Positions 1-64,000 of a DNA stretch of 64,000 bases are shown one piece after another. The position numbers and the translations under genes were made by a program. This DNA comes from Ancylobacter oerskovii. Its GTDB lineage: Bacteria; Pseudomonadota; Alphaproteobacteria; Rhizobiales; Xanthobacteraceae. The stretch is taken from positions 275,424-339,423 of the forward strand of contig NZ_JAHBGB010000044.1 in NCBI RefSeq assembly GCF_018390555.1, in the 5' to 3' direction. How positions within the stretch are numbered: position 1 is the first letter of the stretch; the number at the start of each line of letters is the position of its first letter. The notes under the pieces are model-generated. The model searched no databases. It saw only the letters and a program-made list of their open reading frames with translations, and had not been told where the DNA came from.

Positions 1-486
1 GCGCTCGTAGCGGAGCTTGATGAGGTCGGTCCAGCTCTGCTCGTCGACGAGGTCGAGCACATGCAGCAGCAGCGTGCCGCGAGCCGGGTCGTGATTGACC
101 CACAGCGTGCCCGGCGTGCAGGTGAGGATGATCGCCAGCACCGCGAGGCCGTATTCGTTGCGCAGATCGAGCCGGACCGTCATGAAGCCGGCATGGTCGC
201 TGCGCCGCCCGCCGCGCAGGATGATGGTGCCGACCGCGAGATTGGAGCGGAACACGTCGACCAGCACCCGCAGCGCCAGCTGGGCCATCGCCGCCGGTCG
301 CCTGAGCCGCGTCGGCTCGGGATCTAGGGCCACCATCACCCATGTCGCGCCGAGGGCCACGAGGCTGCCGAGCACGATATGCCCCGGCGCCAGCGACTGC
401 TGCAGCAGCAGCCACATGGCGAGGAGCGCCAGGAACAGCAGCGGGAAGGGGATGATCCGTCGCAGCAGGCCGGAGGGGCGGTTCAT
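1..486 (-). CDS. mnhE: Na+/H+ antiporter subunit E (MnhE/MrpE), partial
   Basis: The reading frame begins at the ATG at 486 and runs off the left edge of the window, so only about 162 residues are visible. The start reads M-N-R-P-S-G-L-L-R-R, followed by a hydrophobic stretch and a segment WLLLQQSLAPGHIVLGSL, which is typical of MnhE, a small membrane subunit of the multi-subunit Mrp cation/proton antiporter. Its ATG overlaps the TGA of mnhD (ATGA), so the two are translationally coupled. The order A-B-C-D-E is that of the group 1/2 mrp operons; mnhF and mnhG would be expected further left, outside the window. Confidence 0.85.
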   Translation of the reverse strand, partial: MNRPSGLLRRIIPFPLLFLALLAMWLLLQQSLAPGHIVLGSLVALGATWVMVALDPEPTRLRRPAAMAQLALRVLVDVFRSNLAVGTIILRGGRRSDHAGFMTVRLDLRNEYGLAVLAIILTCTPGTLWVNHDPARGTLLLHVLDLVDEQSWTDLIKLRYER

Positions 487-2141
487 GGCTTGCCTCCCGT
501 GCCGGAGGTGGGCCGCAGCGGCACCGTGCCGGCGGGCGCGATGCCGAGTATGTCGCGGGCATATTCCTGCGGCCAGTAGAGCATCTGCGCGGTGGCATCC
601 ATGTAGCGCATCGCCGGGCCGCCGAACACGGTGAGCAGAACGCAGAGCGCCAGCAGCGCGCCGAGGGGCGCCGCCTCGACGGCACGCACCCGCGGAATGG
701 CCCCTTCGCCGGGCACCCACAGGGTGCGGATGCCGGTGCGCGTCATGGCGATCAGCGTCGCGAAGCCGGTGAGCATCATCAGCGCGATCAGCAGCCAGTG
801 CGAGAAGGAGATCGACCCGGCTTCGTTGACCAGCGCCGACAGCATCGCCACCTTGCCGATGAAGCCGGACAGCGGCGGCAGGCCGGCGAGCAGGGCGGTG
901 CAGGCGACGAAGGCGCCGCCGAGCAGGGCGATCGTCGCCGGGATCGCCACGCCGACCTCGCCTTCGTCGTCGTCCTCCTCCTCGTCGCTCTCGCCGTCGC
1001 CATAGGCCTCCATGGTCACGGCGAGCACGTCGGCGCCGGCATCGCGGCCGCGCTCGATCAACTCGATCAGCAGGAAGAAGGCCGAGATGGAGAGGGTGGA
1101 GGTGACGAGATAGAACAAGGCGCCGGAGATGACCGCGTTGTTGGTGGTGCCGATGGCGGCCAGGATGGTGCCGGACGACACCAGCACGCTGTAGCCGGCC
1201 AGGCGCAGCATCGATTGCGAGGCGAGTACGCCGATGCCGCCGAAGGCGATGGTGGCCATGCCGCCATAATACAGCCAGTCGGCACCGAAGCCGGCGGAGT
1301 TGCCCGCCTCGCCGCCGAAGCAGAGCAGGAACAGCCGCAGGATCACATAGAGGCCGACCTTGGTCATGATGGCGAACATGGCGGCGATCGGCGCGCAGGC
1401 GGCGGCATAGGTGGTCGGCAGCCAGAAGCACAGCGGCCACATGCCGGCCTTGATGAGGAAGGCGACGCCGAGGATCGCCGCGCCGGTCTCGAACAGCGCC
1501 CGCTCGTCGATGTTCAGCGACGGGACCAGCCGCGCGAGATCGGCCATGTTCAGCGTGCCGGTAACGCCGTAGATGATGGCGACGCCGATGAGGAACAGCG
1601 AGGAGGCGACGAGGTTCACCGGGATGTAGTGCAGCCCGGCCTTCACCCGCGCGGTGCCCGAACCGTGCAGCACCAGCCCGTAGGAGGCGGCGAGCAGCAC
1701 CTCGAAGAACACGAAGAGATTGAACAGGTCGCCGGTGAGGAAGGCGCCGTTGAGGCCGGCGAGCAGCAAGAGGAACAGCGTGTGGAAGCGCGGCCCGGCC
1801 TTGTGCCAGCGGGCGAGGGCATAGAGCAGGCTCGACAGGCCCAGCACCGAGGTGAGCAGCAGCATCAGCGCCGACAGCCGGTCCGCCACCAGCACGATGC
1901 CGAACGGCGCCGGCCAGTTGCCGAGCGGATAGGCGATGATGGTGGCGTCGCCGTCGGTGTCGATGGTCGCGGCCTGGATCAGAAGGGTGAGCGCGATGCC
2001 GAACAGCGTCGTCGCGGTGAGCAGGCTCAGCGTCATCTTGAGCTGGCGCCGCCGCTCGTCGAACAGCAGCATGGCGGCGCCCACCGCCAGCGGCAGCAGG
2101 ATCGGCGCGATGACGAGATGCGCGGCGAGCGATCGTACCAT
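483..2141 (-). CDS. mnhD: Na+/H+ antiporter subunit D (MnhD/MrpD)
   Basis: 552-residue polytopic membrane protein of the proton-translocating NADH dehydrogenase subunit (NuoM/N-like) family, one of the two large ion-translocating subunits of the Mrp antiporter. Expected charged membrane residues are visible: Glu147 in FFEVLLA, Lys231 in FLIKAG and Lys261 in IMTKVG. A strongly acidic loop (residues about 383-394, SDEEEDDDE) interrupts two hydrophobic segments. This insertion is unusual in composition but lies in a loop and leaves the core intact. Start ATG at 2141 shares one base with the stop region of mnhC, and its end overlaps mnhE. The complex probably exports Na+ or K+ in exchange for protons. 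Confidence 0.93.
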   Translation of the reverse strand: MVRSLAAHLVIAPILLPLAVGAAMLLFDERRRQLKMTLSLLTATTLFGIALTLLIQAATIDTDGDATIIAYPLGNWPAPFGIVLVADRLSALMLLLTSVLGLSSLLYALARWHKAGPRFHTLFLLLLAGLNGAFLTGDLFNLFVFFEVLLAASYGLVLHGSGTARVKAGLHYIPVNLVASSLFLIGVAIIYGVTGTLNMADLARLVPSLNIDERALFETGAAILGVAFLIKAGMWPLCFWLPTTYAAACAPIAAMFAIMTKVGLYVILRLFLLCFGGEAGNSAGFGADWLYYGGMATIAFGGIGVLASQSMLRLAGYSVLVSSGTILAAIGTTNNAVISGALFYLVTSTLSISAFFLLIELIERGRDAGADVLAVTMEAYGDGESDEEEDDDEGEVGVAIPATIALLGGAFVACTALLAGLPPLSGFIGKVAMLSALVNEAGSISFSHWLLIALMMLTGFATLIAMTRTGIRTLWVPGEGAIPRVRAVEAAPLGALLALCVLLTVFGGPAMRYMDATAQMLYWPQEYARDILGIAPAGTVPLRPTSGTGGKP

Positions 2142-2479
2142 CAGTCCTCCCGCCCGTTGACGTGGTCGGTGCCGGTGAGCCCGCGCGCCGCCAGCAGCAG
2201 CACCAGGAACAGCGCGGTCATGGCGAAGCCGATGACGATGGCGGTGAGCACCAGCGCCTGGGGCGTGGGATCGGCCATAGTCGCCGGGTCGCCGACCCCG
2301 GGACCGGGCAGGATCGGCGGCGCGCCGACCTTCAGCCGGCCCATGCTGAAGATGAACAGGTTCACCGCATAGGAGACCAGCGACAGGCCGATGATGACCT
2401 GGTAGGTGCGCGGGCGCAGCAGCAGCCAGACGCCCGAGCCGGCAAAGACGCCGATGCCGATGGCGAGCACGATTTCCAT
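2141..2479 (-). CDS. mnhC: Na+/H+ antiporter subunit C (MnhC/MrpC)
   Basis: 112-residue protein with three hydrophobic segments, homologous to NuoK. The N-terminus has the glycine-rich GIGVFAGSGVWLLLRP segment and the centre has the characteristic VIIGLSLVSYAVNLFIF helix, both diagnostic of MrpC. It lies one base downstream of mnhA and abuts mnhD, so it is the second gene of a tightly packed mnhABCDE operon. It works only as part of the membrane antiporter complex. Confidence 0.93.
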   Translation of the reverse strand: MEIVLAIGIGVFAGSGVWLLLRPRTYQVIIGLSLVSYAVNLFIFSMGRLKVGAPPILPGPGVGDPATMADPTPQALVLTAIVIGFAMTALFLVLLLAARGLTGTDHVNGRED

Positions 2480-2480
2480 T

Positions 2481-5387
2481 CTATTCCCCTTCCGCCGTGC
2501 GGCGGGGCCGCGTGCTGCGCAGCGACTGGTGCGCCAGCGCCACCAGCATGAGCACGGTGGCGCCCACCACCACCGCGAAGATGCCGAGATCGAACATCAG
2601 CGCGCTCGCCACCGGGAACTTGCCGACGATCGGCCAGTCGAGATAGCGCGCATGGGTGGTGAGGAACGGGTAGCCGAACCACCATGAGCCGACGCCGGTC
2701 GCCGAGGCGGTGAGCAGGCCGAGGCCCATCCAGCGCAGCGGCAGCACGCGCAGATGATCCTCCACCCAGCGGGTGCCGGCGGCCATGTACTGCACGATGA
2801 AGGCGATGGAGAGGGTGATGCCGGCCGCGAAGCCGCCGCCCGGCAGGTCGTGGCCGCGCATGAACAGGTAGACCGCGAAGGTGGCGATGACCGGGAACAG
2901 CCACTGCATGACGAGACGCGGGATGCGCAGATAGTCCGCCACCGTGTCGCCGGGGGAGCGGTCGGGCGCGGCCTCGTCGAACTCGTCCTGCAGCCGCTGC
3001 TGCTCGGGGGCCTCGATGCTTTCCGGCGCCGGCCGGAAGCGGCGCAGCAGCGCGTAGACGGTAAGGCCGACGAGGCAGAGCACCACCACCTCGCCCAGCG
3101 TGTCGAAGCCGCGGAAATCGACCAGGATGACGTTGACGACATTGGTGCCGCCGCCGCCGACATAGGCGCGCTCGACGAAGTAGCGCGAGACGCTCTCGCC
3201 GAGCGGGCGCGTCATCACCGCATAGGAGATCACCGCGAGGCCGACGCCGACCGCGATGGCGATGGCGAGGTCGGTATAGCGCCGCAGCAGCACCGAGGGC
3301 GGCGGGCTGGTGGGATAGGGTTCCTCGATGCGCTTGGGCAGCCAGCGCAGGCCGAGCAGCAGCAGCACCGTGGTGACGATCTCGACCAGCAGCTGGGTGA
3401 GGGCGAGGTCCGGCGCCGACAACCAGGCGAAGGTGATGGAGCTGACGAGGCCGGCGCCGCCGAGCAGCACCAGGGCGGCGAAGCGGTGGAACTTCGCCTG
3501 CCAGGCGGCGGCGATGGCGCAGCCGGAGCCGACCGCCCAGAGCAGGGCGAAGCCCGGGTCGAGATCGGTCAGCGCCAGGGTGCCCTCGGAGACCATGCCG
3601 CGCAGCCAGAGCGGCGAGATGGCGGCGATCAGCGCCACCCCCACCACGATGCGCAGCTGCGGCTGCAGGCGCCGGCTGCCGAAGGCCCGCTCGAGCGCAC
3701 GCGCCATCTGCCAGGAGATCACGACGAGGATGCGCTCGAAGATGCGCTGGCCCTTGAGCTCGCGCACCAACGGCGGCCCCTCGACGCCGCTGTCGAGATA
3801 GGATCTCAGCCCCAGGAACAGCAGCACGCCACCGAACATGGCGATGATGCTCATCACCAGAGCCCAGGTGAGCCCGTGCCAGATGGCGAGGCTGTAATAG
3901 GGCAGGTCCGGGCCGATGACGGCGCGGGCGGCATTGGCGAGCAGCGGGCCGACGGTGAAGCTCGGCACGATGCCGATCAGCAGGCAGATGAGCACCAGCA
4001 GCTCGATGGGGAAGCGCATCCAGTGCGGCGGCTCGTGCGGGGTGCGCGGCAGGTCGGTGGGCGGCGGCCCGAAGAACACGCCGATGATGAAGCGCAGCGA
4101 ATAGGTGACGCTGAAGATGCCGGCTAGCGTCGCCCAATAGGGCAGGCTGTCGTCGAGCAGCGAGCCGGTATGGTTCTCCACCGCCTCGGCGAAGAACATC
4201 TCCTTGGAGAGGAAGCCGTTGAGCAGCGGCGTGCCGGCCATCGCGGCCGCCGCCACCATGGCAAGCGTGCCGGTGATGGGCATGTAGCGGAACAGGCCCG
4301 ACAGGCGCCGGATGTCGCGCGTGCCGGTCTCGTGGTCGATGATGCCGGCGGCCATGAACAGCGACGCCTTGAAGATTGCGTGGTTCACGGTGTGGAAGAT
4401 CGCGGCCACCGCCGAGAGCGGGCTGCCGAGGCCGAGCAGCAGGGTGATCAGCCCGAGATGGCTGATGGTGGAATAGGCGAGCAGGCCCTTGAGGTCCTGC
4501 TGGAAGATCGCCGCATAGGCGCCGAGCAGCAGGGTGATCAGCCCCGCCGGGACGACGAGGTAGAACCAGGTGTCGGTGCCGGCCAGCACCGGCCACAGCC
4601 GGGTCATCAGGAAGATACCGGCCTTCACCATGGTCGCCGAATGCAGATAGGCGGAGACCGGGGTCGGCGCCGCCATGGCGTGCGGCAGCCAGAAATGGAA
4701 GGGGAACTGCGCGCTCTTGGTGAAGGCGCCGAGCAGCACCAGCACCACCACCGGCACGTAGAGCGGGCTCGAGCGGATGAGCCCGCCGGCCTCCAGCACC
4801 TGGTCGAGCTCGTAGCTGCCGACGATGCGGCCGATCAGCAGCACGCCGACCAGCAGGCACAGGCCGCCGGCGCCGGTGATGGTGAGCGCCATGCGCGCGC
4901 CGTCGCGCGCGGGGGCGGTGTGATGCCAGTAGCCGATCAGCAGGAAGGAAAAGAGGCTGGTCAGCTCCCAGAAGAAGACGAGCTGGACGAGATTGCCCGA
5001 CAGCACCACGCCGAGCATCGCGCCCATGAAGGCGAGGAGGAACGAGAAGAAGCGCGGGACCGGGTCCTCGGCCGACATGTAGTAGCGGGCATAGAGCACC
5101 ACCAGCGCGCCGATGCCGAACACCAGCAGCGCGAACAGCCAGGAGAGCCCGTCGAGCCGCAGGCTGACGTTGAGGCCCAGCATGGGCAGCCATTCGAGGA
5201 CCAGCCGCACCGGCTGGTCGTGCGCCGCCGCGCCATACATGACGACGATGAGGATGACGCCGACGACGGCGATCGCGCCGGCCATGAAGGCCGCCACGTT
5301 GCGGGCATGGGTGGGAAGGAAGGCGGCGAGCGCACTCCCCGCGAATGGCAGCAGCAGCGCGAGGAGGAGAAGCTGGCCGTTAGACAT
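2481..5387 (-). CDS. mnhA: Na+/H+ antiporter subunit A/B fusion (MnhAB)
   Basis: 968-residue first gene of the operon. Residues about 1-500 are the NuoL-like antiporter core (FFWELTSLFSFLLIGYW near residue 140, and a KSAQFPFHFWLPHAM segment). A MbhD/MbhE-like part follows (WLSAPDLALTQLLVEIVTT). From about residue 810 to the end there is a complete MnhB domain, marked by MRGHDLPGGGFAAG and four membrane helices. Separate mnhA genes end near 800 residues, so this is an A-B fusion, as is common in alphaproteobacterial pha/mrp operons. The start at 5387 is preceded on the minus strand by GAGGAGG with a spacer of about 10 bases. The promoter must lie in the 96 bases shared with the divergent HTH gene. 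Confidence 0.93.
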   Translation of the reverse strand: MSNGQLLLLALLLPFAGSALAAFLPTHARNVAAFMAGAIAVVGVILIVVMYGAAAHDQPVRLVLEWLPMLGLNVSLRLDGLSWLFALLVFGIGALVVLYARYYMSAEDPVPRFFSFLLAFMGAMLGVVLSGNLVQLVFFWELTSLFSFLLIGYWHHTAPARDGARMALTITGAGGLCLLVGVLLIGRIVGSYELDQVLEAGGLIRSSPLYVPVVVLVLLGAFTKSAQFPFHFWLPHAMAAPTPVSAYLHSATMVKAGIFLMTRLWPVLAGTDTWFYLVVPAGLITLLLGAYAAIFQQDLKGLLAYSTISHLGLITLLLGLGSPLSAVAAIFHTVNHAIFKASLFMAAGIIDHETGTRDIRRLSGLFRYMPITGTLAMVAAAAMAGTPLLNGFLSKEMFFAEAVENHTGSLLDDSLPYWATLAGIFSVTYSLRFIIGVFFGPPPTDLPRTPHEPPHWMRFPIELLVLICLLIGIVPSFTVGPLLANAARAVIGPDLPYYSLAIWHGLTWALVMSIIAMFGGVLLFLGLRSYLDSGVEGPPLVRELKGQRIFERILVVISWQMARALERAFGSRRLQPQLRIVVGVALIAAISPLWLRGMVSEGTLALTDLDPGFALLWAVGSGCAIAAAWQAKFHRFAALVLLGGAGLVSSITFAWLSAPDLALTQLLVEIVTTVLLLLGLRWLPKRIEEPYPTSPPPSVLLRRYTDLAIAIAVGVGLAVISYAVMTRPLGESVSRYFVERAYVGGGGTNVVNVILVDFRGFDTLGEVVVLCLVGLTVYALLRRFRPAPESIEAPEQQRLQDEFDEAAPDRSPGDTVADYLRIPRLVMQWLFPVIATFAVYLFMRGHDLPGGGFAAGITLSIAFIVQYMAAGTRWVEDHLRVLPLRWMGLGLLTASATGVGSWWFGYPFLTTHARYLDWPIVGKFPVASALMFDLGIFAVVVGATVLMLVALAHQSLRSTRPRRTAEGE

Positions 5388-5483
5388 GGTTTCGCCGCCT
5401 CCTCGCCCGGCCGGGACATCCTCGATCTTGCGCGATTTCGTCCATTATGGTTGATTTGCGCCGTCATAGGCAAGGCGGAAACG

Positions 5484-5711
5484 ATGGATCTGTCGCCTGA
5501 ACAATGCCGCGCCGCACGCGGCCTGCTCGACTGGACGCAGGAACGTCTGGCGGTGCGTGCCGGGGTTTCGCGTTCGACGGTGCGCGACTTCGAACGGCAT
5601 CGCCATATGCTGCATCGCGGTACCGAAACGCTGCTCATCCGCACCTTGCAGGAGGCCGGGGTGGTGCTGCTGCCGCCCGGCGAGCAGGGCCACGGTGTCA
5701 GGATGCGCTGA
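5484..5711 (+). CDS. Small XRE-family helix-turn-helix protein
   Basis: 75-residue protein consisting of almost nothing but one Cro/C1-type HTH (residues about 5-50: CRAARGLLDWTQERLAVRAG, then VSRSTVRDFERH as recognition helix). The tail of about 25 residues has no recognisable domain. It is transcribed divergently from mnhA with 96 bases between the starts. Proteins of this size with the same RGLLDWTQ-A-VS-TVRDFE pattern are common in rhizobia and usually have no known target. Start chosen at the ATG at 5484, preceded by AGGCGGAA. By position it might regulate the antiporter operon; that is inference only. Confidence 0.8.
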   Translation: MDLSPEQCRAARGLLDWTQERLAVRAGVSRSTVRDFERHRHMLHRGTETLLIRTLQEAGVVLLPPGEQGHGVRMR

Positions 5712-5801
5712 ACCGGCGGTTGACAGCCGCAAGGCGAGGCACTAGCGCCTGCGGCCGGCGCGCCCCTGCGCGACCTGTCCCAGCGCCTGCGAGCCGCCAT
5801 C

Positions 5802-6689
5802 ATGAATCCGAAGGATCTGATCGCCTATGTCGCCCTCGCGGTGATCTGGGGCCTGTCCTTCGTGGTGGTGCTGCGCGTGGTCCACGCCTTCGGCTGGGTC
5901 GGCGCGGTGACGCTGCGGGCCTTCGTGGCGGCGGGCACGCTGCTCCTCGTCGCCGTGCTGACCGGCCGGCGGCTCGATTTCTCGGTCGGCTGGACGCGGC
6001 TTGCCGTGGTGGGGGCGACGAGCGTCGCCCTGCAGCTCGCCGGCCTCAACTACGCCATGCCGATGATCGGCACCGCGATGTCGGCGATCCTGGTCGCGAC
6101 CATCCCGCTATTCTCCATGCTCATCGCCCAGCTTTCCGGCATCGAGCGGCTGAGCGCGTCGCGCAAGGCGGGCCTGGCTCTCGGCTTCGCCGGCGTGCTG
6201 CTGCTGGTGGGCTTTCCGGTGGTGCCGCTGACGACCTCGTTCGTCATCGGCTGCCTCTGCTCGCTCGCCTCCGCCTTCTTTGCCGCCTACGGCTCGAACT
6301 ATGTCGGCCACCGGCTGCGGGATGTCGGGGCGTGGGAGGTGACGATCGGCTCGTTCCTCACCGGTGGCGCCATGCTGCTGCCGCTCTTCGCCCTCGTCCC
6401 CGTGCCCGGCACGCCGCTGCCGCTCGACTACCTGTTCCTGTTCGTCGCCGGCGCACTGATGAGCGGGTTGACCTATCTCCTGTATTTCTGGCTGGTCGGG
6501 CGTCTCGGCGCCACGCGGGCGGTGAGCGTCGAGTTCGCGGTCACGCTGGTTGCCGTGGCCGTCGGGGCCGGGCTGCTGGGCGAGCCGCTCTCGCTGCCGC
6601 AGATCGCCGGCGCGGCGACGGTGGTGCTGGGCTGTGCGCTGGTGCTCGGCCTGTTCGGGCGCGGCCGCCGGGAGCTGGCGGCCTCCTGA
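5802..6689 (+). CDS. EamA/DMT-superfamily transporter
   Basis: 295 residues with about ten hydrophobic helices in two similar halves, the pattern of the drug/metabolite transporter superfamily with tandem EamA domains. It starts MNPKDLIAYVALAVIWGLSFV, where the AVIWGxxF helix is typical of the family. The C-terminal half contains SVEFAVTLVAVAVGAGLLGEPLSLPQIAGAATVVLGCALV, the standard final EamA helices. Members export amino acids or other metabolites from the inner membrane; the substrate cannot be read from sequence. It ends 4 bp from the 3' end of the convergent dehydratase gene. Confidence 0.9.
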   Translation: MNPKDLIAYVALAVIWGLSFVVVLRVVHAFGWVGAVTLRAFVAAGTLLLVAVLTGRRLDFSVGWTRLAVVGATSVALQLAGLNYAMPMIGTAMSAILVATIPLFSMLIAQLSGIERLSASRKAGLALGFAGVLLLVGFPVVPLTTSFVIGCLCSLASAFFAAYGSNYVGHRLRDVGAWEVTIGSFLTGGAMLLPLFALVPVPGTPLPLDYLFLFVAGALMSGLTYLLYFWLVGRLGATRAVSVEFAVTLVAVAVGAGLLGEPLSLPQIAGAATVVLGCALVLGLFGRGRRELAAS

Positions 6690-6693
6690 GGCC

Positions 6694-7653
6694 TCATGCG
6701 CCGGCGAGCACGCGGTCGCGGAACAGGGCGAGGTCGATATTGCCGCCGCTGAGCGGCAGGCCGACGCGACGGCCGGCCATGATCGCGCGCTCCTGCATCA
6801 AGGCGGCGAGCGGGGCGGCGCCCGCGCCTTCCGCCAATTGGTGGGTGTCGGTCCAGTAGGCGCGGATGGCGGCGGCGACCTCCTCGTCGGTGACGGTGAC
6901 GATGCGCGAGACTCCCGCCGCGATGATGGCGAGCGCCGCCGGATCGGGAATGCGCACGGCGAGGCCGTCCGCGAAGGTGTCGGCCCGCTCGATCTCCACC
7001 GGCCGGCCCGCGGCGAGCGAGCGCGCATAGGCCGGCGCGCCGGCGCTCTGCACGCCGATGATCTCGGTGTCGAGGCCGAGCAGGTCGCGCACGCGGATGG
7101 CGCCGCAGATGGAGGAGCCGAGGCCGATCGGCACATAGAGGGCGTCGAGCCTGGGGGCGAGCCGGAACAGCTCCAACGCCCAGCTGGCGACGCCGAGCAC
7201 CAGGTCGCGATGGAAGGACGGTGCGAAAAGCAGCCCGTCGCGTTCGGCGAGCCGCATCGCCTCCACCCGCGCGGCGTCGAAATCGACGCCATGCTCGACG
7301 AGGCGGGCGCCGAGCGCGCGCATGGCGGCGTTCTTCTCGGGGCTGTTGCCCTCCGGCACCACGATGGTCACGGGCACGCCGAAGCGACGGCCGGCGAAGG
7401 CGAGCGACTGGCCGTGATTGCCGCGCGTCGCGGAGATCAGGCCGTTCGGCGCCAGATTTTCCCGCGCCAGCCGCTCGACATGGATGAGGCCGCCGCGCAC
7501 CTTGAAGGCGCCGGTGGGCGTGAGGTTCTCATGCTTGACCCACAGCTCGACGCCGGTGCGTTCCGCGAGCAGCGGCCAGGCATAGGCCGGCGTCGGCGCA
7601 AAGGCCGCATGCACGCGCCGGCTGGCGTCTTCCAGTTCGTCGAGGCTGAACAT
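6694..7653 (-). CDS. Threonine/serine dehydratase-like PLP enzyme
   Basis: 319-residue fold-type II pyridoxal phosphate enzyme. The Schiff-base lysine is Lys51 in LTPTGAFKVRGG. The substrate loop is SATRGNHGQSLAF and the phosphate-binding glycine loop is PIGLGSSICG. No C-terminal ACT domain is present, so it resembles catabolic threonine/serine ammonia-lyases or the EutB-type dehydratase rather than IlvA. Start set at the ATG at 7653 because GGGAGA lies directly upstream; an in-frame extension to 7698 has no ribosome site. It should deaminate a beta-hydroxy amino acid to a 2-oxo acid; the exact substrate is open. Neighbours do not form an obvious pathway. Confidence 0.85.
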   Translation of the reverse strand: MFSLDELEDASRRVHAAFAPTPAYAWPLLAERTGVELWVKHENLTPTGAFKVRGGLIHVERLARENLAPNGLISATRGNHGQSLAFAGRRFGVPVTIVVPEGNSPEKNAAMRALGARLVEHGVDFDAARVEAMRLAERDGLLFAPSFHRDLVLGVASWALELFRLAPRLDALYVPIGLGSSICGAIRVRDLLGLDTEIIGVQSAGAPAYARSLAAGRPVEIERADTFADGLAVRIPDPAALAIIAAGVSRIVTVTDEEVAAAIRAYWTDTHQLAEGAGAAPLAALMQERAIMAGRRVGLPLSGGNIDLALFRDRVLAGA

Positions 7654-7729
7654 GCGGATCTCCCGTTCCCGTCTGCGGAGATAGAACGGGAACGGCAAAA
7701 GGGAAATGCTCCGCGCGCCCGGACGCGCC

Positions 7730-8854
7730 TCAGGAGGCGAGGGCGCCCGCCGGCGCGGAGCCGGCGGCGAGCGGCGGCGGCCCGGCGATCTCCGCCCGCA
7801 GGCGTGGCAGCGCGGCGGGATAGTTCGCCTGCAGGAAGGCGATCAGCTTCTCGCGCACCTCGCAACGTATGTCGAAGGTGCGGCCCGATGTTCCGGCGCT
7901 GACCAGGATGCGCAGCTCCATCACGGTTTCCTTGAAATCGGTGACCTGGACGTTGACCACCTTGCGATCCCAGAGCGGGGAGGCGCGCACGATCTCCTCC
8001 ACCCTGGCCCGCACCGCGTCCACCGGCACACTGTAGTCGAGATAGATCATCACCGTGCCGATCAGCGCCGAGCCCTCGCGCGTCCAGTTCTGGAAGGGCT
8101 GCTCGATGAAGTAGCTGAGCGGCAGGATCAGGCGACGCCAGTCCCAGATGCGGATCACCACATAGGTGGAGGTGATCTCCTCCACATTGCCCCATTCGCC
8201 CTCGACCAGCAGCGCGTCGTCGATGCGGATCGGCTGGGTGACGGCGAGCTGGATGCCGGCGATGAGGTTCTTGAGGAAGGGCTGCAGCGCGAGGCCGATC
8301 ACCAGGCCGGCGGCGCCGGCGGAAGCGAGCAGCGACACGCCGTATTGCTGCACGCTCTCGAAGGTCATCAGCGCGGCGGACAGCGCGACGGTGAAGATCA
8401 TCGACGCCGCCACCCGGCGCAGGATGCGCGTCTGGGTGACGTGCTTGCGGGCGAGGAGATTGTCCTCGGCGTCGAGCTTGAAGCGCCGCAGATAGACCGT
8501 GACCCAGATGTGCAGCGTGGTATGGGCGAGCCACGCCACCAGCGCGATGGAGCAGAGCAGCAGGATGTGCCGGACCCAGAGCGAGCCCTGAAGCGACAGC
8601 GGCGCCACCGGCGCCGCGATGCCGAGCATGAGGACGATGGCGGCGAGGCGTGTCGGCCCTTCCGTGCGCGAGACCAGGGAGCGCCAGAACAGGTCCATGT
8701 CCCGCACCAGGCGGGTGATGACCCGGAAGGCGATGCGGTGGGCGAGGATGCCCAGCACGATGGCGATGGCGAAGAAGATGAGGCTGATCAGCCAGTCGGG
8801 CGCCCAATAGAGCGTGCTTTCGATTTCGTCCGCCAGACGCCGTACCGCCAGCAT
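7730..8854 (-). CDS. MscS-family mechanosensitive ion channel
   Basis: 374 residues with about four membrane segments at the N-terminus followed by the MscS core. The pore-lining helix is visible as SLLASAGAAGLVIGLALQPFLKNLIAGIQL (Gly/Ala-rich TM3), followed by the beta domain (TQPIRIDDALLVEGEWGNVEEI, RIWDWRRLILPLSYF). It would open under membrane tension and release solutes during hypo-osmotic shock. Its ATG is preceded by GGAGGGG. An 8-bp inverted repeat sits just upstream in the leader (see 8867). Confidence 0.92.
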   Translation of the reverse strand: MLAVRRLADEIESTLYWAPDWLISLIFFAIAIVLGILAHRIAFRVITRLVRDMDLFWRSLVSRTEGPTRLAAIVLMLGIAAPVAPLSLQGSLWVRHILLLCSIALVAWLAHTTLHIWVTVYLRRFKLDAEDNLLARKHVTQTRILRRVAASMIFTVALSAALMTFESVQQYGVSLLASAGAAGLVIGLALQPFLKNLIAGIQLAVTQPIRIDDALLVEGEWGNVEEITSTYVVIRIWDWRRLILPLSYFIEQPFQNWTREGSALIGTVMIYLDYSVPVDAVRARVEEIVRASPLWDRKVVNVQVTDFKETVMELRILVSAGTSGRTFDIRCEVREKLIAFLQANYPAALPRLRAEIAGPPPLAAGSAPAGALAS

Positions 8855-8866
8855 GCATCCCCTCCA

Positions 8867-8885
8867 CGTTAGCCTGGGGCTAACG
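8867..8885. promoter_or_regulatory. Inverted repeat in the mscS leader
   Basis: Arms CGTTAGCC (8867-8874) and GGCTAACG (8878-8885) are perfect and separated by TGG. The element lies 13 bases upstream of the mscS start codon, next to its ribosome-binding site, in the region shared with the divergent patatin gene. It could be an operator or an mRNA hairpin; the sequence does not decide. Confidence 0.45.
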
Positions 8886-9030
8886 CGGCGTTTCCGGTCG
8901 ATGTTCCCCCGCGATGCGATAATTTTGCTGCGATGCCGCAGAATCGACGGCGGATCATTTTGCCGTCGCCGACGGGCGACTATGGTTGGCTATGGGGCCG
9001 TGTCGGCCTCTGCAGCGGAAGGGGCGCGAC

Positions 9031-10089
9031 ATGACCGGGACGGGATCGACAGGCTCGGCAACCGGCGACACGGCGCGGGCGCCCGTTCTCGTCGACTTCG
9101 CGCTTCAGGGCGGCGGTTCGCACGGCGCCTTCACCTGGGGCGTGCTGGACCGGCTGCTGGAAGAGCGCTGGCTGACCATTGACGGCATTTCCGGCACCTC
9201 CGCCGGTGCGATGAACGCGGCCGTCCTCAGCTATGGCTATGCGCGGGGCGGTGCCGAGGGGGCCCGCGAGGCGCTGGCCAATTTCTGGGGCGAGGTCTCG
9301 AAGGCGGCGCGGTTCAGCCCCTTCCAGCGCGGCCCGATGGATCGGCTGCTCGGCCGCTGGACGATGGACACCTCGCCGATGTTCCTCGCCATGGACCTGA
9401 TGTCGCGGCTGATCTCGCCCTACGACCTCAATCCCGGCGGCAATAATCCGCTGCGCGGCATTCTCGAGGAACTCATCGATTTCGAGCTGATCAAATCCTC
9501 GCCGATCAAGCTGTTCATCACCGCCACCAGCGTGCGCACCGGCCGTGGCCGGGTGTTCCGCAACGGCGAGATCACCCCGGAAGTGCTGCTGGCTTCCGCG
9601 TGCCTGCCGACGCTGTTCCAGGCGGTGGAGATCGATGGCGAGGCCTATTGGGACGGCGGCTATTCCGGCAATCCGACCATGACGCCGCTCGTGCGCGATC
9701 TCGCCTCCGACGACACCATCCTCATCCCGATCAACCCGGTGGAGCGCGAGGGCATCCCGAACAATGCCCGCGACATTCTCAGCCGGCTGAACGAGGTGTC
9801 GTTCAACGCCGTGCTCATCAAGGAGCTGCGCATGATGGCGATGATGCGCAAGGTTGCCGATCCCGGCGACAGCGAGGGCGCGCTCTGGGCGAGGATGCGC
9901 ATCCACATGGTGCGCAATCCGGTGATGGGCTCGCTCGGCTATTCCTCCAAGCTCAACGCGGAATGGGAATTCCTCGCCATGCTGCGCGACGAGGGGCGCG
10001 CCGCGGCACAGGCCTTCCTCGATGCCTGCGGTGACGACATCGGCAAGCGCTCGACGCTGGACATCGATCAATTGCTGGAAGGGGTGTGA
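9031..10089 (+). CDS. Patatin-like phospholipase
   Basis: 352 residues. All patatin catalytic elements are present: the oxyanion glycine motif GGGSHG (residues 27-32), the nucleophile motif GTSAG (Ser57) and the dyad aspartate in DGGYSGNP (Asp208). No signal peptide is visible, so it is probably a cytoplasmic or inner-face lipid acyl hydrolase of the RssA/YchK type. Start at the ATG at 9031 after GAAGGGG; an upstream in-frame ATG at 8986 lacks a ribosome site. The GntP-type transporter follows only 3 bases after its stop, so the two are probably cotranscribed. Confidence 0.9.
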   Translation: MTGTGSTGSATGDTARAPVLVDFALQGGGSHGAFTWGVLDRLLEERWLTIDGISGTSAGAMNAAVLSYGYARGGAEGAREALANFWGEVSKAARFSPFQRGPMDRLLGRWTMDTSPMFLAMDLMSRLISPYDLNPGGNNPLRGILEELIDFELIKSSPIKLFITATSVRTGRGRVFRNGEITPEVLLASACLPTLFQAVEIDGEAYWDGGYSGNPTMTPLVRDLASDDTILIPINPVEREGIPNNARDILSRLNEVSFNAVLIKELRMMAMMRKVADPGDSEGALWARMRIHMVRNPVMGSLGYSSKLNAEWEFLAMLRDEGRAAAQAFLDACGDDIGKRSTLDIDQLLEGV

Positions 10090-10092
10090 GCG

Positions 10093-11559
10093 ATGGGCGA
10101 GACCGTGGGACTGATCGGAATCCTCGCCGGCCTCGGCCTGCTCATCGCGCTCGCCTTCCGCGGCTGGACGGTGCTGCTGCTGGCGCCGATCGCGGCGCTG
10201 ATCGCCGCCGCCTTCGCCGGCGAGCCGCTGCTGGCGCACTGGACGCAGACCTTCATGGGCAGCGCCGCGCGCTTCGTGGCGCAGTTCTTCCCGCTGTTCC
10301 TGCTCGGAGCGCTGTTCGGCAAGATCATGGACGACAGTGGCTCGGTCACCGCCATCGCCCAGTTCATGACCGAGAAGCTGGGCGCCGAGCGGGCGGTGCT
10401 GGCGGTGGTGCTGGCCGGCGCCTTCGTCACCTATGGCGGGGTGAGCCTGTTCGTCGCCTTCTTCGTGCTGGCGCCGATGGGCCTCGCGCTGTTCCGTGCC
10501 GCGGGCGTGCCGCGCCGGCTGATGCCGGCGGCGATCGCGCTCGGCACCTCCACCTTCACCATGTCGGCGCTGCCCGGCACGCCCTCGATCCAGAACGCCA
10601 TCCCCATGCCGTTCTTCGGCACCACGCCCTTCGCGGCGCCCGGGCTCGGCATCCTCGCATCGGCGATCATGCTCGGCTTCGGCCTGTGGTGGCTGCGGCG
10701 CGCCGAGGCGAAGGCGCGGGCGGCCGGCGAGGGCTTCGGCGCCGACGAGCCGGCGCCCGTCGATGCCGCGGCCGAGGACCCGCTGGTACGCGAGCGCGCC
10801 ACCACCGCGCGCGAGTTCGACCCGGCGGAGATCCACAACGGCGTGCATGCCTATGCGAACCCGCCCATCGTGCTGGCGGCGCTGCCGCTGGTCGTCGTGG
10901 TGCTGGTCAATCTCCTGATGTCGATGGCGGTGCTGCCCCATCTCGACACCTCCTACCTCGCCGAGGAACGCTGGGGGGCGACCTCGCTGGCGGCGGTCGG
11001 CGGCGTGTGGTCGGTGGCGGTGGCGCTGACCGCGGCCATCCTGACCGCGCTCGCCCTCAGCTGGCGGCGGCTGCCGGGCCTGCGGGCCACCATCGACGCC
11101 GGCGCCAACGCGTCGGTGCTGCCGGTGTTCTCGGTGGCGAGCCTTGTCGGCTTTGGCGCGGTGGTGGCGGCGCTGCCGGCCTTCGAGCTGGTGCGCGAAT
11201 GGGTGCTGTCCATCGAGGGCGGGCCGCTGGTGTCGCTGGCGGTGGCGACCAACATCCTCGCCGCGCTCACCGGCTCGGCCTCGGGCGGCCTCACCATCGC
11301 GCTCGACGCGCTGGGGCCGACCTTCATGCAGATCGCCGGGCAGACCGGGCTGGACCCGGCGCTGATGCACCGGGTGGCGGTGATCGGTTCCGGCACGCTG
11401 GACAGCCTGCCGCATAACGGCGCGGTGGTGACATTGCTGGCGGTCTGCGGCACAACTCACCGCGAGAGCTATCTCGACATCGTCATGGTCGGCATCGTCG
11501 GCGCCGTCCTGGCCCTCGTCGCGGTGATCGCCCTGGGATCGGCGGCGGGATCATTCTGA
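10093..11559 (+). CDS. GntP-family (gluconate/anion) permease
   Basis: 488 residues, about 12-14 hydrophobic segments. The N-terminal third has the family pattern [19 protein letters not shown] and the alternating helices seen in GntP and CitM-like carriers. The C-terminal part has [19 protein letters not shown], a motif shared by GntP-family permeases close to the end. It probably imports an organic anion across the inner membrane with protons or sodium; substrate unknown. It lies 3 bp after the patatin gene and 36 bp before the GltS-like carrier. Confidence 0.87.
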
Positions 11560-11595
11560 CGCGGCGGACGCCGCCGGCTGCATGCGCGAGGACCG

Positions 11596-12801
11596 ATGTC
11601 GACGATCCAGATTTCCGGCCTGCTCTCCTTCACCATCTCGATCCTGGTGTTCTTCGCCGGTGCGGGCATCAACCGCGCCGTCGAGCCGCTGCGGCGCTTC
11701 AACATTCCCGAGGCGGTGACAGGCGGGCTGCTGACGGCGCTGGCGACGCTGCTCGTCTATCGCGTCCTCGGCATCGAGATCACCTTCGCGCTCGAAGCGC
11801 GCGACATGCTCTTGCTCTATTTCTTCACCGGCATCGGGCTCAATGCGCGGCTGTCGGACCTCGTTTCCGGCGGGCGGCCGCTGATCGTGCTGCTGGCGCT
11901 GACGCTGGTGTATCTCGTCATCCAGAATCTCATCGCCGCCGGCAGCGTCGCCCTGCTGGGCCTGCCCGACGGCATCGCGGTGTTCCTCGGCTCGGCGTCG
12001 CTGATCGGCGGGCACGGCACCACCATCGCCTGGGCGCCGCTGATCGCCCAGCGCTTCGGCCTCGCCAATGCGATGGAGGTCGGCATCGCGGTGGCGACGC
12101 TCGGCTTGGTGGTGGCGAGCCTCGCCGGCGGCCCGATCGCCAAATACCTGCTCGGCCGCTACCGGCTGGAAGGCCCCCGCTCGGAGGAGGCGGTGGTCGG
12201 CCTGCCGCAGAAGCTGGAGGAACCCGGCCGCGACGATGTCAGCCATGTGAGCCTGCTGCGCACCATCCTGGTGATGAACGTCGCCATCCTCATCGGCTTC
12301 GGTGTCGAGGAACTGATGCAGGAGGTGCCGATCAAGCTGCCGCTGTTCGTCATCTGCCTGCTCGTCGGCATCGTGCTCACCAATACCGTGCCGCGCCTGC
12401 TGCCCCGCATCGTCTGGCCGACGCGCTCGCGGGCGCTGGCGCTGGTCTCCGACCTGTCGCTGAACGTGTTCCTGGCGATGTCGCTGATGAGCATGCAACT
12501 CTGGACGCTGGGCGGGCTGGGCCTCGCTCTGGTGATCGTGCTCGCGATCCAGACGGCGGCGGCGGTGGCCTACATCATCTTCGTGGTGTTCCCGGCCATG
12601 GGGAAGAACTACGAGGCGGCGGTGATCTCGGCCGGCTTCACCGGGATCAGCCTCGGCGCCACCCCGACCGCCATCGCCAACATGACGGCGGTGACCAAGA
12701 CGCACGGGCCGGCGACGCGGGCCTTCATCATCCTGCCGCTCGTTTCCGCCTTCTTCATCGATATCGCGAATGCTGCGATGATCGGCTTCCTGGCCCGCTG
12801 A
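11596..12801 (+). CDS. gltS: Sodium/glutamate symporter (GltS family)
   Basis: 401 residues, about ten membrane helices in two inverted halves. Diagnostic segments are GSASLIGGHGTTIAWAPLI in the first half and SAGFTGISLGATPTAIANM in the second, matching the two re-entrant loops of GltS. It would import glutamate with Na+. The ATG at 11596 has a weak ribosome site (GCGAGGACCG). It follows the GntP-type gene by 36 bp, so this may be a small carrier operon. Confidence 0.92.
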   Translation: MSTIQISGLLSFTISILVFFAGAGINRAVEPLRRFNIPEAVTGGLLTALATLLVYRVLGIEITFALEARDMLLLYFFTGIGLNARLSDLVSGGRPLIVLLALTLVYLVIQNLIAAGSVALLGLPDGIAVFLGSASLIGGHGTTIAWAPLIAQRFGLANAMEVGIAVATLGLVVASLAGGPIAKYLLGRYRLEGPRSEEAVVGLPQKLEEPGRDDVSHVSLLRTILVMNVAILIGFGVEELMQEVPIKLPLFVICLLVGIVLTNTVPRLLPRIVWPTRSRALALVSDLSLNVFLAMSLMSMQLWTLGGLGLALVIVLAIQTAAAVAYIIFVVFPAMGKNYEAAVISAGFTGISLGATPTAIANMTAVTKTHGPATRAFIILPLVSAFFIDIANAAMIGFLAR

Positions 12802-12844
12802 CGCGGCTTTCCGCTTTCGCGGGCCCAACCAGAAGGATGGAAAG

Positions 12845-13171
12845 ATGATCAGCCGCCGTTCACTTCTCGCCGGCCTGCTTTCGGCTGTCGCGGTGGCGCC
12901 GCTCGCCGCGCTGGGTACGTCGAGCGAGGCCGAGGCGCAGGCGCGTCCCATGGCGCCACCGCCGCCGCCGCGCCGCGAGCGGCGGCCGCCTCCGCGTCGC
13001 GGCTATACCTGGGTACCGGGCCACTGGAACTGGCGCCGCGGCCCGGGCTGGGTGTGGCAGCCCGGCTATTGGGAGCCGAACCGGCGCGGCTTCACCTATG
13101 TCGGCCCGCGTTGGGTGCTGCGGCGCGGCGCCTGGGTCTATGAGCCGGGTCGCTGGGTGCGCAGCTGGTGA
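12845..13171 (+). CDS. WXXGXW/YXWGXW-repeat exported protein
   Basis: 108 residues. The N-terminus is an export signal with an RR pair (MISRRSLLAGLLSAVAVAPLAALG, then SSEAEAQA as cleavage region), possibly Tat type. A proline/arginine-rich linker follows, then four short tryptophan repeats (WVPGHWNW, WQPGYWEP, WVLRRGAW and YEPGRWVRSW). Such repeat proteins are small periplasmic proteins of unknown function, found widely in proteobacteria. A ribosome site AGAAGGATGG precedes the ATG. A strong hairpin just past the stop probably terminates transcription. Confidence 0.82.
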   Translation: MISRRSLLAGLLSAVAVAPLAALGTSSEAEAQARPMAPPPPPRRERRPPPRRGYTWVPGHWNWRRGPGWVWQPGYWEPNRRGFTYVGPRWVLRRGAWVYEPGRWVRSW

Positions 13172-13196
13172 ACCGACCGCTCCGTTGAGAAGGACC

Positions 13197-13221
13197 GGCC
13201 GGGCGCCGCGGGTGCCCGGCC
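13197..13221. terminator. Hairpin between convergent genes
   Basis: GGCCGGGC (13197-13204) pairs perfectly with GCCCGGCC (13214-13221) around a 9-base loop, between the 3' ends of the WXXGXW-repeat gene and the convergent hydrolase. It probably works in both directions. There is no U-tract. Confidence 0.6.
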
Positions 13222-13233
13222 CGTTCGAGCGGG

Positions 13234-14499
13234 CTATTGCCTGGCGGGGTTGCCGGCGGTGTTCTTGATCACCTGGCCGAACTGGTTCACCTGCGCCTCA
13301 TAGGTGTGGCGCGTCGCCGGGTCGAAGATGGCGATCGGGGCGCTGATGGCGACGCTGGCCGCGCTGCCCACCGTCTGCCCGACGCCCATGGCGACGGTGC
13401 CGATGCGATCGCCCAGGCTCATCTGCGAATCCGTCACCGTCTGCCCGGCGACGAGGCGGGTGCCGATCAGCCGCACCACTTCCGGGGATTCGGCGAAGCG
13501 GCCGTGGTTGAGCATGTCGCCGGAGCGCAGTGCCGTCAGGTCGACCACGGTGATGCCGGCCTTCTGGAGCTCGGCGTAATAGTCGCTCGGATTGATCTGG
13601 CCGAGCCGGTCGACGCTGCCGGCGATGCGCCGCGACACCTGCAGCGCGCGGTCGTCCTGCGAGGTGAACACCGTGAAACGCGCGGTCGGGTGGTTCAGCG
13701 CGCGCCATTGCGAGGCGAAGACGTCGACATCGACATCCGGCGAGGCGAGGATCACGTCGGTGATCTTGGGCGGCAGCCTGCCGCGGCGGATCGACATCTG
13801 CCGCAGGCCCTCCATGGCGAGCCAGGCTCCCATGGAGTGCGCCATGATGGTGACGTCCTTCACCTCCGGGTCGGTGGCGACTTCCCACACCGTCTCCTCG
13901 AAGGCATCGCGCGAATAGATGGTGCTTTCGCGATCGAACAGGTAGTCGAATACCCGGGCGCGCGAGGGCCAGGTGAACAGGACCGGCGTCGCGTCGGCCT
14001 TGGAATCATGGGAGATCTGCGCGAAGCGGTAGACCGCGTCCTCGAAGCGGTTGTTGAAGCCATGCACGAAGATCAGCACCCGCCGGCTGGGGGTGAGGTG
14101 CTCGTGCAACCAGCGACGCGACGAGCTGAGGCCGTCGAGCGGCTTGGCTTCGAGGGTGGCGAAATCGGTCTGCGGGTTGGGCGGCAGCCGGCGCGGCCAT
14201 TGCACCTCGCCGATCTGGCGGTTCTGGTCGGGCGGGATCGACACGACGAAGGACGAGAGGAGCACCTGCCGCCCGCGCTCGCCGGTGAACAGGATGCCGG
14301 GGTCGTCGGACGGGGCGCGGGTGGTGGCGACGAGCATGTCGACCTGGGTGGCGTCCGGCGCGGTTTCCGCGACCGGTGCCAGCACGCCGGTCGGCCGGCT
14401 GGCACAGCTGGCGATCACCAGGCCGGCAAGCGCAACGGCCAGAAGCCGGGCTGTGGCGCCTGCCAGGCGCTGCGCAGTTCTCGGCGCTTCGACCTGCAT
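13234..14499 (-). CDS. Alpha/beta hydrolase lipoprotein (DUF900 family)
   Basis: 421 residues from the ATG at 14499. The N-terminus ends in a lipobox-like LVIASC (Cys near residue 32), so it is probably a lipoprotein anchored in the envelope. The hydrolase core has IFVHGFNNRFEDA (the HGFN motif typical of DUF900), the nucleophile elbow MAHSMGAW and a late Asp/His region (TSQDDRAL, MLNHGRF). Function is likely an esterase or lipase on an unknown substrate. A 31-residue longer in-frame version exists but would bury the signal sequence. It points away from the RND efflux genes. Confidence 0.85.
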   Translation of the reverse strand: MQVEAPRTAQRLAGATARLLAVALAGLVIASCASRPTGVLAPVAETAPDATQVDMLVATTRAPSDDPGILFTGERGRQVLLSSFVVSIPPDQNRQIGEVQWPRRLPPNPQTDFATLEAKPLDGLSSSRRWLHEHLTPSRRVLIFVHGFNNRFEDAVYRFAQISHDSKADATPVLFTWPSRARVFDYLFDRESTIYSRDAFEETVWEVATDPEVKDVTIMAHSMGAWLAMEGLRQMSIRRGRLPPKITDVILASPDVDVDVFASQWRALNHPTARFTVFTSQDDRALQVSRRIAGSVDRLGQINPSDYYAELQKAGITVVDLTALRSGDMLNHGRFAESPEVVRLIGTRLVAGQTVTDSQMSLGDRIGTVAMGVGQTVGSAASVAISAPIAIFDPATRHTYEAQVNQFGQVIKNTAGNPARQ

Positions 14500-14931
14500 A
14501 CTCTTACGCTGCCCCGTTCGCCGGCCGATCGTCGACCCGCCTGCCACTCCGTAGCGGCATCGATAGCGAAAGCGGCAGGCTGCCTCAAGCACCGGAGGTA
14601 TCGGCCTGCCGTCGGGCTTATGGAATCACGACGATAGTGGCTTCAGGGCACCAAGCCGGCCGCGGCCAAGGCGCGGCGCGTACCGCTCTGCGGCCGCGCG
14701 TGGCTCCTGGTCCGGGGCCGCATGGGCGGCCGGCGGAGCCCGGCTTCTGCCGCGAGGAATGCGCGCGGCGGGCGTCCCTGTCGCGATGGCGTGAACGACG
14801 GATCGCGGGACAATCCCGTCATCGAACGTTCCGGGGATATGCCTTGGCTGCAAAAGCGTGCACCATCCGCCGGTGCCGGCTTGCCGCAAAGAGCCGTCCT
14901 GGCCGGCACGCTCAAGGAGGACGTGATCGTC
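14500..14931. other. Intergenic region between hydrolase and RND operon
   Basis: 432 bases between two divergent start codons. I see no conserved protein, RNA gene or long palindrome. The adaptor frame is open up to 14722 but without a ribosome site or plausible N-terminus. Promoters for both neighbours should lie here. Confidence 0.5.
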
Positions 14932-16059
14932 ATGCTGAAGCGCATTTCCGGCAACCGCTCCTGCTCCGGCCTCGGCCTCGCGCTCGCCATGGCGCTGCTG
15001 GCGGCCGGCTGTTCGCAGGAGGAGGCGGATGCGCCGCCGCCGGTGCGGCCGGTCCGGGTGACCACCGTCGAGGAGGCGCCGGCGAGCCAGTCGGTCTCGA
15101 TCTCCGGCACCGTCCAGGCGCAGGACGAGGCCTCGCTCGCCTTCCGTATCGGCGGGCGGATGATCGAGCGGCTGGTGAATGTCGGCGACCAGCTGAAGGC
15201 CGGGCAGGTGGTGGCCCGCCTCGATCCGCAGAACGCGCTCAACACGCTGCGCTCGGCGCAGGCGGCGGTGACGGCCGCGGAAGGCCGGCTGGTGCAGGCC
15301 TCCAACCATTACGACCGGCAGGAGCGGCTGCTCCAGAGCGGGTTCACCACCCGCGCCATCTATGACGAGGCGCGGCAGGGCCGCCTCGCCGCGCAGGCGC
15401 AGCTCGACGACGCGCAGGCGCAGCTGAAGACCGCCGAGGACAATGTCGGCTACACCGAATTGAAGGCCGACGCGCCGGGCGTCGTCACCGCGCGCGGCGC
15501 CGAGCCCGGCGAGGTGGTGCAGGCCGGGCAGATGATCGTCCAGCTCGCCCGGCAGGGCGGTCGCGACGCGGTGTTCGACGTCTCCGCGCAGGTGCTGCGG
15601 CAGGTGCCGGCCGATCCCGCGATCGCCGTCGCGCTTGCCGACGATGCCGCGGTGACGGCGGTGGGCCGCGTGCGCGAGGTGGCGCCGCAGGCCGATCCGG
15701 TGACCCGTACCTTCCGGGTGCGGGTGGGGCTCGACAACCCGCCCGAGGCGATGCGGCTCGGCTCCGCCGTGACCGGCCGGGTCGAGATCGAGAGCGGCGT
15801 AGGCATGGAGGTGCCGGCCTCGGCGCTGACCGCCACCAATGGCCGGCCGGCGGTGTGGGTGGTCGATCCGTCCACCGCCACGGTGGCGCTTCGCAATGTC
15901 GAGGTGGCGCGGTTCAATCCGGCGACGGTGATCGTCGCCTCCGGCCTCGCGGTGGGCGACGTCGTCGTCACCGCCGGGGTGCAGGCCCTGCATCCCGGCC
16001 AGAAGGTGCGGCTGCTCGGCGCAGCGGCGGCGTCCGCTTCGGAGGCCTCGGGTTCCTGA
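14932..16059 (+). CDS. RND efflux periplasmic adaptor (HlyD/AcrA type), lipoprotein
   Basis: 375 residues. A lipoprotein signal (ALAMALLAAGC) is followed by a barrel-sandwich/lipoyl half (SGTVQAQDEASLAFRIGGRM, NVGDQLKAGQVVARLDP), an alpha hairpin with Q/A-rich heptads (residues about 95-165), the second lipoyl half (LKADAPGVVTARGAEPGEVVQAGQ) and a beta-barrel domain ending near VTAGVQALHPGQKVRL. It links an inner-membrane RND pump to an outer-membrane channel. An AAGGAGG site precedes the ATG at 14932; a GTG three codons upstream lies too close to that site. Its TGA overlaps the pump's ATG. No TolC-like gene is adjacent. Confidence 0.92.
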   Translation: MLKRISGNRSCSGLGLALAMALLAAGCSQEEADAPPPVRPVRVTTVEEAPASQSVSISGTVQAQDEASLAFRIGGRMIERLVNVGDQLKAGQVVARLDPQNALNTLRSAQAAVTAAEGRLVQASNHYDRQERLLQSGFTTRAIYDEARQGRLAAQAQLDDAQAQLKTAEDNVGYTELKADAPGVVTARGAEPGEVVQAGQMIVQLARQGGRDAVFDVSAQVLRQVPADPAIAVALADDAAVTAVGRVREVAPQADPVTRTFRVRVGLDNPPEAMRLGSAVTGRVEIESGVGMEVPASALTATNGRPAVWVVDPSTATVALRNVEVARFNPATVIVASGLAVGDVVVTAGVQALHPGQKVRLLGAAAASASEASGS

Positions 16060-19000
16060 TGCGCTTCAACCTGTCGGAATGGGCGATCCGCGAACGCTCG
16101 CTGGTCATCTTCTTCATGCTGGTGGTGATCGTCGCCGGCCTCGGTTCCTATTTCCGGCTCGGCCGGGCCGAAGACCCTTCCTTCGTCATCAAGACCATGG
16201 TGGTGCAGGCCGCCTGGCCCGGCGCCTCCACGCAGGACATGCTGAAGCAGGTGACCGAGCGGCTCGAACGCACGCTGCAGGAGACGCCGCATCTCGACAG
16301 CCTGCGCTCCTATACGCGGCCGGGCGTCGCCACCATCTTCGTCAATCTCGACGGCGCCACCACGGCCGCCGAGGTGCCGGATGTCTGGTACCATGTGCGC
16401 AAGAGTATCGCCGACATGCGCCACACCCTGCCGCAGGGAGTGGTCGGGCCGGGCTTCAACGACGAGTTCGGCGACACGTTCGGGCTGATCTACGGCTTCA
16501 CCGCCGACGGCTTCAGCCATCGCGAGCTGCGCGACTATGTCGAGGAGGTGCGCTCGAAGCTGCTGCAGGTGCCGGATGTCTCCAAGATCGAGATCCTCGG
16601 CGCCCAGGACGAGCGCATCTTCGTCGAATTCTCGATGGAGGAGCTCGCCAGTCTCGGCATCAACCGGCAGGCGCTGATCGCGGCCCTGCGCAGCCAGAAC
16701 GTGGTGCAGCCGGCCGGCACCATCCAGACCGGCGACGAAACGCTGGCGCTGCAGGTTTCCGGCGCCTTCGACAGCGAGCGCGACATCGAGAACATCAACT
16801 TCGCCGTCGACGGGCGGATGCTTCGCCTCGCCGACATCGCCACCGTGCGGCGCGGCACCGCCGATCCGCCGCAGCCGATGTTCCGCGTCAATGGCGAGCC
16901 GGCGATCGGCCTCGCCATCGCCATGCGCGAGGGCGGCGACATCCTGCGGCTCGGCAGCAACATCAAGGCGGCCATCACCGAGATCACCGCCGACCTGCCG
17001 ATCGGCATCGGCGTCACCCTGGTGGCCGACCAGGCGGTGACGGTGGAGCACGCCATCGGCGAGTTCATGGAATCGCTGTGGCAGGCCATCGCCATCATCC
17101 TGGTGGTGAGCTTCATCGCGCTCGGCGTGCGCCCGGGCCTCGTGGTGGCGCTGTCGATCCCGCTGACGCTGGCGGCGGTGTTCACCGTCATGGAGCTGAC
17201 CGGCATCGACATGCAGCGTATCTCGCTCGGCGCGCTGATCATCGCGCTGGCGCTCATGGTCGACGACGCCATGACCACCACCGACGCCACCATCAACCGG
17301 CTGGCGCTCGGCGAGAAGCCGGCGGTGGCCGCGACCTATGCCTTCAAGACCTATGCCTTCGCCATGCTGGCCGGCACGCTGGTGACCATCGCCGGCTTCG
17401 TGCCGATCGGCTTCGCGGCCTCCTCGGCCGGCGAGTACACCTTCTCGCTGTTCGCGGTGGTGTCGATCGCGCTCATCGTGTCGTGGCTGGTGGCGGTGCT
17501 GTTCGCGCCGCTGATCGGCCTCGTGCTGCTCCGGCCGCCGAAGAACGCCGCCGCGAGCCAGGGAGGAGTACCGGAACCGGGGCGGGTCATGCGCCTTTAT
17601 CGCGGCTTCCTCTCGACGGCGCTCGCGTGGCGCTGGGTGACGGTGGGCGTCACGGTGGCGCTGTTCGTCGTCGCGGTGCTGCTGCTGCCGCTGATCCCCA
17701 GCCAGTTCTTCCCGTCCTCCGACCGGCCGGAGCTGCTGGTCGACATGACCCTGCAGCAGAACGCCTCGATCCACGCCACCGAGGCCGCCATGGAACGGCT
17801 CGACGCGGCGCTGAAGGACGATCCCGACGTGGCGCGCTGGAGCGGCTATGTCGGCCAGGGCGCCATCCGCTTCTATCTGCCGCTCAATGCCCAGCTGCCG
17901 AACGATTTCTTCGGCCAGGCGGTGGTGGTGGCGAAGGACACGCCGGCGCGCATCCGGTTGCAGGCGCGGCTGGAGACGCTGCTGGCCGAGGAGTTCCCGG
18001 GCGTGGTGAGCCGCGTCTCGCCGCTGGAGCTGGGCCCGCCGGTCGGCTGGCCGGTGCAGTATCGCGTGCTCGGCCCGGATCTGGCTGAGGTGCGCGACAT
18101 CGCCTTCAAGCTCGCGCAGGTGGTGGCCGCCGAGCCCGGCGCGACGCAGGTGAACTATGACTGGATCGAACCGGCACGCGAGGTGCGGATCAAGGTCGAC
18201 CAGGACGAGGCCCGCCGGCTCGGCCTGTCGACCGAGACCATTGCTGGCGTGCTCAACACGGTGATTTCCGGCGCGCCGGTGACGCAGCTGCGCGACGATA
18301 TCTATCTCGTCAACGTCGTGCTGCGGGCCACCGACGAGCAGCGCCTGTCGCTCGACAGCCTGCGCACCCTGCAGGTGCCGATCCCCGGCGGGCGCACCGT
18401 GCCGCTGTCGCAATTCGCCAGCTTCGACTATGCCCAGTCCTATCCGCTGGTGTGGCGACGCGACCGCGTGCCCAGCCTCACCGTGCAGGCCGATGTCGCG
18501 CCGGGCACGCTGCCGGACGAGGCGGTGCGCGCGCTCGCCCCCAAGATCGCGGCGCTGAACGCCGAGCTGCCGCGGGGCTACCGCATCGAGACCGGCGGCA
18601 CGGTGGAGGAGAGCGCCAAGTCGCAGGCCTCGGTGGTGGCGGTGGTGCCGCTGATGCTGTTCATCATGCTCACCGTGCTGATGTTCCAGCTGCGGCGCTT
18701 CTCGCTGATGTTTATCGTGCTGTCGGTAGCGCCGCTGGGGCTGATCGGCGTGGTGGCGGCGCTGTTGCTGTCGCAGCGGCCGCTCGGCTTCGTCGCCATT
18801 CTCGGCGTGCTGGCGCTCATCGGCATGATCATCAAGAACGCGGTGATCCTGATCGGTCAGATCGAGGCCGAGCGGGCGGGCGGCAAGAGCGTGCGCGAGG
18901 CGGTGCTCGACGCCTCCAGCGCCCGTTTCCGGCCGATCATGCTCACCGCCGTCTCCACCGTGCTCGGCATGATCCCCATCGCGCCGACGGTGTTCTGGGG

Positions 19001-19112
19001 CCCGATGGCGTTCGCGATCATGGGCGGCCTCCTGGTCGCCACGCTGCTGACGCTGATCTTCCTGCCGGCGCTCTATGTGGCGACGATGCGCGACAAGCCG
19101 GCCGCCACCTAG
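16059..19112 (+). CDS. RND-family multidrug efflux pump, inner-membrane subunit
   Basis: 1017 residues, the usual length for AcrB/MdtB-like transporters. It begins MRFNLSEWAIRERSLVIFFM (TM1), has two large periplasmic loops and twelve expected helices. The TM4 proton-relay aspartates are present in LALMVDDAMTTTDA. The C-terminal TM bundle includes LIGMIIKNAVILIGQIE and PTVFWGPMAFAIMGGLLVATLLTLIFLPALYV. It should expel hydrophobic or cationic compounds driven by protons. It is translationally coupled to the adaptor gene. No local regulator (TetR) is seen, so control is unclear. Confidence 0.94.
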   Translation: MRFNLSEWAIRERSLVIFFMLVVIVAGLGSYFRLGRAEDPSFVIKTMVVQAAWPGASTQDMLKQVTERLERTLQETPHLDSLRSYTRPGVATIFVNLDGATTAAEVPDVWYHVRKSIADMRHTLPQGVVGPGFNDEFGDTFGLIYGFTADGFSHRELRDYVEEVRSKLLQVPDVSKIEILGAQDERIFVEFSMEELASLGINRQALIAALRSQNVVQPAGTIQTGDETLALQVSGAFDSERDIENINFAVDGRMLRLADIATVRRGTADPPQPMFRVNGEPAIGLAIAMREGGDILRLGSNIKAAITEITADLPIGIGVTLVADQAVTVEHAIGEFMESLWQAIAIILVVSFIALGVRPGLVVALSIPLTLAAVFTVMELTGIDMQRISLGALIIALALMVDDAMTTTDATINRLALGEKPAVAATYAFKTYAFAMLAGTLVTIAGFVPIGFAASSAGEYTFSLFAVVSIALIVSWLVAVLFAPLIGLVLLRPPKNAAASQGGVPEPGRVMRLYRGFLSTALAWRWVTVGVTVALFVVAVLLLPLIPSQFFPSSDRPELLVDMTLQQNASIHATEAAMERLDAALKDDPDVARWSGYVGQGAIRFYLPLNAQLPNDFFGQAVVVAKDTPARIRLQARLETLLAEEFPGVVSRVSPLELGPPVGWPVQYRVLGPDLAEVRDIAFKLAQVVAAEPGATQVNYDWIEPAREVRIKVDQDEARRLGLSTETIAGVLNTVISGAPVTQLRDDIYLVNVVLRATDEQRLSLDSLRTLQVPIPGGRTVPLSQFASFDYAQSYPLVWRRDRVPSLTVQADVAPGTLPDEAVRALAPKIAALNAELPRGYRIETGGTVEESAKSQASVVAVVPLMLFIMLTVLMFQLRRFSLMFIVLSVAPLGLIGVVAALLLSQRPLGFVAILGVLALIGMIIKNAVILIGQIEAERAGGKSVREAVLDASSARFRPIMLTAVSTVLGMIPIAPTVFWGPMAFAIMGGLLVATLLTLIFLPALYVATMRDKPAAT

Positions 19113-19250
19113 CCGCGGCGCGCCGGCCACGAGGTGCCGCTGCGGGAGGCCCGCGTCGCGATGGCGCGCGGCACTTCGGGAGCGCGCCTATTGTTGGCGG
19201 AATCCGCCGGCGGTATGAAGGTGCTATCGATTCATCCTGGGGGACCTTCC

Positions 19251-19457
19251 ATGATCCGCGTTGCCGCCATCTCTCTCGTCGCGCTTTCGCTCGCCGCCTG
19301 CACCACCACCGAAAAGCGCGCCACCGGCGGCGCGCTGATCGGCGGCGGCACCGGCGCCATCATCGGCGGCATTGCCGGCGGCGGCACCGGCGCCCTGGTG
19401 GGCGGGGCGATCGGCGCCGGCACCGGCGCGGTGATCGGCGCGGCGACCGCCAACTGA
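19251..19457 (+). CDS. Glycine-zipper small lipoprotein
   Basis: 68 residues. The signal peptide MIRVAAISLVALSLAAC ends with a lipobox. The mature part is almost wholly a glycine-zipper repeat (GGGTGAIIGGIAGGGTGALVGGAIGAGTGAVIG), related to YMGG/OmpA-like glycine zipper proteins. It is probably an outer-membrane lipoprotein. Start at 19251 after GGGGGACC; an earlier in-frame ATG gives a longer tail without a signal. Similar tiny lipoproteins are common in Hyphomicrobiales and have no established role. Confidence 0.75.
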   Translation: MIRVAAISLVALSLAACTTTEKRATGGALIGGGTGAIIGGIAGGGTGALVGGAIGAGTGAVIGAATAN

Positions 19458-19480
19458 GCGTCGCCCTCCGGCTTTTCGAG

Positions 19481-19511
19481 CGGCCGCGCCTCGCGAGGGA
19501 CGCGGCCGTTT
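19481..19511. terminator. Hairpin with T-rich tail
   Basis: CGGCCGCG (19481-19488) pairs with CGCGGCCG (19501-19508), followed by TTTCATTT on the plus strand. It lies between the lipoprotein gene and the convergent hydrolase and fits a rho-independent terminator for the plus strand. Confidence 0.65.
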
Positions 19512-19521
19512 CATTTGGGCC

Positions 19522-20985
19522 TCAGTGGCGCGGGGCGGCTATGACGTCGCCAACCCGGCCGGCGATGTAGGGGAAGAACGGGTTGGACGACATGCGGGTC
19601 AGCGCATCGACGCTGATGATCAGCGCCCCCCGTTCGCCCCGGACCGCCATCGCCCCGAGATGCAGGCCGAAATCCTCGGTGCCGTCCGGCTGCGAGCCGT
19701 AGAGATTGTCGCTGTCCGGGAAGGGCAGGGCGACGTGGGACAGCGAGAACACGTCGGGCGGGTAGAGCAGGCCGAGCGCGCGCTCGCGGCTTTCGGTGGC
19801 GCCCGCCGGGGTGCGCCGCTCCAGCACCTCGGGGCTGTCGGGATCGAGATTGGTGATCATGGACAGCGCGAAATTGCGCGGGGCCGGTGGCACGTTGCGG
19901 CCGAGCGCGGCGGCCGAGGTCCAGCCGCGCAGCAGCGGGCCGAGCTTGGTGTTGCGGTTGAGGTCGAACAGCACCAGTTCGCTGCCGTTGTCCGGCAGCA
20001 GCCCGTAGAAGGCGGTGACCACGGCGCGGGTGGAGACGGTGAAGTCCAGCGCCGACTGGAAGGTGAGCGCCGGCGGCAGGTCCTTCAGCCCGCCGGCCCG
20101 CGCCCGGCGGGCGATGGAGTCCTGCAGCGCCGCGGTGAGCAGGTAGGACTGGCGGGCGCCGTTCACCGGAAACGAGTTGTACTTGAACGGGTTGAACTCC
20201 GGCAGGATGGAGAGCCACGCCGCCTTGGCGAAGGTCGGCAGGAAGGCGGGCAGGCCGGCGAGGCCGGCAAAGCGCGCGAAGCGGGTGATGCCGATCATCG
20301 GCGAGAGCAGGATCAGCCGGTCCGGCCGCGCCATGGCGGGATCGTCCAGCGCGTCGAGGGCGTATTTCAGGGCGAGCGCGCCGCCATTGGAGAAGCCGAC
20401 CAGATGCAGCGGCCGGGTGGGGGCGAGGCGATGGGCCTCGCGTACCGCCAGCCGCGTGGCGGCGAGCCAGTCCTGCCATTCCGCCTCGGCGAGGCCGGCC
20501 GGTACCGTGCCGTGGCCGGGCATGCGGATGGCGACGACCGCCCAGCCGGCCTCGGCGTAGAGCCGGGCGATGTGGCGCAGGCTGTAGGGCGAATCGGTGA
20601 GGCCGTGCAGAAGCACCACCGCGCCTTTCGCCTCGCCGGCCGGCACGATCTCGTAGGAACGGTTGAAGTCGCGGGTGAGGCGCGGCGGGTAGACGACGCT
20701 GCCGGAGAAATAGCGATTGGACGGGATGCGCTGGTCGGCCGGCAAGGTCTGCACGACGTTTTCCCACACCTCGTCGAAGGCGCGGTTCTCGGCGGCGAGG
20801 AAGCCCGTCCAGTCGGTGCGGTCCATCTCGGCGACGCTGAGTTCGCGCGGCGCATAGGTGTGCCAGGGCTCCAGCGGCGCGCCCGACTGCGCGAACCAGA
20901 TGCGGGTGGCGAGGAAGGTCGCCAGCATCAGGGCGAGCGTGACGAGCAGCCAGAGGGCGAGGCGCTTGAGGCGGCGAGCGGCCAT
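19522..20985 (-). CDS. Membrane-anchored alpha/beta hydrolase
   Basis: 487 residues from the ATG at 20985, preceded by AAGGAAAGG on the minus strand. One N-terminal hydrophobic segment (LALWLLVTLALMLATFLATRIWF) should anchor it in the inner membrane. The hydrolase domain begins near GAVVLLHGLTDSPYSLRHIA (oxyanion HG), and the nucleophile elbow is GFSNGGALAL, a GxSxG variant. It resembles carboxylesterase/lysophospholipase proteins; the substrate is unknown. A longer frame to 21222 adds only a basic, low-complexity tail that overlaps the AI-2E permease gene, so I reject it. Confidence 0.83.
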   Translation of the reverse strand: MAARRLKRLALWLLVTLALMLATFLATRIWFAQSGAPLEPWHTYAPRELSVAEMDRTDWTGFLAAENRAFDEVWENVVQTLPADQRIPSNRYFSGSVVYPPRLTRDFNRSYEIVPAGEAKGAVVLLHGLTDSPYSLRHIARLYAEAGWAVVAIRMPGHGTVPAGLAEAEWQDWLAATRLAVREAHRLAPTRPLHLVGFSNGGALALKYALDALDDPAMARPDRLILLSPMIGITRFARFAGLAGLPAFLPTFAKAAWLSILPEFNPFKYNSFPVNGARQSYLLTAALQDSIARRARAGGLKDLPPALTFQSALDFTVSTRAVVTAFYGLLPDNGSELVLFDLNRNTKLGPLLRGWTSAAALGRNVPPAPRNFALSMITNLDPDSPEVLERRTPAGATESRERALGLLYPPDVFSLSHVALPFPDSDNLYGSQPDGTEDFGLHLGAMAVRGERGALIISVDALTRMSSNPFFPYIAGRVGDVIAAPRH

Positions 20986-21016
20986 GCGGGGGCCTTTCCT
21001 TCGATGTCGGGCGGCG

Positions 21017-22042
21017 TCAGGCGTCTGGGGCGCGGCCGGAGAGCAGCCGGGCCACCCAGCGGGCGGAGGTCGTGTGCGCGCAGAAGGTGAGCGCGGCGAT
21101 GGCGAGCGGCACGCCGATGAAGGCGCCGGCCAGCCCCCACAGGAAGGCGAAGAAGAACACCGCCAGCAGCACCAGGAAGGGCGACATGGCGAGCGCCTTG
21201 CCGGCGATGCGCGGCTCGACATAGGAGCCGAGGACGAACTGGATGACGTTCATGCCGGCGAACACCGCCACCGCCATCTGCCAGCTCTCGAACTGGGCGA
21301 TGGCGAACAGGGTCGGCAGGAGCGTCGCCACCAGCGGGCCGATGAACGGGATGTAGTTGAGGGCGAAGGCGATCACCCCCCAGGCGAAGGCGAGATCGAG
21401 CCCGGCCAGAGCGGCGAAGGCCCAGACCGCGAAGCCGGTGGCGACGCTCATCGCCGTGCGCACCGCCATGTAGCGGCGGAACTTGCCGGCGATGTCGGCA
21501 CCGGCGGCGAGCAGGATGCGCCCGCCATCGCCCGCCTCGCCGGCCGCGAGCTTGCGCCGGACGACATCGACCTCCAGCAGGCCGAGCAGCACGAAGATGA
21601 AGGTCACCACCGCGAAGCCGAGCATGCCGTTGAGCCGGGCGGCGACGCCCTGGAAGAAGCGGATCAGCCAGGAGACGTTGAAGGTCTCCATGAAGGTGCC
21701 GGCCGCGTAGAGGCCATGGCCTTCCAGCCATTCGGCGCCGGACAGATAGAGCGTCTGGAAGCGGTTGGCGTTGGCGACCAGCCATTGCGCGGCGCGGCCG
21801 AAGCCCCACACCGTCATCGAGGTGAGCGCGAAGATGACGACGAGGCTCACCGCGAGGCTGATGAACAGCGCCGCGAGCTGCGGCAGGCGCCGTGCCAGGG
21901 CCTGTTGCAGCGGCCAGACCAGCGCGATGAAGAACAGCGCGAAGGCCACCGGCGCCACGATCGAGGCGGCGAGATAGGCCGCCGCGCCGATGAGGATGGC
22001 GGCAATGATGCCGAGAAGGATCTGCGTGCTGCGCCCGTTCAT
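21017..22042 (-). CDS. AI-2E family permease (TqsA/PerM-like)
   Basis: 341 residues from the ATG at 22042, preceded by GAGCGGGAC. About eight membrane helices, with two helices at the start, a cytoplasmic/periplasmic central part and a C-terminal bundle containing FALNYIPFIGPLVATLLPTLFAI and LVLLAVFFFAFLWGLAGAFIGVPLAIA. The NYIPFIGP and WGLxGAFxGVP motifs are signatures of the family. Members include autoinducer exporters and Na+/H+ antiporters; the role here is unknown. Divergent from the F420 operon with an AT-rich gap. Confidence 0.9.
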   Translation of the reverse strand: MNGRSTQILLGIIAAILIGAAAYLAASIVAPVAFALFFIALVWPLQQALARRLPQLAALFISLAVSLVVIFALTSMTVWGFGRAAQWLVANANRFQTLYLSGAEWLEGHGLYAAGTFMETFNVSWLIRFFQGVAARLNGMLGFAVVTFIFVLLGLLEVDVVRRKLAAGEAGDGGRILLAAGADIAGKFRRYMAVRTAMSVATGFAVWAFAALAGLDLAFAWGVIAFALNYIPFIGPLVATLLPTLFAIAQFESWQMAVAVFAGMNVIQFVLGSYVEPRIAGKALAMSPFLVLLAVFFFAFLWGLAGAFIGVPLAIAALTFCAHTTSARWVARLLSGRAPDA

Positions 22043-22239
22043 GTCCCGCTCGCCAAAAGCTGCCCCGTGCCGGATAAAGCCTTGCCCCGCCGGCGACAAG
22101 GCCATTGCGATTCCGGCGCCGCGGCGTTTCCGCCCTGTCGAATTGCGGAAAATTCAGCCTATTGTGATTGCATGTTTATTCAGGATAATGTGCTGGACAA
22201 TAGTAACATTCATATTGCCGGTCCAGGGGGAATGGTAAG
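22043..22239. promoter_or_regulatory. Divergent promoter region, AI-2E permease / F420 operon
   Basis: 197 bases. The part next to the F420 operon (about 22138-22222) is clearly richer in A and T than the surrounding genes, containing AATTGCGGAAAATTC, TTTATTCAGGATAATG and a TAGTAACATTCATATT stretch. A promoter for the F420 operon is likely here; I cannot fix the -35/-10 boxes. GGGGGAA lies 7 bases before the GTG start of the first gene. Confidence 0.5.
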
Positions 22240-23244
22240 GTGCTGAAGCTTGGCTACAAGGCCTCGGCGGAGCAGTTCGACGCGCGCCGGCTGGTCGATT
22301 TCTCGGTGCTCGCGGAGCGCAGCGGATTCGATTCCGTCTTCATCAGCGATCATTTCCAGCCCTGGCGCCATACGGGCGGGCACGCGCCGGCCGCCTTTCC
22401 CTTCCTCGGTGCGCTCGGCTCGGCGACCTCGCGGATCGCGATGGGCACCAGCGTGCTCACCCCGACCTTCCGCCATCACCCCTCTATGGTGGCGCAGGCC
22501 TTCGGCACGCTCGGCCAGCTGTTTCCCGGGCGAGTGATCCTCGGCGTCGGCTCGGGCGAGGGGCTCAACGAGGTGCCGGCCACCGGCGCGCCCTGGCCGG
22601 AACTGAAGGAGCGCTTCGCCCGGCTGCGCGAGGCGGTGCGCCTCATCCGCACGCTGTGGACCGAGGAGCGCGTCAGCTTCGAAGGGGAGTTCTATCGCAC
22701 CGAGAACGCCACCATCTATGACCGTCCCGAAACGCCGGTGCCGATCTACATCGCCGGCGCCGGGCCGCAGGTGGCGAAGTTCGCCGGCCGGGCGGGCGAT
22801 GGCTTCATCTGCACCTCCGGCAAGAAATGGGAGCTCTACACCGAGACGCTGCTGCCCAATGTCGCGGCGGGGCTGGAAGCCTCGGAGCAGCCGGGCCGTC
22901 CCTATGAGCGCATGATCGAGATGAAGGTCTCCTTCGATACCGACCGGGCGCGGGCCATGGCTGACACCCGCCATTGGGCGGCGCTGGCGCTCTCGCCGGA
23001 GGAGAAGCATTCGGTGGAGGATCCGCTGGAGATGGAGAAGCTGGCCGATGCGCTGCCGGTCGAGCGGGCGGCCTCGCGCTGGATCGTCTCCACCGACCCG
23101 GAGGAGCATGTCGAGAAGATCGCCGCCTATGTGGCTCTGGGCTTCGACCATCTGGTGTTCCACGCCCCGGGCGAGGACCAGCCGCGCTTCCTCGCGCTCT
23201 ATGCCGAGCAGGTGCTGCCGCGCCTGCGTGCCCGCTTCGGCTGA
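22240..23244 (+). CDS. fgd: F420-dependent glucose-6-phosphate dehydrogenase-like LLM protein
   Basis: 334 residues, starting at GTG. It is closely similar along its whole length to actinobacterial Fgd: it opens with [12 protein letters not shown], then [54 protein letters not shown] and [10 protein letters not shown]. By alignment from memory, His38, Trp42 and Glu107 match the catalytic His40, Trp44 and Glu109 of mycobacterial Fgd1. The reaction would be glucose 6-phosphate + F420 to 6-phosphogluconolactone + F420H2, supplying reduced F420. It heads an operon with cofE and cofC, which supports true F420 use. Other F420-linked alcohol or sugar dehydrogenases of this subgroup are possible. Confidence 0.85.
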
Positions 23245-23253
23245 GCGGTGACG

Positions 23254-24018
23254 ATGTCGGCCCGCCTCGAACTCCTGGCGCTGCCGGGCTTCCCGATGGT
23301 GGAAGCCGGCGACGACCTCGCCGGCTTCGTGCTGGACGGGGTGGCGCGGCTGGGGCTGGAACTGGCGCCGCAGGACGTGGTGGTGCTGGCGCAGAAGGTG
23401 GTGTCCAAGGCCGAGGGCCGGCTCGTCCGCCTCGCGGAGGTGGTGCCGTCCGAGCGGGCGCGGGCGCTGGCCGGCGAGGTGCGCAAGGATCCCCGTCTCG
23501 TCGAGCTGATCCTCTCCGAGAGCGTGCGGGTGGTGCGCACGCGGCCGGACGTGCTGATCGTCGAGCACCGGCTGGGGCTGACCATGGCCAATGCCGGCAT
23601 CGACCAGTCCAATGTCCGGCACGGGGACGGCGAGGTGGCGCTGCTGCTGCCGCTCGACCCGGACACCAGCGCCGCGCGGCTGCGGGGCGAGATCGAGCGG
23701 CGGACCGGCGTGGCGCCGGCGGTCGTCATCAATGACAGCTTCGGCCGGCCCTGGCGGCGTGGCACCACCGGCATCGCCATCGGGGCCGCCGGCCTTCCGT
23801 CGATGATCGATCGTCGCGGCGAGACGGACCTCTACGGCCGCACGCTGCGCGCCACCATGATCGCCTATGCCGACGAGATCGCCGCCGCGGCCTCGCTGGT
23901 GATGGGGCAGGCGACGGAGGCCACGCCGGTGGTGCTGGTGCGGGGACTGGCATGGACGGCCGCCGATAATCCCGCGGCGGCGCTGATCCGCGCGCCGGAG
24001 GAGGATTTGTTCCGGTGA
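23254..24018 (+). CDS. cofE: Coenzyme F420-0:L-glutamate ligase
   Basis: 254 residues from the ATG at 23254; a GTG two codons earlier is the alternative start. Recognisable CofE features are LALPGFPMVEAGDDL at the N-terminus, VVVLAQKVVSKAEGR (LA-KVVSKAEGR motif), VVINDSFGRPWRRGTTGIAIG (the family's D-T/S-FGRPWR motif) and GETDLYGRTLR. It adds glutamate to the lactyl phosphodiester F420-0 with GTP. The actinobacterial homologue FbiB has an extra C-terminal FMN nitroreductase domain, which is absent here; this is the short archaeal-type form. It lies 9 bp after fgd and overlaps cofC. Confidence 0.92.
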   Translation: MSARLELLALPGFPMVEAGDDLAGFVLDGVARLGLELAPQDVVVLAQKVVSKAEGRLVRLAEVVPSERARALAGEVRKDPRLVELILSESVRVVRTRPDVLIVEHRLGLTMANAGIDQSNVRHGDGEVALLLPLDPDTSAARLRGEIERRTGVAPAVVINDSFGRPWRRGTTGIAIGAAGLPSMIDRRGETDLYGRTLRATMIAYADEIAAAASLVMGQATEATPVVLVRGLAWTAADNPAAALIRAPEEDLFR

Positions 24019-24695
24019 GCCGCACGGCGTCGGCGGGAATCTGGGCGGTGGTGCCGGTGAAGCCGTTCGGGCTCGCCAAGCAGCGATTGGCGCCGGCGCT
24101 GGGCGCCGAGGCGCGCGCCCGCCTCGCCCGGGCGATGCTGGAGGACGTGCTGGCGGCGCTGGGATCGGTCGGCGGACTGGCGGGAACGCTGATCGTCTCG
24201 GCCGAACCCGAGGTCGAGGAGCTGGCGCGCGATTTCGGGGCCGAGCGGCTCGCCGAGGCCGAGGCCGCCGGACTCAACACGGCGCTGGAACGGGCGGCGC
24301 GGCACCTCGTGCATCGCGGCGCCGCCGGCCTGCTGGCGATTCCCGGCGATGTGCCGGGACTGGCGGCGGCGGAGGTGGCGCGGCTCATCGGCGCGCATCC
24401 CGCCGGTCGCGCCGTCAGCCTCGTCGCCGCCCATGACGGGCAGGGCACCAACGCGCTGCTGGCGACGCCGGCGGACGCCGTGCGCTTTTGCTTCGGGCCG
24501 GGGAGCCTCGCGGCGCACCGCGCGGCGGCGCGGGCGGCGGACATGGCCACGATCGTGCATGAGGCCGGGGCGCTGCCCGGCATCGGCTTCGATGTCGATG
24601 CGCCGGACGACCTGGCGCGGCTGCGCGCGCTGCCGGGTCGCTCGCATACGCGCGCGGCGCTCGCCGCCGGCGCCTTCCCGCCCGGCTGGGCATAG
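24015..24695 (+). CDS. cofC: 2-phospho-L-lactate (or PEP / 3-phosphoglycerate) guanylyltransferase
   Basis: 226 residues starting at GTG, overlapping the cofE stop (GTGA). Nucleotidyltransferase fold: VVPVKPFGLAKQRLAPALG (the PVK-x-x-x-K-RLA motif), then LAIPGDVPGLAAAEV (PGDVP) and ARLIGAHPAGRAVSLVAAHDGQGTNALL with the expected D-GTNAL motif. It makes the activated lactyl/enolpyruvyl/glyceryl nucleotide used by CofD. Which phospho-acid it prefers cannot be told from sequence here; proteobacterial CofC enzymes using 3-phosphoglycerate are known. The partner cofD/fbiA is not in this window. Confidence 0.9.
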   Translation: MSRTASAGIWAVVPVKPFGLAKQRLAPALGAEARARLARAMLEDVLAALGSVGGLAGTLIVSAEPEVEELARDFGAERLAEAEAAGLNTALERAARHLVHRGAAGLLAIPGDVPGLAAAEVARLIGAHPAGRAVSLVAAHDGQGTNALLATPADAVRFCFGPGSLAAHRAAARAADMATIVHEAGALPGIGFDVDAPDDLARLRALPGRSHTRAALAAGAFPPGWA

Positions 24696-24714
24696 ACGCG
24701 CTCGGGAGGGCGCC

Positions 24715-25458
24715 ATGGCGAATTTCGTTCTCGTACACGGATCGTTTCATGGCGCCTGGTGCTGGCAGAGGCTGGTGCCGCTGCTGGAGGCGCGCGGTCA
24801 CGCGGTGCTGGCGCCGGATCTGCCGGCGAGCGGCGAGGATGACGCGCCGCCGGAGACCGCCGATCTCGACAGCTATGTGACGCGCGTCACCTGGGCGATC
24901 GACCAGATGCCGGACGACGTGGTGCTGGTGGGCCATTCCATGGGCGGCATCGTCAGCGCGCAGGCCAGCGAGCGCCGCGCCCATCGGCTGGCGGGATGCG
25001 TCTATGTGAACGGCCTGCTGCTGACCCATGGTGCCAGCCTCGTCAGCTTCCTCGATGCGCATGCCGGGCTCGGGGTCGAGGATCTGGTGCTGAAGAACAT
25101 GCAGGTGGCGGCGGATGGGCAGACCGCGACCTTCCCCGCGGCCTCCGCTCCCGAAGTGTTCTACAACACATGTGCGCCGGCGGACGCCGCCTGGGCCGCC
25201 GGGCGGCTGACCCCGCAGCGGATGAAAGTCTACACCGACCGGCTGGAGCTGAGCGTGGCCGGCTTCGACCGGGTGCGGCGCTTCTATGTCGAGGGCACGG
25301 CCGACCGGGCGGTGTCGCTGGCCTATCAGCGCGCCATGACCGCCGAAACGCCGTGCGAAGAGGTGTTCACCCTCGACGGCGACCATTCGCCGTTCTTCTC
25401 GGCCCCCGCCGCGCTCGCCGGGCTGCTCGATGACGTGGCGCGGCGGGTGGGCGGCTAG
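24715..25458 (+). CDS. Alpha/beta hydrolase
   Basis: 247 residues, start after GGGAGGG. Salicylate esterase/hydroxynitrile lyase-type hydrolase: N-terminal FVLVHGSFHGAWCWQRLVPLLEARGH (HGSFHGAWCW), nucleophile elbow LVGHSMGGIV, and C-terminal His in LDGDHSPFFSAP, so the Ser-His pair is intact. It begins 19 bp after cofC and is probably the last gene of the F420 operon. No F420-related function is known for the family; it may act on the substrate of an F420-dependent enzyme. Confidence 0.87.
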   Translation: MANFVLVHGSFHGAWCWQRLVPLLEARGHAVLAPDLPASGEDDAPPETADLDSYVTRVTWAIDQMPDDVVLVGHSMGGIVSAQASERRAHRLAGCVYVNGLLLTHGASLVSFLDAHAGLGVEDLVLKNMQVAADGQTATFPAASAPEVFYNTCAPADAAWAAGRLTPQRMKVYTDRLELSVAGFDRVRRFYVEGTADRAVSLAYQRAMTAETPCEEVFTLDGDHSPFFSAPAALAGLLDDVARRVGG

Positions 25459-25475
25459 GCGCCGCCGGCGGCGCC
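25458..25475. terminator. Palindrome after the F420 operon
   Basis: GGCGCCGCC-GGCGGCGCC is a perfect 18-bp palindrome starting at the last base of the stop codon. It has no U-tract, so it may aid termination or be protein-bound. Confidence 0.4.
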
Positions 25476-25503
25476 CATTCTGGTAGCACGGGGTGCCTTC
25501 CGG

Positions 25504-25519
25504 CTGCTTTTTTAAGCAG
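25504..25519. terminator. Short hairpin with T loop
   Basis: CTGCTT (25504-25509) pairs with AAGCAG (25514-25519) around a loop of four T. It lies between the F420 operon and the ABC importer operon. Either a weak terminator or an operator. Confidence 0.35.
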
Positions 25520-25562
25520 ATGTTCAATGGCGGAACGAGGCGCGAGGGCCCTATCGGCTAGA

Positions 25563-25574
25563 GTGTCTATACAC
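25563..25574. promoter_or_regulatory. Possible operator upstream of the ABC importer operon
   Basis: GTGTCTATACAC has GTGT/ACAC arms around CTAT, about 59 bases before the first ATPase start codon. Downstream at 25585-25600, TGGCACAGAACTTGGA resembles a sigma-54 -24/-12 element except that the invariant GC is GG. Both assignments are weak. Confidence 0.3.
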
Positions 25575-25632
25575 CAGCACACTTTGGCACAGAACTTGGA
25601 TTGTTCATCGGCATAGCCAGTTGGAGTGCCGG

Positions 25633-26724
25633 ATGTCGTCCATTGCCTTCGAGCAGGTCTTCAAGCGTTACGGGGAGGTTGATGCCGTCAAGGAGCTCAA
25701 CCTCGCCTGCGCCGCCGGTGAGATGCTCGCCTTGCTGGGGCCCTCGGGCTGCGGCAAGTCGACGACGCTGAAGATGGCCGCCGGCATCGAGAGCGTGACC
25801 GAGGGCGAGATCTTCTTCGGCGACAAGCCGGTGTCGCGGCTCGCGCCGGGCGAGCGCAACATCGCCATGGTGTTCGAGGATTACGCGCTCTACCCGAACA
25901 TGACGGTGTGGGAGAATGTCGGCTTCCCGCTGAAGGTGCGCGGCGTCGCCGGCCAGCCGGCTTCCGAGCGCATCGGCGAGGTGCTGCAGCTTCTGGGCCT
26001 GAGGCAGATGGCCGACCAGAAGGTGCGCGGCCTCTCCGGCGGTGCCATGCAGCGTGTGTCGATCGGCCGGGCACTGGTGCGCGACCCGGAAGTGATCCTG
26101 TTCGACGAGCCGCTCTCCCATCTCGACGCCGACCAGAAGGTGCAGCTGCGCGCCGAGATCAAGCGGTTGCAGAAGCTGCGGCAGGTGACGTCCATCCTCG
26201 TCACCCACGACCAGACCGAGGCCATCGCCATGGCCGACCGGGTGGCGGTGATGAATCACGGCGTGCTGCAGCAGGTAGGCGCGCCGCAGGATCTCTATGA
26301 GCGCCCGGCCAATCTGTTCGTCGCCAATTTCATCGGCGAGCCGCCGATGAACCTGATGAAGGCCGGCTGGGCCGGCAACCGCATCGTCGGCGAGGGCTGG
26401 GAGGTGACGCTGGGCACCGCGCGGCGGGCGAGGCTGCCGGACGGCGCCATCGTCGCCGGCATCCGTCCCGAGCATGTGACGCTGCGGCCGCCGGATCGGG
26501 CCGGGGATGCGAAGGGCGTCATCACCTATCGTGAGCCGCGCGGCGATGCCGACGTGTTCACCGTGGCGCTCGGTGCCGGTTCCGGTGCCGGCGGCACGCT
26601 GGTGGCGGAGATCGCCGGGCCGTCGGCGTGGCGGGCGGGCGACCGGGTGTCGCTCGGCCTCGATGTCGACCGGCTGCTGGTCTTCGATGCCGTGAGCGAG
26701 AAGAACCTGGAGGTGGCGCCGTGA
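25633..26724 (+). CDS. ABC importer ATPase 1 (MalK/UgpC type)
   Basis: 363 residues. Walker A GPSGCGKST (36-44), signature LSGGAMQR (134-141), Walker B with DEP at 158-160 and H-loop His192 in LVTHDQTEA are all intact. The Q-loop position reads VFEDYALYP, Glu in place of the usual Gln. The C-terminal 120 residues form the regulatory OB-fold (TOBE) domain of carbohydrate importers. Start at 25633 after TTGGAG. It overlaps the second ATPase gene by 4 bases (GTGA), so the importer probably uses a heterodimer of the two. Confidence 0.93.
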   Translation: MSSIAFEQVFKRYGEVDAVKELNLACAAGEMLALLGPSGCGKSTTLKMAAGIESVTEGEIFFGDKPVSRLAPGERNIAMVFEDYALYPNMTVWENVGFPLKVRGVAGQPASERIGEVLQLLGLRQMADQKVRGLSGGAMQRVSIGRALVRDPEVILFDEPLSHLDADQKVQLRAEIKRLQKLRQVTSILVTHDQTEAIAMADRVAVMNHGVLQQVGAPQDLYERPANLFVANFIGEPPMNLMKAGWAGNRIVGEGWEVTLGTARRARLPDGAIVAGIRPEHVTLRPPDRAGDAKGVITYREPRGDADVFTVALGAGSGAGGTLVAEIAGPSAWRAGDRVSLGLDVDRLLVFDAVSEKNLEVAP

Positions 26725-27878
26725 ACGCTCCGCTCGCCACCCCGTCGCTGCGCATGTCCCATTCGGCCGGGCTGATCGCGCGCGGCATTTCCAAGAGCTT
26801 CCAGCACAAGGTGCTGGCCGAGATCGGCCTCGAGGTGAAGCCGGGAGAGCTTCTGGCGCTCACCGGCCCCTCCGGCGCCGGCAAGACCACCTTCTGCCGC
26901 ATCCTCGCCGGGCTGGAGCGGCCCGATGCCGGCTCGGTCGAACTGGGCGGCCGCTCCATGGCCGGGGTGCCGGCGGGCGAGCGCAAGGTGGCGCTGATGT
27001 TCGAGAGCTACGCGCTCTACCCGCATCTCACCGTGCGCGGCAATGCGCTCTCGCCCTTGCAGGCGCCGGGCGGGCGGCTTCCGGCCGCCGAGGCGGAGAC
27101 GCGCGTCGACGAGGTGCTGGAGCTGCTGGAAATCCGCCACCTGCACGCACGCCTGCCCGGTGCGCTGTCCGGCGGGCAGAAGCAGCGCGTGGCGCTCGCC
27201 CGGCTGCTGGTGCAGTCGCCCGCGCTCTACCTGCTCGACGAACCGATCAGCCATCTCGACGCCAAGCTGCGTCACAAGCTGCGCGGCGAGATCCGCCGCC
27301 GGCTGGCGCAGGAGCCGGTGCCGACGATCTGGGCGACGCCGGACGGCATGGAGGCGCTCTCGGTCGGCGACCGGGTGGCGGTGATCGAGAATGGCCGCCT
27401 GGAGCAGATCGGCACGCCGGAGGACATCTGGCTGCGCCCGGCCAGCGCGCGGGTGGCGAAGCTGATCGGCGACCCGCCGATGAACCTTATCGACGGCGAA
27501 CTGACCCGCGAGAACGGCGCCATCGTCTTCGCGCGGCGGGCGCTGAAGCTGACGCTGACCGGGCCGCTGGCGCGGGCGGCCGAGCGTGCCGGCGGTGCCG
27601 CGGTAACGCTGGGCGTGCGCCCCGACGCCATCGGCTTCGCGCCGGCGGACGCGCCGGAGGCGACGCCGGCGGAGATCTATTCCAACGAGCCCTTCGGCAA
27701 GCACGCCATCCTTACCATCGATCTCGGCGCTTTGCTCGCCAAGGTGAAGACCTCGATGGAGAGCGCCGGGGCACTGGGTGCCGATGGCGGCATCGGCCGG
27801 AACATCGGCCTCACCTTTCCCGGCGAGGGGATGGTGCTCTTCGACGGCGCCACCGGTCGGGCGCTGTCCGGCGACTGA
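26721..27878 (+). CDS. ABC importer ATPase 2 with altered H-loop
   Basis: 385 residues from a GTG that overlaps the first ATPase stop. Walker A GPSGAGKTT (49-57), signature LSGGQKQR and Walker B LYLLDEPISHLDAK are present. The H-loop, normally VTHDQ, reads WATPDGMEAL, so the switch histidine is replaced by Pro207. The Q-loop reads FESYALYP. A TOBE-like C-terminal domain follows. The companion ATPase keeps its histidine, so the pair should form one normal and one degenerate ATP site, as in other asymmetric ABC dimers. Confidence 0.9.
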   Translation: MNAPLATPSLRMSHSAGLIARGISKSFQHKVLAEIGLEVKPGELLALTGPSGAGKTTFCRILAGLERPDAGSVELGGRSMAGVPAGERKVALMFESYALYPHLTVRGNALSPLQAPGGRLPAAEAETRVDEVLELLEIRHLHARLPGALSGGQKQRVALARLLVQSPALYLLDEPISHLDAKLRHKLRGEIRRRLAQEPVPTIWATPDGMEALSVGDRVAVIENGRLEQIGTPEDIWLRPASARVAKLIGDPPMNLIDGELTRENGAIVFARRALKLTLTGPLARAAERAGGAAVTLGVRPDAIGFAPADAPEATPAEIYSNEPFGKHAILTIDLGALLAKVKTSMESAGALGADGGIGRNIGLTFPGEGMVLFDGATGRALSGD

Positions 27879-27924
27879 CGACTGCAGACATAAGCCGCTA
27901 ACGGCAAAACAGAGGGAAAGAGCG

Positions 27925-29349
27925 ATGAAGCGTAAGATCTGGTGTTTCGCCGCCGCCTTGGCGGCAACCACGGCGCTCACGGTGCCGATGGTGATCTCCT
28001 CCGCGCCGCCGGCGCTGGCGCAGGATGCCGGCTTCTATGCGAAGGCGGCAGCGCCCTACAAAGGCACCACCATCCGCGTGCTCGACGAGATCACGCCGCT
28101 GCAGGAGACGCTCTCCAAGATCGTGCCGGACTTCGAGAAGGAGACCGGCATCAAGGTCGAGTGGGAGCTGCTCAACCATTTCGAGGTGATCAACAAGGGC
28201 CAGGCCGACATGCTGTCCGGCCGCGGCCACTACGACGCCATCATGCTGCACGGCGCCCAGCTCGGCCCGATGCTGTCGGCCGGCGTGATCCTGCCGCTCG
28301 ACAAGTTCGTCGCCGACCCGAAGCTGTCGGATCCCGGCCTCAACGCCGCCGACTTCATCCAGGCGCCCTACAAGACCACCGCCTTCAGCGACGGCAAGCA
28401 GTACGGCTTCATCAACTGGAACTACAACCACGTCTACTGGGCGCGGGCCGACCTCCTGAACAACCCGGAAGAGCAGGCGGCGTTCAAGGCGAAGTACGGC
28501 TACGATCTCGCCCCGGCCAAGACCATCGAGCAGATGCGCGACATTGCGCAGTTCTTCACCCGCAAGAAGGGCGAGAAGCTGGCCGGCCAGCCGCTGAGCG
28601 GCGATTTCTACGGCATCGTGCTGGAAGGCATCAAGGGCGGCTCGACCTTCTCCAACCTGTGGGTGAACTTCATCCAGAACTATGGCGGCAACCTGCTGGA
28701 CGACAGCGGCAAGCCGGTGTTCGACAGCCCGCAGACGGTGGCGGCGCTGAAGATGTGGCGGGAATTGTGGACCTATGCCCCGCCCGGCATCGCCGAATAT
28801 TCGCTGGTCGACGTGCCCACCGTGATGGGCAACGGCATCGCCGCGCAGTCGCTGGCCTGGTCGGACTTCGTGCTCGGCATCGACAAGCCCGGCGTCTCTC
28901 CCTACGCCGGCAAGTTCGTCTACGCCCCGATCCCGGCCAAGGCCGGCAACGAGGCGCACCGCCACGCAGACGCCGAGCCGTCGGTGACGGTGATCAGCGC
29001 CGCCTCGCAGCATCCCGAGGCGACCTTCCTGTTCCTGCAGTGGCTGGCCGACAAGAGGCAGCAGGACAAGCTGATCGAGATGGGCCAGGGCGGCGTGCCG
29101 ATCCGCGAGAGTTCCTGGGCGGCCCCGGCGATCACCGGCAGCACCAACCCGACGCTGTTCGCGGCGATGAAGTCCTCGCTCGACGTCGCGGTGGCCCGCC
29201 CCAAGATGGAGAAGTACCCCGAGATGTTCGACGCCATGAGCGGCATCGCCCAGCAGGTCGGCCTCGGCAAGCTGACCCCCGAGCAGGGCGCCAAGGAAGG
29301 CCAGGCCATCCTGGAGAAGCTCTGCGGCGGCAAGAGCTGCACGCTGTAG
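27925..29349 (+). CDS. ABC importer extracellular solute-binding protein (family 1)
   Basis: 474 residues. Signal peptide MKRKIWCFAAALAATTALTVPMV with cleavage expected after ALAQ (about residue 33). The mature part is a carbohydrate-type binding protein of the MalE/UgpB class (IVPDFEKETGIKVEWELL, GHYDAIMLHGAQLGPMLSAGVILPLDKF, FLFLQWLADKRQQDKLIEMGQGGVPIRES). It ends with LEKLCGGKSCTL, giving two C-terminal cysteines that might form a disulphide. AGGGAAAG precedes the ATG. Such systems carry sugars, polyols or similar polar compounds; the companion enzymes point to a non-sugar substrate. Confidence 0.92.
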   Translation: MKRKIWCFAAALAATTALTVPMVISSAPPALAQDAGFYAKAAAPYKGTTIRVLDEITPLQETLSKIVPDFEKETGIKVEWELLNHFEVINKGQADMLSGRGHYDAIMLHGAQLGPMLSAGVILPLDKFVADPKLSDPGLNAADFIQAPYKTTAFSDGKQYGFINWNYNHVYWARADLLNNPEEQAAFKAKYGYDLAPAKTIEQMRDIAQFFTRKKGEKLAGQPLSGDFYGIVLEGIKGGSTFSNLWVNFIQNYGGNLLDDSGKPVFDSPQTVAALKMWRELWTYAPPGIAEYSLVDVPTVMGNGIAAQSLAWSDFVLGIDKPGVSPYAGKFVYAPIPAKAGNEAHRHADAEPSVTVISAASQHPEATFLFLQWLADKRQQDKLIEMGQGGVPIRESSWAAPAITGSTNPTLFAAMKSSLDVAVARPKMEKYPEMFDAMSGIAQQVGLGKLTPEQGAKEGQAILEKLCGGKSCTL

Positions 29350-29900
29350 AGCGCTAGGGGCGGTCCGTCTCTGAACGCGGCGAGCGGCGCGGCTTTTCCC
29401 GGTTCGCGGCGCTGGGCGGCGTTGAAAGAAAGGGATGCTCCCTCTCCCCGTGGGGGAGAGGGAATAAGGGCGCGCTTCGGGCGGGGGCGAGGGTGGGTCT
29501 TGAGCCCCGGTGTCTTGGGCTCTCGTGCCTTGGATCCTTGGGCCTTCACCCCTTGGAGCGTCCTCATCCTGAGGTGCCCGGCGTCAGCCGGGCCTCGAAG
29601 GATGGTCGCCCGGGTGGGCTTCACCGAGCCTCCTTCGAGGCTCGCTATCGCTCGCACCTCAGGGTGAGGGTGCGCGGATGAGGCGCAACGAAGGTACCCG
29701 GGCGGGGCTCCGGCGCCCGCATCTCGGGATGCGGTGCAACCACGGTGCCCGCCCGGGTTCCGGCGCTCCCATCCCGGAAGGACGGATGGGGTCGAACTAC
29801 CGGTGGCGGGCTTTCGCGGCATCGGCCGGACCTATCGACGGCCTCCTCATTGGGAGGAAAGATGGGAGCGCTGCTCCCCACGCAGGGAGAGGACAACGAG
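29350..29900. repeat. Intra-operon gap with palindromic repeats
   Basis: 551 bases between binding protein and first permease. It holds a perfect hairpin of repeat family A (CCTCTCCCC at 29441-29449 and GGGGAGAGG at 29453-29461) and two inverted copies of repeat family B (29562-29606 and 29629-29670; core TCCTTCGAGGCTCGCT). A further GC-rich stretch follows to about 29790. No gene is supported. The position suggests a processing or attenuation element that keeps binding-protein mRNA in excess over permease mRNA. Confidence 0.75.
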
Positions 29901-30824
29901 ATGGCGAGCGCGAGCGACACGATCACGGCGGCCGGCCTTCAGGGCGCGGGGATGCGCGAGCGGGCCTGGTATCCCTACCTGCTCATCGCCCCCTCGATGA
30001 TCACCCTGGTGGTGGTGTCGCTGGCACCGTTCATCTACGCCATCTATCTCAGCTTCCACGAGGCGAAGTTCGGCCGGGTGCGCGACTTCGTCGGCTTCGA
30101 CAACTACATGACGCTGCTCACCGACGAGCGCTTCTGGAACTCCATCGGCGTCGCCACGACCTTCGTGTTCATCGCGGTGCCGATCGAGTTCATGCTCGGC
30201 CTGATCGGCGCGCTGGTGCTGAACCAGAATGTGCGCGGCCGCTCGATCCTTATCCCGCTCCTGTTCATGCCGACCATGATGGCGCCGATCGTCGTCGGCC
30301 TCCTGTGGAAGATCATGCTCGCCGGCTCGTGGGGGTTCTTCTCCTACAACGTGCTGGAGCGCTTCAACATTCTCGGCGAGACCTCGATCTTCGCCTCGCC
30401 GGAGCTGGCGCTCTACGCACTGATCTTCGTCGACATCTGGCAGTGGACGCCGTTCATGATGCTGGCCTTCTTCGCCGGCCTGCAGGCGCTGCCGCTCGGG
30501 CCCTACCGCGCCGCGGCGGTGGACGGGGCCAATCCGGTGCAGATGTTCTTCCACATCACCCTGCCGATGATGACGCCGCTCTTGGCGGTGATCGGCCTCC
30601 TGCGCTTCATCGACGCCTTCAAGGTGTTCGACACCATCTACATCCTCACCAATGGCGGGCCGGGCACCTCGACCGAGACCCCCTCCATCCTCGCCAACAA
30701 GATGACCTTCGAGTTCTGGAACATCGGCGAAGCCTCGGCACTGGCGGTGCTGGTGTGGATCGCCTTCTTCGCCTTCTGCTCGCTCTTCTACCAGGTCGCC
30801 AAGAAGCGCCTGAACGCCTTCTGA
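29901..30824 (+). CDS. ABC importer permease 1 (MalF/UgpA type)
   Basis: 307 residues from the ATG at 29901 (AGGGAGAGGA, spacer 7). An alternative start at 29862 also has a good ribosome site (GGGAGGAAAG) and would add 13 residues. Six membrane helices; the permease EAA-like loop appears as YRAAAVDGANPVQMFFHITLPMMTPLL, the site that contacts the ATPase. N-terminal RAWYPYLLIAPSMITLVVVSLAPFIYAIYLSF is the typical first helix. It forms the channel with the second permease. Confidence 0.9.
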   Translation: MASASDTITAAGLQGAGMRERAWYPYLLIAPSMITLVVVSLAPFIYAIYLSFHEAKFGRVRDFVGFDNYMTLLTDERFWNSIGVATTFVFIAVPIEFMLGLIGALVLNQNVRGRSILIPLLFMPTMMAPIVVGLLWKIMLAGSWGFFSYNVLERFNILGETSIFASPELALYALIFVDIWQWTPFMMLAFFAGLQALPLGPYRAAAVDGANPVQMFFHITLPMMTPLLAVIGLLRFIDAFKVFDTIYILTNGGPGTSTETPSILANKMTFEFWNIGEASALAVLVWIAFFAFCSLFYQVAKKRLNAF

Positions 30825-30868
30825 GTCGGCTCCATGACCCTGCGACGCACACCTGTCCGCATGAGCGA

Positions 30869-30963
30869 CGTCATCCCCGGGCTTGGCCCGGGGATCCACG
30901 CCTGGGTCGCCGCTGTCGCGCGGCACCAAGACGTGGATGGCCGGGCCAAGCCCGGCCATGACG
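30869..30963. repeat. Repeat family C copy between the two permease genes
   Basis: Contains GTCATCCCCGGGCTTGGCCC and, 60 bases on, its inverted counterpart GGCCGGGCCAAGCCCGGCCA, forming two hairpins. Copies with the same core occur at 36407, 37468, 37838 and 44874. It lies inside the transporter operon and could form a strong mRNA structure. Confidence 0.75.
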
Positions 30964-31000
30964 ATCCTGAAACGATGCCGTGGAATTCGAGGAACTGATC

Positions 31001-31834
31001 ATGGCCGAAGCCGTCAATCGCGAGAGCAATCGCGGCCTGTTCTGGACCACGTTGGTCATCGTCTACGCCGCCATCATGCTGTTCCCGATCTTCTGGATGG
31101 CGTCGATGATGGTGAAGCCCAACGAGGCGATGTTCGCGCGCCCGACGCAGTGGCTGTTCGTGCCGACGCTCGACCACTTCTCCTATGTGATCGAGCAGGG
31201 CTTCCACTGGAGCCTGCTCACCTCCTTCGTACTGTGCACGGTGTCGACGGCGCTCGTCGTAATCATCGGCACCCCGGCCGCCTATGCGTTCGCGCGCTTC
31301 GAGATGAAGGGCAAGGACGATCTGTTCCTGTTCATCCTCGGCTCGCGCATGGCGCCGCCGGTGTGCCTCGTCATCCCGTTCTACCTGATCTACGCAAAGG
31401 TCGGGCTGCTCGACAGCTTCCTCGGGCTGACGCTGGCCTACATGACCTTCAACCTGTCCTTCTATGTCTGGGTGCTGCGCTCCTTCTGCCGTGACCTGCC
31501 GGTGGAGCTGGAAGAGGCGGCGGCGCTGGAGGGCTGGTCGAAGCCGCAGATCTTCCGCCGGGTGGTGTTCCCGCTGCTGCGCAACGGCATCGTCGCCACC
31601 AGCGTGCTGTGCTTCATCTTCGCGTGGAACGAGTTCCTGTTCGCCTTCATGCTCGGCGGCAAGTCGGTGACGACGCTGCCGGTCTCCATTCCCAAACTGA
31701 TCACCAGCCAGGGCGTGCGCTGGGGCGAGATGGCGGTCGTCGGCATGACGGCGCTGCTCCCCGTGCTCGCCGTGGTGTTCGTGCTGCAACGACACATCGT
31801 GCGCGGGCTGACGCTCGGCGCCGTCAAGGGCTGA
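31001..31834 (+). CDS. ABC importer permease 2 (MalG/UgpE type)
   Basis: 277 residues from the ATG at 31001 after GAGGAACTG. Six helices; the EAA loop is LPVELEEAAALEGWSKPQIFRRVVFPLL, matching the classical EAA-G pattern. The C-terminus VQRHIVRGLTLGAVKG-like end (VLQRHIVRGLTLGAVKG) is standard for MalG-type proteins. It completes a five-gene importer and sits 10 bp before the amidase gene. Confidence 0.92.
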   Translation: MAEAVNRESNRGLFWTTLVIVYAAIMLFPIFWMASMMVKPNEAMFARPTQWLFVPTLDHFSYVIEQGFHWSLLTSFVLCTVSTALVVIIGTPAAYAFARFEMKGKDDLFLFILGSRMAPPVCLVIPFYLIYAKVGLLDSFLGLTLAYMTFNLSFYVWVLRSFCRDLPVELEEAAALEGWSKPQIFRRVVFPLLRNGIVATSVLCFIFAWNEFLFAFMLGGKSVTTLPVSIPKLITSQGVRWGEMAVVGMTALLPVLAVVFVLQRHIVRGLTLGAVKG

Positions 31835-31844
31835 GGAGAACGAG

Positions 31845-32798
31845 ATGGCGGAGCATTACCTGCCGGCGCAGCCGGGCACCGTGAACTGGGGGCAGTGGGA
31901 CGCGAAACTGAAGCCGGCGCTGACCATCAGGTCCGGCGACCGGGTGGTGATCGACACGCTGTCCGGCGAGCCGGAGGACATGCCGGACTTCGCCGCCACC
32001 GGCTTCACTCCGGTGCCGGGGCAGGCGGAGGTGTTCGCCGCGACCTTCCGCGGGCCCGGCCCGCACATGCTGACCGGGCCGATCTTCGTCGAGGGCGCCG
32101 AGCCGGGCGACGTGCTGGAAGTCCGTCTCCTCGACATCGCCTTCCGCGCGGATTGGGGCTGGAACATCCAGATGCCGTTCCTCGGCACGCTGCCGGAGGA
32201 TTTCCCGAGCCTGCGGCGCATTCACTTTCCGGTCGACGGCGCGAAGGGCGTGGCGCGGATGCCGTGGGGGCAGGAACTGCCGCTCGACCCGTTCTTCGGC
32301 AATTTCGGCGTGGCGCCGGCGCCCGGCTGGGGCCGGCTGTCCTCCACCGAGCCGCGGGTGTTCGGCGGCAACATGGACAACAAGGAACTGGGCGTCGGCA
32401 CCACCAGCTATTTCCCGGTGTTCGCGCCGGGTGCGCTGTTCTCGGTCGGCGACGGCCATGGACGGCAGGGCGACGGCGAGGTGTGCCTGACCGCCATCGA
32501 GACGGCGCTGACCGGCACCTTCGAGTTCCATGTCCGCAAGGACATGAAGCTGACCACGCCGCGCGCGGAGAAGCCGGACGAGTGGATCACCATGGGCTTC
32601 GACGTCGACCTCGACGACGCGGTGAAGGAAGCGCTGCGCGACATGATCGTGCTGATCTCCGAGCATTCCGGCCTGTCGGCGCAGGACGCCTACACGCTGT
32701 GCTCGCTTTGCGCCGATCTGCGCGTCACCCAGACGGTGGACGGCAACAAGGGCATCCATTGCGTGCTGCCCAAGCGCTTTCTTCCCGCGCGCCGCTGA
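31845..32798 (+). CDS. Acetamidase/formamidase family amidohydrolase
   Basis: 317 residues of the FmdA/AmdA family. Visible family elements are VNWGQWDAKLKPALTIRSGD near the start, GPIFVEGAEPGDVLEVRLLDI, FFGNFGVAPAPGWG, FGGNMDNKELGVGTT and SVGDGHGRQGDGEV (GD-H-xxGDGE, probable metal site), and a C-terminal AYTLCSLCADLRVTQ. It should hydrolyse a small amide to acid plus ammonia. It lies 10 bp after the last permease gene and 14 bp before an LLM oxidoreductase, so it probably acts in the pathway of the imported compound. Confidence 0.9.
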   Translation: MAEHYLPAQPGTVNWGQWDAKLKPALTIRSGDRVVIDTLSGEPEDMPDFAATGFTPVPGQAEVFAATFRGPGPHMLTGPIFVEGAEPGDVLEVRLLDIAFRADWGWNIQMPFLGTLPEDFPSLRRIHFPVDGAKGVARMPWGQELPLDPFFGNFGVAPAPGWGRLSSTEPRVFGGNMDNKELGVGTTSYFPVFAPGALFSVGDGHGRQGDGEVCLTAIETALTGTFEFHVRKDMKLTTPRAEKPDEWITMGFDVDLDDAVKEALRDMIVLISEHSGLSAQDAYTLCSLCADLRVTQTVDGNKGIHCVLPKRFLPARR

Positions 32799-32811
32799 GG
32801 GGACGACAACG

Positions 32812-33978
32812 ATGGGAAAGACGCGCTTCGGCATCTTCATGCCGCCGTGGAACTCGCCGCCGACGCAGAACATCACCACCTCGCTCCAGCGCAACATGGA
32901 GACGATCCAGTGGATCGACGCGCTCGGCTATGACGAGGCGTGGGTCGGTGAGCATCATTCCGCCGGCAGCGAGATCATCGCCGACCCGATGGTGTTTCTC
33001 GCCCATGTCGGGGCGCTGACCAAGACCATCAAGCTCGGCACCGGCATCGTGCCGTTGCCCTATCACAACCCTTATCATGTCGCCGACCGGATGATCCTGA
33101 TGGATCATTTGCTGCGCGGACGCTTCATGGCCGGCTTCGGGCCGGGCGGGCTGCCGAGCGACGCCTCGATGTTCGGGCTCGATCCGCGCCAGCTGCGCCC
33201 GGCGCTCGACCATGATCTCGGCGTGCTGATGAAGCTGCTCACCTCGCTCGACCCGGTGAGCGCGAAGACCGAGCGCTACGAGCTCAACAACGCCTTCTGC
33301 CAGGTGGCGCCCTATAGCGACCCGGTGTTCGATGTCTGCGTCGCCGCCACCCGCTCGGAGGCCGGGCCGCGCATCGCCGGCAAGCACGGGCTGGGGCTGC
33401 TCTCCACCGGTGTGATCTCGCCGAAGGAGGGGATGCCGGCGCCGCCGCTGCACTGGGACGTCTATGCGGAAGAGGCCGTGAAGCACGGCCATGTGCCGGA
33501 CCCCTCGCGCTGGCGCCTCGTCGTCAACGTGCATGTCGCTGAGACCCGCGAGCAGGCGGTGGCCGACATGCGGCACGGCTTCGACGCCTTCTGCGAATAC
33601 ACCCAGAAGACCATCGCCATGCCCTCGATCACCGCGGTGGGCGACACCTTCGAGGAACGCATCGCCTGGATGAACGAGACCGGCATCGGCGTCATCGGCA
33701 CCCCGGACGACGCGGTGGCTTTCCTCAAGCGCCTAGCCGCGCGCGCCGGGGATTTCGGCTGCTTCCTGATGCTGGCGCATGACTGGGCGAACCGCGAGGC
33801 GACGCTGCGCCATTACGAATTGTTCGCCCGCCACGTCATCCCGCATTTCCAGCCGACCCGCGAGCGCCTGCTGATCGCCGAGGAGCGTTCGCGCGCCACC
33901 CATGCCGCCGATCTGATCAAGAACGCCGCCGCCATCAACGCCTGGCTGCCGCCGGGCGAGCAGTTGCCGGCGAACTGA
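32812..33978 (+). CDS. LLM-class oxidoreductase, limonene 1,2-monooxygenase-like
   Basis: 388 residues, TIM-barrel luciferase-like fold. The N-terminal half follows the LimB-like subgroup: GIFMPPWNSPPTQN, GYDEAWVGEHHSAGSEII, IKLGTGIVPLPYHNPYHVADRM and GPGGLPSDASMFG. Members are flavin-dependent (FMNH2) monooxygenases; a few LLM proteins instead use F420, and this genome makes F420, so the cofactor is open. It is in the middle of the importer/amidase/GMC operon. No flavin reductase gene is adjacent, which a FMNH2-dependent enzyme would need. Confidence 0.87.
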   Translation: MGKTRFGIFMPPWNSPPTQNITTSLQRNMETIQWIDALGYDEAWVGEHHSAGSEIIADPMVFLAHVGALTKTIKLGTGIVPLPYHNPYHVADRMILMDHLLRGRFMAGFGPGGLPSDASMFGLDPRQLRPALDHDLGVLMKLLTSLDPVSAKTERYELNNAFCQVAPYSDPVFDVCVAATRSEAGPRIAGKHGLGLLSTGVISPKEGMPAPPLHWDVYAEEAVKHGHVPDPSRWRLVVNVHVAETREQAVADMRHGFDAFCEYTQKTIAMPSITAVGDTFEERIAWMNETGIGVIGTPDDAVAFLKRLAARAGDFGCFLMLAHDWANREATLRHYELFARHVIPHFQPTRERLLIAEERSRATHAADLIKNAAAINAWLPPGEQLPAN

Positions 33979-33990
33979 GGGGCCGTGCCG

Positions 33991-34494
33991 ATGAACGAGA
34001 CCGCAATCACGGCCTACAAGGACCCCAAGCTGCCGCCGCCCGTCGACCTGCCGGAGGGCCCGGAATGGGTGGGCGTGCTGAAGGTGTTCGACGCCCACGT
34101 CGCCGAGACGCTGGTGGCGGCGGCGCACACGCTCTATCCGCACCAGACCCTGCCGGAGCGGGTCTATCGCCGCACGGTCGTCGCCTTCGATGCGCTGGCG
34201 GCCAGGATGCCGGCGGTGGCGCAGGGCTTCGCCGAATTCGTCGATCTGGTCGACGGCGCCATGCCGGTGCCGTTCCGCGAGCTGTCCGAAAGCTACCGCG
34301 TCAACACGCTCAAGGGCATCGAGGCGACGCCGGCCTTTCGGCTGGTGCAGCGCTCCACCGTCCGGTTTCTCTATGACGATCTCGAGGTGTGGCAGGCCTT
34401 CGGCTACGAGGGCGCCGCCGTGCAACTGGGCGGCTATGTCGACCGCGGCTTCAACGACCTCGACTGGCTGCCCGAACCGCCTCCCGGCATCTGA
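33991..34494 (+). CDS. Probable small subunit for the GMC dehydrogenase (gluconate 2-dehydrogenase subunit 3-like)
   Basis: 167 residues from the ATG at 33991 (a GTG at 33985 is possible). No signal peptide. The mid-region (LVAAAHTLYPHQTLPERVYRRTV) and the C-terminal part (TVRFLYDDLEVWQAFGYEGAAVQLGGYVDRGFNDLDWLPEP) resemble the small subunits encoded next to membrane or periplasmic GMC dehydrogenases. It immediately precedes the GMC gene (23 bp), which supports a partner role. Assignment rests on weak similarity plus context. Confidence 0.6.
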   Translation: MNETAITAYKDPKLPPPVDLPEGPEWVGVLKVFDAHVAETLVAAAHTLYPHQTLPERVYRRTVVAFDALAARMPAVAQGFAEFVDLVDGAMPVPFRELSESYRVNTLKGIEATPAFRLVQRSTVRFLYDDLEVWQAFGYEGAAVQLGGYVDRGFNDLDWLPEPPPGI

Positions 34495-34517
34495 CGGCTC
34501 ACCGCACACAGGTACGC

Positions 34518-36083
34518 ATGATGACAAGCTATGATCTGGATGATGCCGGCGTCGTGGTGATCGTCGGTTCCGGCGCCGGCGGCGGCACGCTGGCGCATGA
34601 GCTGGCCAAGCGCGGCGTCGAGGTGGTGCTGCTGGAGGCCGGCAAGCACCTGACCCCGGACGATTTCGTGAATGACGAGTGGGGCGGCTACGAGATGCTG
34701 TCCTGGCTCGACAAGCGCACGGCGTCCGGCACCTGGCGCGCCGCCAAGGACCATCCCTTCTCGCCGAGCTGGAGCTGCCAGGTGGTGGGCGGCACCACCA
34801 CCCACTGGTCGGCCTGCTGCTACCGCTTCATTGAGGACGAGCTCAGGGCCAAGACCGTCTATGGCGACATTGCCGGCGCCAGCCTGATCGACTGGCCGAT
34901 CACCCTCGACGAACTGAACCCCTATTACGACCTCGCCGAGGCCAAGATGGGAGTGACGCGTACCAACGGCCTGCCGGGCCTGCCGGCGAACAACAACTTC
35001 AAGGTGATGCATGCCGGCGCCAAGGCGCTGGGGCTGAATGTCTCCACCGGCCGGCACGCCATCAACTCCATTCCCTATGACGGCCGCCCGGCCACCATCC
35101 AGGACGGCTTCACCATCACCGGCGACAAGACCGGCTCTCGCTGGTCGACGCTGAATGTCGAGATCCCCCGCGCGCTAGCCACCGGCAAGCTGGAACTGCG
35201 CCCGCAGTCGCGCGTGGTGCAGGTCGAGCATGACGAGGCCGGCAAGGCCTCGGCGGTCGTCTATGTCGACGCCGCCGGCGTGACGCATCGCCAGAAGGCG
35301 CGGGCGGTGGTGTTGGCCGGCAATTGCGTCGAGACCTCGCGGCTGCTGCTGCATTCGAAGAGCGCACGCTTCCCCGACGGCCTCGCCAATGGCTGGGGCC
35401 ATGTCGGCCGGCACTATCTGCGCCACATCATCCAGACCGTGTGGTCGATCTTCGACAAGCCGGTCCACATGCACCGGGGCGAGATCATGGCCGGCATGAT
35501 CGACGACTATGTGCGCCATGACCCCGCGCGCGGCTTCGCCGGCGGCTATTACATCGAGATGAACTCGATGGGCCTGCCGACCACCGCCGCCTTCCTGGAG
35601 CCCGGCTGGTGGGGCCGCGACTTCGTGTCGGTGATCGAGCAGTACCGCAACATGGCCGGCATCTTCATGTCGGGCGAAGATATGCCGCAGCCCGGCAACC
35701 GCATCACGCTCACCGACGAGCTCGACGCCTTCGGCGTGCCCGTCGCCAACATCCACTATGACGACCACCCCAACGATCTGAAGCTGCGCGTGCACGGCTA
35801 CAAGACGCTCTCCGCCATCCACGCGGCGGCGGGGGCGAAGCGCTCCATCGAGGCACCCTCCTATCCGGCGAGCCACAATCTCGGTTCCAACCGCATGGCG
35901 GCCAAGGCCGAGGACGGCGTGCTCGACGGCCATGGCCGGGCGTGGGAGGTGCCGAACCTGTTCATTGCCGACGGCTCGACCTTCGCCACCGGCGGCGCCT
36001 GCAACCCGACCCTGACCATCGTGGCGCTGGCGATCCGCCAGGCCGACTTCATGGCCGAGCGGATGGCGGCGGGGGAGCTTTAG
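34518..36083 (+). CDS. GMC-family FAD-dependent dehydrogenase
   Basis: 521 residues. Rossmann FAD motif VGSGAGGGTLAHELA (from residue 16) and LLEAG about 25 residues later. The middle has VVGGTTTHWSACCYRF and the C-terminal catalytic region has SHNLGSNRM and DGSTFATGGACNPTLTI, the pattern of gluconate 2-dehydrogenase/sorbitol-type flavoprotein subunits rather than soluble oxidases. It should oxidise an alcohol or sugar acid and pass electrons to an acceptor through a partner. No cytochrome subunit is next to it. It is the last gene of the operon that starts at 25633. Confidence 0.9.
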   Translation: MMTSYDLDDAGVVVIVGSGAGGGTLAHELAKRGVEVVLLEAGKHLTPDDFVNDEWGGYEMLSWLDKRTASGTWRAAKDHPFSPSWSCQVVGGTTTHWSACCYRFIEDELRAKTVYGDIAGASLIDWPITLDELNPYYDLAEAKMGVTRTNGLPGLPANNNFKVMHAGAKALGLNVSTGRHAINSIPYDGRPATIQDGFTITGDKTGSRWSTLNVEIPRALATGKLELRPQSRVVQVEHDEAGKASAVVYVDAAGVTHRQKARAVVLAGNCVETSRLLLHSKSARFPDGLANGWGHVGRHYLRHIIQTVWSIFDKPVHMHRGEIMAGMIDDYVRHDPARGFAGGYYIEMNSMGLPTTAAFLEPGWWGRDFVSVIEQYRNMAGIFMSGEDMPQPGNRITLTDELDAFGVPVANIHYDDHPNDLKLRVHGYKTLSAIHAAAGAKRSIEAPSYPASHNLGSNRMAAKAEDGVLDGHGRAWEVPNLFIADGSTFATGGACNPTLTIVALAIRQADFMAERMAAGEL

Positions 36084-36529
36084 CGCCTGTTGGTCCGGGA
36101 GGGGCGGGCGCCTGTGCGGGGACGAGGGCAGGCGCCTGCGTGCTTCGAGGCCCGCTGCGCTCGCACCTCAGCATGAGGAGGGGGCGGCGGGGTTGTTCCT
36201 TCGCTACCGCCGGGTTCACTCTCATCCTGAACGGCAGGCGCCTGCGTGCTTCGAGGCTCGCTACGTTCGCACCTCAGCATGAGGAACGCGGGAAAACCCT
36301 CCCCCTGTAAAAACGTACACCCTCATCCTGAGGTGCGAGCGTCAGCGAGCCTCGAAGGATGGGCCTCGGAGAGCCGGGTTACAGGGCAGGCGTTCCATGA
36401 GTACACCGTCATGGCCGGGTGTGTCCCGGCCATCCATGTCTGCCGTGCCGTCGGCACATCCGGTCCAAGGCGTGGATGCCCGGGCCGAGCCCGGGCATGA
36501 CGGTGCCCAGATGGTTGAGGACCGCTTCG
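36084..36529. repeat. Gap with three family B and one family C repeats
   Basis: 446 bases without a gene. Family B copies lie at about 36141-36177 and 36248-36285 (same orientation, core TGCTTCGAGG...GCACCTCAGCATGAGG) and inverted at 36320-36361. A family C pair lies at 36407-36502 (ATGGCCGGG...CCCGGCCAT and GCCCGGG...CCCGGGC). These are mobile-looking palindromic elements without coding capacity. Confidence 0.8.
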
Positions 36530-37261
36530 ATGTCGCATGAGGGCGAGGACTTCTTCACCGAGCCGACGACCGACTACTGGCAGGAACTGACGCCGGACAT
36601 CCCGCCGCGCTTCTCGGCGACGGCGCCCTATCGCTTCGGCTATCCCGTGCGTCTCGCCGATGGTCGGGTGCTGGTGCTGCCCTTGCGCGCGCTGCCGGAC
36701 GGGGCGCATGCGGTGGCCTCGCTGATCGCCAATCAGGCGGCGCATGCGGTGGTCGCGGCGCTGGCGGAGGCGATGGCGGCGGCCGCCCGCGATCTCGATA
36801 CCGAGATGGTGGTCGGCCTGCCGACGCTCGGCCTATCCTTCGCCGCGCTGGTGGCCGAGCGGCTGGGACAGGAACGCTACGTGCCGCTCGGCTATTCCCG
36901 CAAGTTCTGGTACCGCGACGAGCTGTCCGAGCCGGTGAGCTCTATCACCACGCCGGAGGCGGGCAAGCGGCTGCGGCTCGACCCCAATCTGCTGCCGCTG
37001 GTCGAGGGGCGGCGGGTGTTGCTGGTCGACGACGCCATCTCCTCCGGCGCCACGGCGGTGGCCGCCTGCCGGCTGCTGTCGCGGGCAGGGGCGCACATCG
37101 CCGGCATGGCGGTGGCGATGAAGCAGACCAATCGCTGGGTCGAGACGGTCGCCGAGGTGCTGCCGGCGGCGCGGGTGAGGGCGGCCTATGGCTGCCCGCT
37201 TTTCGCGCGCGGGGAGGGCGGCTGGCGGCCGGTCGAGGGCACGCTACCGGCGGTGCCGTAG
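36530..37261 (+). CDS. Phosphoribosyltransferase-family protein
   Basis: 243 residues from the ATG at 36530. A type I phosphoribosyltransferase domain covers about residues 60-220: VVGLPTLGLSFAALVAERLG and the PRPP-binding motif RRVLLVDDAISSGATAVA (two acidic residues then S-G-A-T). The N-terminus (about 60 residues) is an extension without a recognised domain. Family members make nucleotides or act as regulators; the base specificity is not evident. It sits alone, flanked by repeats. Confidence 0.85.
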   Translation: MSHEGEDFFTEPTTDYWQELTPDIPPRFSATAPYRFGYPVRLADGRVLVLPLRALPDGAHAVASLIANQAAHAVVAALAEAMAAAARDLDTEMVVGLPTLGLSFAALVAERLGQERYVPLGYSRKFWYRDELSEPVSSITTPEAGKRLRLDPNLLPLVEGRRVLLVDDAISSGATAVAACRLLSRAGAHIAGMAVAMKQTNRWVETVAEVLPAARVRAAYGCPLFARGEGGWRPVEGTLPAVP

Positions 37262-37300
37262 CTTTCACCTCTCCCCGAGGGGGAGAGGTCGCCGCGCAGC
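37262..37300. repeat. Repeat family A hairpin
   Basis: CCTCTCCCC (37269-37277) and GGGGAGAGG (37280-37288) form a hairpin right after the phosphoribosyltransferase stop. It directly borders the first unit of the tandem duplication. Confidence 0.65.
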
Positions 37301-37670
37301 GGCGGGTGAGGAGGGACGAGATCGGGAAGCCAGGAAGACCCCTCACCCCACCCCTCTCCCCCACGGGGAGAGGGAGTAGGGCGCGCCGGGTGGAGGCGCG
37401 CGGCTCGCCGATGAGAGGCCGCAGTTACATGGCGCGCCCATCGTCGGACGAGGAGTGTCTTTCAATCCGTCATGGCCGGGCTCGTCCCGGCCATCCACGT
37501 CTTCCCGGTGCCGTCGCGCCCAGCCGGAGCGTGGATCCCCCGGATCAAGCCCGGGGATGACGGGATGCCGGTGCACAGGAGGCCGTCGACGACGAGATGG
37601 CCGATGCCGTCGCCGGCCTCACGCTGCCGCGCTCGTTCCCGCCTTGCCGTCTCGATCGCCTCCCACACGC
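37301..37670. repeat. Tandem duplication, unit 1 (about 370 bp)
   Basis: This unit and the one at 37671-38040 are nearly identical head-to-tail copies, both beginning GGCGGGTGAG. Positions match at an offset of 370, then 371 after a one-base difference near 37661. Each unit carries family A hairpins, a family C palindrome pair (37468-37563) and, at its right end, sequence from the 3' end of the molybdenum hydroxylase gene. Confidence 0.9.
37601..37669 (-). pseudogene. Duplicated 3'-end fragment of the coxL-like gene
   Basis: About 65 bases match the last codons of the hydroxylase large subunit (R-V-W-E-A-I-E frame) but a one-base deletion removes the original end of the reading frame. It arose with the 370-bp tandem duplication and cannot make a protein. 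Confidence 0.75.
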
Positions 37671-38040
37671 GGCGGGTGAGGGGGAGGGCGATTGGGAAGC
37701 CAGGAAGACCCCTCACCCCACCCCTCTCCCCCACGGGGAGAGGGAGTAGGGCGCGCCGGGTGGAGGCGCGCGGCTCGCCGATGAGAGGCCGCAGTTACAT
37801 GGCGCGCCCTCCATCGGACGAGGAGTGTCTTTCAATCCGTCATGGCCGGGCTCGTCCCGGCCATCCACGTCTTCCCGGTGCCGTCGCGCCCAGCCGGGGC
37901 GTGGATCCCCCGGATCAAGCCCGGGGATGACGGGATGCCGGTGCACAGGAGGCCGTCGACGACGAGATGGCCGATGCCGTCGCCGGCCTCACGCCGCCGC
38001 GCTCGTTCCCGCCTTGGCGGCTTCGATCGCCTCCCACACC
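37671..38040. repeat. Tandem duplication, unit 2 (about 370 bp)
   Basis: Second copy, directly abutting unit 1. Its last 50 or so bases are the genuine 3' end of the coxL-like gene (stop at 37989-37991), so this is the parental copy and unit 1 the duplicate. Confidence 0.9.
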
Positions 38041-40298
38041 CGGAACGGGGTGAGCGGCATGTCGAGTTCGGTAATGCCGAACGGCGCGAGCGCGTCGATG
38101 ACCGCATTGACGAAGGCCGGCGGCGCGCCGATCGCGCCGGCCTCGCCGGCGCCCTTGATGCCGAGCGGGTTCGTCGTGCAGGGCACGTTCTGCGTCGAAA
38201 CCTCGAAGAAGGGCAGGTCCTCCGCGCGCGGCAGGGCATAATCCATGAACGACCCCGACAGCAGCTGGCCGCTGTCGGGGTCGTAGACCACATGTTCCAG
38301 CATCGCCTGGCCGATGCCCTGCGCGATGCCGCCATGCACCTGTCCGGCCAGTACCAGCGGGTTGAGCGTGCGGCCGAAATCGTCGACCACCGTGTAGCGC
38401 TCGACCTTGATCGCGCCGGTTTCGGGATCGACAGCCACCTCGCAAATATGCGCCCCGTTAGGGAAGGTGCCGATCATCTGCTCGAAATCGCCGACGCCGG
38501 TGAGGCCGCCCGCCTTCGCGGCCACCTCCAGGAGGCCGACATGCCGGTTGCTGCCGGGCACATGGAAGGCGCCGTCCTCGAAGGCGATTTCGTCCGGGAC
38601 GGCATCGAGCAGCTTCGCCGCCTCCGCCCGGGCCTTGCCGATGAGATCGCCATTGGCGAGCCGCAGCGCGCCGCCGCCATGCACCATGGAGCGCGACGCC
38701 ACCGTGCCGCCGGCCGAGGGCAGCGGCTGGTCGGTATCGCCGGTCTTCACGGTGATGCGCTCGACATCGATACCCAGTGCTTCGGCGGTCATCTGCACAT
38801 AGGTGGTCTCGTGGCCCTGGCCGGTGGACTGGGTGCCGACATGCACCGTCACCGCCCCCCCGGCGGAGATTTCCACCACCGCGCCTTCCTTGCCCGGCAC
38901 GCCGGTGCGCTCGATGTAGTAACCGAGGCCGATGCCGCGCATCAGCCCGTCCGCCTGCGCCCGGCGGGCGGGGAAGCCGGCCCAGTCGGCGGCCTCCATC
39001 CCCGCACGCATCGCCGCGGCGAAGTCGCCGGAATCATAGGTGACGTCGGCTCCGGTCCTGTGCGGCATGTCCTCGGGGGCGATCATGTTGAGCGCGCGAA
39101 GCGCCTCCGGCGCCAGCCCCAGTTCCCGGGCCGCCTTGTCGACGATGCGCTCGATGAGATAGGCGGCTTCCGGTCGGCCGGCGCCGCGATAGGCGTCCAT
39201 CGGCGCGGTGTTGGTGAAGGCGACGCGCACATCGGTGGCGACGATGGGAATGCGGTAGACGCCCGGCGCCATGGGCGGGCCGGACAGCGTCGGGCAATAG
39301 ACGCCGAAGGCCGAGAGCGCACCGCCGCAGGGCACCATGGTCTCCACCAGCAGCGCGGTGAAGCGATTGTCGGCGTCGAGGCCGAGCCGGGCGCGCGAGA
39401 GATTGTCGCGGCCCTGCGTGTCGGAGAGGAAGGCCTCGGTGCGGCTCGACTGCCAGCGCACGGGGCGGCCGAGCTTGCGGGCGGCATAGAGCACCAGCCC
39501 CTGCTCGGGATAGGGGATCGCCTTCATGCCGAAGCCGCCGCCGACATCCGGGGTGATGACGCGCAGCTTGGTCGCCGGCTCGCCGAACAATTGCTCGAAC
39601 AGCCAGCCGCGGATCATGTGGCTGCCCTGCGAACCCGTCACCAGCGTGAAGTCGCCGGTTTCGGCGTCATGAAGGCCGATGGCGTTGCGCGGCTCCATGG
39701 AGGCGACGACGATGCGGTTGTTCACCACCTCGATCTCGACGACGCGGTGCGAGGCGGCGAGCGCCGCTTCCGTCGCCGTCACATCGCCATGGGCCCAATG
39801 CAGCGCGAGATTCCCCGGCGCCTCCGGGTGCAATTGCGGCGCGCCCTCGGCGAAGGCGGCGACGGGATCGACGACCGCCGGCAGGTCCTCGATGTCCAGC
39901 ACCACCGCCTCGGCGGCTTCCTGTGCCTGCAGCGCGGTTTCGGCGACCACGAAGGCGACGGGCTGGCCGAGATAGGTCACCTTCTCCCGCGCCAGCGGGT
40001 GATAGGGGGGGGTGGGCATGCGGCCGCCCTCGACATGGTCGAGCACGATGACGGCCGGCAGGGTGCCGATGCCGTCGGCCGCGAGATCGGCGCCGGTATA
40101 GATGGCGAGCACGCCGGGCATCTCCCGCGCTGCCTCGGCGTCGACACCGTTCAGGAGGCCATGGGCGACCGGGGAACGCACCACGAAGCCATGGGTCTCG
40201 CCGTCATGATGGATGTCGTCGGTGTAGCGGCCGGTGCCGGTGATGAAGCGCTGATCCTCGACGCGCCGGAACGGCTGGCCCACACCGAATTTCATCAC
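37989..40298 (-). CDS. Molybdenum hydroxylase large subunit (xanthine/CO dehydrogenase family, form II)
   Basis: 769 residues. N-terminal FGVGQPFRRVEDQRFITGTGRYTDD is typical of CoxL-like subunits. The Mo-site loop is AYRGAGR (Tyr370-Arg375 region), the form II signature; true CO dehydrogenases (form I) have AY-CSFR. DVGGGFGMKAIPYPEQ, STGQGHETTYVQMTAEALG (Gln-rich pterin contact) and the catalytic base in GAGEAG (Glu719) are present. It should hydroxylate an aldehyde or N-heterocycle with water as oxygen source. It has no adjacent medium or small subunit; candidates lie at 42828-44830 and 62040-63354. Divergent from another large subunit with a shared regulatory region. Confidence 0.9.
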   Translation of the reverse strand: MMKFGVGQPFRRVEDQRFITGTGRYTDDIHHDGETHGFVVRSPVAHGLLNGVDAEAAREMPGVLAIYTGADLAADGIGTLPAVIVLDHVEGGRMPTPPYHPLAREKVTYLGQPVAFVVAETALQAQEAAEAVVLDIEDLPAVVDPVAAFAEGAPQLHPEAPGNLALHWAHGDVTATEAALAASHRVVEIEVVNNRIVVASMEPRNAIGLHDAETGDFTLVTGSQGSHMIRGWLFEQLFGEPATKLRVITPDVGGGFGMKAIPYPEQGLVLYAARKLGRPVRWQSSRTEAFLSDTQGRDNLSRARLGLDADNRFTALLVETMVPCGGALSAFGVYCPTLSGPPMAPGVYRIPIVATDVRVAFTNTAPMDAYRGAGRPEAAYLIERIVDKAARELGLAPEALRALNMIAPEDMPHRTGADVTYDSGDFAAAMRAGMEAADWAGFPARRAQADGLMRGIGLGYYIERTGVPGKEGAVVEISAGGAVTVHVGTQSTGQGHETTYVQMTAEALGIDVERITVKTGDTDQPLPSAGGTVASRSMVHGGGALRLANGDLIGKARAEAAKLLDAVPDEIAFEDGAFHVPGSNRHVGLLEVAAKAGGLTGVGDFEQMIGTFPNGAHICEVAVDPETGAIKVERYTVVDDFGRTLNPLVLAGQVHGGIAQGIGQAMLEHVVYDPDSGQLLSGSFMDYALPRAEDLPFFEVSTQNVPCTTNPLGIKGAGEAGAIGAPPAFVNAVIDALAPFGITELDMPLTPFRVWEAIEAAKAGTSAAA

Positions 40299-40425
40299 AC
40301 GCTCCCCTTCGAACCCGTTGGCCCAGCTTAGAACCGCTCTGCGCTCTTGCCAATGATACTGTTTGTGTAAAGATCAGCACATATAGTTTGATAAGCTCGA
40401 TAATCGAATAGGATAGTGCCTTGTG
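40299..40425. promoter_or_regulatory. Divergent promoter region between two hydroxylase large subunits
   Basis: AT-rich relative to the genes. TGATACT (40354-40360) and AAGATCA (40370-40376) form a dyad with a 9-base spacer; these half-sites recur at 45782 and 56263. A second palindrome TCGATAATCGA lies at 40397-40407. TTGATA at 40388 and GATAGT at 40412 could be -35/-10 boxes for the plus-strand operon. Confidence 0.55.
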
Positions 40426-42831
40426 ATGGGTACTGCCGCCAGGGGATCGTCGGTCGTGATCATGCAGGAAACGAGCCACGAGTCGCGCAAAGGCCGGGGC
40501 GTCGGCGCCTCCATCCGCCGCAAGGAGGATGCGCGGCTGCTGGCCGGGCGCGGGCGTTTCATCGGCGACATGCGTTTCCCCGGCCAGCTCGAAGCCGCCT
40601 TCCTGCGTTCGCCCTTCGCCCATGCCCGCATCCGGGCCATCCACATCCCCGCGCATCTGAAGGGCCGGGCCTTCACCCATGCCGACATGGTCGGCGTGAA
40701 GGACATCCTCGCCCGAACCGGCCTGCCGGGCTTCCGCGTCTCCGCCCAGCCGCCGCTGGCCAGCGGCAAGGTGCGCTTCGCCGGCGAACCGGTGGTGATG
40801 GTGCTGGCCGACACCCGCGCCGAGGCGGAGGACCTGATCGAAGAGATCGGCGTCGACTATGAGGAACTGCCGGCCAATCACGACATGCTGCGCGCGGTGG
40901 AGCCCGATGCGGCACTGGTGCATGACGAGTGGCCGGACAATGTGTTCCTCGTCTCGCAGACCGACAGGCATTTCGATGCAGGAACGCTCGCGGGCGCGCC
41001 GATCAAGGTGACGCGCAAGGTGCGCACCAGCCGGCAATGCATGTCGCCGCTGGAGGGCAAGGGCTGCATCGCCGTCTATGAGCGGCATGTCGAGCAGCTG
41101 GCGCTGTGGACCTCGACGCAGATGCCCCACATCGTGCGCTCCGGCCTCGCCGAATGCCTCGGCCTCGACACTCGGCAGATCCGGGTGGTGGCGCCGGATG
41201 TCGGCGGCGGCTTCGGCTGGAAGGGGCTGCTGCAACCGGAGGAGGTGTGCTGCGCCTGGGCGGCCTTGAGGCTCGACCGGCCGGTGAAATGGCTGGAGGA
41301 TCGCCGCGAGCACCTGATCGCCGCCGCCAATTGCCGCGAGCATCATTATGTGATGACCGCCTATGCGGACACGGACGGCACGCTGCTCGGGCTCGACGCG
41401 GTGGCGCATGTCGATGCCGGCGCCTATTCGGTCTATCCGTTCTCCGCCTGCCTCGAAGGCGCGCAGGTGGTGTCGAACCTGCCGGGACCTTATAATTTGC
41501 CGGCTTATCGATGCCGCACCACGTCGGTGTGCTCCAACAAGCCGCCCATCGTGCCCTATCGCGGCGTCGCCCGTACCGGCGTGTGCACGGCGATGGAGCT
41601 GATGATCGACGCGGTCGCCCGCGAAGCCGGGCTCGACCCCTGTGACGTGCGGATGCGCAACCTCGTCCGCCCCGAGCAGATGCCGTTCACCTCGATCACC
41701 GGCAAGGATTTCGACATGGGCGACTATCCCGAGAGCCTGCGCCGGGCGCGGGAGATGATCGGCCATGAGGCGGTGCGGGCGCGCCAGCAGGCGGGCGAGG
41801 CGGATGGTCGTCTCGTCGGCCTCGGCTACGCCACCTATTGCGAGCAGGGCGCGCACGGCACCTCAGTCTATCACGGCTGGGGCATCCCGATGGTGCCGGG
41901 CATCGAGAGCTGCGGCGCCCGCCTGACCCCGGACGGCACGCTGGAAGTGCGCATCGGCGCCCAGAGCCACGGCCAGTCCATGGAGACCACCATGGCGCAG
42001 GTCGCCTGCGAAGTGCTGGGCATCGACCCCGCGCAGGTGAACGTCGTGCATGGCGATACGGCGATGACGCCCTATTCCACCGGTACCTGGGGCTCGCGTT
42101 CGGCGGTGATGTCGGGCGGCGCGGTCGCCAGCGCCTGCGAGCGGCTCGGCGAGCGCATCAAGCGTATCGGCGCGCATCTGCTGCAGGCGCCCGAGGAGGC
42201 CGTGGCGATCCGCGACGCTGAGGTGGTGGGGCCGGCCGGCTCCGTCAGTTTCGCCGAGGTGGCGAAGACCTGGTACCTCGCGCCGCAGAATCTGCCGGCC
42301 GATATCCACCCGGACGGCCTCGATCTCGTCGCCGGCTACAGGCCGACGGTGGACACCGGCACCTTCTCCTATGCCAGCCATGCCGCGGTGGTGGCGGTGG
42401 AGCCGGAGACCGGCGAGGTGGAGATCCTCGATTACGTCATCGTCGAGGATGGCGGCGTGCTGCTCAACCCGATGGTGGTGGACGGCCAGATCTATGGCGG
42501 CACCGCGCAGGGCATCGGCACCGCGCTTTACGAGGAGATGACCTATGACGAGCACGGCCAGCCCCTGGCCTCGACGCTCGCCGACTATCTGCTGCCCGGC
42601 GCCGGCGAGATGCCGGCCGTGCGCATCGACCATATCCAGACGCCCTCGCCCAACACCCGCTTCGGCCAGAAGGGCATCGGCGAGGGCGGCGCCATCGCCC
42701 CGCCGGCGGCGCTGGGCAACGCCATCAACGACGCGCTGAAGGGGCTGGGTGTCGAGCTCTCCATGTCGCCGATGACGCCGCGCCGGGTGCGGGCGGCGGT
42801 GGCCGCCGCGCGCGAAGGGGCGGTTTCGTGA
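40426..42831 (+). CDS. Molybdenum hydroxylase large subunit
   Basis: 801 residues from the ATG at 40426; the GTG at 40423 and an ATG at 40462 are also possible because no strong ribosome site decides. GASIRRKEDARLLAGRGRFIGD opens the aldehyde oxidase/xanthine dehydrogenase fold. DVGGGFGWKGLLQPEE, the loop VPYRGVARTGVCTAMELM (form II-like, P-Y-R-G-V-A-R), GAQSHGQSMETTMAQVACEVLG and GQKGIGEGGAIAP (catalytic Glu) are present. It belongs to the group that oxidises N-heterocycles or aldehydes. Followed by medium and small subunits with 4-bp overlaps, giving a complete L-M-S enzyme. Confidence 0.92.
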   Translation: MGTAARGSSVVIMQETSHESRKGRGVGASIRRKEDARLLAGRGRFIGDMRFPGQLEAAFLRSPFAHARIRAIHIPAHLKGRAFTHADMVGVKDILARTGLPGFRVSAQPPLASGKVRFAGEPVVMVLADTRAEAEDLIEEIGVDYEELPANHDMLRAVEPDAALVHDEWPDNVFLVSQTDRHFDAGTLAGAPIKVTRKVRTSRQCMSPLEGKGCIAVYERHVEQLALWTSTQMPHIVRSGLAECLGLDTRQIRVVAPDVGGGFGWKGLLQPEEVCCAWAALRLDRPVKWLEDRREHLIAAANCREHHYVMTAYADTDGTLLGLDAVAHVDAGAYSVYPFSACLEGAQVVSNLPGPYNLPAYRCRTTSVCSNKPPIVPYRGVARTGVCTAMELMIDAVAREAGLDPCDVRMRNLVRPEQMPFTSITGKDFDMGDYPESLRRAREMIGHEAVRARQQAGEADGRLVGLGYATYCEQGAHGTSVYHGWGIPMVPGIESCGARLTPDGTLEVRIGAQSHGQSMETTMAQVACEVLGIDPAQVNVVHGDTAMTPYSTGTWGSRSAVMSGGAVASACERLGERIKRIGAHLLQAPEEAVAIRDAEVVGPAGSVSFAEVAKTWYLAPQNLPADIHPDGLDLVAGYRPTVDTGTFSYASHAAVVAVEPETGEVEILDYVIVEDGGVLLNPMVVDGQIYGGTAQGIGTALYEEMTYDEHGQPLASTLADYLLPGAGEMPAVRIDHIQTPSPNTRFGQKGIGEGGAIAPPAALGNAINDALKGLGVELSMSPMTPRRVRAAVAAAREGAVS

Positions 42832-43642
42832 AGGCCGCGCGTTTCGATTATCGGCGTCCGGCCACGGTCGCCGAGGCGGTGGCGGCGCTGGTCGAAGATG
42901 GGGCCGCCAAGCCGGTGGCCGGCGGCCAGAGCCTGGGGCCGATGCTGAACCTGCGTCTCGCCCGGCCCTCGACGCTGGTCGACGTCGCGAAGATCCCCGG
43001 GCTGCGCCGCGTCGAGGAGCGCGCCGACGGCGTGCTCTACGGCGCCGCCATCACCCATGCCGAATTCGAGGACGGCGTGGTGCCGGATCCGACGCCGGGC
43101 TTCCTCGCCCGCATCGCCCACGGCATCGCCTATCGCGCGGTCCGCAATCGCGGCACGGTCGGCGGCAGCCTCGTCCACGCCGATCCCGCCGCCGACTGGC
43201 CGACCACGCTGACCGCACTCGGCGCCCGCGTGGCGCTGGCCGGCCCGTCCGGCACCCGCGAGCTGGCGCTGGAGGATTTCCTGCTCGGCGCCTTCTCCAC
43301 CGCGCTGGAGGATGGCGAGATCGTCACCGGTGTCTTCGTGCCGCGCTGCTCGGCGGGGGCGCGTTTCGGCTACCGCAAGTCCTGCCGCAAGGTCGGCGAG
43401 TTCGCCGAGGCGATGTGCGCGGTGCTGGCGGACGACGTTCGCGGCGTGCACCGCCTCGTCATCGGCGCCACCGAGGGGCGGCACATTGTCGTCACCGAGG
43501 CGAAGGGCGTCCTCGCCGATCCGCGCCTTCTCGATGAACGTCTCGCGAGCGCCGGCCTTGCCGCCGATCCGTCGACGCTGCGCCTGCATCGGAAGGTCAT
43601 CTCCCAGGCTATTGAAGCGCTGAATTCCGAAAGCCTGCCCGC

Positions 43643-43646
<4 letters not shown>
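42828..43646 (+). CDS. Molybdenum hydroxylase FAD-binding (medium) subunit
   Basis: 272 residues starting at GTG that overlaps the large-subunit stop. FDYRRPATVAEAVAALVEDGAAKPVAGGQSLGPMLNLRLARP contains the AGGQSL FAD-pyrophosphate motif; RAVRNRGTVGGSLVHADPAADWP is the second FAD motif (TVGGSLAHADP type). The C-terminal CO dehydrogenase flavoprotein domain follows. It passes electrons from the small subunit to an acceptor. Overlaps the next gene by 4 bp. Confidence 0.93.
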
Positions 43647-44830
<1,184 letters not shown>

Positions 44831-44873
44831 GCGGAACAAGCGGTCAGCCGACCGAGGCAGCCGCTTCCGACGT

Positions 44874-44908
44874 CGTCATGCCCGGGCTTGGTCCGGGCAT
44901 CCACGCCT
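44874..44908. repeat. Repeat family C copy
   Basis: GTCATGCCCGGGCTTGGTCC followed by GGGCATCCACG forms a hairpin between the hydroxylase operon and the convergent GntR gene. It may serve as the terminator for both, as no other terminator is visible. Confidence 0.65.
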
Positions 44909-44975
44909 TGGTCCGGGTGCGCCAGGTGGAACTGGGCCTCGAAGGATGCTTGCCTGGGCGCGCCAGCCCCGCGCT

Positions 44976-45728
44976 TCACCGCAGCAGGTCGACGTCCAGC
45001 TGCACGCAATCGCCGCGATAGATGATGTCGGCGACATAGATCACCGTATCGGCGTCGTCGGTGACGACGAGATGCGCCTCCACCGTCGGGAAGCCGATGC
45101 CGATGGCGAGCAGATTGGCGACGCGCGGCTCGACCGTGCCGACGATGAAGGATTGGCGGGCCTTCGCCACCTTCAGGCCATCCAGCGTGGCGATGACGCT
45201 GACGGTCGGCTCGCGGTCGAAGCGGGCGGGCGCCATCCGGTAGACGGCGTCGTCGAAATGCACCCGCGCGAAGGAATAGGGCTGGCCGCGCCGCGACTGC
45301 ACGCTCTCCAGATAGCGATAATGCGCGGCCGGCGTGCCGTCCTCGGGGCGGATCTGCGGCGGTGCCGCGGGGGTGGCTCCCGGCACGAAGCGCGGCACGT
45401 TTGCCCCGATGATGCCGGCGATGGAGTGCCATTTCAGGTCGAGCGTCAGCCAGCGCTTCTCTTCCACCGCGCCGGAGACGAAGGTGCCCTTGCCCTGGAT
45501 GCGGCGCACCAGTCCCTCGCCCTGCAGCACCTCCACCGCCTGGCGGACGGTGACGCGGGCCACCTGGAACTCGGCCTCCAGCTCCTGCAACGTCGAGATC
45601 TTCTCGTTCGGTCCCCAGACGCCGTCCTCGATGCGGCGGCGGATGACGCCGGCGATCTGCAGATAGCGGGGCACCGGGCTGCGGCGGTAGTCGGGATTGG
45701 CCAGCGCGGCCGTGTTGTCCTTCAGCAT
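44976..45728 (-). CDS. GntR-family regulator with UTRA ligand-binding domain
   Basis: 250 residues from the ATG at 45728; a TTG at 45761 would add 11 residues. N-terminal winged helix: RYLQIAGVIRRRIEDGVWGPNEKI, LQELEAEFQVARVTVRQAVEVLQGEGLVRRIQGKGTFVSG. The C-terminal 160 residues fit a UTRA domain (effector binding; HutC subfamily). It lies between a molybdenum hydroxylase operon and pxpBC. The dyad at 45782-45801 in its own promoter is shared with two other promoters of the region, which suggests that it controls itself and this catabolic set. Confidence 0.9.
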   Translation of the reverse strand: MLKDNTAALANPDYRRSPVPRYLQIAGVIRRRIEDGVWGPNEKISTLQELEAEFQVARVTVRQAVEVLQGEGLVRRIQGKGTFVSGAVEEKRWLTLDLKWHSIAGIIGANVPRFVPGATPAAPPQIRPEDGTPAAHYRYLESVQSRRGQPYSFARVHFDDAVYRMAPARFDREPTVSVIATLDGLKVAKARQSFIVGTVEPRVANLLAIGIGFPTVEAHLVVTDDADTVIYVADIIYRGDCVQLDVDLLR

Positions 45729-45781
45729 CGGCTCGTGTCGTACCCATCGCGGCCGCTTCAACCAGCGGCAGAATCAACGAA

Positions 45782-45801
45782 TGATCTTATCTTCAGTATC
45801 A
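45782..45801. promoter_or_regulatory. Putative GntR operator at its own promoter
   Basis: TGATCTT-6-AGTATCA, i.e. TGATACT-GAAGAT-AAGATCA on the minus strand. It is 54 bases upstream of the gntR ATG. Same half-sites as at 40354 and 56263. Confidence 0.6.
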
Positions 45802-45824
45802 CATAAACTTATGCGCCCGCCTCG

Positions 45825-46862
45825 CTAGTCGAGATCGCACGCCGAGACCGCCCCGGAGATGAGATTGGCCGAATAGAGCGCCGCAAGGTCGATCTCGGCC
45901 GCCGCCCGCACCGGCGTCATCGACGCGATGAGGCCGAGGATCTCGCGTTCCAGCGCCCGGCGGGCAGCTTCCGCCTCGGCGATGCCCACGGCCTGGAAGC
46001 GGATCTCCGCGCCCGGCAGCAGCCGGCCGGCATGCGGCAGGTCGGCGGAGATCACGGTGGCGATCTTGGCGTAGCCGCCGACCGTCTGGTGGTCCGCCAG
46101 CAGCACGATGGGAAGCCCCGACCCCGGCACCTGGATGGCGCCGGTGGTGATGCCGTCGGAGGTGATGTCGGCGGAGGTGCGGAAAGCGAGCGGCGCACCT
46201 TCGAGGCGGATGCCCATGCGGTCCGCCTCGCGCGAGACGCGATAGGCGCTGCCGAGGAACGTCGCGAGGCCGGCCTCGGTGAAGGCGTCGTCCTGCGGAC
46301 CCAATACCACCCGTAGCGCGCCGTCGAAGCCGAGCGCGGGCGGATGCGGCAGTTCGAGGCAGGGGCTCCCCAGTGTGCCGGCGCCGATCGGCAGCCGGTC
46401 GCCCGCCTTCAGCGCCCGGCCGTCCAGCCCGCCGAAGCCGCCCTTGAGGTCGGTCGCGCGGGAGTTGAGAACCGCGGGGACCTCCACGCCGCCCGTCACC
46501 GCCAGCACCGCCGTGCCGCTGCCGCGCAGCGGGCCGATGCGCACGCCGGCGCCGGCCGGCACGTCGATGGCGCGCCAGGCGGGATAGCTGCGCGTCTCGT
46601 CCCCGCGGGTGACGTCGATGGCGGCCTCGGCACCGGCGAGCGCGATCCGCACCGGAGCCTCCTCGACGGTGAAGGCGGGGCCGATCAGGCGGCATTCGAG
46701 CGCGGCGGCGCCGGGATCGTTGCCGACCAGCGCATTGGCGAGGCGCAGCGCGACCGGATCGAGCGCGCCGCACACCGGCACGCCATAGGCCTGTGCGCCG
46801 GTGCGGCCGAGATCCTGCACCGTGGTCTGCGGGCCGGGCTGGGTGACGAGGAGGGCGCTCAT
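45825..46862 (-). CDS. pxpC: 5-oxoprolinase subunit C (biotin-dependent carboxyltransferase/KipA family)
   Basis: 345 residues. The family pattern is complete: LLVTQPGPQTTVQDLGRTGAQAYGVPVCGALDPVALRLANALVGN at the N-terminus, ECRLIGPAF, then VLGPQDDAFTEAG and ADITSDGITTGAIQVPGSGLPIVLLADHQTVGGYAKIATVI. With PxpA and PxpB it catalyses ATP-dependent opening of 5-oxoproline to glutamate. Its ATG overlaps the pxpB stop. Members of the family also open other lactams or act as allophanate/urea-amide hydrolases, so the substrate here may differ. Confidence 0.9.
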   Translation of the reverse strand: MSALLVTQPGPQTTVQDLGRTGAQAYGVPVCGALDPVALRLANALVGNDPGAAALECRLIGPAFTVEEAPVRIALAGAEAAIDVTRGDETRSYPAWRAIDVPAGAGVRIGPLRGSGTAVLAVTGGVEVPAVLNSRATDLKGGFGGLDGRALKAGDRLPIGAGTLGSPCLELPHPPALGFDGALRVVLGPQDDAFTEAGLATFLGSAYRVSREADRMGIRLEGAPLAFRTSADITSDGITTGAIQVPGSGLPIVLLADHQTVGGYAKIATVISADLPHAGRLLPGAEIRFQAVGIAEAEAARRALEREILGLIASMTPVRAAAEIDLAALYSANLISGAVSACDLD

Positions 46863-47617
46863 CGGCCGGCCTCCTGCTCGGGTGCATAGTCGCCACGCGC
46901 GACCGCGGCGCGGATGGCGGCGTGCTCCCCGGCGTCGACAGGCCGGAAGCGCACGCCGTCGCCCGGCGCGAACAGCGTCGGCGGTGTCCAGCCGGCGTCG
47001 AAGAGGCGCAGCGGCGTGTTGCCGATCAGCCGCCAGCCGCCCGGCGATTCCACCGGATAGATGCCGCTCATGCGCTGGGCGATGGCGACCGAGCCCGGCG
47101 GCACCCGCACGCGCGGCGTGGCGAGGCGCGGCAGCTCCAGCTCCGGCGGCAGCACGCCGAGATAGGCGAAGCCGGGCAGGAAGCCCTGCACATAGACGCG
47201 GAACAGCGTACCGGCATGGCGGGAGACCACCTCCTCCGGCGACAGGCCGGTGGCGCTGGCCACCTCCTCGAGGTCGGGACCGGCCTCGCCGCCATAGAGG
47301 GCGGGGATCACCCATACCCGCTCCGGTGCGCTCACCACCGCCTCGCCGAGGTCGATCTCGCCCATGGCCTCCCGGAGAGCGGCGGCGCTGGTGGCAAGCG
47401 GGTCGTAATGCACCAGCAGCGAGCGGAAGCTCGGCACCGTCTCCACCACCCCCGCCATCGCCGCCTCGCGGATCAGCGCGGCGGCGCGATGCACCCGCGC
47501 ATTCAGCACCGGATCGATGCCGGTGCCGAACTCGATGGCGAAGGCGGTGTCGCCGACGCAGAGAAAGCGGGCGAGGCGGTCGAGACGGTTCCCGTCCGGC
47601 GAAAAGGTCGCCACCAT
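46859..47617 (-). CDS. pxpB: 5-oxoprolinase subunit B (KipI family)
   Basis: 252 residues of the KipI/PxpB family. Diagnostic segments are VHRAAALIREAAMAGVVETVPSFRSLLVHYDPL, FRVYVQGFLPGFAYLGVLPPELELPRL (GF-PGFAYLG) and VPPGSVAIAQRMSGIYPVESPGGWRLIGNTPL. It forms the cyclophilin-like pair with PxpC. It is divergent from pxpA, with 161 bases of regulatory DNA between. Confidence 0.92.
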   Translation of the reverse strand: MVATFSPDGNRLDRLARFLCVGDTAFAIEFGTGIDPVLNARVHRAAALIREAAMAGVVETVPSFRSLLVHYDPLATSAAALREAMGEIDLGEAVVSAPERVWVIPALYGGEAGPDLEEVASATGLSPEEVVSRHAGTLFRVYVQGFLPGFAYLGVLPPELELPRLATPRVRVPPGSVAIAQRMSGIYPVESPGGWRLIGNTPLRLFDAGWTPPTLFAPGDGVRFRPVDAGEHAAIRAAVARGDYAPEQEAGR

Positions 47618-47778
47618 GGCACTCCGATGCTGGGCGTGTCAGGAAGGATATTGCTGTGCGTCAATCATCCTAATGTTAGGATGTTTCAGCTTGAAAGGCA
47701 TGATAATTTAATGCCTTAATAAGTCAGCTGTCGAGGGGTGAGGCTTTCCCTTCGGGTTCATCGATTCAGGAGGCGTCT
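47618..47778. promoter_or_regulatory. Divergent pxpB-pxpA promoter region with two inverted repeats
   Basis: 161 AT-rich bases. CATCCTAA and TTAGGATG (47666-47683, 2-base spacer) form one dyad. AAGGCAT and ATGCCTT (47695-47717, 9-base spacer) form a second. Neither matches the GntR half-sites. A TTG start for pxpA follows AGGAGG at 47768-47773. Two different regulators may bind here. Confidence 0.6.
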
Positions 47779-48555
47779 TTGGCAACCCGCATCAACATCA
47801 ATGCCGACATGGGCGAAGGCTACGGCCATTATGACATCGGCAACGATGCCGCGATCCTCAAGATCGTGCAGAGCGTCAACGTCGCCTGCGGCCTGCATGC
47901 CGGCGACGCCACGGTGATGCGCGACGTGTGCCTGAAGGCCAAGGAGAACGGCGTCTCCATCGGCGCGCATCCCGGCTTCAACGACATCTGGGGCTTCGGC
48001 CGCCGGCAGATCCGCATGAACGCCAATGATCTCGAATATCTCGTCGCCTACCAGCTCGGTGCGCTGGCCGGCATGGCCGCCTATGCCGGCGTGAAGGTCA
48101 CGCATGTGAAGCCGCACGGCGCGCTCAACAACATGGCGGCCATCGACAAGGACTATGCGCTCGCCATCGGCCGGGCGATCAAGACGGTCGATCCCAGCCT
48201 CTATTATCTCGCGCTGTCGAATTCCGAGATGGAGAAGGCGGCGCTGGCGCTGGACCTGAAGCTTTCCCGCGAGGCCTTCATCGACCGGCTCTATGACGAC
48301 GAGGGCAACCTGCTGACCCGTACCGATCCGCGCGCGGTGATCAAGGACCCGCAGGTGGCCGCCGAGCGCACGGTGCGCATGGTGCAGGATGGCGAAATCA
48401 TTTCGGTGAATGGCAAGAAAATGCCGACGAAATTCGACTCGCTCTGCGTACATGGTGACGAGCCGACCGCCATCGTCGTGGCGGGCGCGGTGCGCGATGC
48501 GCTGAAGGCGGCGGGAATCGAGCTGCTCACCCTGCCGGAAGTGATGGAAGGCTGA
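47779..48555 (+). CDS. pxpA: 5-oxoprolinase subunit A (LamB/YcsF family)
   Basis: 258 residues; TTG start after AGGAGG with a 5-base spacer. Family motifs: INADMGEGYG, SVNVACGLHAGD (metal-binding), IGAHPGF and VKPHGALNN, and VHGDEP near the C-terminus. It hydrolyses the activated lactam. The central segment after VDPSLYYLALS is more charged than in typical PxpA, and pxpA is separated from pxpBC by a divergent promoter. Its TGA overlaps the ATG of fbiC, an unusual pairing. Confidence 0.9.
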   Translation: MATRININADMGEGYGHYDIGNDAAILKIVQSVNVACGLHAGDATVMRDVCLKAKENGVSIGAHPGFNDIWGFGRRQIRMNANDLEYLVAYQLGALAGMAAYAGVKVTHVKPHGALNNMAAIDKDYALAIGRAIKTVDPSLYYLALSNSEMEKAALALDLKLSREAFIDRLYDDEGNLLTRTDPRAVIKDPQVAAERTVRMVQDGEIISVNGKKMPTKFDSLCVHGDEPTAIVVAGAVRDALKAAGIELLTLPEVMEG

Positions 48556-51047
48556 TGGGAATGGACGACGCGGCGGCGCGGTGGGACGATCTTGCCCGGC
48601 GGGTGCTGGGGACGGGCGGCCTCGACCGCGACGCCGCTTTGGCGCTGGCGGGAGAGGGCGACACCGCCGGGCTGATGCGCGCGGCCGCCTCGGTGCGCGA
48701 CGCCGGCTTCGGCGGCGTGGTCACCGTCTCGCGCAAGGTGTTCATCCCGCTCACCCAGCTGTGCCGCGACGTCTGCCACTACTGCACCTTCGCGCATCCG
48801 CCGCGCCGGGGGCAGCGCGCCTTCCTCACCCCGGAAGAGGTGTTGGAGATCGCCCGCGCCGGCGCCCGCGTCGGCTGCGACGAGGCGCTGTTCACCCTCG
48901 GCGACAAGCCGGAGCTACGCTACAGGGTCGCCCGCGAGGAACTGGCGGCGCTCGGCTATGCGAGCACGGTCGACTATCTCGCGGCGATGGCGGAGCTGGT
49001 GTTGCGCGAGACCGGCCTGCTGCCGCATCTCAATGCCGGCGTGCTGACGGTTGAAGATCTGCGCGGGCTGCGCAAGGCATCCGCCTCGCAGGGCATGATG
49101 ATCGAGACCACCGCCGAGCGGCTCTCGGCGCGCGGCGGCCCGCATTTTGGCTCGCCGGACAAGCTGCCCGCCGCCCGACTGGCAACGCTGGAGGCGGCCG
49201 GCGAGGCGCAGGTGCCGTTCACCACCGGCCTCTTGATCGGCATCGGCGAGACGCGGGCCGAGCGGGTGGAGGCGCTGCTCTCCATTCGCGACAGCCATGC
49301 CCGCCACGGCCATGTGCAGGAAGTCATCATCCAGAACTTTCGCGCCAAGCCCGGCACCCGCATGGTGAACGCGCCGGAGCCGAGCCTCGACGAGCATTTG
49401 TGGACCATCGCGCTGGCGCGGCTGATTCTCGGGCCGTCCATTTCCATCCAGGCCCCGCCGAATTTGCGCGCCGACGAACTGGGCCCGCTGATCGCCGCCG
49501 GCATCAATGATTGGGGCGGCGTGTCGCCGGTGACGCCTGATCATGTGAACCCGGAGGCGCCGTGGCCGGCGCTGGCCGCGCTCGCCAATGCCACCGCCAA
49601 GGCCGGCAAGGTGCTCAGCCCCCGGCTCGCCGTTTACCCGGCCTATCTGTTCGACGCGCCGCGCTGGCTCGACACGGCGGTGACGCCCTTCGTGCTGCGC
49701 CGCGCCGATGCCGGTGGCCTCGCCCATGAGAGCGGCTGGCGCGTCGGTGAGGGCGAGAGCTTCGACAGCACCGTCGTCGAATGGCCCGCAAATCCCGTGA
49801 TTGCTCGTCCTTCGATCGCGGGCGAGGGGAGGGATCTCGACGCCCTCTTCGACCGGGCGTTCGCCGGGCGCGGGCTGGAGGAAGCCGAGATCGTCCGCCT
49901 GTTCGAAGCCCGCGGCCACGAGGCGCAGCGCGTGGCGGAGGCGGCGGATGCGCTGCGGCGCGAGGCGGTGGGCGACACCGTCTCCTATGTCGTCACCCGC
50001 AACATCAACTACACCAATGTCTGCTCCTATCGCTGCGGCTTCTGCGCCTTCTCAAAGGGGCGGCACAACGAGCATCTGCGCGGCAAGCCCTATGAGCTCG
50101 ACCTCGGCGAGATCCAGCGCCGGGCGGTGGAGGCGTGGGAGCGCGGCGCCACCGAAGTGTGCATGCAGGGCGGCATCCACCCGGATTTCTCCGGCGAGAC
50201 CTATCTCTCCATCGTCCGCGCGGTGAAGCAGGCGGTGCCGGACATGCATGTCCACGCCTTCTCTTCGCTCGAGGTGCGGCACGGCGCGGCGACGCTCGGC
50301 CTGTCGGTGCCGGACTTCCTCGTCGCGCTGAAAGAAGCCGGCCTCGGCACGCTGCCCGGCACGGCGGCGGAGATCCTCGACGACGAAGTTCGGGCGATCA
50401 TCTGCCCGGACAAGCTGAACACCGCCGAGTGGCTGGAAACGGTCGGCGCCGCCCATCGCGTCGGGCTGAAGACCACCTCCACCATCATGTTCGGCCATGT
50501 CGACCATTACCGCCACTGGGCGCGGCATCTCATCCGCCTGCGGCATCTGCAGGAGGAGACCGGCGGCATCACCGAATTCGTGCCGCTGCCTTTCCTGCAC
50601 ATGGAGGCGCCGCTCTACCTCAAGGGCGGCACGCGGCAGGGGCCGTCGCGGCGCGAGGCGCTGCTGATGCACGCGGTGGGGCGGCTCGCCTTGCATCCGG
50701 TGATCCCCAACGTGCAGGCCAGCTGGGTGAAGCTCGGCGAGGGCGGCATCGTCGCGGCGCTGCGCTCGGGCGCCAACGACATCGGCGGCACGCTGATGGA
50801 CGAATCGATCAGCCGCGCCGCCGGCGGCATGCACGGGCAGGAATTCCCGCCCGACCGCATGGAGGCGGCGGTGCGCGCCGCCGGCCGCCTCGCCCGCCAG
50901 CGCACCACCACTTATGACGACGCGCCGTCGCGGCAGAAGCAGCGCTCCTATGCCGCCAACGCGCTGACCCCGCGCGTCGAGCCGGCGGCGGGCAAGTTCG
51001 CCAGGGTGGGGAGCCTGAAAGCCAGTCTCGCGGCGCGGCGGGGCTGA
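48555..51047 (+). CDS. fbiC: FbiC: 7,8-didemethyl-8-hydroxy-5-deazariboflavin (Fo) synthase, CofG-CofH fusion
   Basis: 830 residues, two radical-SAM domains. Residues about 50-370 are CofG, with the cluster cysteines 70, 74 and 77 in CRDVCHYC. Residues about 470-800 are CofH, with cysteines 490, 494 and 497 in CSYRCGFC, followed by AFSKGRHNEHLRGKPYEL. Both halves look complete. It joins tyrosine and a ribityl-diaminouracil precursor to form the deazaflavin core of F420. It overlaps the pxpA stop by one base (TGATG). It is located about 24 kb from fgd-cofE-cofC, an odd place for a cofactor gene. Confidence 0.95.
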   Translation: MGMDDAAARWDDLARRVLGTGGLDRDAALALAGEGDTAGLMRAAASVRDAGFGGVVTVSRKVFIPLTQLCRDVCHYCTFAHPPRRGQRAFLTPEEVLEIARAGARVGCDEALFTLGDKPELRYRVAREELAALGYASTVDYLAAMAELVLRETGLLPHLNAGVLTVEDLRGLRKASASQGMMIETTAERLSARGGPHFGSPDKLPAARLATLEAAGEAQVPFTTGLLIGIGETRAERVEALLSIRDSHARHGHVQEVIIQNFRAKPGTRMVNAPEPSLDEHLWTIALARLILGPSISIQAPPNLRADELGPLIAAGINDWGGVSPVTPDHVNPEAPWPALAALANATAKAGKVLSPRLAVYPAYLFDAPRWLDTAVTPFVLRRADAGGLAHESGWRVGEGESFDSTVVEWPANPVIARPSIAGEGRDLDALFDRAFAGRGLEEAEIVRLFEARGHEAQRVAEAADALRREAVGDTVSYVVTRNINYTNVCSYRCGFCAFSKGRHNEHLRGKPYELDLGEIQRRAVEAWERGATEVCMQGGIHPDFSGETYLSIVRAVKQAVPDMHVHAFSSLEVRHGAATLGLSVPDFLVALKEAGLGTLPGTAAEILDDEVRAIICPDKLNTAEWLETVGAAHRVGLKTTSTIMFGHVDHYRHWARHLIRLRHLQEETGGITEFVPLPFLHMEAPLYLKGGTRQGPSRREALLMHAVGRLALHPVIPNVQASWVKLGEGGIVAALRSGANDIGGTLMDESISRAAGGMHGQEFPPDRMEAAVRAAGRLARQRTTTYDDAPSRQKQRSYAANALTPRVEPAAGKFARVGSLKASLAARRG

Positions 51048-51074
51048 GCCGCCGCCGGCCGTCCTGCGGGCCGA

Positions 51075-51473
51075 TCAGTCGATCGGCATCATCGGCCCCC
51101 ACGGGCCGTCGCCCCAGGGGCTGTAGTCGAAGGCGGTCTGCTGGTTCATCATGGCGGTCATCTGCTGCTCGTTGACCATGCGCTGCTGGAACGCCATCTG
51201 CTGGTAGTTCTGGAAGTTTTCCTGCGTGCCGACATAGAGGCAGCCGCACACCGTCGGGTCGGCATAGAGGAACACCGGCTGGCCGTTCTGGCTCTGGATG
51301 GTGAATTTGTGCGGCGGCAGGCTCTTCAGCGACGCCACTTTCTCCGGCGTATTGGCGAGGCGCATCTGGAAGCCGGCGGCCGACAGCATGTTTTCCTTGT
51401 TCTGCGTCGTGGTCACGCATGCGGCGGCGGTGATGCTGACCAGCGCCAGCACGGCGATCGAAGGCAGTTTCAC
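51075..51473 (-). CDS. Small lipoprotein with Met/Gln-rich tail
   Basis: 132 residues from GTG at 51473, chosen because AGGAGA lies 7 bases upstream and it yields a clean lipoprotein signal (MKLPSIAVLALVSITAAAC). An ATG at 51500 adds nine residues. The mature part contains a CGCLYVG motif and a Gln/Met-rich tail (QQMAFQQRMVNEQQMTAMMNQQ), ending with repeated GDGPWGP. No function recognised. It is convergent with fbiC. Confidence 0.75.
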   Translation of the reverse strand: MKLPSIAVLALVSITAAACVTTTQNKENMLSAAGFQMRLANTPEKVASLKSLPPHKFTIQSQNGQPVFLYADPTVCGCLYVGTQENFQNYQQMAFQQRMVNEQQMTAMMNQQTAFDYSPWGDGPWGPMMPID

Positions 51474-51821
51474 GCGTGTTCTCCTGAGGCTAAGCGACAT
51501 CCCGGCGCGGCACCGTAGCAGCGCAACCCCGGGAGTCGAGAGAAAGCGGCCGGTCTTCCGCAGCGGCCGGTCCAAAATGGTGGACATGCTTTCCGGTTGC
51601 TTGCATCGGGCAATGGGTCGTCGGCCGCACCCGGGGCACGCGCGGCCGCAGAGACACCGGCGGGATGATCCGAAACAGGTCCCTACGCCGTGCGGCCGGC
51701 AAGGCACTGTCTGACCGATGAAACAAAACGACCCGCCCCTTCGCGCGGGGCGGGCCGTTGCTCTTCTGCAGGCGTGCCGCGGAGCCCGGCGGATGGGCTC
51801 CGCCCCGGATCATTCGCTGGC

Positions 51822-52769
51822 TCACTTGCGCAGCAGCGGCAGCACCTCGTGGGCGAGCAGGTCGATCTGCTCCTTCTCGTAGCGCCAGGGCACGAAGACG
51901 ATCTTCTTCACGCCGGTCTCGATATGGCGGGCGATCTGCTCGGCGCATTCGGCGGGCGTGCCGACGATGGCGCTGTCGAAGGTGGAGAGCGAGCCCTTGG
52001 ACAGATCCCATTCCGCGTTCAGCCACTCGTTCATCTTCGGCAGGCCGACCTCGCGCGGGCCGACATAGATCGGCAGCTGGTTGAGGCTGTAGAGCGAGGC
52101 CGGGTCGCGGCCTTCCTCCTCGGCGAAGGCGGAGATCTTCGCCCAGGCCTCGTTATAGCCTTCCGGCGTGTAGAAATAGGTGAGCCAGCCGTCGCCGCGC
52201 TTGGCGACGCGCTTGAGCACCGCATCGACATAGCCGCCGATCAGGATCGGCGGGTGCGGCTTCTGTACCGGCTTGGGGAACATCACCGCGTTGCGCAGGT
52301 TCAGCTCGTCCCATTCGCCGGTGACGCCGTCCTCGGTCCACAGCCTTTTGATGATGTCGAGGTTGCGGTCCATGATCTTGCCGCGCTTGTCATGGGCGAT
52401 GCCGATGGCGTCGAACTCGCGCTTGTACCAGCCCACCGCCGCGCCGAGCATCAGGCGGCCATTCGAGATCAGGTCCATCGAGGCGAGCTGCTTGGCCAGC
52501 ACGACGGGATTGCGCAGCGGCAGCACCAGCACGCCGGTGCCGATCTTGATGGTCTTGGTGCGCGCCGCCACGGCGGTGAGCAGGGTCAGCGAATCGATGA
52601 TCGGGAAATGCGGGTCGGTGCCGAGCAGGATGTGGTCCCATACCCAGAGCGACTCGAAGCCGAGTTCCTCCATCCGTACCCCGTAATCCACCAGCGCCGG
52701 CGCGTCCGGCAGTTCGGGGAAGCGGGTGAAGTTGCGCATGGCGATGCCGAAGGAGACGGGAGCGGGCAT
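51822..52769 (-). CDS. LLM-class F420-dependent oxidoreductase
   Basis: 315 residues. TIM-barrel LLM fold of the group usually annotated as F420-dependent: SFGIAMRNFTRFPE, GFESLWVWDHILLG, IKIGTGVLVLPLRNPVVLAKQLASMD, NGRLMLGAAVGWYKREFDAIG and PHPPILIGGYVDAVLKRVAKRGDGWL. Cofactor F420 is likely because fbiC is the nearest operon and the WDH motif is typical; FMN is not excluded. Start at 52769 with a weak site. It follows the CoA-transferase genes on the same strand but is separated from them by a repeat cluster, so coupling is uncertain. Confidence 0.85.
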   Translation of the reverse strand: MPAPVSFGIAMRNFTRFPELPDAPALVDYGVRMEELGFESLWVWDHILLGTDPHFPIIDSLTLLTAVAARTKTIKIGTGVLVLPLRNPVVLAKQLASMDLISNGRLMLGAAVGWYKREFDAIGIAHDKRGKIMDRNLDIIKRLWTEDGVTGEWDELNLRNAVMFPKPVQKPHPPILIGGYVDAVLKRVAKRGDGWLTYFYTPEGYNEAWAKISAFAEEEGRDPASLYSLNQLPIYVGPREVGLPKMNEWLNAEWDLSKGSLSTFDSAIVGTPAECAEQIARHIETGVKKIVFVPWRYEKEQIDLLAHEVLPLLRK

Positions 52770-52965
52770 GGGGACGACTTTCTTCTTCTCACCTCTCCCC
52801 GTTGGGGAGAGGTCGGCCGCGAAAGCGGCCGGGTGAGGGGGAGCACGATTGCGGAGCGAAAGAAGACCCCTCACCCCGGCCCTCTCCCCGCGGGGAGAGG
52901 GAGCAGAACGCAGCCCCTCCCCGTTGGGAGGAGGGGCGGTCCCTTCTCCCGACGGGAAGGGAAGC
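52770..52965. repeat. Cluster of family A hairpins
   Basis: Several hairpins follow one another: CCTCTCCCC/GGGGAGAGG near 52792, CGGCCGC/GCGGCCG near 52814, CCTCTCCCC/GGGGAGAGG near 52881, and CCCTTCTCCC/GGGAAGGG near 52941. They lie between the CoA-transferase B subunit and the LLM gene on the same strand. They probably act as terminator or mRNA processing site. Confidence 0.75.
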
Positions 52966-53769
52966 TTACGCCGTGTAGAGCCGCGCGGGATCGAGCTCGC
53001 GCAGGATGGCGAGCTCGACATCGCCGGGCACTTCGGTGACGGCGACGTCGGCCGGCACCGGCAGCTCGAAGCCGGTATTGTCCTTGATCGCCTGCGGGGT
53101 GACGCCGGGATGCAGCGCCACCACCGTCATCGCCTTGGTCGCCTCGTCGAAGCCCATGATGCCGAGATCGGTCACCACCCGGAACATGCCGCCCGCCGGC
53201 AGGCCGGCCCGGGCGCGGCTGTCGCTGCCGTCGACGAAGCCCGGCGAGGTGATGAAGTCCACCTTCTCCACGAAGCGGCGCTTCTCGTGCTTCATGGCGA
53301 CGATCATGTCGGCCAGCGAGGCGATGTCGTTGCCGCCGCCGGTGCCGGGCAGGCGGATCTTCGGGTTGTCGGCGTCGCCGATGAAGGAGGAGTTGAGGTT
53401 GCCGAAGCGGTCGATCTGCGCGCCGCCCATGAAGCCGACATCGACATAGCCGCGCTGCAGCATCAACAGCACCTCGGTGATCGACACCAGCATGTTGGCG
53501 CGCCTCGTGCAGCGCTGCTCATTGGTGGAGGGCGGCAGCTTGCCGGCCTCGACGAAGGGTCCGATCACCCCGCCCTCGAACAGGATGGTGAGGCCGGGCG
53601 CGTGGGTCTTCTGGGCGAGGATGGCGGCGAGCAGCGGAATGCCGACGCCGGCGAACACCGTCTGGCCGTCCTTCAGCAGGCGGGCGCTCATCACCGCCAG
53701 TAGCTCGGAGGCGGTATAGGCGGGCACCGCCGCCAGCGGCGGGGCCGTGCGCACGGGTTCAGTCGTCAT
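52966..53769 (-). CDS. CoA-transferase subunit B (glutaconate CoA-transferase type)
   Basis: 267 residues from the ATG at 53769 (GGGAG upstream; a GTG three codons earlier is the alternative). Class I CoA-transferase beta chain: AGVGIPLLAAILAQ, then LFEGGVIGPFVEAGK, in which the glutamate sits where catalytic Glu is found in true CoA-transferases, and GYVDVGFMGGAQIDRFGN. The C-terminus has VVALHPGVTPQAIKDNTGFELPVP. It overlaps the A subunit by 11 bp. It may transfer CoA to a dicarboxylic or hydroxy acid from lactam ring opening. Confidence 0.88.
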   Translation of the reverse strand: MTTEPVRTAPPLAAVPAYTASELLAVMSARLLKDGQTVFAGVGIPLLAAILAQKTHAPGLTILFEGGVIGPFVEAGKLPPSTNEQRCTRRANMLVSITEVLLMLQRGYVDVGFMGGAQIDRFGNLNSSFIGDADNPKIRLPGTGGGNDIASLADMIVAMKHEKRRFVEKVDFITSPGFVDGSDSRARAGLPAGGMFRVVTDLGIMGFDEATKAMTVVALHPGVTPQAIKDNTGFELPVPADVAVTEVPGDVELAILRELDPARLYTA

Positions 53770-54712
53770 AGATGCCACTCCCGCGACGCTGGGCGTCGAG
53801 CAATTCGGCCATGCCGATGCGGCTGAGATAATCCGCCCAGTCCTTCGGCTCGTAATGGAAGCGCTCGAGATACTCCGCCGCGCCCTTGTCCGGGTCCTTG
53901 GCGGTCATCTGCGCATAGAGGTCCATATGCGAATAGAACGGCTCGTAGAGGCCGTAGCATTCGTGCGGCGCCGAGCCGAACGGCACTTCCACCACCGCGT
54001 CGACGGTGAAGAAGCCGATCTTGGTCTGGTCGGGATGCCGGCGGATCTGGTCGTTGGAGACGATGCGCTCGGTGGTCAGGATCACCCTGTTCGCCGCCAT
54101 GGCGATGTCGATGTCCATGAAGGACAATCCGTCGAGCTGGGCATTGCCGTAGGCGTCACAGCGCTGGACATGGATCAGCGCCACGTCGGGGTTCAGCGCC
54201 GGCACCAGCAGCAGCGTCTCGCCGGTGAACGGGCATTCCATGGTCCTGGCACCCGGCGCGCGGTCGACCACGCCCGAGCCCATCATCGAGCGCATCGGCA
54301 TGAACGGCACGCCCATGGCGCCGGCGCGGTAGCGCAGGCCCATCGCCATGTGGCTCCATTCCTCGAAGGTGGCGCGATGGGATTCCGTATAGGCGCGCAT
54401 CACCTTCGACACGCCCCACACGATGCCTTGGCTGAACCATGAGGTGATGATGTGCCGGGACAGGCCGGAGGCGTAGAGCAGGTCGCCCTCGGTCGACATG
54501 ATCGAGCGGGAGACGGTGAGGCCGGTCTTGCGGGCGCGGATCAGCGCCCAAAGCATCGCCATCGGGGTACGCGAGGCGGTACAACCGCCCAGCGCCACCG
54601 AGGCGCCGTCCGGCACCAGCTTCGCGGCTTCCTCCAGCGACATCACCTTGTCGCGCAGGCTGCGGTCGCGCTCGCGGGTCTTCTGTCGCAGGTCGAGATA
54701 GGATTGGGTCAC
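53759..54712 (-). CDS. CoA-transferase subunit A (glutaconate CoA-transferase type)
   Basis: 317 residues from GTG at 54712, which has GAGGAGG upstream; an earlier ATG at 54751 would overlap the preceding gene. N-terminal KVMSLEEAAKLVPDGASVALGGCTASRTPMAML is the alpha-chain start; VPFMPMRSMMGSGVV and VALIHVQRCDAYGNAQLDG are typical of the GctA/IpdA group. It pairs with the B subunit. IpdAB of actinobacteria is a steroid-ring hydrolase in the same fold, so hydrolysis of a cyclic CoA ester is an alternative to CoA transfer. Confidence 0.88.
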   Translation of the reverse strand: MTQSYLDLRQKTRERDRSLRDKVMSLEEAAKLVPDGASVALGGCTASRTPMAMLWALIRARKTGLTVSRSIMSTEGDLLYASGLSRHIITSWFSQGIVWGVSKVMRAYTESHRATFEEWSHMAMGLRYRAGAMGVPFMPMRSMMGSGVVDRAPGARTMECPFTGETLLLVPALNPDVALIHVQRCDAYGNAQLDGLSFMDIDIAMAANRVILTTERIVSNDQIRRHPDQTKIGFFTVDAVVEVPFGSAPHECYGLYEPFYSHMDLYAQMTAKDPDKGAAEYLERFHYEPKDWADYLSRIGMAELLDAQRRGSGIYDD

Positions 54713-54725
54713 GCGCTCGCCCTCC

Positions 54726-56219
<1,494 letters not shown>

Positions 56220-56314
56220 TCTCTCGACCTGTTCGGGGTCGGCGCCGCGCGCCTTATTCCCATGATACTAATGATAGTATCAATTTGGCAAATTCTTCTT
56301 TTGTATCACGCATA
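56220..56314. promoter_or_regulatory. Promoter and operator of the PLP/CoA-transferase operon
   Basis: TGATACT (56263-56269), spacer AATGAT and AGTATCA (56276-56282) form a perfect 7-bp dyad. On the minus strand a -35-like TTGCCA (56291-56286) and -10-like TATCAT (56267-56262) are 18 bases apart, with the dyad between and over them, as expected for a repressor site. It shares half-sites with 40354 and 45782. Confidence 0.7.
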
Positions 56315-57043
56315 TCATATCGACAGGTAAGCCTCGCTCACGGTCGGGTCGGCCATCAGCTCGGTGGAGGCGCCCGCCCGCGTCACCCGGCCGTTCTCCA
56401 TGATGTAGGCGCGATGGGAGAGCTCGAACGCGGTCATCACGTCCTGCTCGACCAGCAGGATGGTCTGGCCGGCCTTGTTCAGCTGGATGAGCGCCTCGCC
56501 CAGATGCTCGACCATGCGCGGCGACAGGCCGAGCGAGAGCTCGTCGATCATCAGGAGCTTGGGCCGCGACATGATCCCGCGCCCCACCGCGCACATCTGC
56601 TGTTCGCCGCCCGAGAGCGTGGTGGCGTCCTGCCGCTGGCGCTCGGCGAGGATCGGGAACAGCTCGAACACCCATGCGAGGTCGCGGGCGATGTCGTCCT
56701 TGTCGGTGCGCAGATAGGCGCCGAGCAGCAGGTTGTCGCGCACGGTGAGACCGCGGAACAGCCGGCGCCCCTCCGGCACATGGGCGATGCCGGCGGTGAG
56801 CACCGCATCCGGCTTCGCCCCGCCGATCGCGCGGCCGTCGAAGCGAATGGTGCCTTCGCGAGGGGCCAGTTGCCCGGAGATCGTCCGCAGCAGCGTCGAC
56901 TTGCCGGCGCCGTTGGAGCCGACCAGCGCCACCACCTCGCCGCTGTGTACCGCCAGATCCATGCCCCACAGCACCTGAATCTGGCCGTAGCCGGAGGTGA
57001 CGCCGGCGAGTTCGAGCAGGGGGTCGAGCCGCGGTTCAGGCAT
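56315..57043 (-). CDS. livF: Branched-chain amino acid-type ABC ATPase (LivF)
   Basis: 242 residues. Walker A VGSNGAGKST, signature LSGGEQQM, Walker B LLMIDELSLGLSP and H-loop LLVEQDV (Gln-Asp context with E in place of H, the usual LivF pattern) are present. Overlaps the livG stop by 8 bp. Energises import of amino acids or aromatic acids. Last gene of the Liv operon; the PLP/CoA-transferase operon follows after 95 bp on the same strand. Confidence 0.94.
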   Translation of the reverse strand: MPEPRLDPLLELAGVTSGYGQIQVLWGMDLAVHSGEVVALVGSNGAGKSTLLRTISGQLAPREGTIRFDGRAIGGAKPDAVLTAGIAHVPEGRRLFRGLTVRDNLLLGAYLRTDKDDIARDLAWVFELFPILAERQRQDATTLSGGEQQMCAVGRGIMSRPKLLMIDELSLGLSPRMVEHLGEALIQLNKAGQTILLVEQDVMTAFELSHRAYIMENGRVTRAGASTELMADPTVSEAYLSI

Positions 57044-57794
57044 GATGAAGCTCCTTCAACCGCGCCGCGTATTTCTGGCCGAGATAGGCCTCGATCACCC
57101 GCTCGTCGGCGACGATCTCCTTTGCCGGCCCGTCGGCGATCATCTGGCCGTGATGCAGCACGAGAAGCCGTTTCGACAACGACAGCACCACCTTCATCAA
57201 ATGCTCGATGATCAGCACGGTGACGCCGCTCTCGGCGATCTTGCGGATCAGCGCCAGCGCGCCGTCGATCTCGGAGGAGTTGAGCCCGGCATTCACCTCG
57301 TCGAGCATCAGCACCTTGGGCTGCATGGCGAGGCTCTTGGCCAGCTCCAGCCGCTTGCGGGCAGCCAGCGCCAGCTGCGCCGCCGGCCGGTCGGCCAGCG
57401 GGGCGAGGCCGACGAAGTCGAGGCTCTTCCGCGCCATGTCGCGGGCGTCGCCCACCGAGGCCGCGCCGCCGCCGAACAGCGCGCCGGCGGTGACGTTCTC
57501 GATCACCGTCATCTGCGGGAAGGGCTGCACGATCTGGAAGGTACGGGCGAGCCCGCGCCGCGCCGCCTCGTGGGGCTTCTGCGCCGCCACGTCCTTGCCC
57601 TCGAACAGGATCCTGCCGGTGGAGGCCGGCAGCTTGCCGGTGACGACGTTGACCAGCGTGGTCTTGCCGGCGCCGTTCGGGCCGATCAGCCCCACCACCT
57701 CGCCGGGAGCGAGTGCGAAGCTCACATCGGTCAGCGCCTTCAGCCCGCCGAAGTTCTTGCAGACGCCTTCGAGCTTGAGGATGGGCTCCGTCAT
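57036..57794 (-). CDS. livG: Branched-chain amino acid-type ABC ATPase (LivG)
   Basis: 252 residues from the ATG at 57794. Walker A GPNGAGKTT, a LivG-type signature region LALAARKRLELAKSLAMQP (A-L-A-A-R-K in place of the classic LSGGQ, seen here directly), Walker B VLMLDEVNAGLNSSE and H-loop IIEHLM. Start overlaps the livM stop (ATGA). The altered signature is a departure worth checking, although LivF carries a normal one. Confidence 0.92.
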   Translation of the reverse strand: MTEPILKLEGVCKNFGGLKALTDVSFALAPGEVVGLIGPNGAGKTTLVNVVTGKLPASTGRILFEGKDVAAQKPHEAARRGLARTFQIVQPFPQMTVIENVTAGALFGGGAASVGDARDMARKSLDFVGLAPLADRPAAQLALAARKRLELAKSLAMQPKVLMLDEVNAGLNSSEIDGALALIRKIAESGVTVLIIEHLMKVVLSLSKRLLVLHHGQMIADGPAKEIVADERVIEAYLGQKYAARLKELHHA

Positions 57795-58726
57795 GCCGGG
57801 CCTCCCGCGCTTCTCTTGCGCGCGAGGCTCAGCAGCCCGCCCGGCAGGAAGAACACCAGCAGCACGATGACGACGCCGAGGATGGCGCGGTTCCAGTCGA
57901 GGAAGTTCGCCCAGAACACTTCCTCGAGCAGCACGAAGGCGGCGGCGCCGAGGAACGGCCCGGCCAGCGTGCCCGCTCCGCCGAGCATCGCCATCACCGG
58001 CACCTTCACCGTCATCAGGATCTGGAAGGATTCGGTCGGGTCGATATAGCCAGTCCAGGAGGCGTAGGCGGCGCCCGCCGCGGCGCAGAACACCGCCGAC
58101 AGCGTGTAGGCCGCCACCTTGTAGCGGGTGGTGTCGATGCCGACCATGGCGGCGGCGTCCTCGTTCTGGTGGATGCAGCGCAGCCCGAAGCCGAGCCGGG
58201 AGCGATCCACCAGCGCGGTGGCGATCAGGCTCAGGATCAGGATGGCGAGCATCACGAACAGGAAGAAGCGCATCACCTGTTCGGGCCCCCAGGTGAGCAG
58301 CGGCAGGTTGAGCCCGTCGCCGCCGCCGGTGAGGCTCGACCAGGAGGAGACGATGAGCCGGCACACTTCCACCACGGCGATGGAGCCGATGGCGAAGTAA
58401 TGTCCCTTCAGCCGCAGGATGATCGCCCCGAGCAGCGCCGCGAAGGCGCCGACCATGAGGGTGGCGATCAGCCAGGCCAGCACCATCGGCACGCCGGCGC
58501 GCTGGCAGATGGCGCCGACATAGCAGCCGAGCCCGAAGAAAGCGGCGGTGGAGAAGGAGGGATAGCCGGTGAAGCCGCCGATGAAGTTCCACGAGGTGGC
58601 GAGGGCGCCGTACATGGCGACGATGGCGGCGGTGCGCACCACGTAATTGTCGGCATAGAGCGGCGTCGAGGCCAGCACGAGAATGCCGACGGCGAGGAGC
58701 GCATAGGCGAGGGGACCGGATCTCAT
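57791..58726 (-). CDS. livM: Branched-chain amino acid-type ABC permease (LivM)
   Basis: 311 residues, about ten helices. The conserved permease segment is GLRCIHQNEDAAAMVGIDTTRYKVAAYTLSAVFCAAAGAAYA; FIGGFTGYPSFSTAAFFGLG is the typical LivM loop. Its ATG overlaps the livH stop. Confidence 0.94.
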   Translation of the reverse strand: MRSGPLAYALLAVGILVLASTPLYADNYVVRTAAIVAMYGALATSWNFIGGFTGYPSFSTAAFFGLGCYVGAICQRAGVPMVLAWLIATLMVGAFAALLGAIILRLKGHYFAIGSIAVVEVCRLIVSSWSSLTGGGDGLNLPLLTWGPEQVMRFFLFVMLAILILSLIATALVDRSRLGFGLRCIHQNEDAAAMVGIDTTRYKVAAYTLSAVFCAAAGAAYASWTGYIDPTESFQILMTVKVPVMAMLGGAGTLAGPFLGAAAFVLLEEVFWANFLDWNRAILGVVIVLLVFFLPGGLLSLARKRSAGGPA

Positions 58727-59586
58727 TCATACCCCCTGACGCCGACGAGGCCGGTGGGACGGGTGAGCAGGATCGCCAGCATCAGCACGAAGCCGGCGGT
58801 GATCGCCTGCTGCGGGCCGAACCAGTGGCCGGCGAGGCTTTCCACGAGGCCGAGCACCAGCCCGCCGACCAGCGCGCCCGGCACCGAGCCGAGGCCGCCG
58901 ACGACGCAGACCACGAAGGCCTTGCCGAGATAGGTGCCGGTGACGTTGGTGGTGATCGGGAATACCGAGGCGAAGACGACGCCGGCCACGCCGGCCATCA
59001 GCGCGCCGATGCCGAAGGTGATGGCGTAGATGCGCTCGGTGCGGATGCCCATCAGCTCGGCGGCGGAGCGGTCCATGCGCACCGCGACGATGGCGCGGCC
59101 GATATTGGAGCCGCGCATCACCGCGTAGAGCGCCAGCGTCAGCACAAGGGCCAGCGCCGTGCCCACCAGCCGGTCGACCGGCAGCGTCACCGGCCCGAGG
59201 CTCACCGCGCCGAGGTCGAGCTGCACGCGCCGCGGCGTCGCCGTGAACCAATAGGTCATGACGTTGTAGAGGATCATGTCGAGGCCGAAGGTCAGCGTCA
59301 GCGTGGTCAGCACCGGGGCGCTCACCACGCGGTTGATGACCAGCTTCTGCAGCGCGAAGCCCAGCGCGAACAGGAGGGCACCGACCACCGGCAGCATGAC
59401 GATGGGGTGGATGCCCCAGCCGTGCCAGGCGAACCAGGTGAGGTAGCCGCCGAGGATGATGAAGGAGCCGTGGAGCATGTTGATGACGTTCAGCACGCCC
59501 CACACCAGCGAGAAGCCGACCGCGAGGCAGGCATAGAGCGCGCCCAGCATCAGCCCGTTGGCGAGGATCTGTGAATAGATGGCCAT
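58723..59586 (-). CDS. livH: Branched-chain amino acid-type ABC permease (LivH)
   Basis: 287 residues, eight helices. N-terminal NGLMLGALYACLAVGFSLVWGVLNVINMLHGSFIILGGY is the LivH signature; ILLTRPTGLVG is the common C-terminus. First permease of the operon, separated from the binding protein gene by a 193-base gap with repeats. Confidence 0.95.
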   Translation of the reverse strand: MAIYSQILANGLMLGALYACLAVGFSLVWGVLNVINMLHGSFIILGGYLTWFAWHGWGIHPIVMLPVVGALLFALGFALQKLVINRVVSAPVLTTLTLTFGLDMILYNVMTYWFTATPRRVQLDLGAVSLGPVTLPVDRLVGTALALVLTLALYAVMRGSNIGRAIVAVRMDRSAAELMGIRTERIYAITFGIGALMAGVAGVVFASVFPITTNVTGTYLGKAFVVCVVGGLGSVPGALVGGLVLGLVESLAGHWFGPQQAITAGFVLMLAILLTRPTGLVGVRGYE

Positions 59587-59779
59587 GGGGTTTCCGATGA
59601 GGCTCGGGGCCGAAGTAATGCGCGTTGAAGGGTGCGCGGTCGCCTTTCCTTATCCTCTCCCCGTCGGGGAGAGGTGGCCCGCGAAGCGGGTCGGTGAGGG
59701 GCGACGCCATTGGGAAGCTTGAAGCGTCGATCCCCCTCACCCTAACCCTCTCCCCACGGGGAGAGGGAAAAGGAGCCCT
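59587..59779. repeat. Repeat family A element between binding protein and livH
   Basis: Two hairpins CCTCTCCCC/GGGGAGAGG at about 59654-59673 and 59747-59767, with CCCGC/GCGGG between (59678-59690). Same-strand operon context suggests partial termination or mRNA stabilisation after the abundant binding-protein message. Confidence 0.75.
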
Positions 59780-61021
59780 TCACTTCGGCATGGCGATGAG
59801 CTCGGCGTTCTTGATGTCCGCCGGGGCCAGCACCTTGATGGTCTCGTCCTGCACCTGGATGATCGGCAGCTCGCGCGGCAGGTTCATGCCGGTGGGGCCG
59901 AACTTGATCGGGCCGTAGAAGGTCTGGATGTCGGTCGAGGCGATGGCGTCGCGCAGCTTGGCCTTGTCGAGCGAGCCGGTGCGCTTCAGCGCCTCGGCGA
60001 TCACCTCGCCGGCGGCGGCGCAGGAGCCGTGCACATAGTCCGGGTCGGCGCCCTTGGTCTTGGCCTGGAAGTCCTTGTAGAAATCCGCCGTGGTCGGCCA
60101 CACGCCCTGGCCGGTGTAGTTGGTGGCGTGGTGCCACCAGCTCGACGAGGTGATGCCGTCGGCCAGCTTGCCGAGGCCCTCGGTGAACTCCTTGTAGGAC
60201 GGGCCCGTCACCATGGTGACGATCGGCGCGGTGACGCCGAGGTCCTGCATCTGCTTGCGGGCGAGGATCAGGTCCTGGGTGTAGCCGGACACGTAGATCC
60301 AGTCCGGCTTCGCCGCCTTGATGGAGGACAGCGCGGCGGCATGGTCCATGGTGCCGACCGGATAGAGCTCCTTATAGGCGACCGTCAGGCCCTGCGCCTC
60401 CGCCGCCTTGGCGATGCCCTCGGCCATCGATTTGGGGAACACGTCGTCGCGGCCGAGCACGGCGATGGTCTTGGTGTCCGGGAACTTCTCCTTGAACATC
60501 TTCACCATGGCGGTGGTCATGCCGCCATTGGGGGAGAGGGTGCCGAACAGGTGCTTCAGGCTCTGGTCGAACACGCTCTCCGAGGAGGCGACGCAGGCGA
60601 TGGTCGGCACCTGGTAGCGCTCGCCGACGCCGCCGACGATCTTGGTGTGGCCGGAGCCGAACGGGGCGAACAGGAACTGCACCTTGTCGTCGTTGATCAG
60701 CTTCTCGGCCAGCTGCGAGGCCCGCTGGCCCTCCGACTGGTAGTCGTACTCGATCAGCTCGACCTTCATCTTCTTGTCGCCGACCGCGAGGCCGCCGGCG
60801 GCGTTCACCTTCTCCACCCACATCTTCCAGACGAGGTCCTGCTTGTGACCCTCGTCGGCGAGGCCACCGGTGAGCGCCAGCGGCGCGCCGATCTTGATCG
60901 TCTCCTGTGCCAGCGCCGGGGCGGCGGCGGTGCCGGCGAGCGCGGCGAGCAGCGCGGCGGCCAGCAGGCCGGTTCGGCGCGGGGTGGAAGCGGCGCGGCG
61001 GCGGAGGTCTCGTTCGAACAT
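59780..61021 (-). CDS. Branched-chain amino acid-type substrate-binding protein (LivK family)
   Basis: 413 residues from the ATG at 61021. Signal peptide RTGLLAAALLAALAGTAAAPALAQ, cleavage near residue 39. The mature domain is periplasmic type-1 binding protein (IKIGAPLALTGGLADEG, KVQFLFAPFGSGHTKIVGG, VLGRDDVFPKSMAEG and GSCAAAGEVIAEALKRTGS). Such proteins bind amino acids, aromatic acids or amides. The ligand is not deducible. It leads the Liv operon and has a long leader with alternative hairpins. Confidence 0.93.
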   Translation of the reverse strand: MFERDLRRRAASTPRRTGLLAAALLAALAGTAAAPALAQETIKIGAPLALTGGLADEGHKQDLVWKMWVEKVNAAGGLAVGDKKMKVELIEYDYQSEGQRASQLAEKLINDDKVQFLFAPFGSGHTKIVGGVGERYQVPTIACVASSESVFDQSLKHLFGTLSPNGGMTTAMVKMFKEKFPDTKTIAVLGRDDVFPKSMAEGIAKAAEAQGLTVAYKELYPVGTMDHAAALSSIKAAKPDWIYVSGYTQDLILARKQMQDLGVTAPIVTMVTGPSYKEFTEGLGKLADGITSSSWWHHATNYTGQGVWPTTADFYKDFQAKTKGADPDYVHGSCAAAGEVIAEALKRTGSLDKAKLRDAIASTDIQTFYGPIKFGPTGMNLPRELPIIQVQDETIKVLAPADIKNAELIAMPK

Positions 61022-61451
61022 GTGCCTGTTCCTGTGCTCTGGAGGCTTATGTCTCTGGAGGCGGTGTCTCCAGAGGCGGTCTCTTGGGCGGGAAGCCGCC
61101 CTGCTCGAAGGGCCGTTCATGCGCGGAGCCACCGGGGCCTGAAGGGATGCGTGTCCCGCCCGATGGTATGGTGTGCTATGTGACCATACCAATATGCATC
61201 AATTCCTCAATCTGTAAGTAACTTAAGCATGCGCTAATTTTATGCGGCGCGTGCCTCTCGCGGCGGCACTTCCCGGCCGCCGGCGGCGGGGGAATGGCGA
61301 TGGACGGCGCCGTTGCACGCATGGCATGGTCGTTGCTCGCCGGGGAGCCGGTCCGGCCGCGCCGGCCCGTCAGTCCCTTCCGCGCGTCGCCGCCCGGCGC
61401 GCTTGCCTTCGTTCCGGCCGTCCGGCCGGCATCCTTGCTTCAGGTGGCTTC
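61022..61451. promoter_or_regulatory. Divergent regulatory region of the Liv operon and the coxG-S-M genes
   Basis: 430 bases. Besides the leader hairpins, a perfect dyad GGTATGGT (61165-61172), ten bases, ACCATACC (61183-61190) lies near the middle, followed by an AT-rich stretch (about 61188-61240). It is not the TGATACT element. The rightmost 200 bases up to the coxG-like start hold nothing I recognise. Confidence 0.6.
61037..61075 (-). promoter_or_regulatory. Leader with alternative hairpins
   Basis: On the minus strand, CTCTGGAG (61075-61068) can pair with CTCCAGAG at 61060-61053 or at 61044-61037, giving two mutually exclusive stems about 16-50 bases before the binding-protein start codon. 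Confidence 0.4.
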
Positions 61452-61925
61452 ATGGAATTTTCCGGCTCGCACCGCATCAACGCCCCCCGCGCCGTCGTCT
61501 GGGCGGCGCTCAACGATCCCGAGGTGCTGCGCCGCTGCACGCCGGGCTGCGAGGAGGTGGTGCGGGTCTCGCCGACCGAGTTCACCGCCCGCATGGTGCT
61601 GAAGATCGGGCCGATGAAGGTGAGCTTCGCCGGCAATGTGACGCTGACCGAGCTCGACCCGCCGGCGTCCTGCCGCATCGTCGGCGAGGGGCAGGGCGGG
61701 GTGGCCGGCTTCGCCAAGGGCTCCTCGCTGGTCCGCCTCGACGAGGAGGGGGAGGAGACGGTGCTGACCTATCAGACCGAGGCCAAGGTCGGCGGCAAGA
61801 TCGCCCAGCTCGGCGCCCGGCTGATCGACGGCACGGTGAAGAAGCTGGTCGGCGAGTTCTTCACCGCCTTCGCCACGGTGGTCGCGCCGCAAGCGGCGGC
61901 CGAACCCGTCGCCGGCGAGGCCTGA
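61452..61925 (+). CDS. CoxG/SRPBCC-family carbon monoxide dehydrogenase-associated protein
   Basis: 157 residues. MEFSGSHRINAPRAVVWAALNDPEVLRRCTPGCEEVV is the SRPBCC start of CoxG; LKIGPMKVSFAGNVTLTELDPP and GGVAGFAKGSS follow. Homologues aid membrane recruitment or maturation of CO dehydrogenase. It lies before a small and a medium subunit without a large one. Compare with the CoxG-like domain fused at 43643. Confidence 0.9.
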   Translation: MEFSGSHRINAPRAVVWAALNDPEVLRRCTPGCEEVVRVSPTEFTARMVLKIGPMKVSFAGNVTLTELDPPASCRIVGEGQGGVAGFAKGSSLVRLDEEGEETVLTYQTEAKVGGKIAQLGARLIDGTVKKLVGEFFTAFATVVAPQAAAEPVAGEA

Positions 61926-62039
61926 GCGCGCGCCCGCCGGGGGAGCGGCGGGCCGTCCCAGCCTCTTCGTGCCCAGCCGTCTTTCCTATCCGCCAGCGTT
62001 GCCCGTTCGACGCGTCGCCTTAAAGCCGGGAGAGGTTCG

Positions 62040-62537
<498 letters not shown>

Positions 62538-62547
62538 GGAGCGGGCC

Positions 62548-63354
62548 ATGTTCGCCTTCGCCTATCACCGCCCCGCCACTCTCATCGAGGCGCAGGCCGC
62601 GCTCGCCGCTTCCGAGGAGGCGAAGCCGCTCGCCGGCGGCCAGACGCTGATCCCGACGCTCAAGCAGCGCCTTGCCAGCCCGTCCGATCTGGTCGACCTC
62701 GGCGGCATCCCGGCGCTGAGGGGCATCACCGTGGTGCAGGACCTGCTCGTCATCGGCGCCATGGTCCGCCATGTCGAGGTGGCGACCTCGCCGATCGTCG
62801 CCACGCATCTGCCGGCGCTGGCGGCGCTGGCCGGGTTGATCGGCGATCCGGCGGTGCGCAACCGCGGCACGCTGGGAGGCTCGGTGGCCAATAACGACCC
62901 CTCCGCCGACTATCCCGCCGCCTGCCTCGCGCTGGACGCCGTCATCGTCACCGACCGCCGCGAGCTGCCGGCCGGCGACTTCTTCACCGGCCTGTTCGAG
63001 ACCGCGCTGCAGCCGGGCGAGATCGTCACCGCCGTGCGCTTCCCGCTCGGCGGTGAGGCGACCTACGAGAAGTTTCCCAATCCGGCCTCGCGCTATGCCA
63101 TGGCCGGCGTCTTCGTGCGGCGCGGGGAGGGTGGGATCCGTGTCGCCGTCACCGGCGCCAGCCAGGGCGGCGTGTTCCGCTGGGGGGCGGCCGAAGCGGC
63201 GCTGGCGGCCGGTTTTTCCCCCGCCGCCCTCGACGGCCTCCGGCCGGAGGCGGAGGAGATGATCGCCGACATCCACGGTTCCGGCGCCTATCGGGCGCAG
63301 CTGGTGGCGGTGATGGCACGGCGGGCGGTGGCGAGGCTGGCCGCGGCGCGCTAG
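62548..63354 (+). CDS. Molybdenum hydroxylase FAD-binding (medium) subunit
   Basis: 268 residues. FAYHRPATLIEAQAALAASEEAKPLAGGQTLIPTLKQRLASP has the AGGQT-L FAD motif; PAVRNRGTLGGSVANNDPSADYP is the second FAD site (TLGGSLANNDP). No large subunit follows; an ArsC-like gene comes next, so the partner may be the orphan at 37989 or lie outside the window. Confidence 0.94.
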   Translation: MFAFAYHRPATLIEAQAALAASEEAKPLAGGQTLIPTLKQRLASPSDLVDLGGIPALRGITVVQDLLVIGAMVRHVEVATSPIVATHLPALAALAGLIGDPAVRNRGTLGGSVANNDPSADYPAACLALDAVIVTDRRELPAGDFFTGLFETALQPGEIVTAVRFPLGGEATYEKFPNPASRYAMAGVFVRRGEGGIRVAVTGASQGGVFRWGAAEAALAAGFSPAALDGLRPEAEEMIADIHGSGAYRAQLVAVMARRAVARLAAAR

Positions 63355-63383
63355 ATGAGCGTCGTCAGCGACGGAGAACTCCC

Positions 63384-63734
63384 ATGGCCGCGACCATCTA
63401 CGGCATCAAGAACTGCGACACGATGAAGAAGGCGCGCGCCTGGCTCGATGCGCATGGCGTCGCCTATGGCTTCCACGACTACAAGACCGGTGGCGTCGAC
63501 CGCGAGCGGCTCGGCGGCTGGATGAAGCAGGTGGGCTGGGAGGTGCTGCTCAACCGCGCCGGCACCACCTTCCGCCAGCTGCCCGATGCCGAGAAGCAGG
63601 GCATCGACGAGCTGAAGGCGATGGAGCTGATGCTGGCCCAGCCCTCGATGATCAAGCGCCCGGTGCTGGAGATCGGCGACAGGGTGATCGTCGGCTTCAA
63701 GCCGGAAATCTACGCCGCGCAGTTCGGGAAGTAG
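63384..63734 (+). CDS. ArsC/Spx-family reductase (YffB type)
   Basis: 116 residues. MAATIYGIKNCDTMKKARAWLDAHGVAYGFHDYKTGG contains the ArsC-family C-x-x-x-K-R/K start (Cys11 in IKNCDTMKKAR) and RPVLEIGDRVIVGFKPEIY at the end. It is like Spx/YffB proteins, a glutathione-dependent thiol reductase group; not a true ars operon gene. Its start is 30 bp after the medium subunit stop, which may be incidental. Confidence 0.88.
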   Translation: MAATIYGIKNCDTMKKARAWLDAHGVAYGFHDYKTGGVDRERLGGWMKQVGWEVLLNRAGTTFRQLPDAEKQGIDELKAMELMLAQPSMIKRPVLEIGDRVIVGFKPEIYAAQFGK

Positions 63735-64000
63735 CGCCGGCCGTTCTTCCCACACGCACGCCGCTCCCCGTGCGGGAGGCTCCTTCTGCCCCTGGGGGAG
63801 AGGGAGGGGGTGAGGGTCTTCTTGCCGATGAGGTGGGCGGGCATCTTTCCCGGTGAGACGAGACGAGGCCGGGGCTCAGGCTGCTCTTTTCCCTCTCCCC
63901 GTGGGGGAGAGGGGTAGGGTGAGGGGCCTTCTTGGCTTCCCGATGTCGTTCCCCCTCACCGACCCGCTGCGCGGGCCACCTCTCCCCAACGGGGAGAGGA
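63735..64000. repeat. Repeat family A region at the window end
   Basis: About 266 bases without a gene. CCCTCTCCCC and GGGGGAGAGGGG flank 63892-63913, GGTGAGGGG and CCCCTCACC appear at 63918 and 63952, and CCTCTCCCC/GGGGAGAGG ends the window. The layout repeats the units at 52770 and 59587. Confidence 0.75.

What the first reader, a model, noticed from the sequence alone, without database searches (positions are those of the whole stretch)
37989..61925. Candidate F420-assisted pathway for oxidising and opening a nitrogen-containing ring
Between 38 and 62 kb there are two molybdenum hydroxylases (suited to putting =O on N-heterocycles), a three-part lactam-opening enzyme (PxpABC), fbiC for F420, an LLM probable F420 reductase, a two-subunit CoA-transferase, a PLP enzyme and an amino-acid-type importer, with a UTRA regulator between. 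A possible order is hydroxylation to a cyclic amide, F420H2 reduction, ATP-dependent lactam opening, CoA activation, amine removal. I know of no described pathway with this set; the substrate is inferred only as a cyclic amide or N-heteroaromatic.
Basis: inference. Interest (0 to 1): 0.72.

Follow-up and report, generated by a model that had tools for sequence, protein, structure and literature searches.

The report
F420-powered nitrogen-ring breakdown gene set
A soil bacterium appears to make the rare redox cofactor F420 partly so that it can chemically reduce, and then cut open, a nitrogen-containing ring and use it as food, which would give one concrete answer to the open question of why such bacteria make F420 at all.

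Summary
In detail: every gene named is present. The window comes from Ancylobacter. Of 30 genomes of the genus, fbiC and the CoA-transferase occur in the same 22. Distant genera carry the set as a compact cassette: CoxLM-CoxSG, PxpA, Fno, CofE-CofD-CofC-FbiC, PALP, CoA-transferase AB, LLM. A palindromic operator (ATCATACTAA-TG-TTAGTATGAT) lies before pxpB/pxpA-fbiC, before the PALP operon and, weakly, before the GntR gene; in distant cassettes also before the Mo hydroxylase, F420 genes, importer or a diaminopropionate ammonia-lyase. So this is one regulon.

Two cassette genomes without a full PALP carry diaminopropionate ammonia-lyase plus an M20 hydrolase, pointing to a beta-N-substituted alanine cleaved to pyruvate. 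Best scheme, inferred: Mo hydroxylation, CoA activation, F420H2 reduction, ATP-dependent opening of a cyclic amide or urea by PxpABC, PLP cleavage. Imidazole-4-carboxylate fits best. It works like the recently described reductive urate pathway, but SsnA is missing and CoA-transferase and PxpABC are added. No chemistry was tested. In 29 fbiC loci of other alphaproteobacteria no PALP, CoA-transferase or PxpA was seen within about 1.5 kb, so this is not the general role of F420.

The parts
37989..40298 (-). Second CoxL-type Mo hydroxylase large subunit (no small subunits beside it); genus-level accessory, perhaps paired with 61242-63354
   Evidence: Pfam MoCoBD_1/2 and Ald_Xan_dh_C; kept beside CoxL_b in the genus, not assigned in the distant F420 cassettes
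40423..42831 (+). CoxL_b, core Mo hydroxylase large subunit; best solved relative quinoline 2-oxidoreductase (1t3q)
   Evidence: 59-66% identical orthologue in distant cassettes
42828..43646 (+). CoxM FAD subunit of the core Mo hydroxylase
43643..44830 (+). CoxS 2Fe-2S subunit fused to a CoxG domain
   Evidence: Fer2, Fer2_2, COXG in one protein
44976..45761 (-). GntR/UTRA regulator, presumed binder of the operator (binding not tested)
   Evidence: 42-48% relatives in or beside distant cassettes
45783..45800 (.). Weak operator copy upstream of the GntR gene
   Evidence: 3 mismatches; 16.0 bits; weaker or absent in part of the genus (median 11.4, down to -2.6)
45825..46862 (-). PxpC (CT_A_B), lactam-opening subunit
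   Evidence: 41% identical to E. coli PxpC
46859..47617 (-). PxpB (CT_C_D), above the TIGR00370 cut-off
47666..47683 (.). Palindromic operator CATCCTAATGTTAGGATG between pxpB and pxpA
   Evidence: 38.3 bits; 22.2 bits or more in 20 of 20 loci of the genus scanned
47779..48555 (+). PxpA (LamB/YcsF); cassette PxpAs are 53-85% identical to each other, 39-43% to E. coli PxpA
48555..51047 (+). FbiC (CofGH), FO synthase; only copy in the genome; start overlaps the pxpA stop
51822..52769 (-). LLM protein of the F420-dependent TIGR03619 family, presumed F420H2-dependent ring reductase
52966..53778 (-). CoA-transferase subunit B, GctB-like; the catalytic-type Glu is kept (E68)
53759..54751 (-). CoA-transferase subunit A, GctA-like
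54726..56219 (-). PALP-fold PLP enzyme, cysteine synthase/CBS/beta-cyanoalanine-synthase-like core with extra N- and C-terminal parts; presumed lyase or hydrolase of a beta-N-substituted alanine
56264..56281 (.). Palindromic operator GATACTAATGATAGTATC upstream of PALP-CoaTA-CoaTB-LLM
   Evidence: 36.6 bits; 28.2 bits or more in 19 of 19 loci of the genus scanned
56315..59586 (-). Liv-type ABC importer, two ATPases (LivF, LivG) and two permeases (LivM, LivH)
   Evidence: at this place in 12 of 18 same-genus relatives
59780..61192 (-). Liv-type solute-binding protein
61242..63354 (+). CoxG, CoxS and CoxM without a CoxL found beside them; possible partners of 37989-40298
22240..24695 (+). F420-dependent G6P dehydrogenase (TIGR03554, 476.5 against 420 bits), CofE, CofC: F420 reduction and biosynthesis, no operator found upstream

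Best explanation
A GntR-controlled catabolic regulon that makes and spends F420. Shown by sequence: F420 biosynthesis (FbiC here; Fno-CofEDC-FbiC in other genera), PxpABC, Mo hydroxylase, PALP, CoA-transferase and LLM are conserved together and share an operator (which gene carries it varies by genome). Inferred mechanism: (1) a carboxylated N-heteroaromatic is imported; (2) the CoxLMS enzyme puts =O on the ring carbon next to N; (3) the GctAB-like CoA-transferase makes the CoA thioester, which makes the ring C=C open to hydride; (4) the LLM enzyme reduces it with F420H2, supplied by Fgd or Fno; (5) CoA passes to the next substrate molecule; (6) PxpABC spends ATP to open the saturated five-membered cyclic amide or urea, as 5-oxoprolinase does; (7) the resulting beta-N-substituted alanine is cleaved by the PALP enzyme, or by M20 hydrolase plus diaminopropionate ammonia-lyase in other genomes, to serine or pyruvate and ammonia. 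The substrate that fits every step is imidazole-4-carboxylate: 2-oxoimidazole-4-carboxylate, then 2-oxoimidazolidine-4-carboxylate (a 5-oxoproline look-alike), then albizziin (2-amino-3-ureidopropionate). My estimates: one regulon 0.93; F420H2-dependent reduction 0.75; C3 end product to pyruvate 0.7; imidazole-4-carboxylate itself 0.3.
For: Co-occurrence: in 30 genomes of the genus fbiC is in 22, CoA-transferase A in the same 22, full-length PALP in 21 of these, none in the other 8. All 6 of 71 other relatives with the CoA-transferase at 64% or more also have fbiC. Compact cassettes in distant genera. Operator: only 3 places in the window score 8 bits or more, upstream of GntR, pxpB/pxpA and PALP; the exact core occurs at 3 places in the 5.48 Mb genome, 2 of them these; a model trained on Ancylobacter sites alone finds sites before CoxL_b, Fno, PxpA, PALP, SBP, TRAP DctP and DAL in distant cassettes; before PALP in 12 of 15 non-redundant distant loci, against at most 6.2 bits in 193 control promoters. 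Reductive direction: cassettes carry Fno (PF03807) or Fgd, which load F420. C3 end: DAL at 500.6 and 505.7 bits against 276, SdaA, M20 and a pyruvate-carboxylase-like gene beside some cassettes; G036 (no PALP in the operon) and G017 (PALP reduced to a remnant) have DAL plus M20. The 50 best fold hits of the PALP are cysteine synthase, CBS, beta-cyanoalanine synthase and similar enzymes. PALP also sits with Xdh, SsnA-like and YgfK-like genes of reductive purine breakdown, where albizziin and diaminopropionate are intermediates (PMC12507026).
Against: No reaction, substrate or expression was tested. TIGR03619 is a broad family and F420 use by this LLM is not proved; the genome has 27 PF00296 hits, so F420 may serve others too. 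One cassette (L169) has FbiC and PALP but no CoA-transferase or LLM in place, and 3 of 8 CoA-transferase plus LLM loci (L099, L116, L147) show no FbiC in the DNA held. In the window no operator precedes CoxL_b (3.1 bits), Fgd-CofE-CofC, CofD or the Liv importer; 3 of 15 distant PALP loci (L116, L169, L174) have no site before PALP. G036 is only 74% complete; the G017 DAL-M20 pair lies on another contig without an operator of 12 bits or more, and its M20 is not the cassette type; DAL of 56% or more also occurs in 3 relatives without the CoA-transferase (G064, G083, G087). Neither DAL nor cassette-type M20 is in the own genome at the thresholds used, so in Ancylobacter the PALP would do the job alone. 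In 48 of 80 PALP loci there is a threonine-synthase-like PLP gene of unknown role. Natural abundance of imidazole-4-carboxylate was not established.
Confidence: 0.5

Rival explanations
1. It is an F420-dependent form of the reductive urate/purine pathway itself: Mo enzyme acts on the purine, LLM replaces YgfK, PxpABC replaces HyuA on the hydantoin, M20 and DAL as YgeY and YgeX.
For: PALP relatives sit with Xdh, SsnA-like, YgfK-like and xanthine permease genes; M20 plus DAL match YgeY plus YgeX in kind; [quoted passage not shown]
Against: An SsnA-like query found nothing at E 1e-5 in the whole window or in 25 other stretches, most of them cassette loci, though the rest of the genomes was not searched for SsnA; CoA-transferase has no role in that pathway; the importers seen beside cassettes are Liv or TRAP types, not purine permeases.
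Confidence: 0.17
2. The ring is pyrrole-2-carboxylate (or similar): hydroxylation and F420H2 reduction give 5-oxoproline, which a true 5-oxoprolinase PxpABC opens to glutamate.
For: PxpABC is the described 5-oxoprolinase (NCBIfam); 5-oxoproline has the right ring size and carboxylate.
Against: Does not need PALP, M20, DAL or SdaA, which recur in cassettes; cassette PxpA is 39-43% identical to E. coli PxpA and 53-85% within the cassettes compared.
Confidence: 0.08
3. Another N-heteroaromatic carboxylate (pyrazinoate, a pyridine carboxylate, an N-methylated imidazole) or a heterocycle-alanine amino acid is the substrate, with the same gene logic.
For: The enzyme classes alone do not fix ring size; pyrazinoate also has a diaminopropionate skeleton (chemical reasoning).
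Against: PxpABC favours a five-membered ring by family; the ureido-type pairing M20 plus DAL fits imidazole better (inference).
Confidence: 0.2
4. The genes are neighbours without a joint function; FbiC is general cofactor supply and PxpABC is 5-oxoproline housekeeping.
For: F420 and PxpABC both have general roles elsewhere; a second PxpA exists in the genome at C25; 29 of 29 fbiC loci examined from other alphaproteobacteria show no PALP, CoA-transferase or PxpA within about 1.5 kb.
Against: All-or-none co-occurrence in the genus, repeated cassette in distant genera, shared operator.
Confidence: 0.04

Closest known systems
Reductive uric acid degradation pathway (E. coli xdhD-ygfK-ssnA-hyuA-ygeW-ygeY-ygeX; PMC12507026, abstract and passages seen)
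   Same: Mo hydroxylase-family enzyme, reductive dearomatisation, ring opening, M20 hydrolase and diaminopropionate ammonia-lyase to pyruvate; PALP relatives occur in clusters with Xdh, SsnA-like and YgfK-like genes
   Different: LLM with F420 instead of YgfK/UacX, PxpABC instead of HyuA, no SsnA-like gene in the stretches searched, extra CoA-transferase and PALP, built-in F420 biosynthesis, soil alphaproteobacteria
5-oxoprolinase PxpABC
   Same: All three subunits; PxpB above its curated cut-off, PxpA above a subfamily cut-off
   Different: Cassette PxpA is a separate group by identity, 39-43% identical to E. coli PxpA, and shares an operator with an N-ring-type gene set
Glutaconate CoA-transferase GctAB (1poi)
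   Same: Best solved relative of both subunits; catalytic-type Glu kept in subunit B
   Different: About 40% identical in subunit B; substrate unknown; the A. fermentans enzyme serves glutamate fermentation (recalled)
Nicotinate degradation by hydroxylation then ring reduction (6-hydroxynicotinate reductase route; recalled)
   Same: Mo hydroxylation followed by ring reduction
   Different: That reduction does not use F420; no PxpABC, PALP or DAL (recalled)
F420-dependent biodegradation in actinobacteria (for example picrate; recalled)
   Same: F420H2 used to reduce an aromatic ring
   Different: Those genomes use F420 for many purposes; here fbiC lies in the catabolic regulon

Membership tests
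Reductive urate pathway | SsnA-type amidohydrolase in the cluster | tested here: not met
   SsnA-like query, no hit at E 1e-5 in the whole window and 25 further stretches; the rest of the own genome was not searched
Reductive urate pathway | YgeX/DAL and M20 hydrolase | tested here: inconclusive
   DAL and M20 in some cassette genomes, absent from the window's genome at the thresholds used; cassette M20 is below the YgeY cut-off (124.9 against 321)
Reductive urate pathway | YgfK or UacX reductase | tested here: not met
   Not among the window genes scanned (genes before 21017 were not scanned); YgfK-like genes were seen only with SsnA in non-F420 PALP loci
5-oxoprolinase PxpABC | All three subunits above family thresholds | tested here: met
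   PxpB 176.9 over 145.55; PxpA 333.5 over the 226 subfamily cut-off, but below the three equivalog cut-offs listed; PxpC PF02626 282.9 over 25
5-oxoprolinase PxpABC | ATP-dependent cleavage of 5-oxoproline | not testable with these tools
   Needs an enzyme assay
Class I CoA-transferase, GctAB type | Catalytic Glu in subunit B | tested here: met
   E68 aligned with the Glu of 1poi chain B (VESG) and invariant in 9 of 9 cassette proteins aligned; that this is the catalytic Glu is recalled
F420-dependent LLM oxidoreductase | Above the curated score of an F420-family model | tested here: met
   TIGR03619 200 over 166.9; no binding test; the AlphaFold model was too poor to use
Molybdenum hydroxylase, CO dehydrogenase | Above a CO dehydrogenase equivalog cut-off | tested here: not met
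   537 and 567 bits against 950 (NF040766), 457 and 478 against 991 (TIGR02416)
F420 producer | FbiC/CofGH, CofC, CofD, CofE all encoded | tested here: met
   FbiC, CofE, CofC in the window, CofD on contig C43; production of F420 not tested

The most novel reading that the evidence does not exclude
In Ancylobacter and scattered other Hyphomicrobiales, F420 exists chiefly to drive one catabolic pathway: F420H2-dependent dearomatisation of an oxidised imidazole carboxyl-CoA by an LLM enzyme, with CoA shuttled by a CoA-transferase, then ATP-dependent opening of the cyclic urea by a specialised PxpABC and PLP cleavage of albizziin. The cofactor's biosynthesis is switched on by the same GntR operator as the pathway.
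Probability: 0.28. Interest if true: 0.86.

Novelty: new variant of a known kind. Interest (0 to 1): 0.7.

Why it matters
A 2021 review lists as open why newly found F420 producers such as Proteobacteria make the cofactor, and says no F420H2-dependent reductase or F420-reducing dehydrogenase had been studied experimentally in the non-actinobacterial producers (PMC8498797; passages and section 23 seen). This locus gives a testable answer for one lineage: a regulon, probably substrate-induced, that contains fbiC. It also predicts a new ring-reduction chemistry, a new role for PxpABC, and a function for a PLP family of which a capped scan found 588 places encoding a relative.

Tried and rejected
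Rejected: CO dehydrogenase (scores far under cut-offs). Rejected: a steroid-type IpdAB ring hydrolase or AibAB decarboxylase for the CoA-transferase, because GctAB scores best and the Glu is kept. Rejected as general claim: F420 role of all Alphaproteobacteria; of 387 genomes of the class, 55 have fbiC (own included), and of the 30 loci handed back the 29 others show no PALP, CoA-transferase, PxpA or operator within about 1.5 kb; genes further away were not looked at. Led nowhere: the AlphaFold model of the LLM (mean pLDDT 59.5), not used; paper searches for an imidazole-4-carboxylate pathway, 5-oxoprolinase substrates, albizziin enzymes and the gene combination listed no such pathway; the held library lacks most subscription papers and most listings were read as titles and abstract starts only. 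With one mismatch allowed, the operator core is not enriched genome-wide (8 sites against 15 for the backwards control). The operator control held L092, which turned out to lie beside the G009 cassette, and its cassette set held L131, which is the same DNA as L055; one search recounts without both. Alignment A1 had three rows read on the wrong strand and was discarded for A2.

Full report
Observation. The details that change are: the true LLM start is about 52769; the PLP enzyme is a cysteine-synthase-like PALP; PxpA ends at the base where FbiC starts; and F420-dependent glucose-6-phosphate dehydrogenase, CofE and CofC stand at 22240-24695, with CofD elsewhere (C43). FbiC is single in the genome. 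A named relative fetched, Ancylobacter tetraedralis, has a contig of the same length (1159711) as same-genus genome G005, so the window belongs to Ancylobacter as that collection draws the genus.

Co-occurrence. The same 101 genomes (own included) were searched with PALP, FbiC and CoA-transferase A. In the 30 genomes of the genus FbiC and CoA-transferase A occur in the same 22; full-length PALP in 21 of them; the eight others have none. In the 71 genomes outside the genus, FbiC is in 11, CoA-transferase A at 64% identity or more in 6, all 6 with FbiC; two weaker matches (32-33%, G063 and G092) have no FbiC; five FbiC genomes (G051, G058, G064, G075, G081) have no such CoA-transferase. PALP at 58% or more is in 6, of which G096 lacks FbiC. 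These genomes are related, so no probability is claimed.

Synteny. Of the 18 same-genus relatives with the window-type locus fetched, all 18 keep PALP-CoaTA-CoaTB-LLM in a row, and all 18 have FbiC and PxpA within the two stretches fetched. The Liv importer is at this place in 12 of 18. CoxL_b follows in 15 of 18, was not found in place in 2 (G011, G029), and the stretch ends before it in 1 (G022). Two more genomes of the genus (G007, G009) carry a different cassette, FbiC 61% identical to the window's, which suggests separate acquisition. In distant genera the set is compact: PxpA, Fno, CofE, CofD, CofC, FbiC, PALP, CoaTA, CoaTB, LLM and a transporter, with CoxL_b-CoxM-CoxSG and GntR in or beside it where the DNA held reaches (L053/L090, L055/L095, L056, L063/L094, L064/L091, L065/L093, L066; further L103, L106, L173; L131 is the same DNA as L055). 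Not every piece is seen in every locus: for instance L055 shows no PxpA and L066 has TRAP genes and no CofE, CofD or CofC in the stretch held. Exceptions: L169 has FbiC and PALP without CoA-transferase or LLM in place; L099, L116 and L147 have PALP-CoaT-LLM without FbiC in the DNA held.

Operator. A palindrome was found in the pxpB/pxpA gap and before PALP. The pattern gave 4 matches (one palindrome on both strands counted twice) against 0.37 expected, none of 100 shuffles reaching 4. A weight matrix from 12 Ancylobacter sites finds only three sites of 8 bits or more in the 64 kb window: 45781 (16.0, before GntR), 47664 (38.3) and 56262 (36.6). In distant cassettes, not used for training, sites of 10 bits or more stand before PALP, PxpA, PxpB, CoxL_b (L091, L095), Fno (L063, L064, L065), the binding protein, TRAP DctP (L066), DAL (L169) and GntR; three hits had no relevant gene (L053:99, L094:4581, L051:3378); L090, L116 and L174 had no hit. 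Density without the duplicate L131: 32 hits of 15 bits or more in 311,719 bases of 17 cassette loci, 0 in 222,757 control bases; the first count had 2 control hits, both in L092, beside the regulator gene of the G009 cassette, which was a poor control. Before PALP, 12 of 15 distant loci exceed the best of 193 control promoters (6.2 bits); L116, L169 and L174 do not. In the genus, PxpA promoters reach 22.2 or more in 20 of 20 and PALP promoters 28.2 or more in 19 of 19 loci, some of which were in the training set; the shared CoxL_a/CoxL_b gap exceeds 6.2 in 9 of 16 loci (best 17.1) but not in the window (3.1). There is no site before Fgd (1.6 in the window), CofD or the Liv binding protein. So in Ancylobacter the operator reaches F420 synthesis through pxpA-fbiC, the FO synthase step; in G009 and G007 it stands directly before fno-cofEDC-fbiC.

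What the parts say. Cassettes carry Fno or Fgd, enzymes that load F420 with hydride, so the LLM is best read as an F420H2-dependent reductase (inference; direction of Fno in bacteria from the review PMC8498797). The CoA-transferase is GctAB-like with the Glu kept in 9 of 9, so it probably forms thioesters. With the TRAP importer of L066 this suggests a carboxylate substrate. PxpA of the cassettes is its own group by identity. Beside some cassettes stand diaminopropionate ammonia-lyase (500.6 and 505.7 bits, cut-off 276), L-serine dehydratase SdaA, M20 hydrolases and a pyruvate-carboxylase-like gene (L211; pyc also about 8 kb from the PALP on the Bosea plasmid): all point to pyruvate. Two genomes with the CoA-transferase but without a full PALP, G036 and G017, carry DAL plus M20. 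In G036 (74% complete) the operators and the CoA-transferase gene adjoin with no PALP between; in G017 a remnant with its operator is left, and DAL and an M20 of another type lie together on another contig without an operator. Among the window-type genomes with PALP none has DAL at E 1e-60 or better except G029 (50% identity). DAL at 56% or more is also in G064, G083 and G087, which lack the CoA-transferase, so DAL is not exclusive to the cassette. I read PALP as able to replace M20 plus DAL. Its predicted fold (pLDDT 83.4) matches O-acetylserine sulfhydrylase, CBS and beta-cyanoalanine synthase in the 50 rows listed, enzymes that break or make the bond at C-beta of alanine.

Link to purines. 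Of 80 PALP loci kept, 19 have an SsnA-like gene, 14 of these with a Mo hydroxylase and 6 with a YgfK-like gene; in L134 the Mo enzyme passes the Se-dependent xanthine dehydrogenase model (895 over 830) and a xanthine permease is present (512 over 414). That is the kind of gene content of the reductive urate pathway, whose late intermediates are albizziin and 2,3-diaminopropionate (PMC12507026 abstract and passages, PMC12990295 passages). In 48 of the 80 loci there is a threonine-synthase-like PLP gene whose role I do not explain.

Mechanism. A carboxylated imidazole meets every constraint: hydroxylation at C2, thioester formation, hydride addition to C5 of the C4=C5 bond, opening of 2-oxoimidazolidine-4-carboxylate, which resembles 5-oxoproline and is recalled as a classical inhibitor of 5-oxoprolinase, to albizziin, then PALP or M20 plus DAL. 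Each step is inferred; none was assayed.

Limits. The cassette is not the general use of F420 in the class, the genome has 27 PF00296 hits, and family names do not prove substrates. Window genes before 21017 were not annotated. Novelty: the searches of the held open-access library listed no such pathway; the urate paper's remark on an F420-dependent luciferase-family gene in Chloroflexota is the nearest hint. On checking the draft no estimate needed to change; the SsnA test was widened and the operator counts were redone without a duplicate and a bad control.

Noticed in passing
25621-36083: A second N-compound module: two UgpC-like ATPases, a gene in the binding-protein place (weak PotF match), two permeases, a formamidase-like FmdA, a second LLM protein (under the cut-offs of all families listed) and a GMC oxidoreductase. 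In G036 (L212) relatives of the importer genes lie divergent from the CoA-transferase operon, next to operator sites.
   Followed up: partly
24015-24018 and L219:8885-9802: CofD is missing between CofE and CofC in the window and lies on another contig beside a class III aminotransferase, an LLM relative (37%), an M24 peptidase, a cupin and another Liv-like importer.
   Followed up: partly
L208:9869-10087: In G017 the PALP gene is reduced to short end pieces while its operator, the CoA-transferase, LLM and FbiC remain; DAL and an M20 gene stand elsewhere (L210).
   Followed up: yes
L087 and L088: PALP relatives (54-57%) on plasmids typed as conjugative of Rhizobium sp. NXC24 and Bosea vaviloviae, with no F420 biosynthesis gene in the annotated stretch, near M20, TauE/SafE, RidA and (Bosea) ggt and pyruvate carboxylase.
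   Followed up: partly
L134, L105, L111, L101: Clusters of Se-XDH-like enzyme, SsnA-like, PALP, threonine-synthase-like and YgfK-like genes: possibly an undescribed end to reductive purine breakdown in which PALP plus the threonine-synthase-like enzyme replace HyuA, YgeW, YgeY and YgeX.
   Followed up: partly
37267-37374 and 52791-52950: Repeated intergenic hairpins of the type CCCTCTCCCCG-CGGGGAGAGGG near the PRTase gene and between LLM and CoaTB; they make the LLM reading frame look longer than the gene.
   Followed up: no
51075-51707: Small protein without Pfam or NCBIfam match between FbiC and LLM, with a lipoprotein-like AACV stretch, kept in part of the genus.
   Followed up: no
L213 and L214: G064 has two FbiC loci, both beside an Fgd relative (74-76%), without the cassette: another F420 context in the same order.
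   Followed up: no
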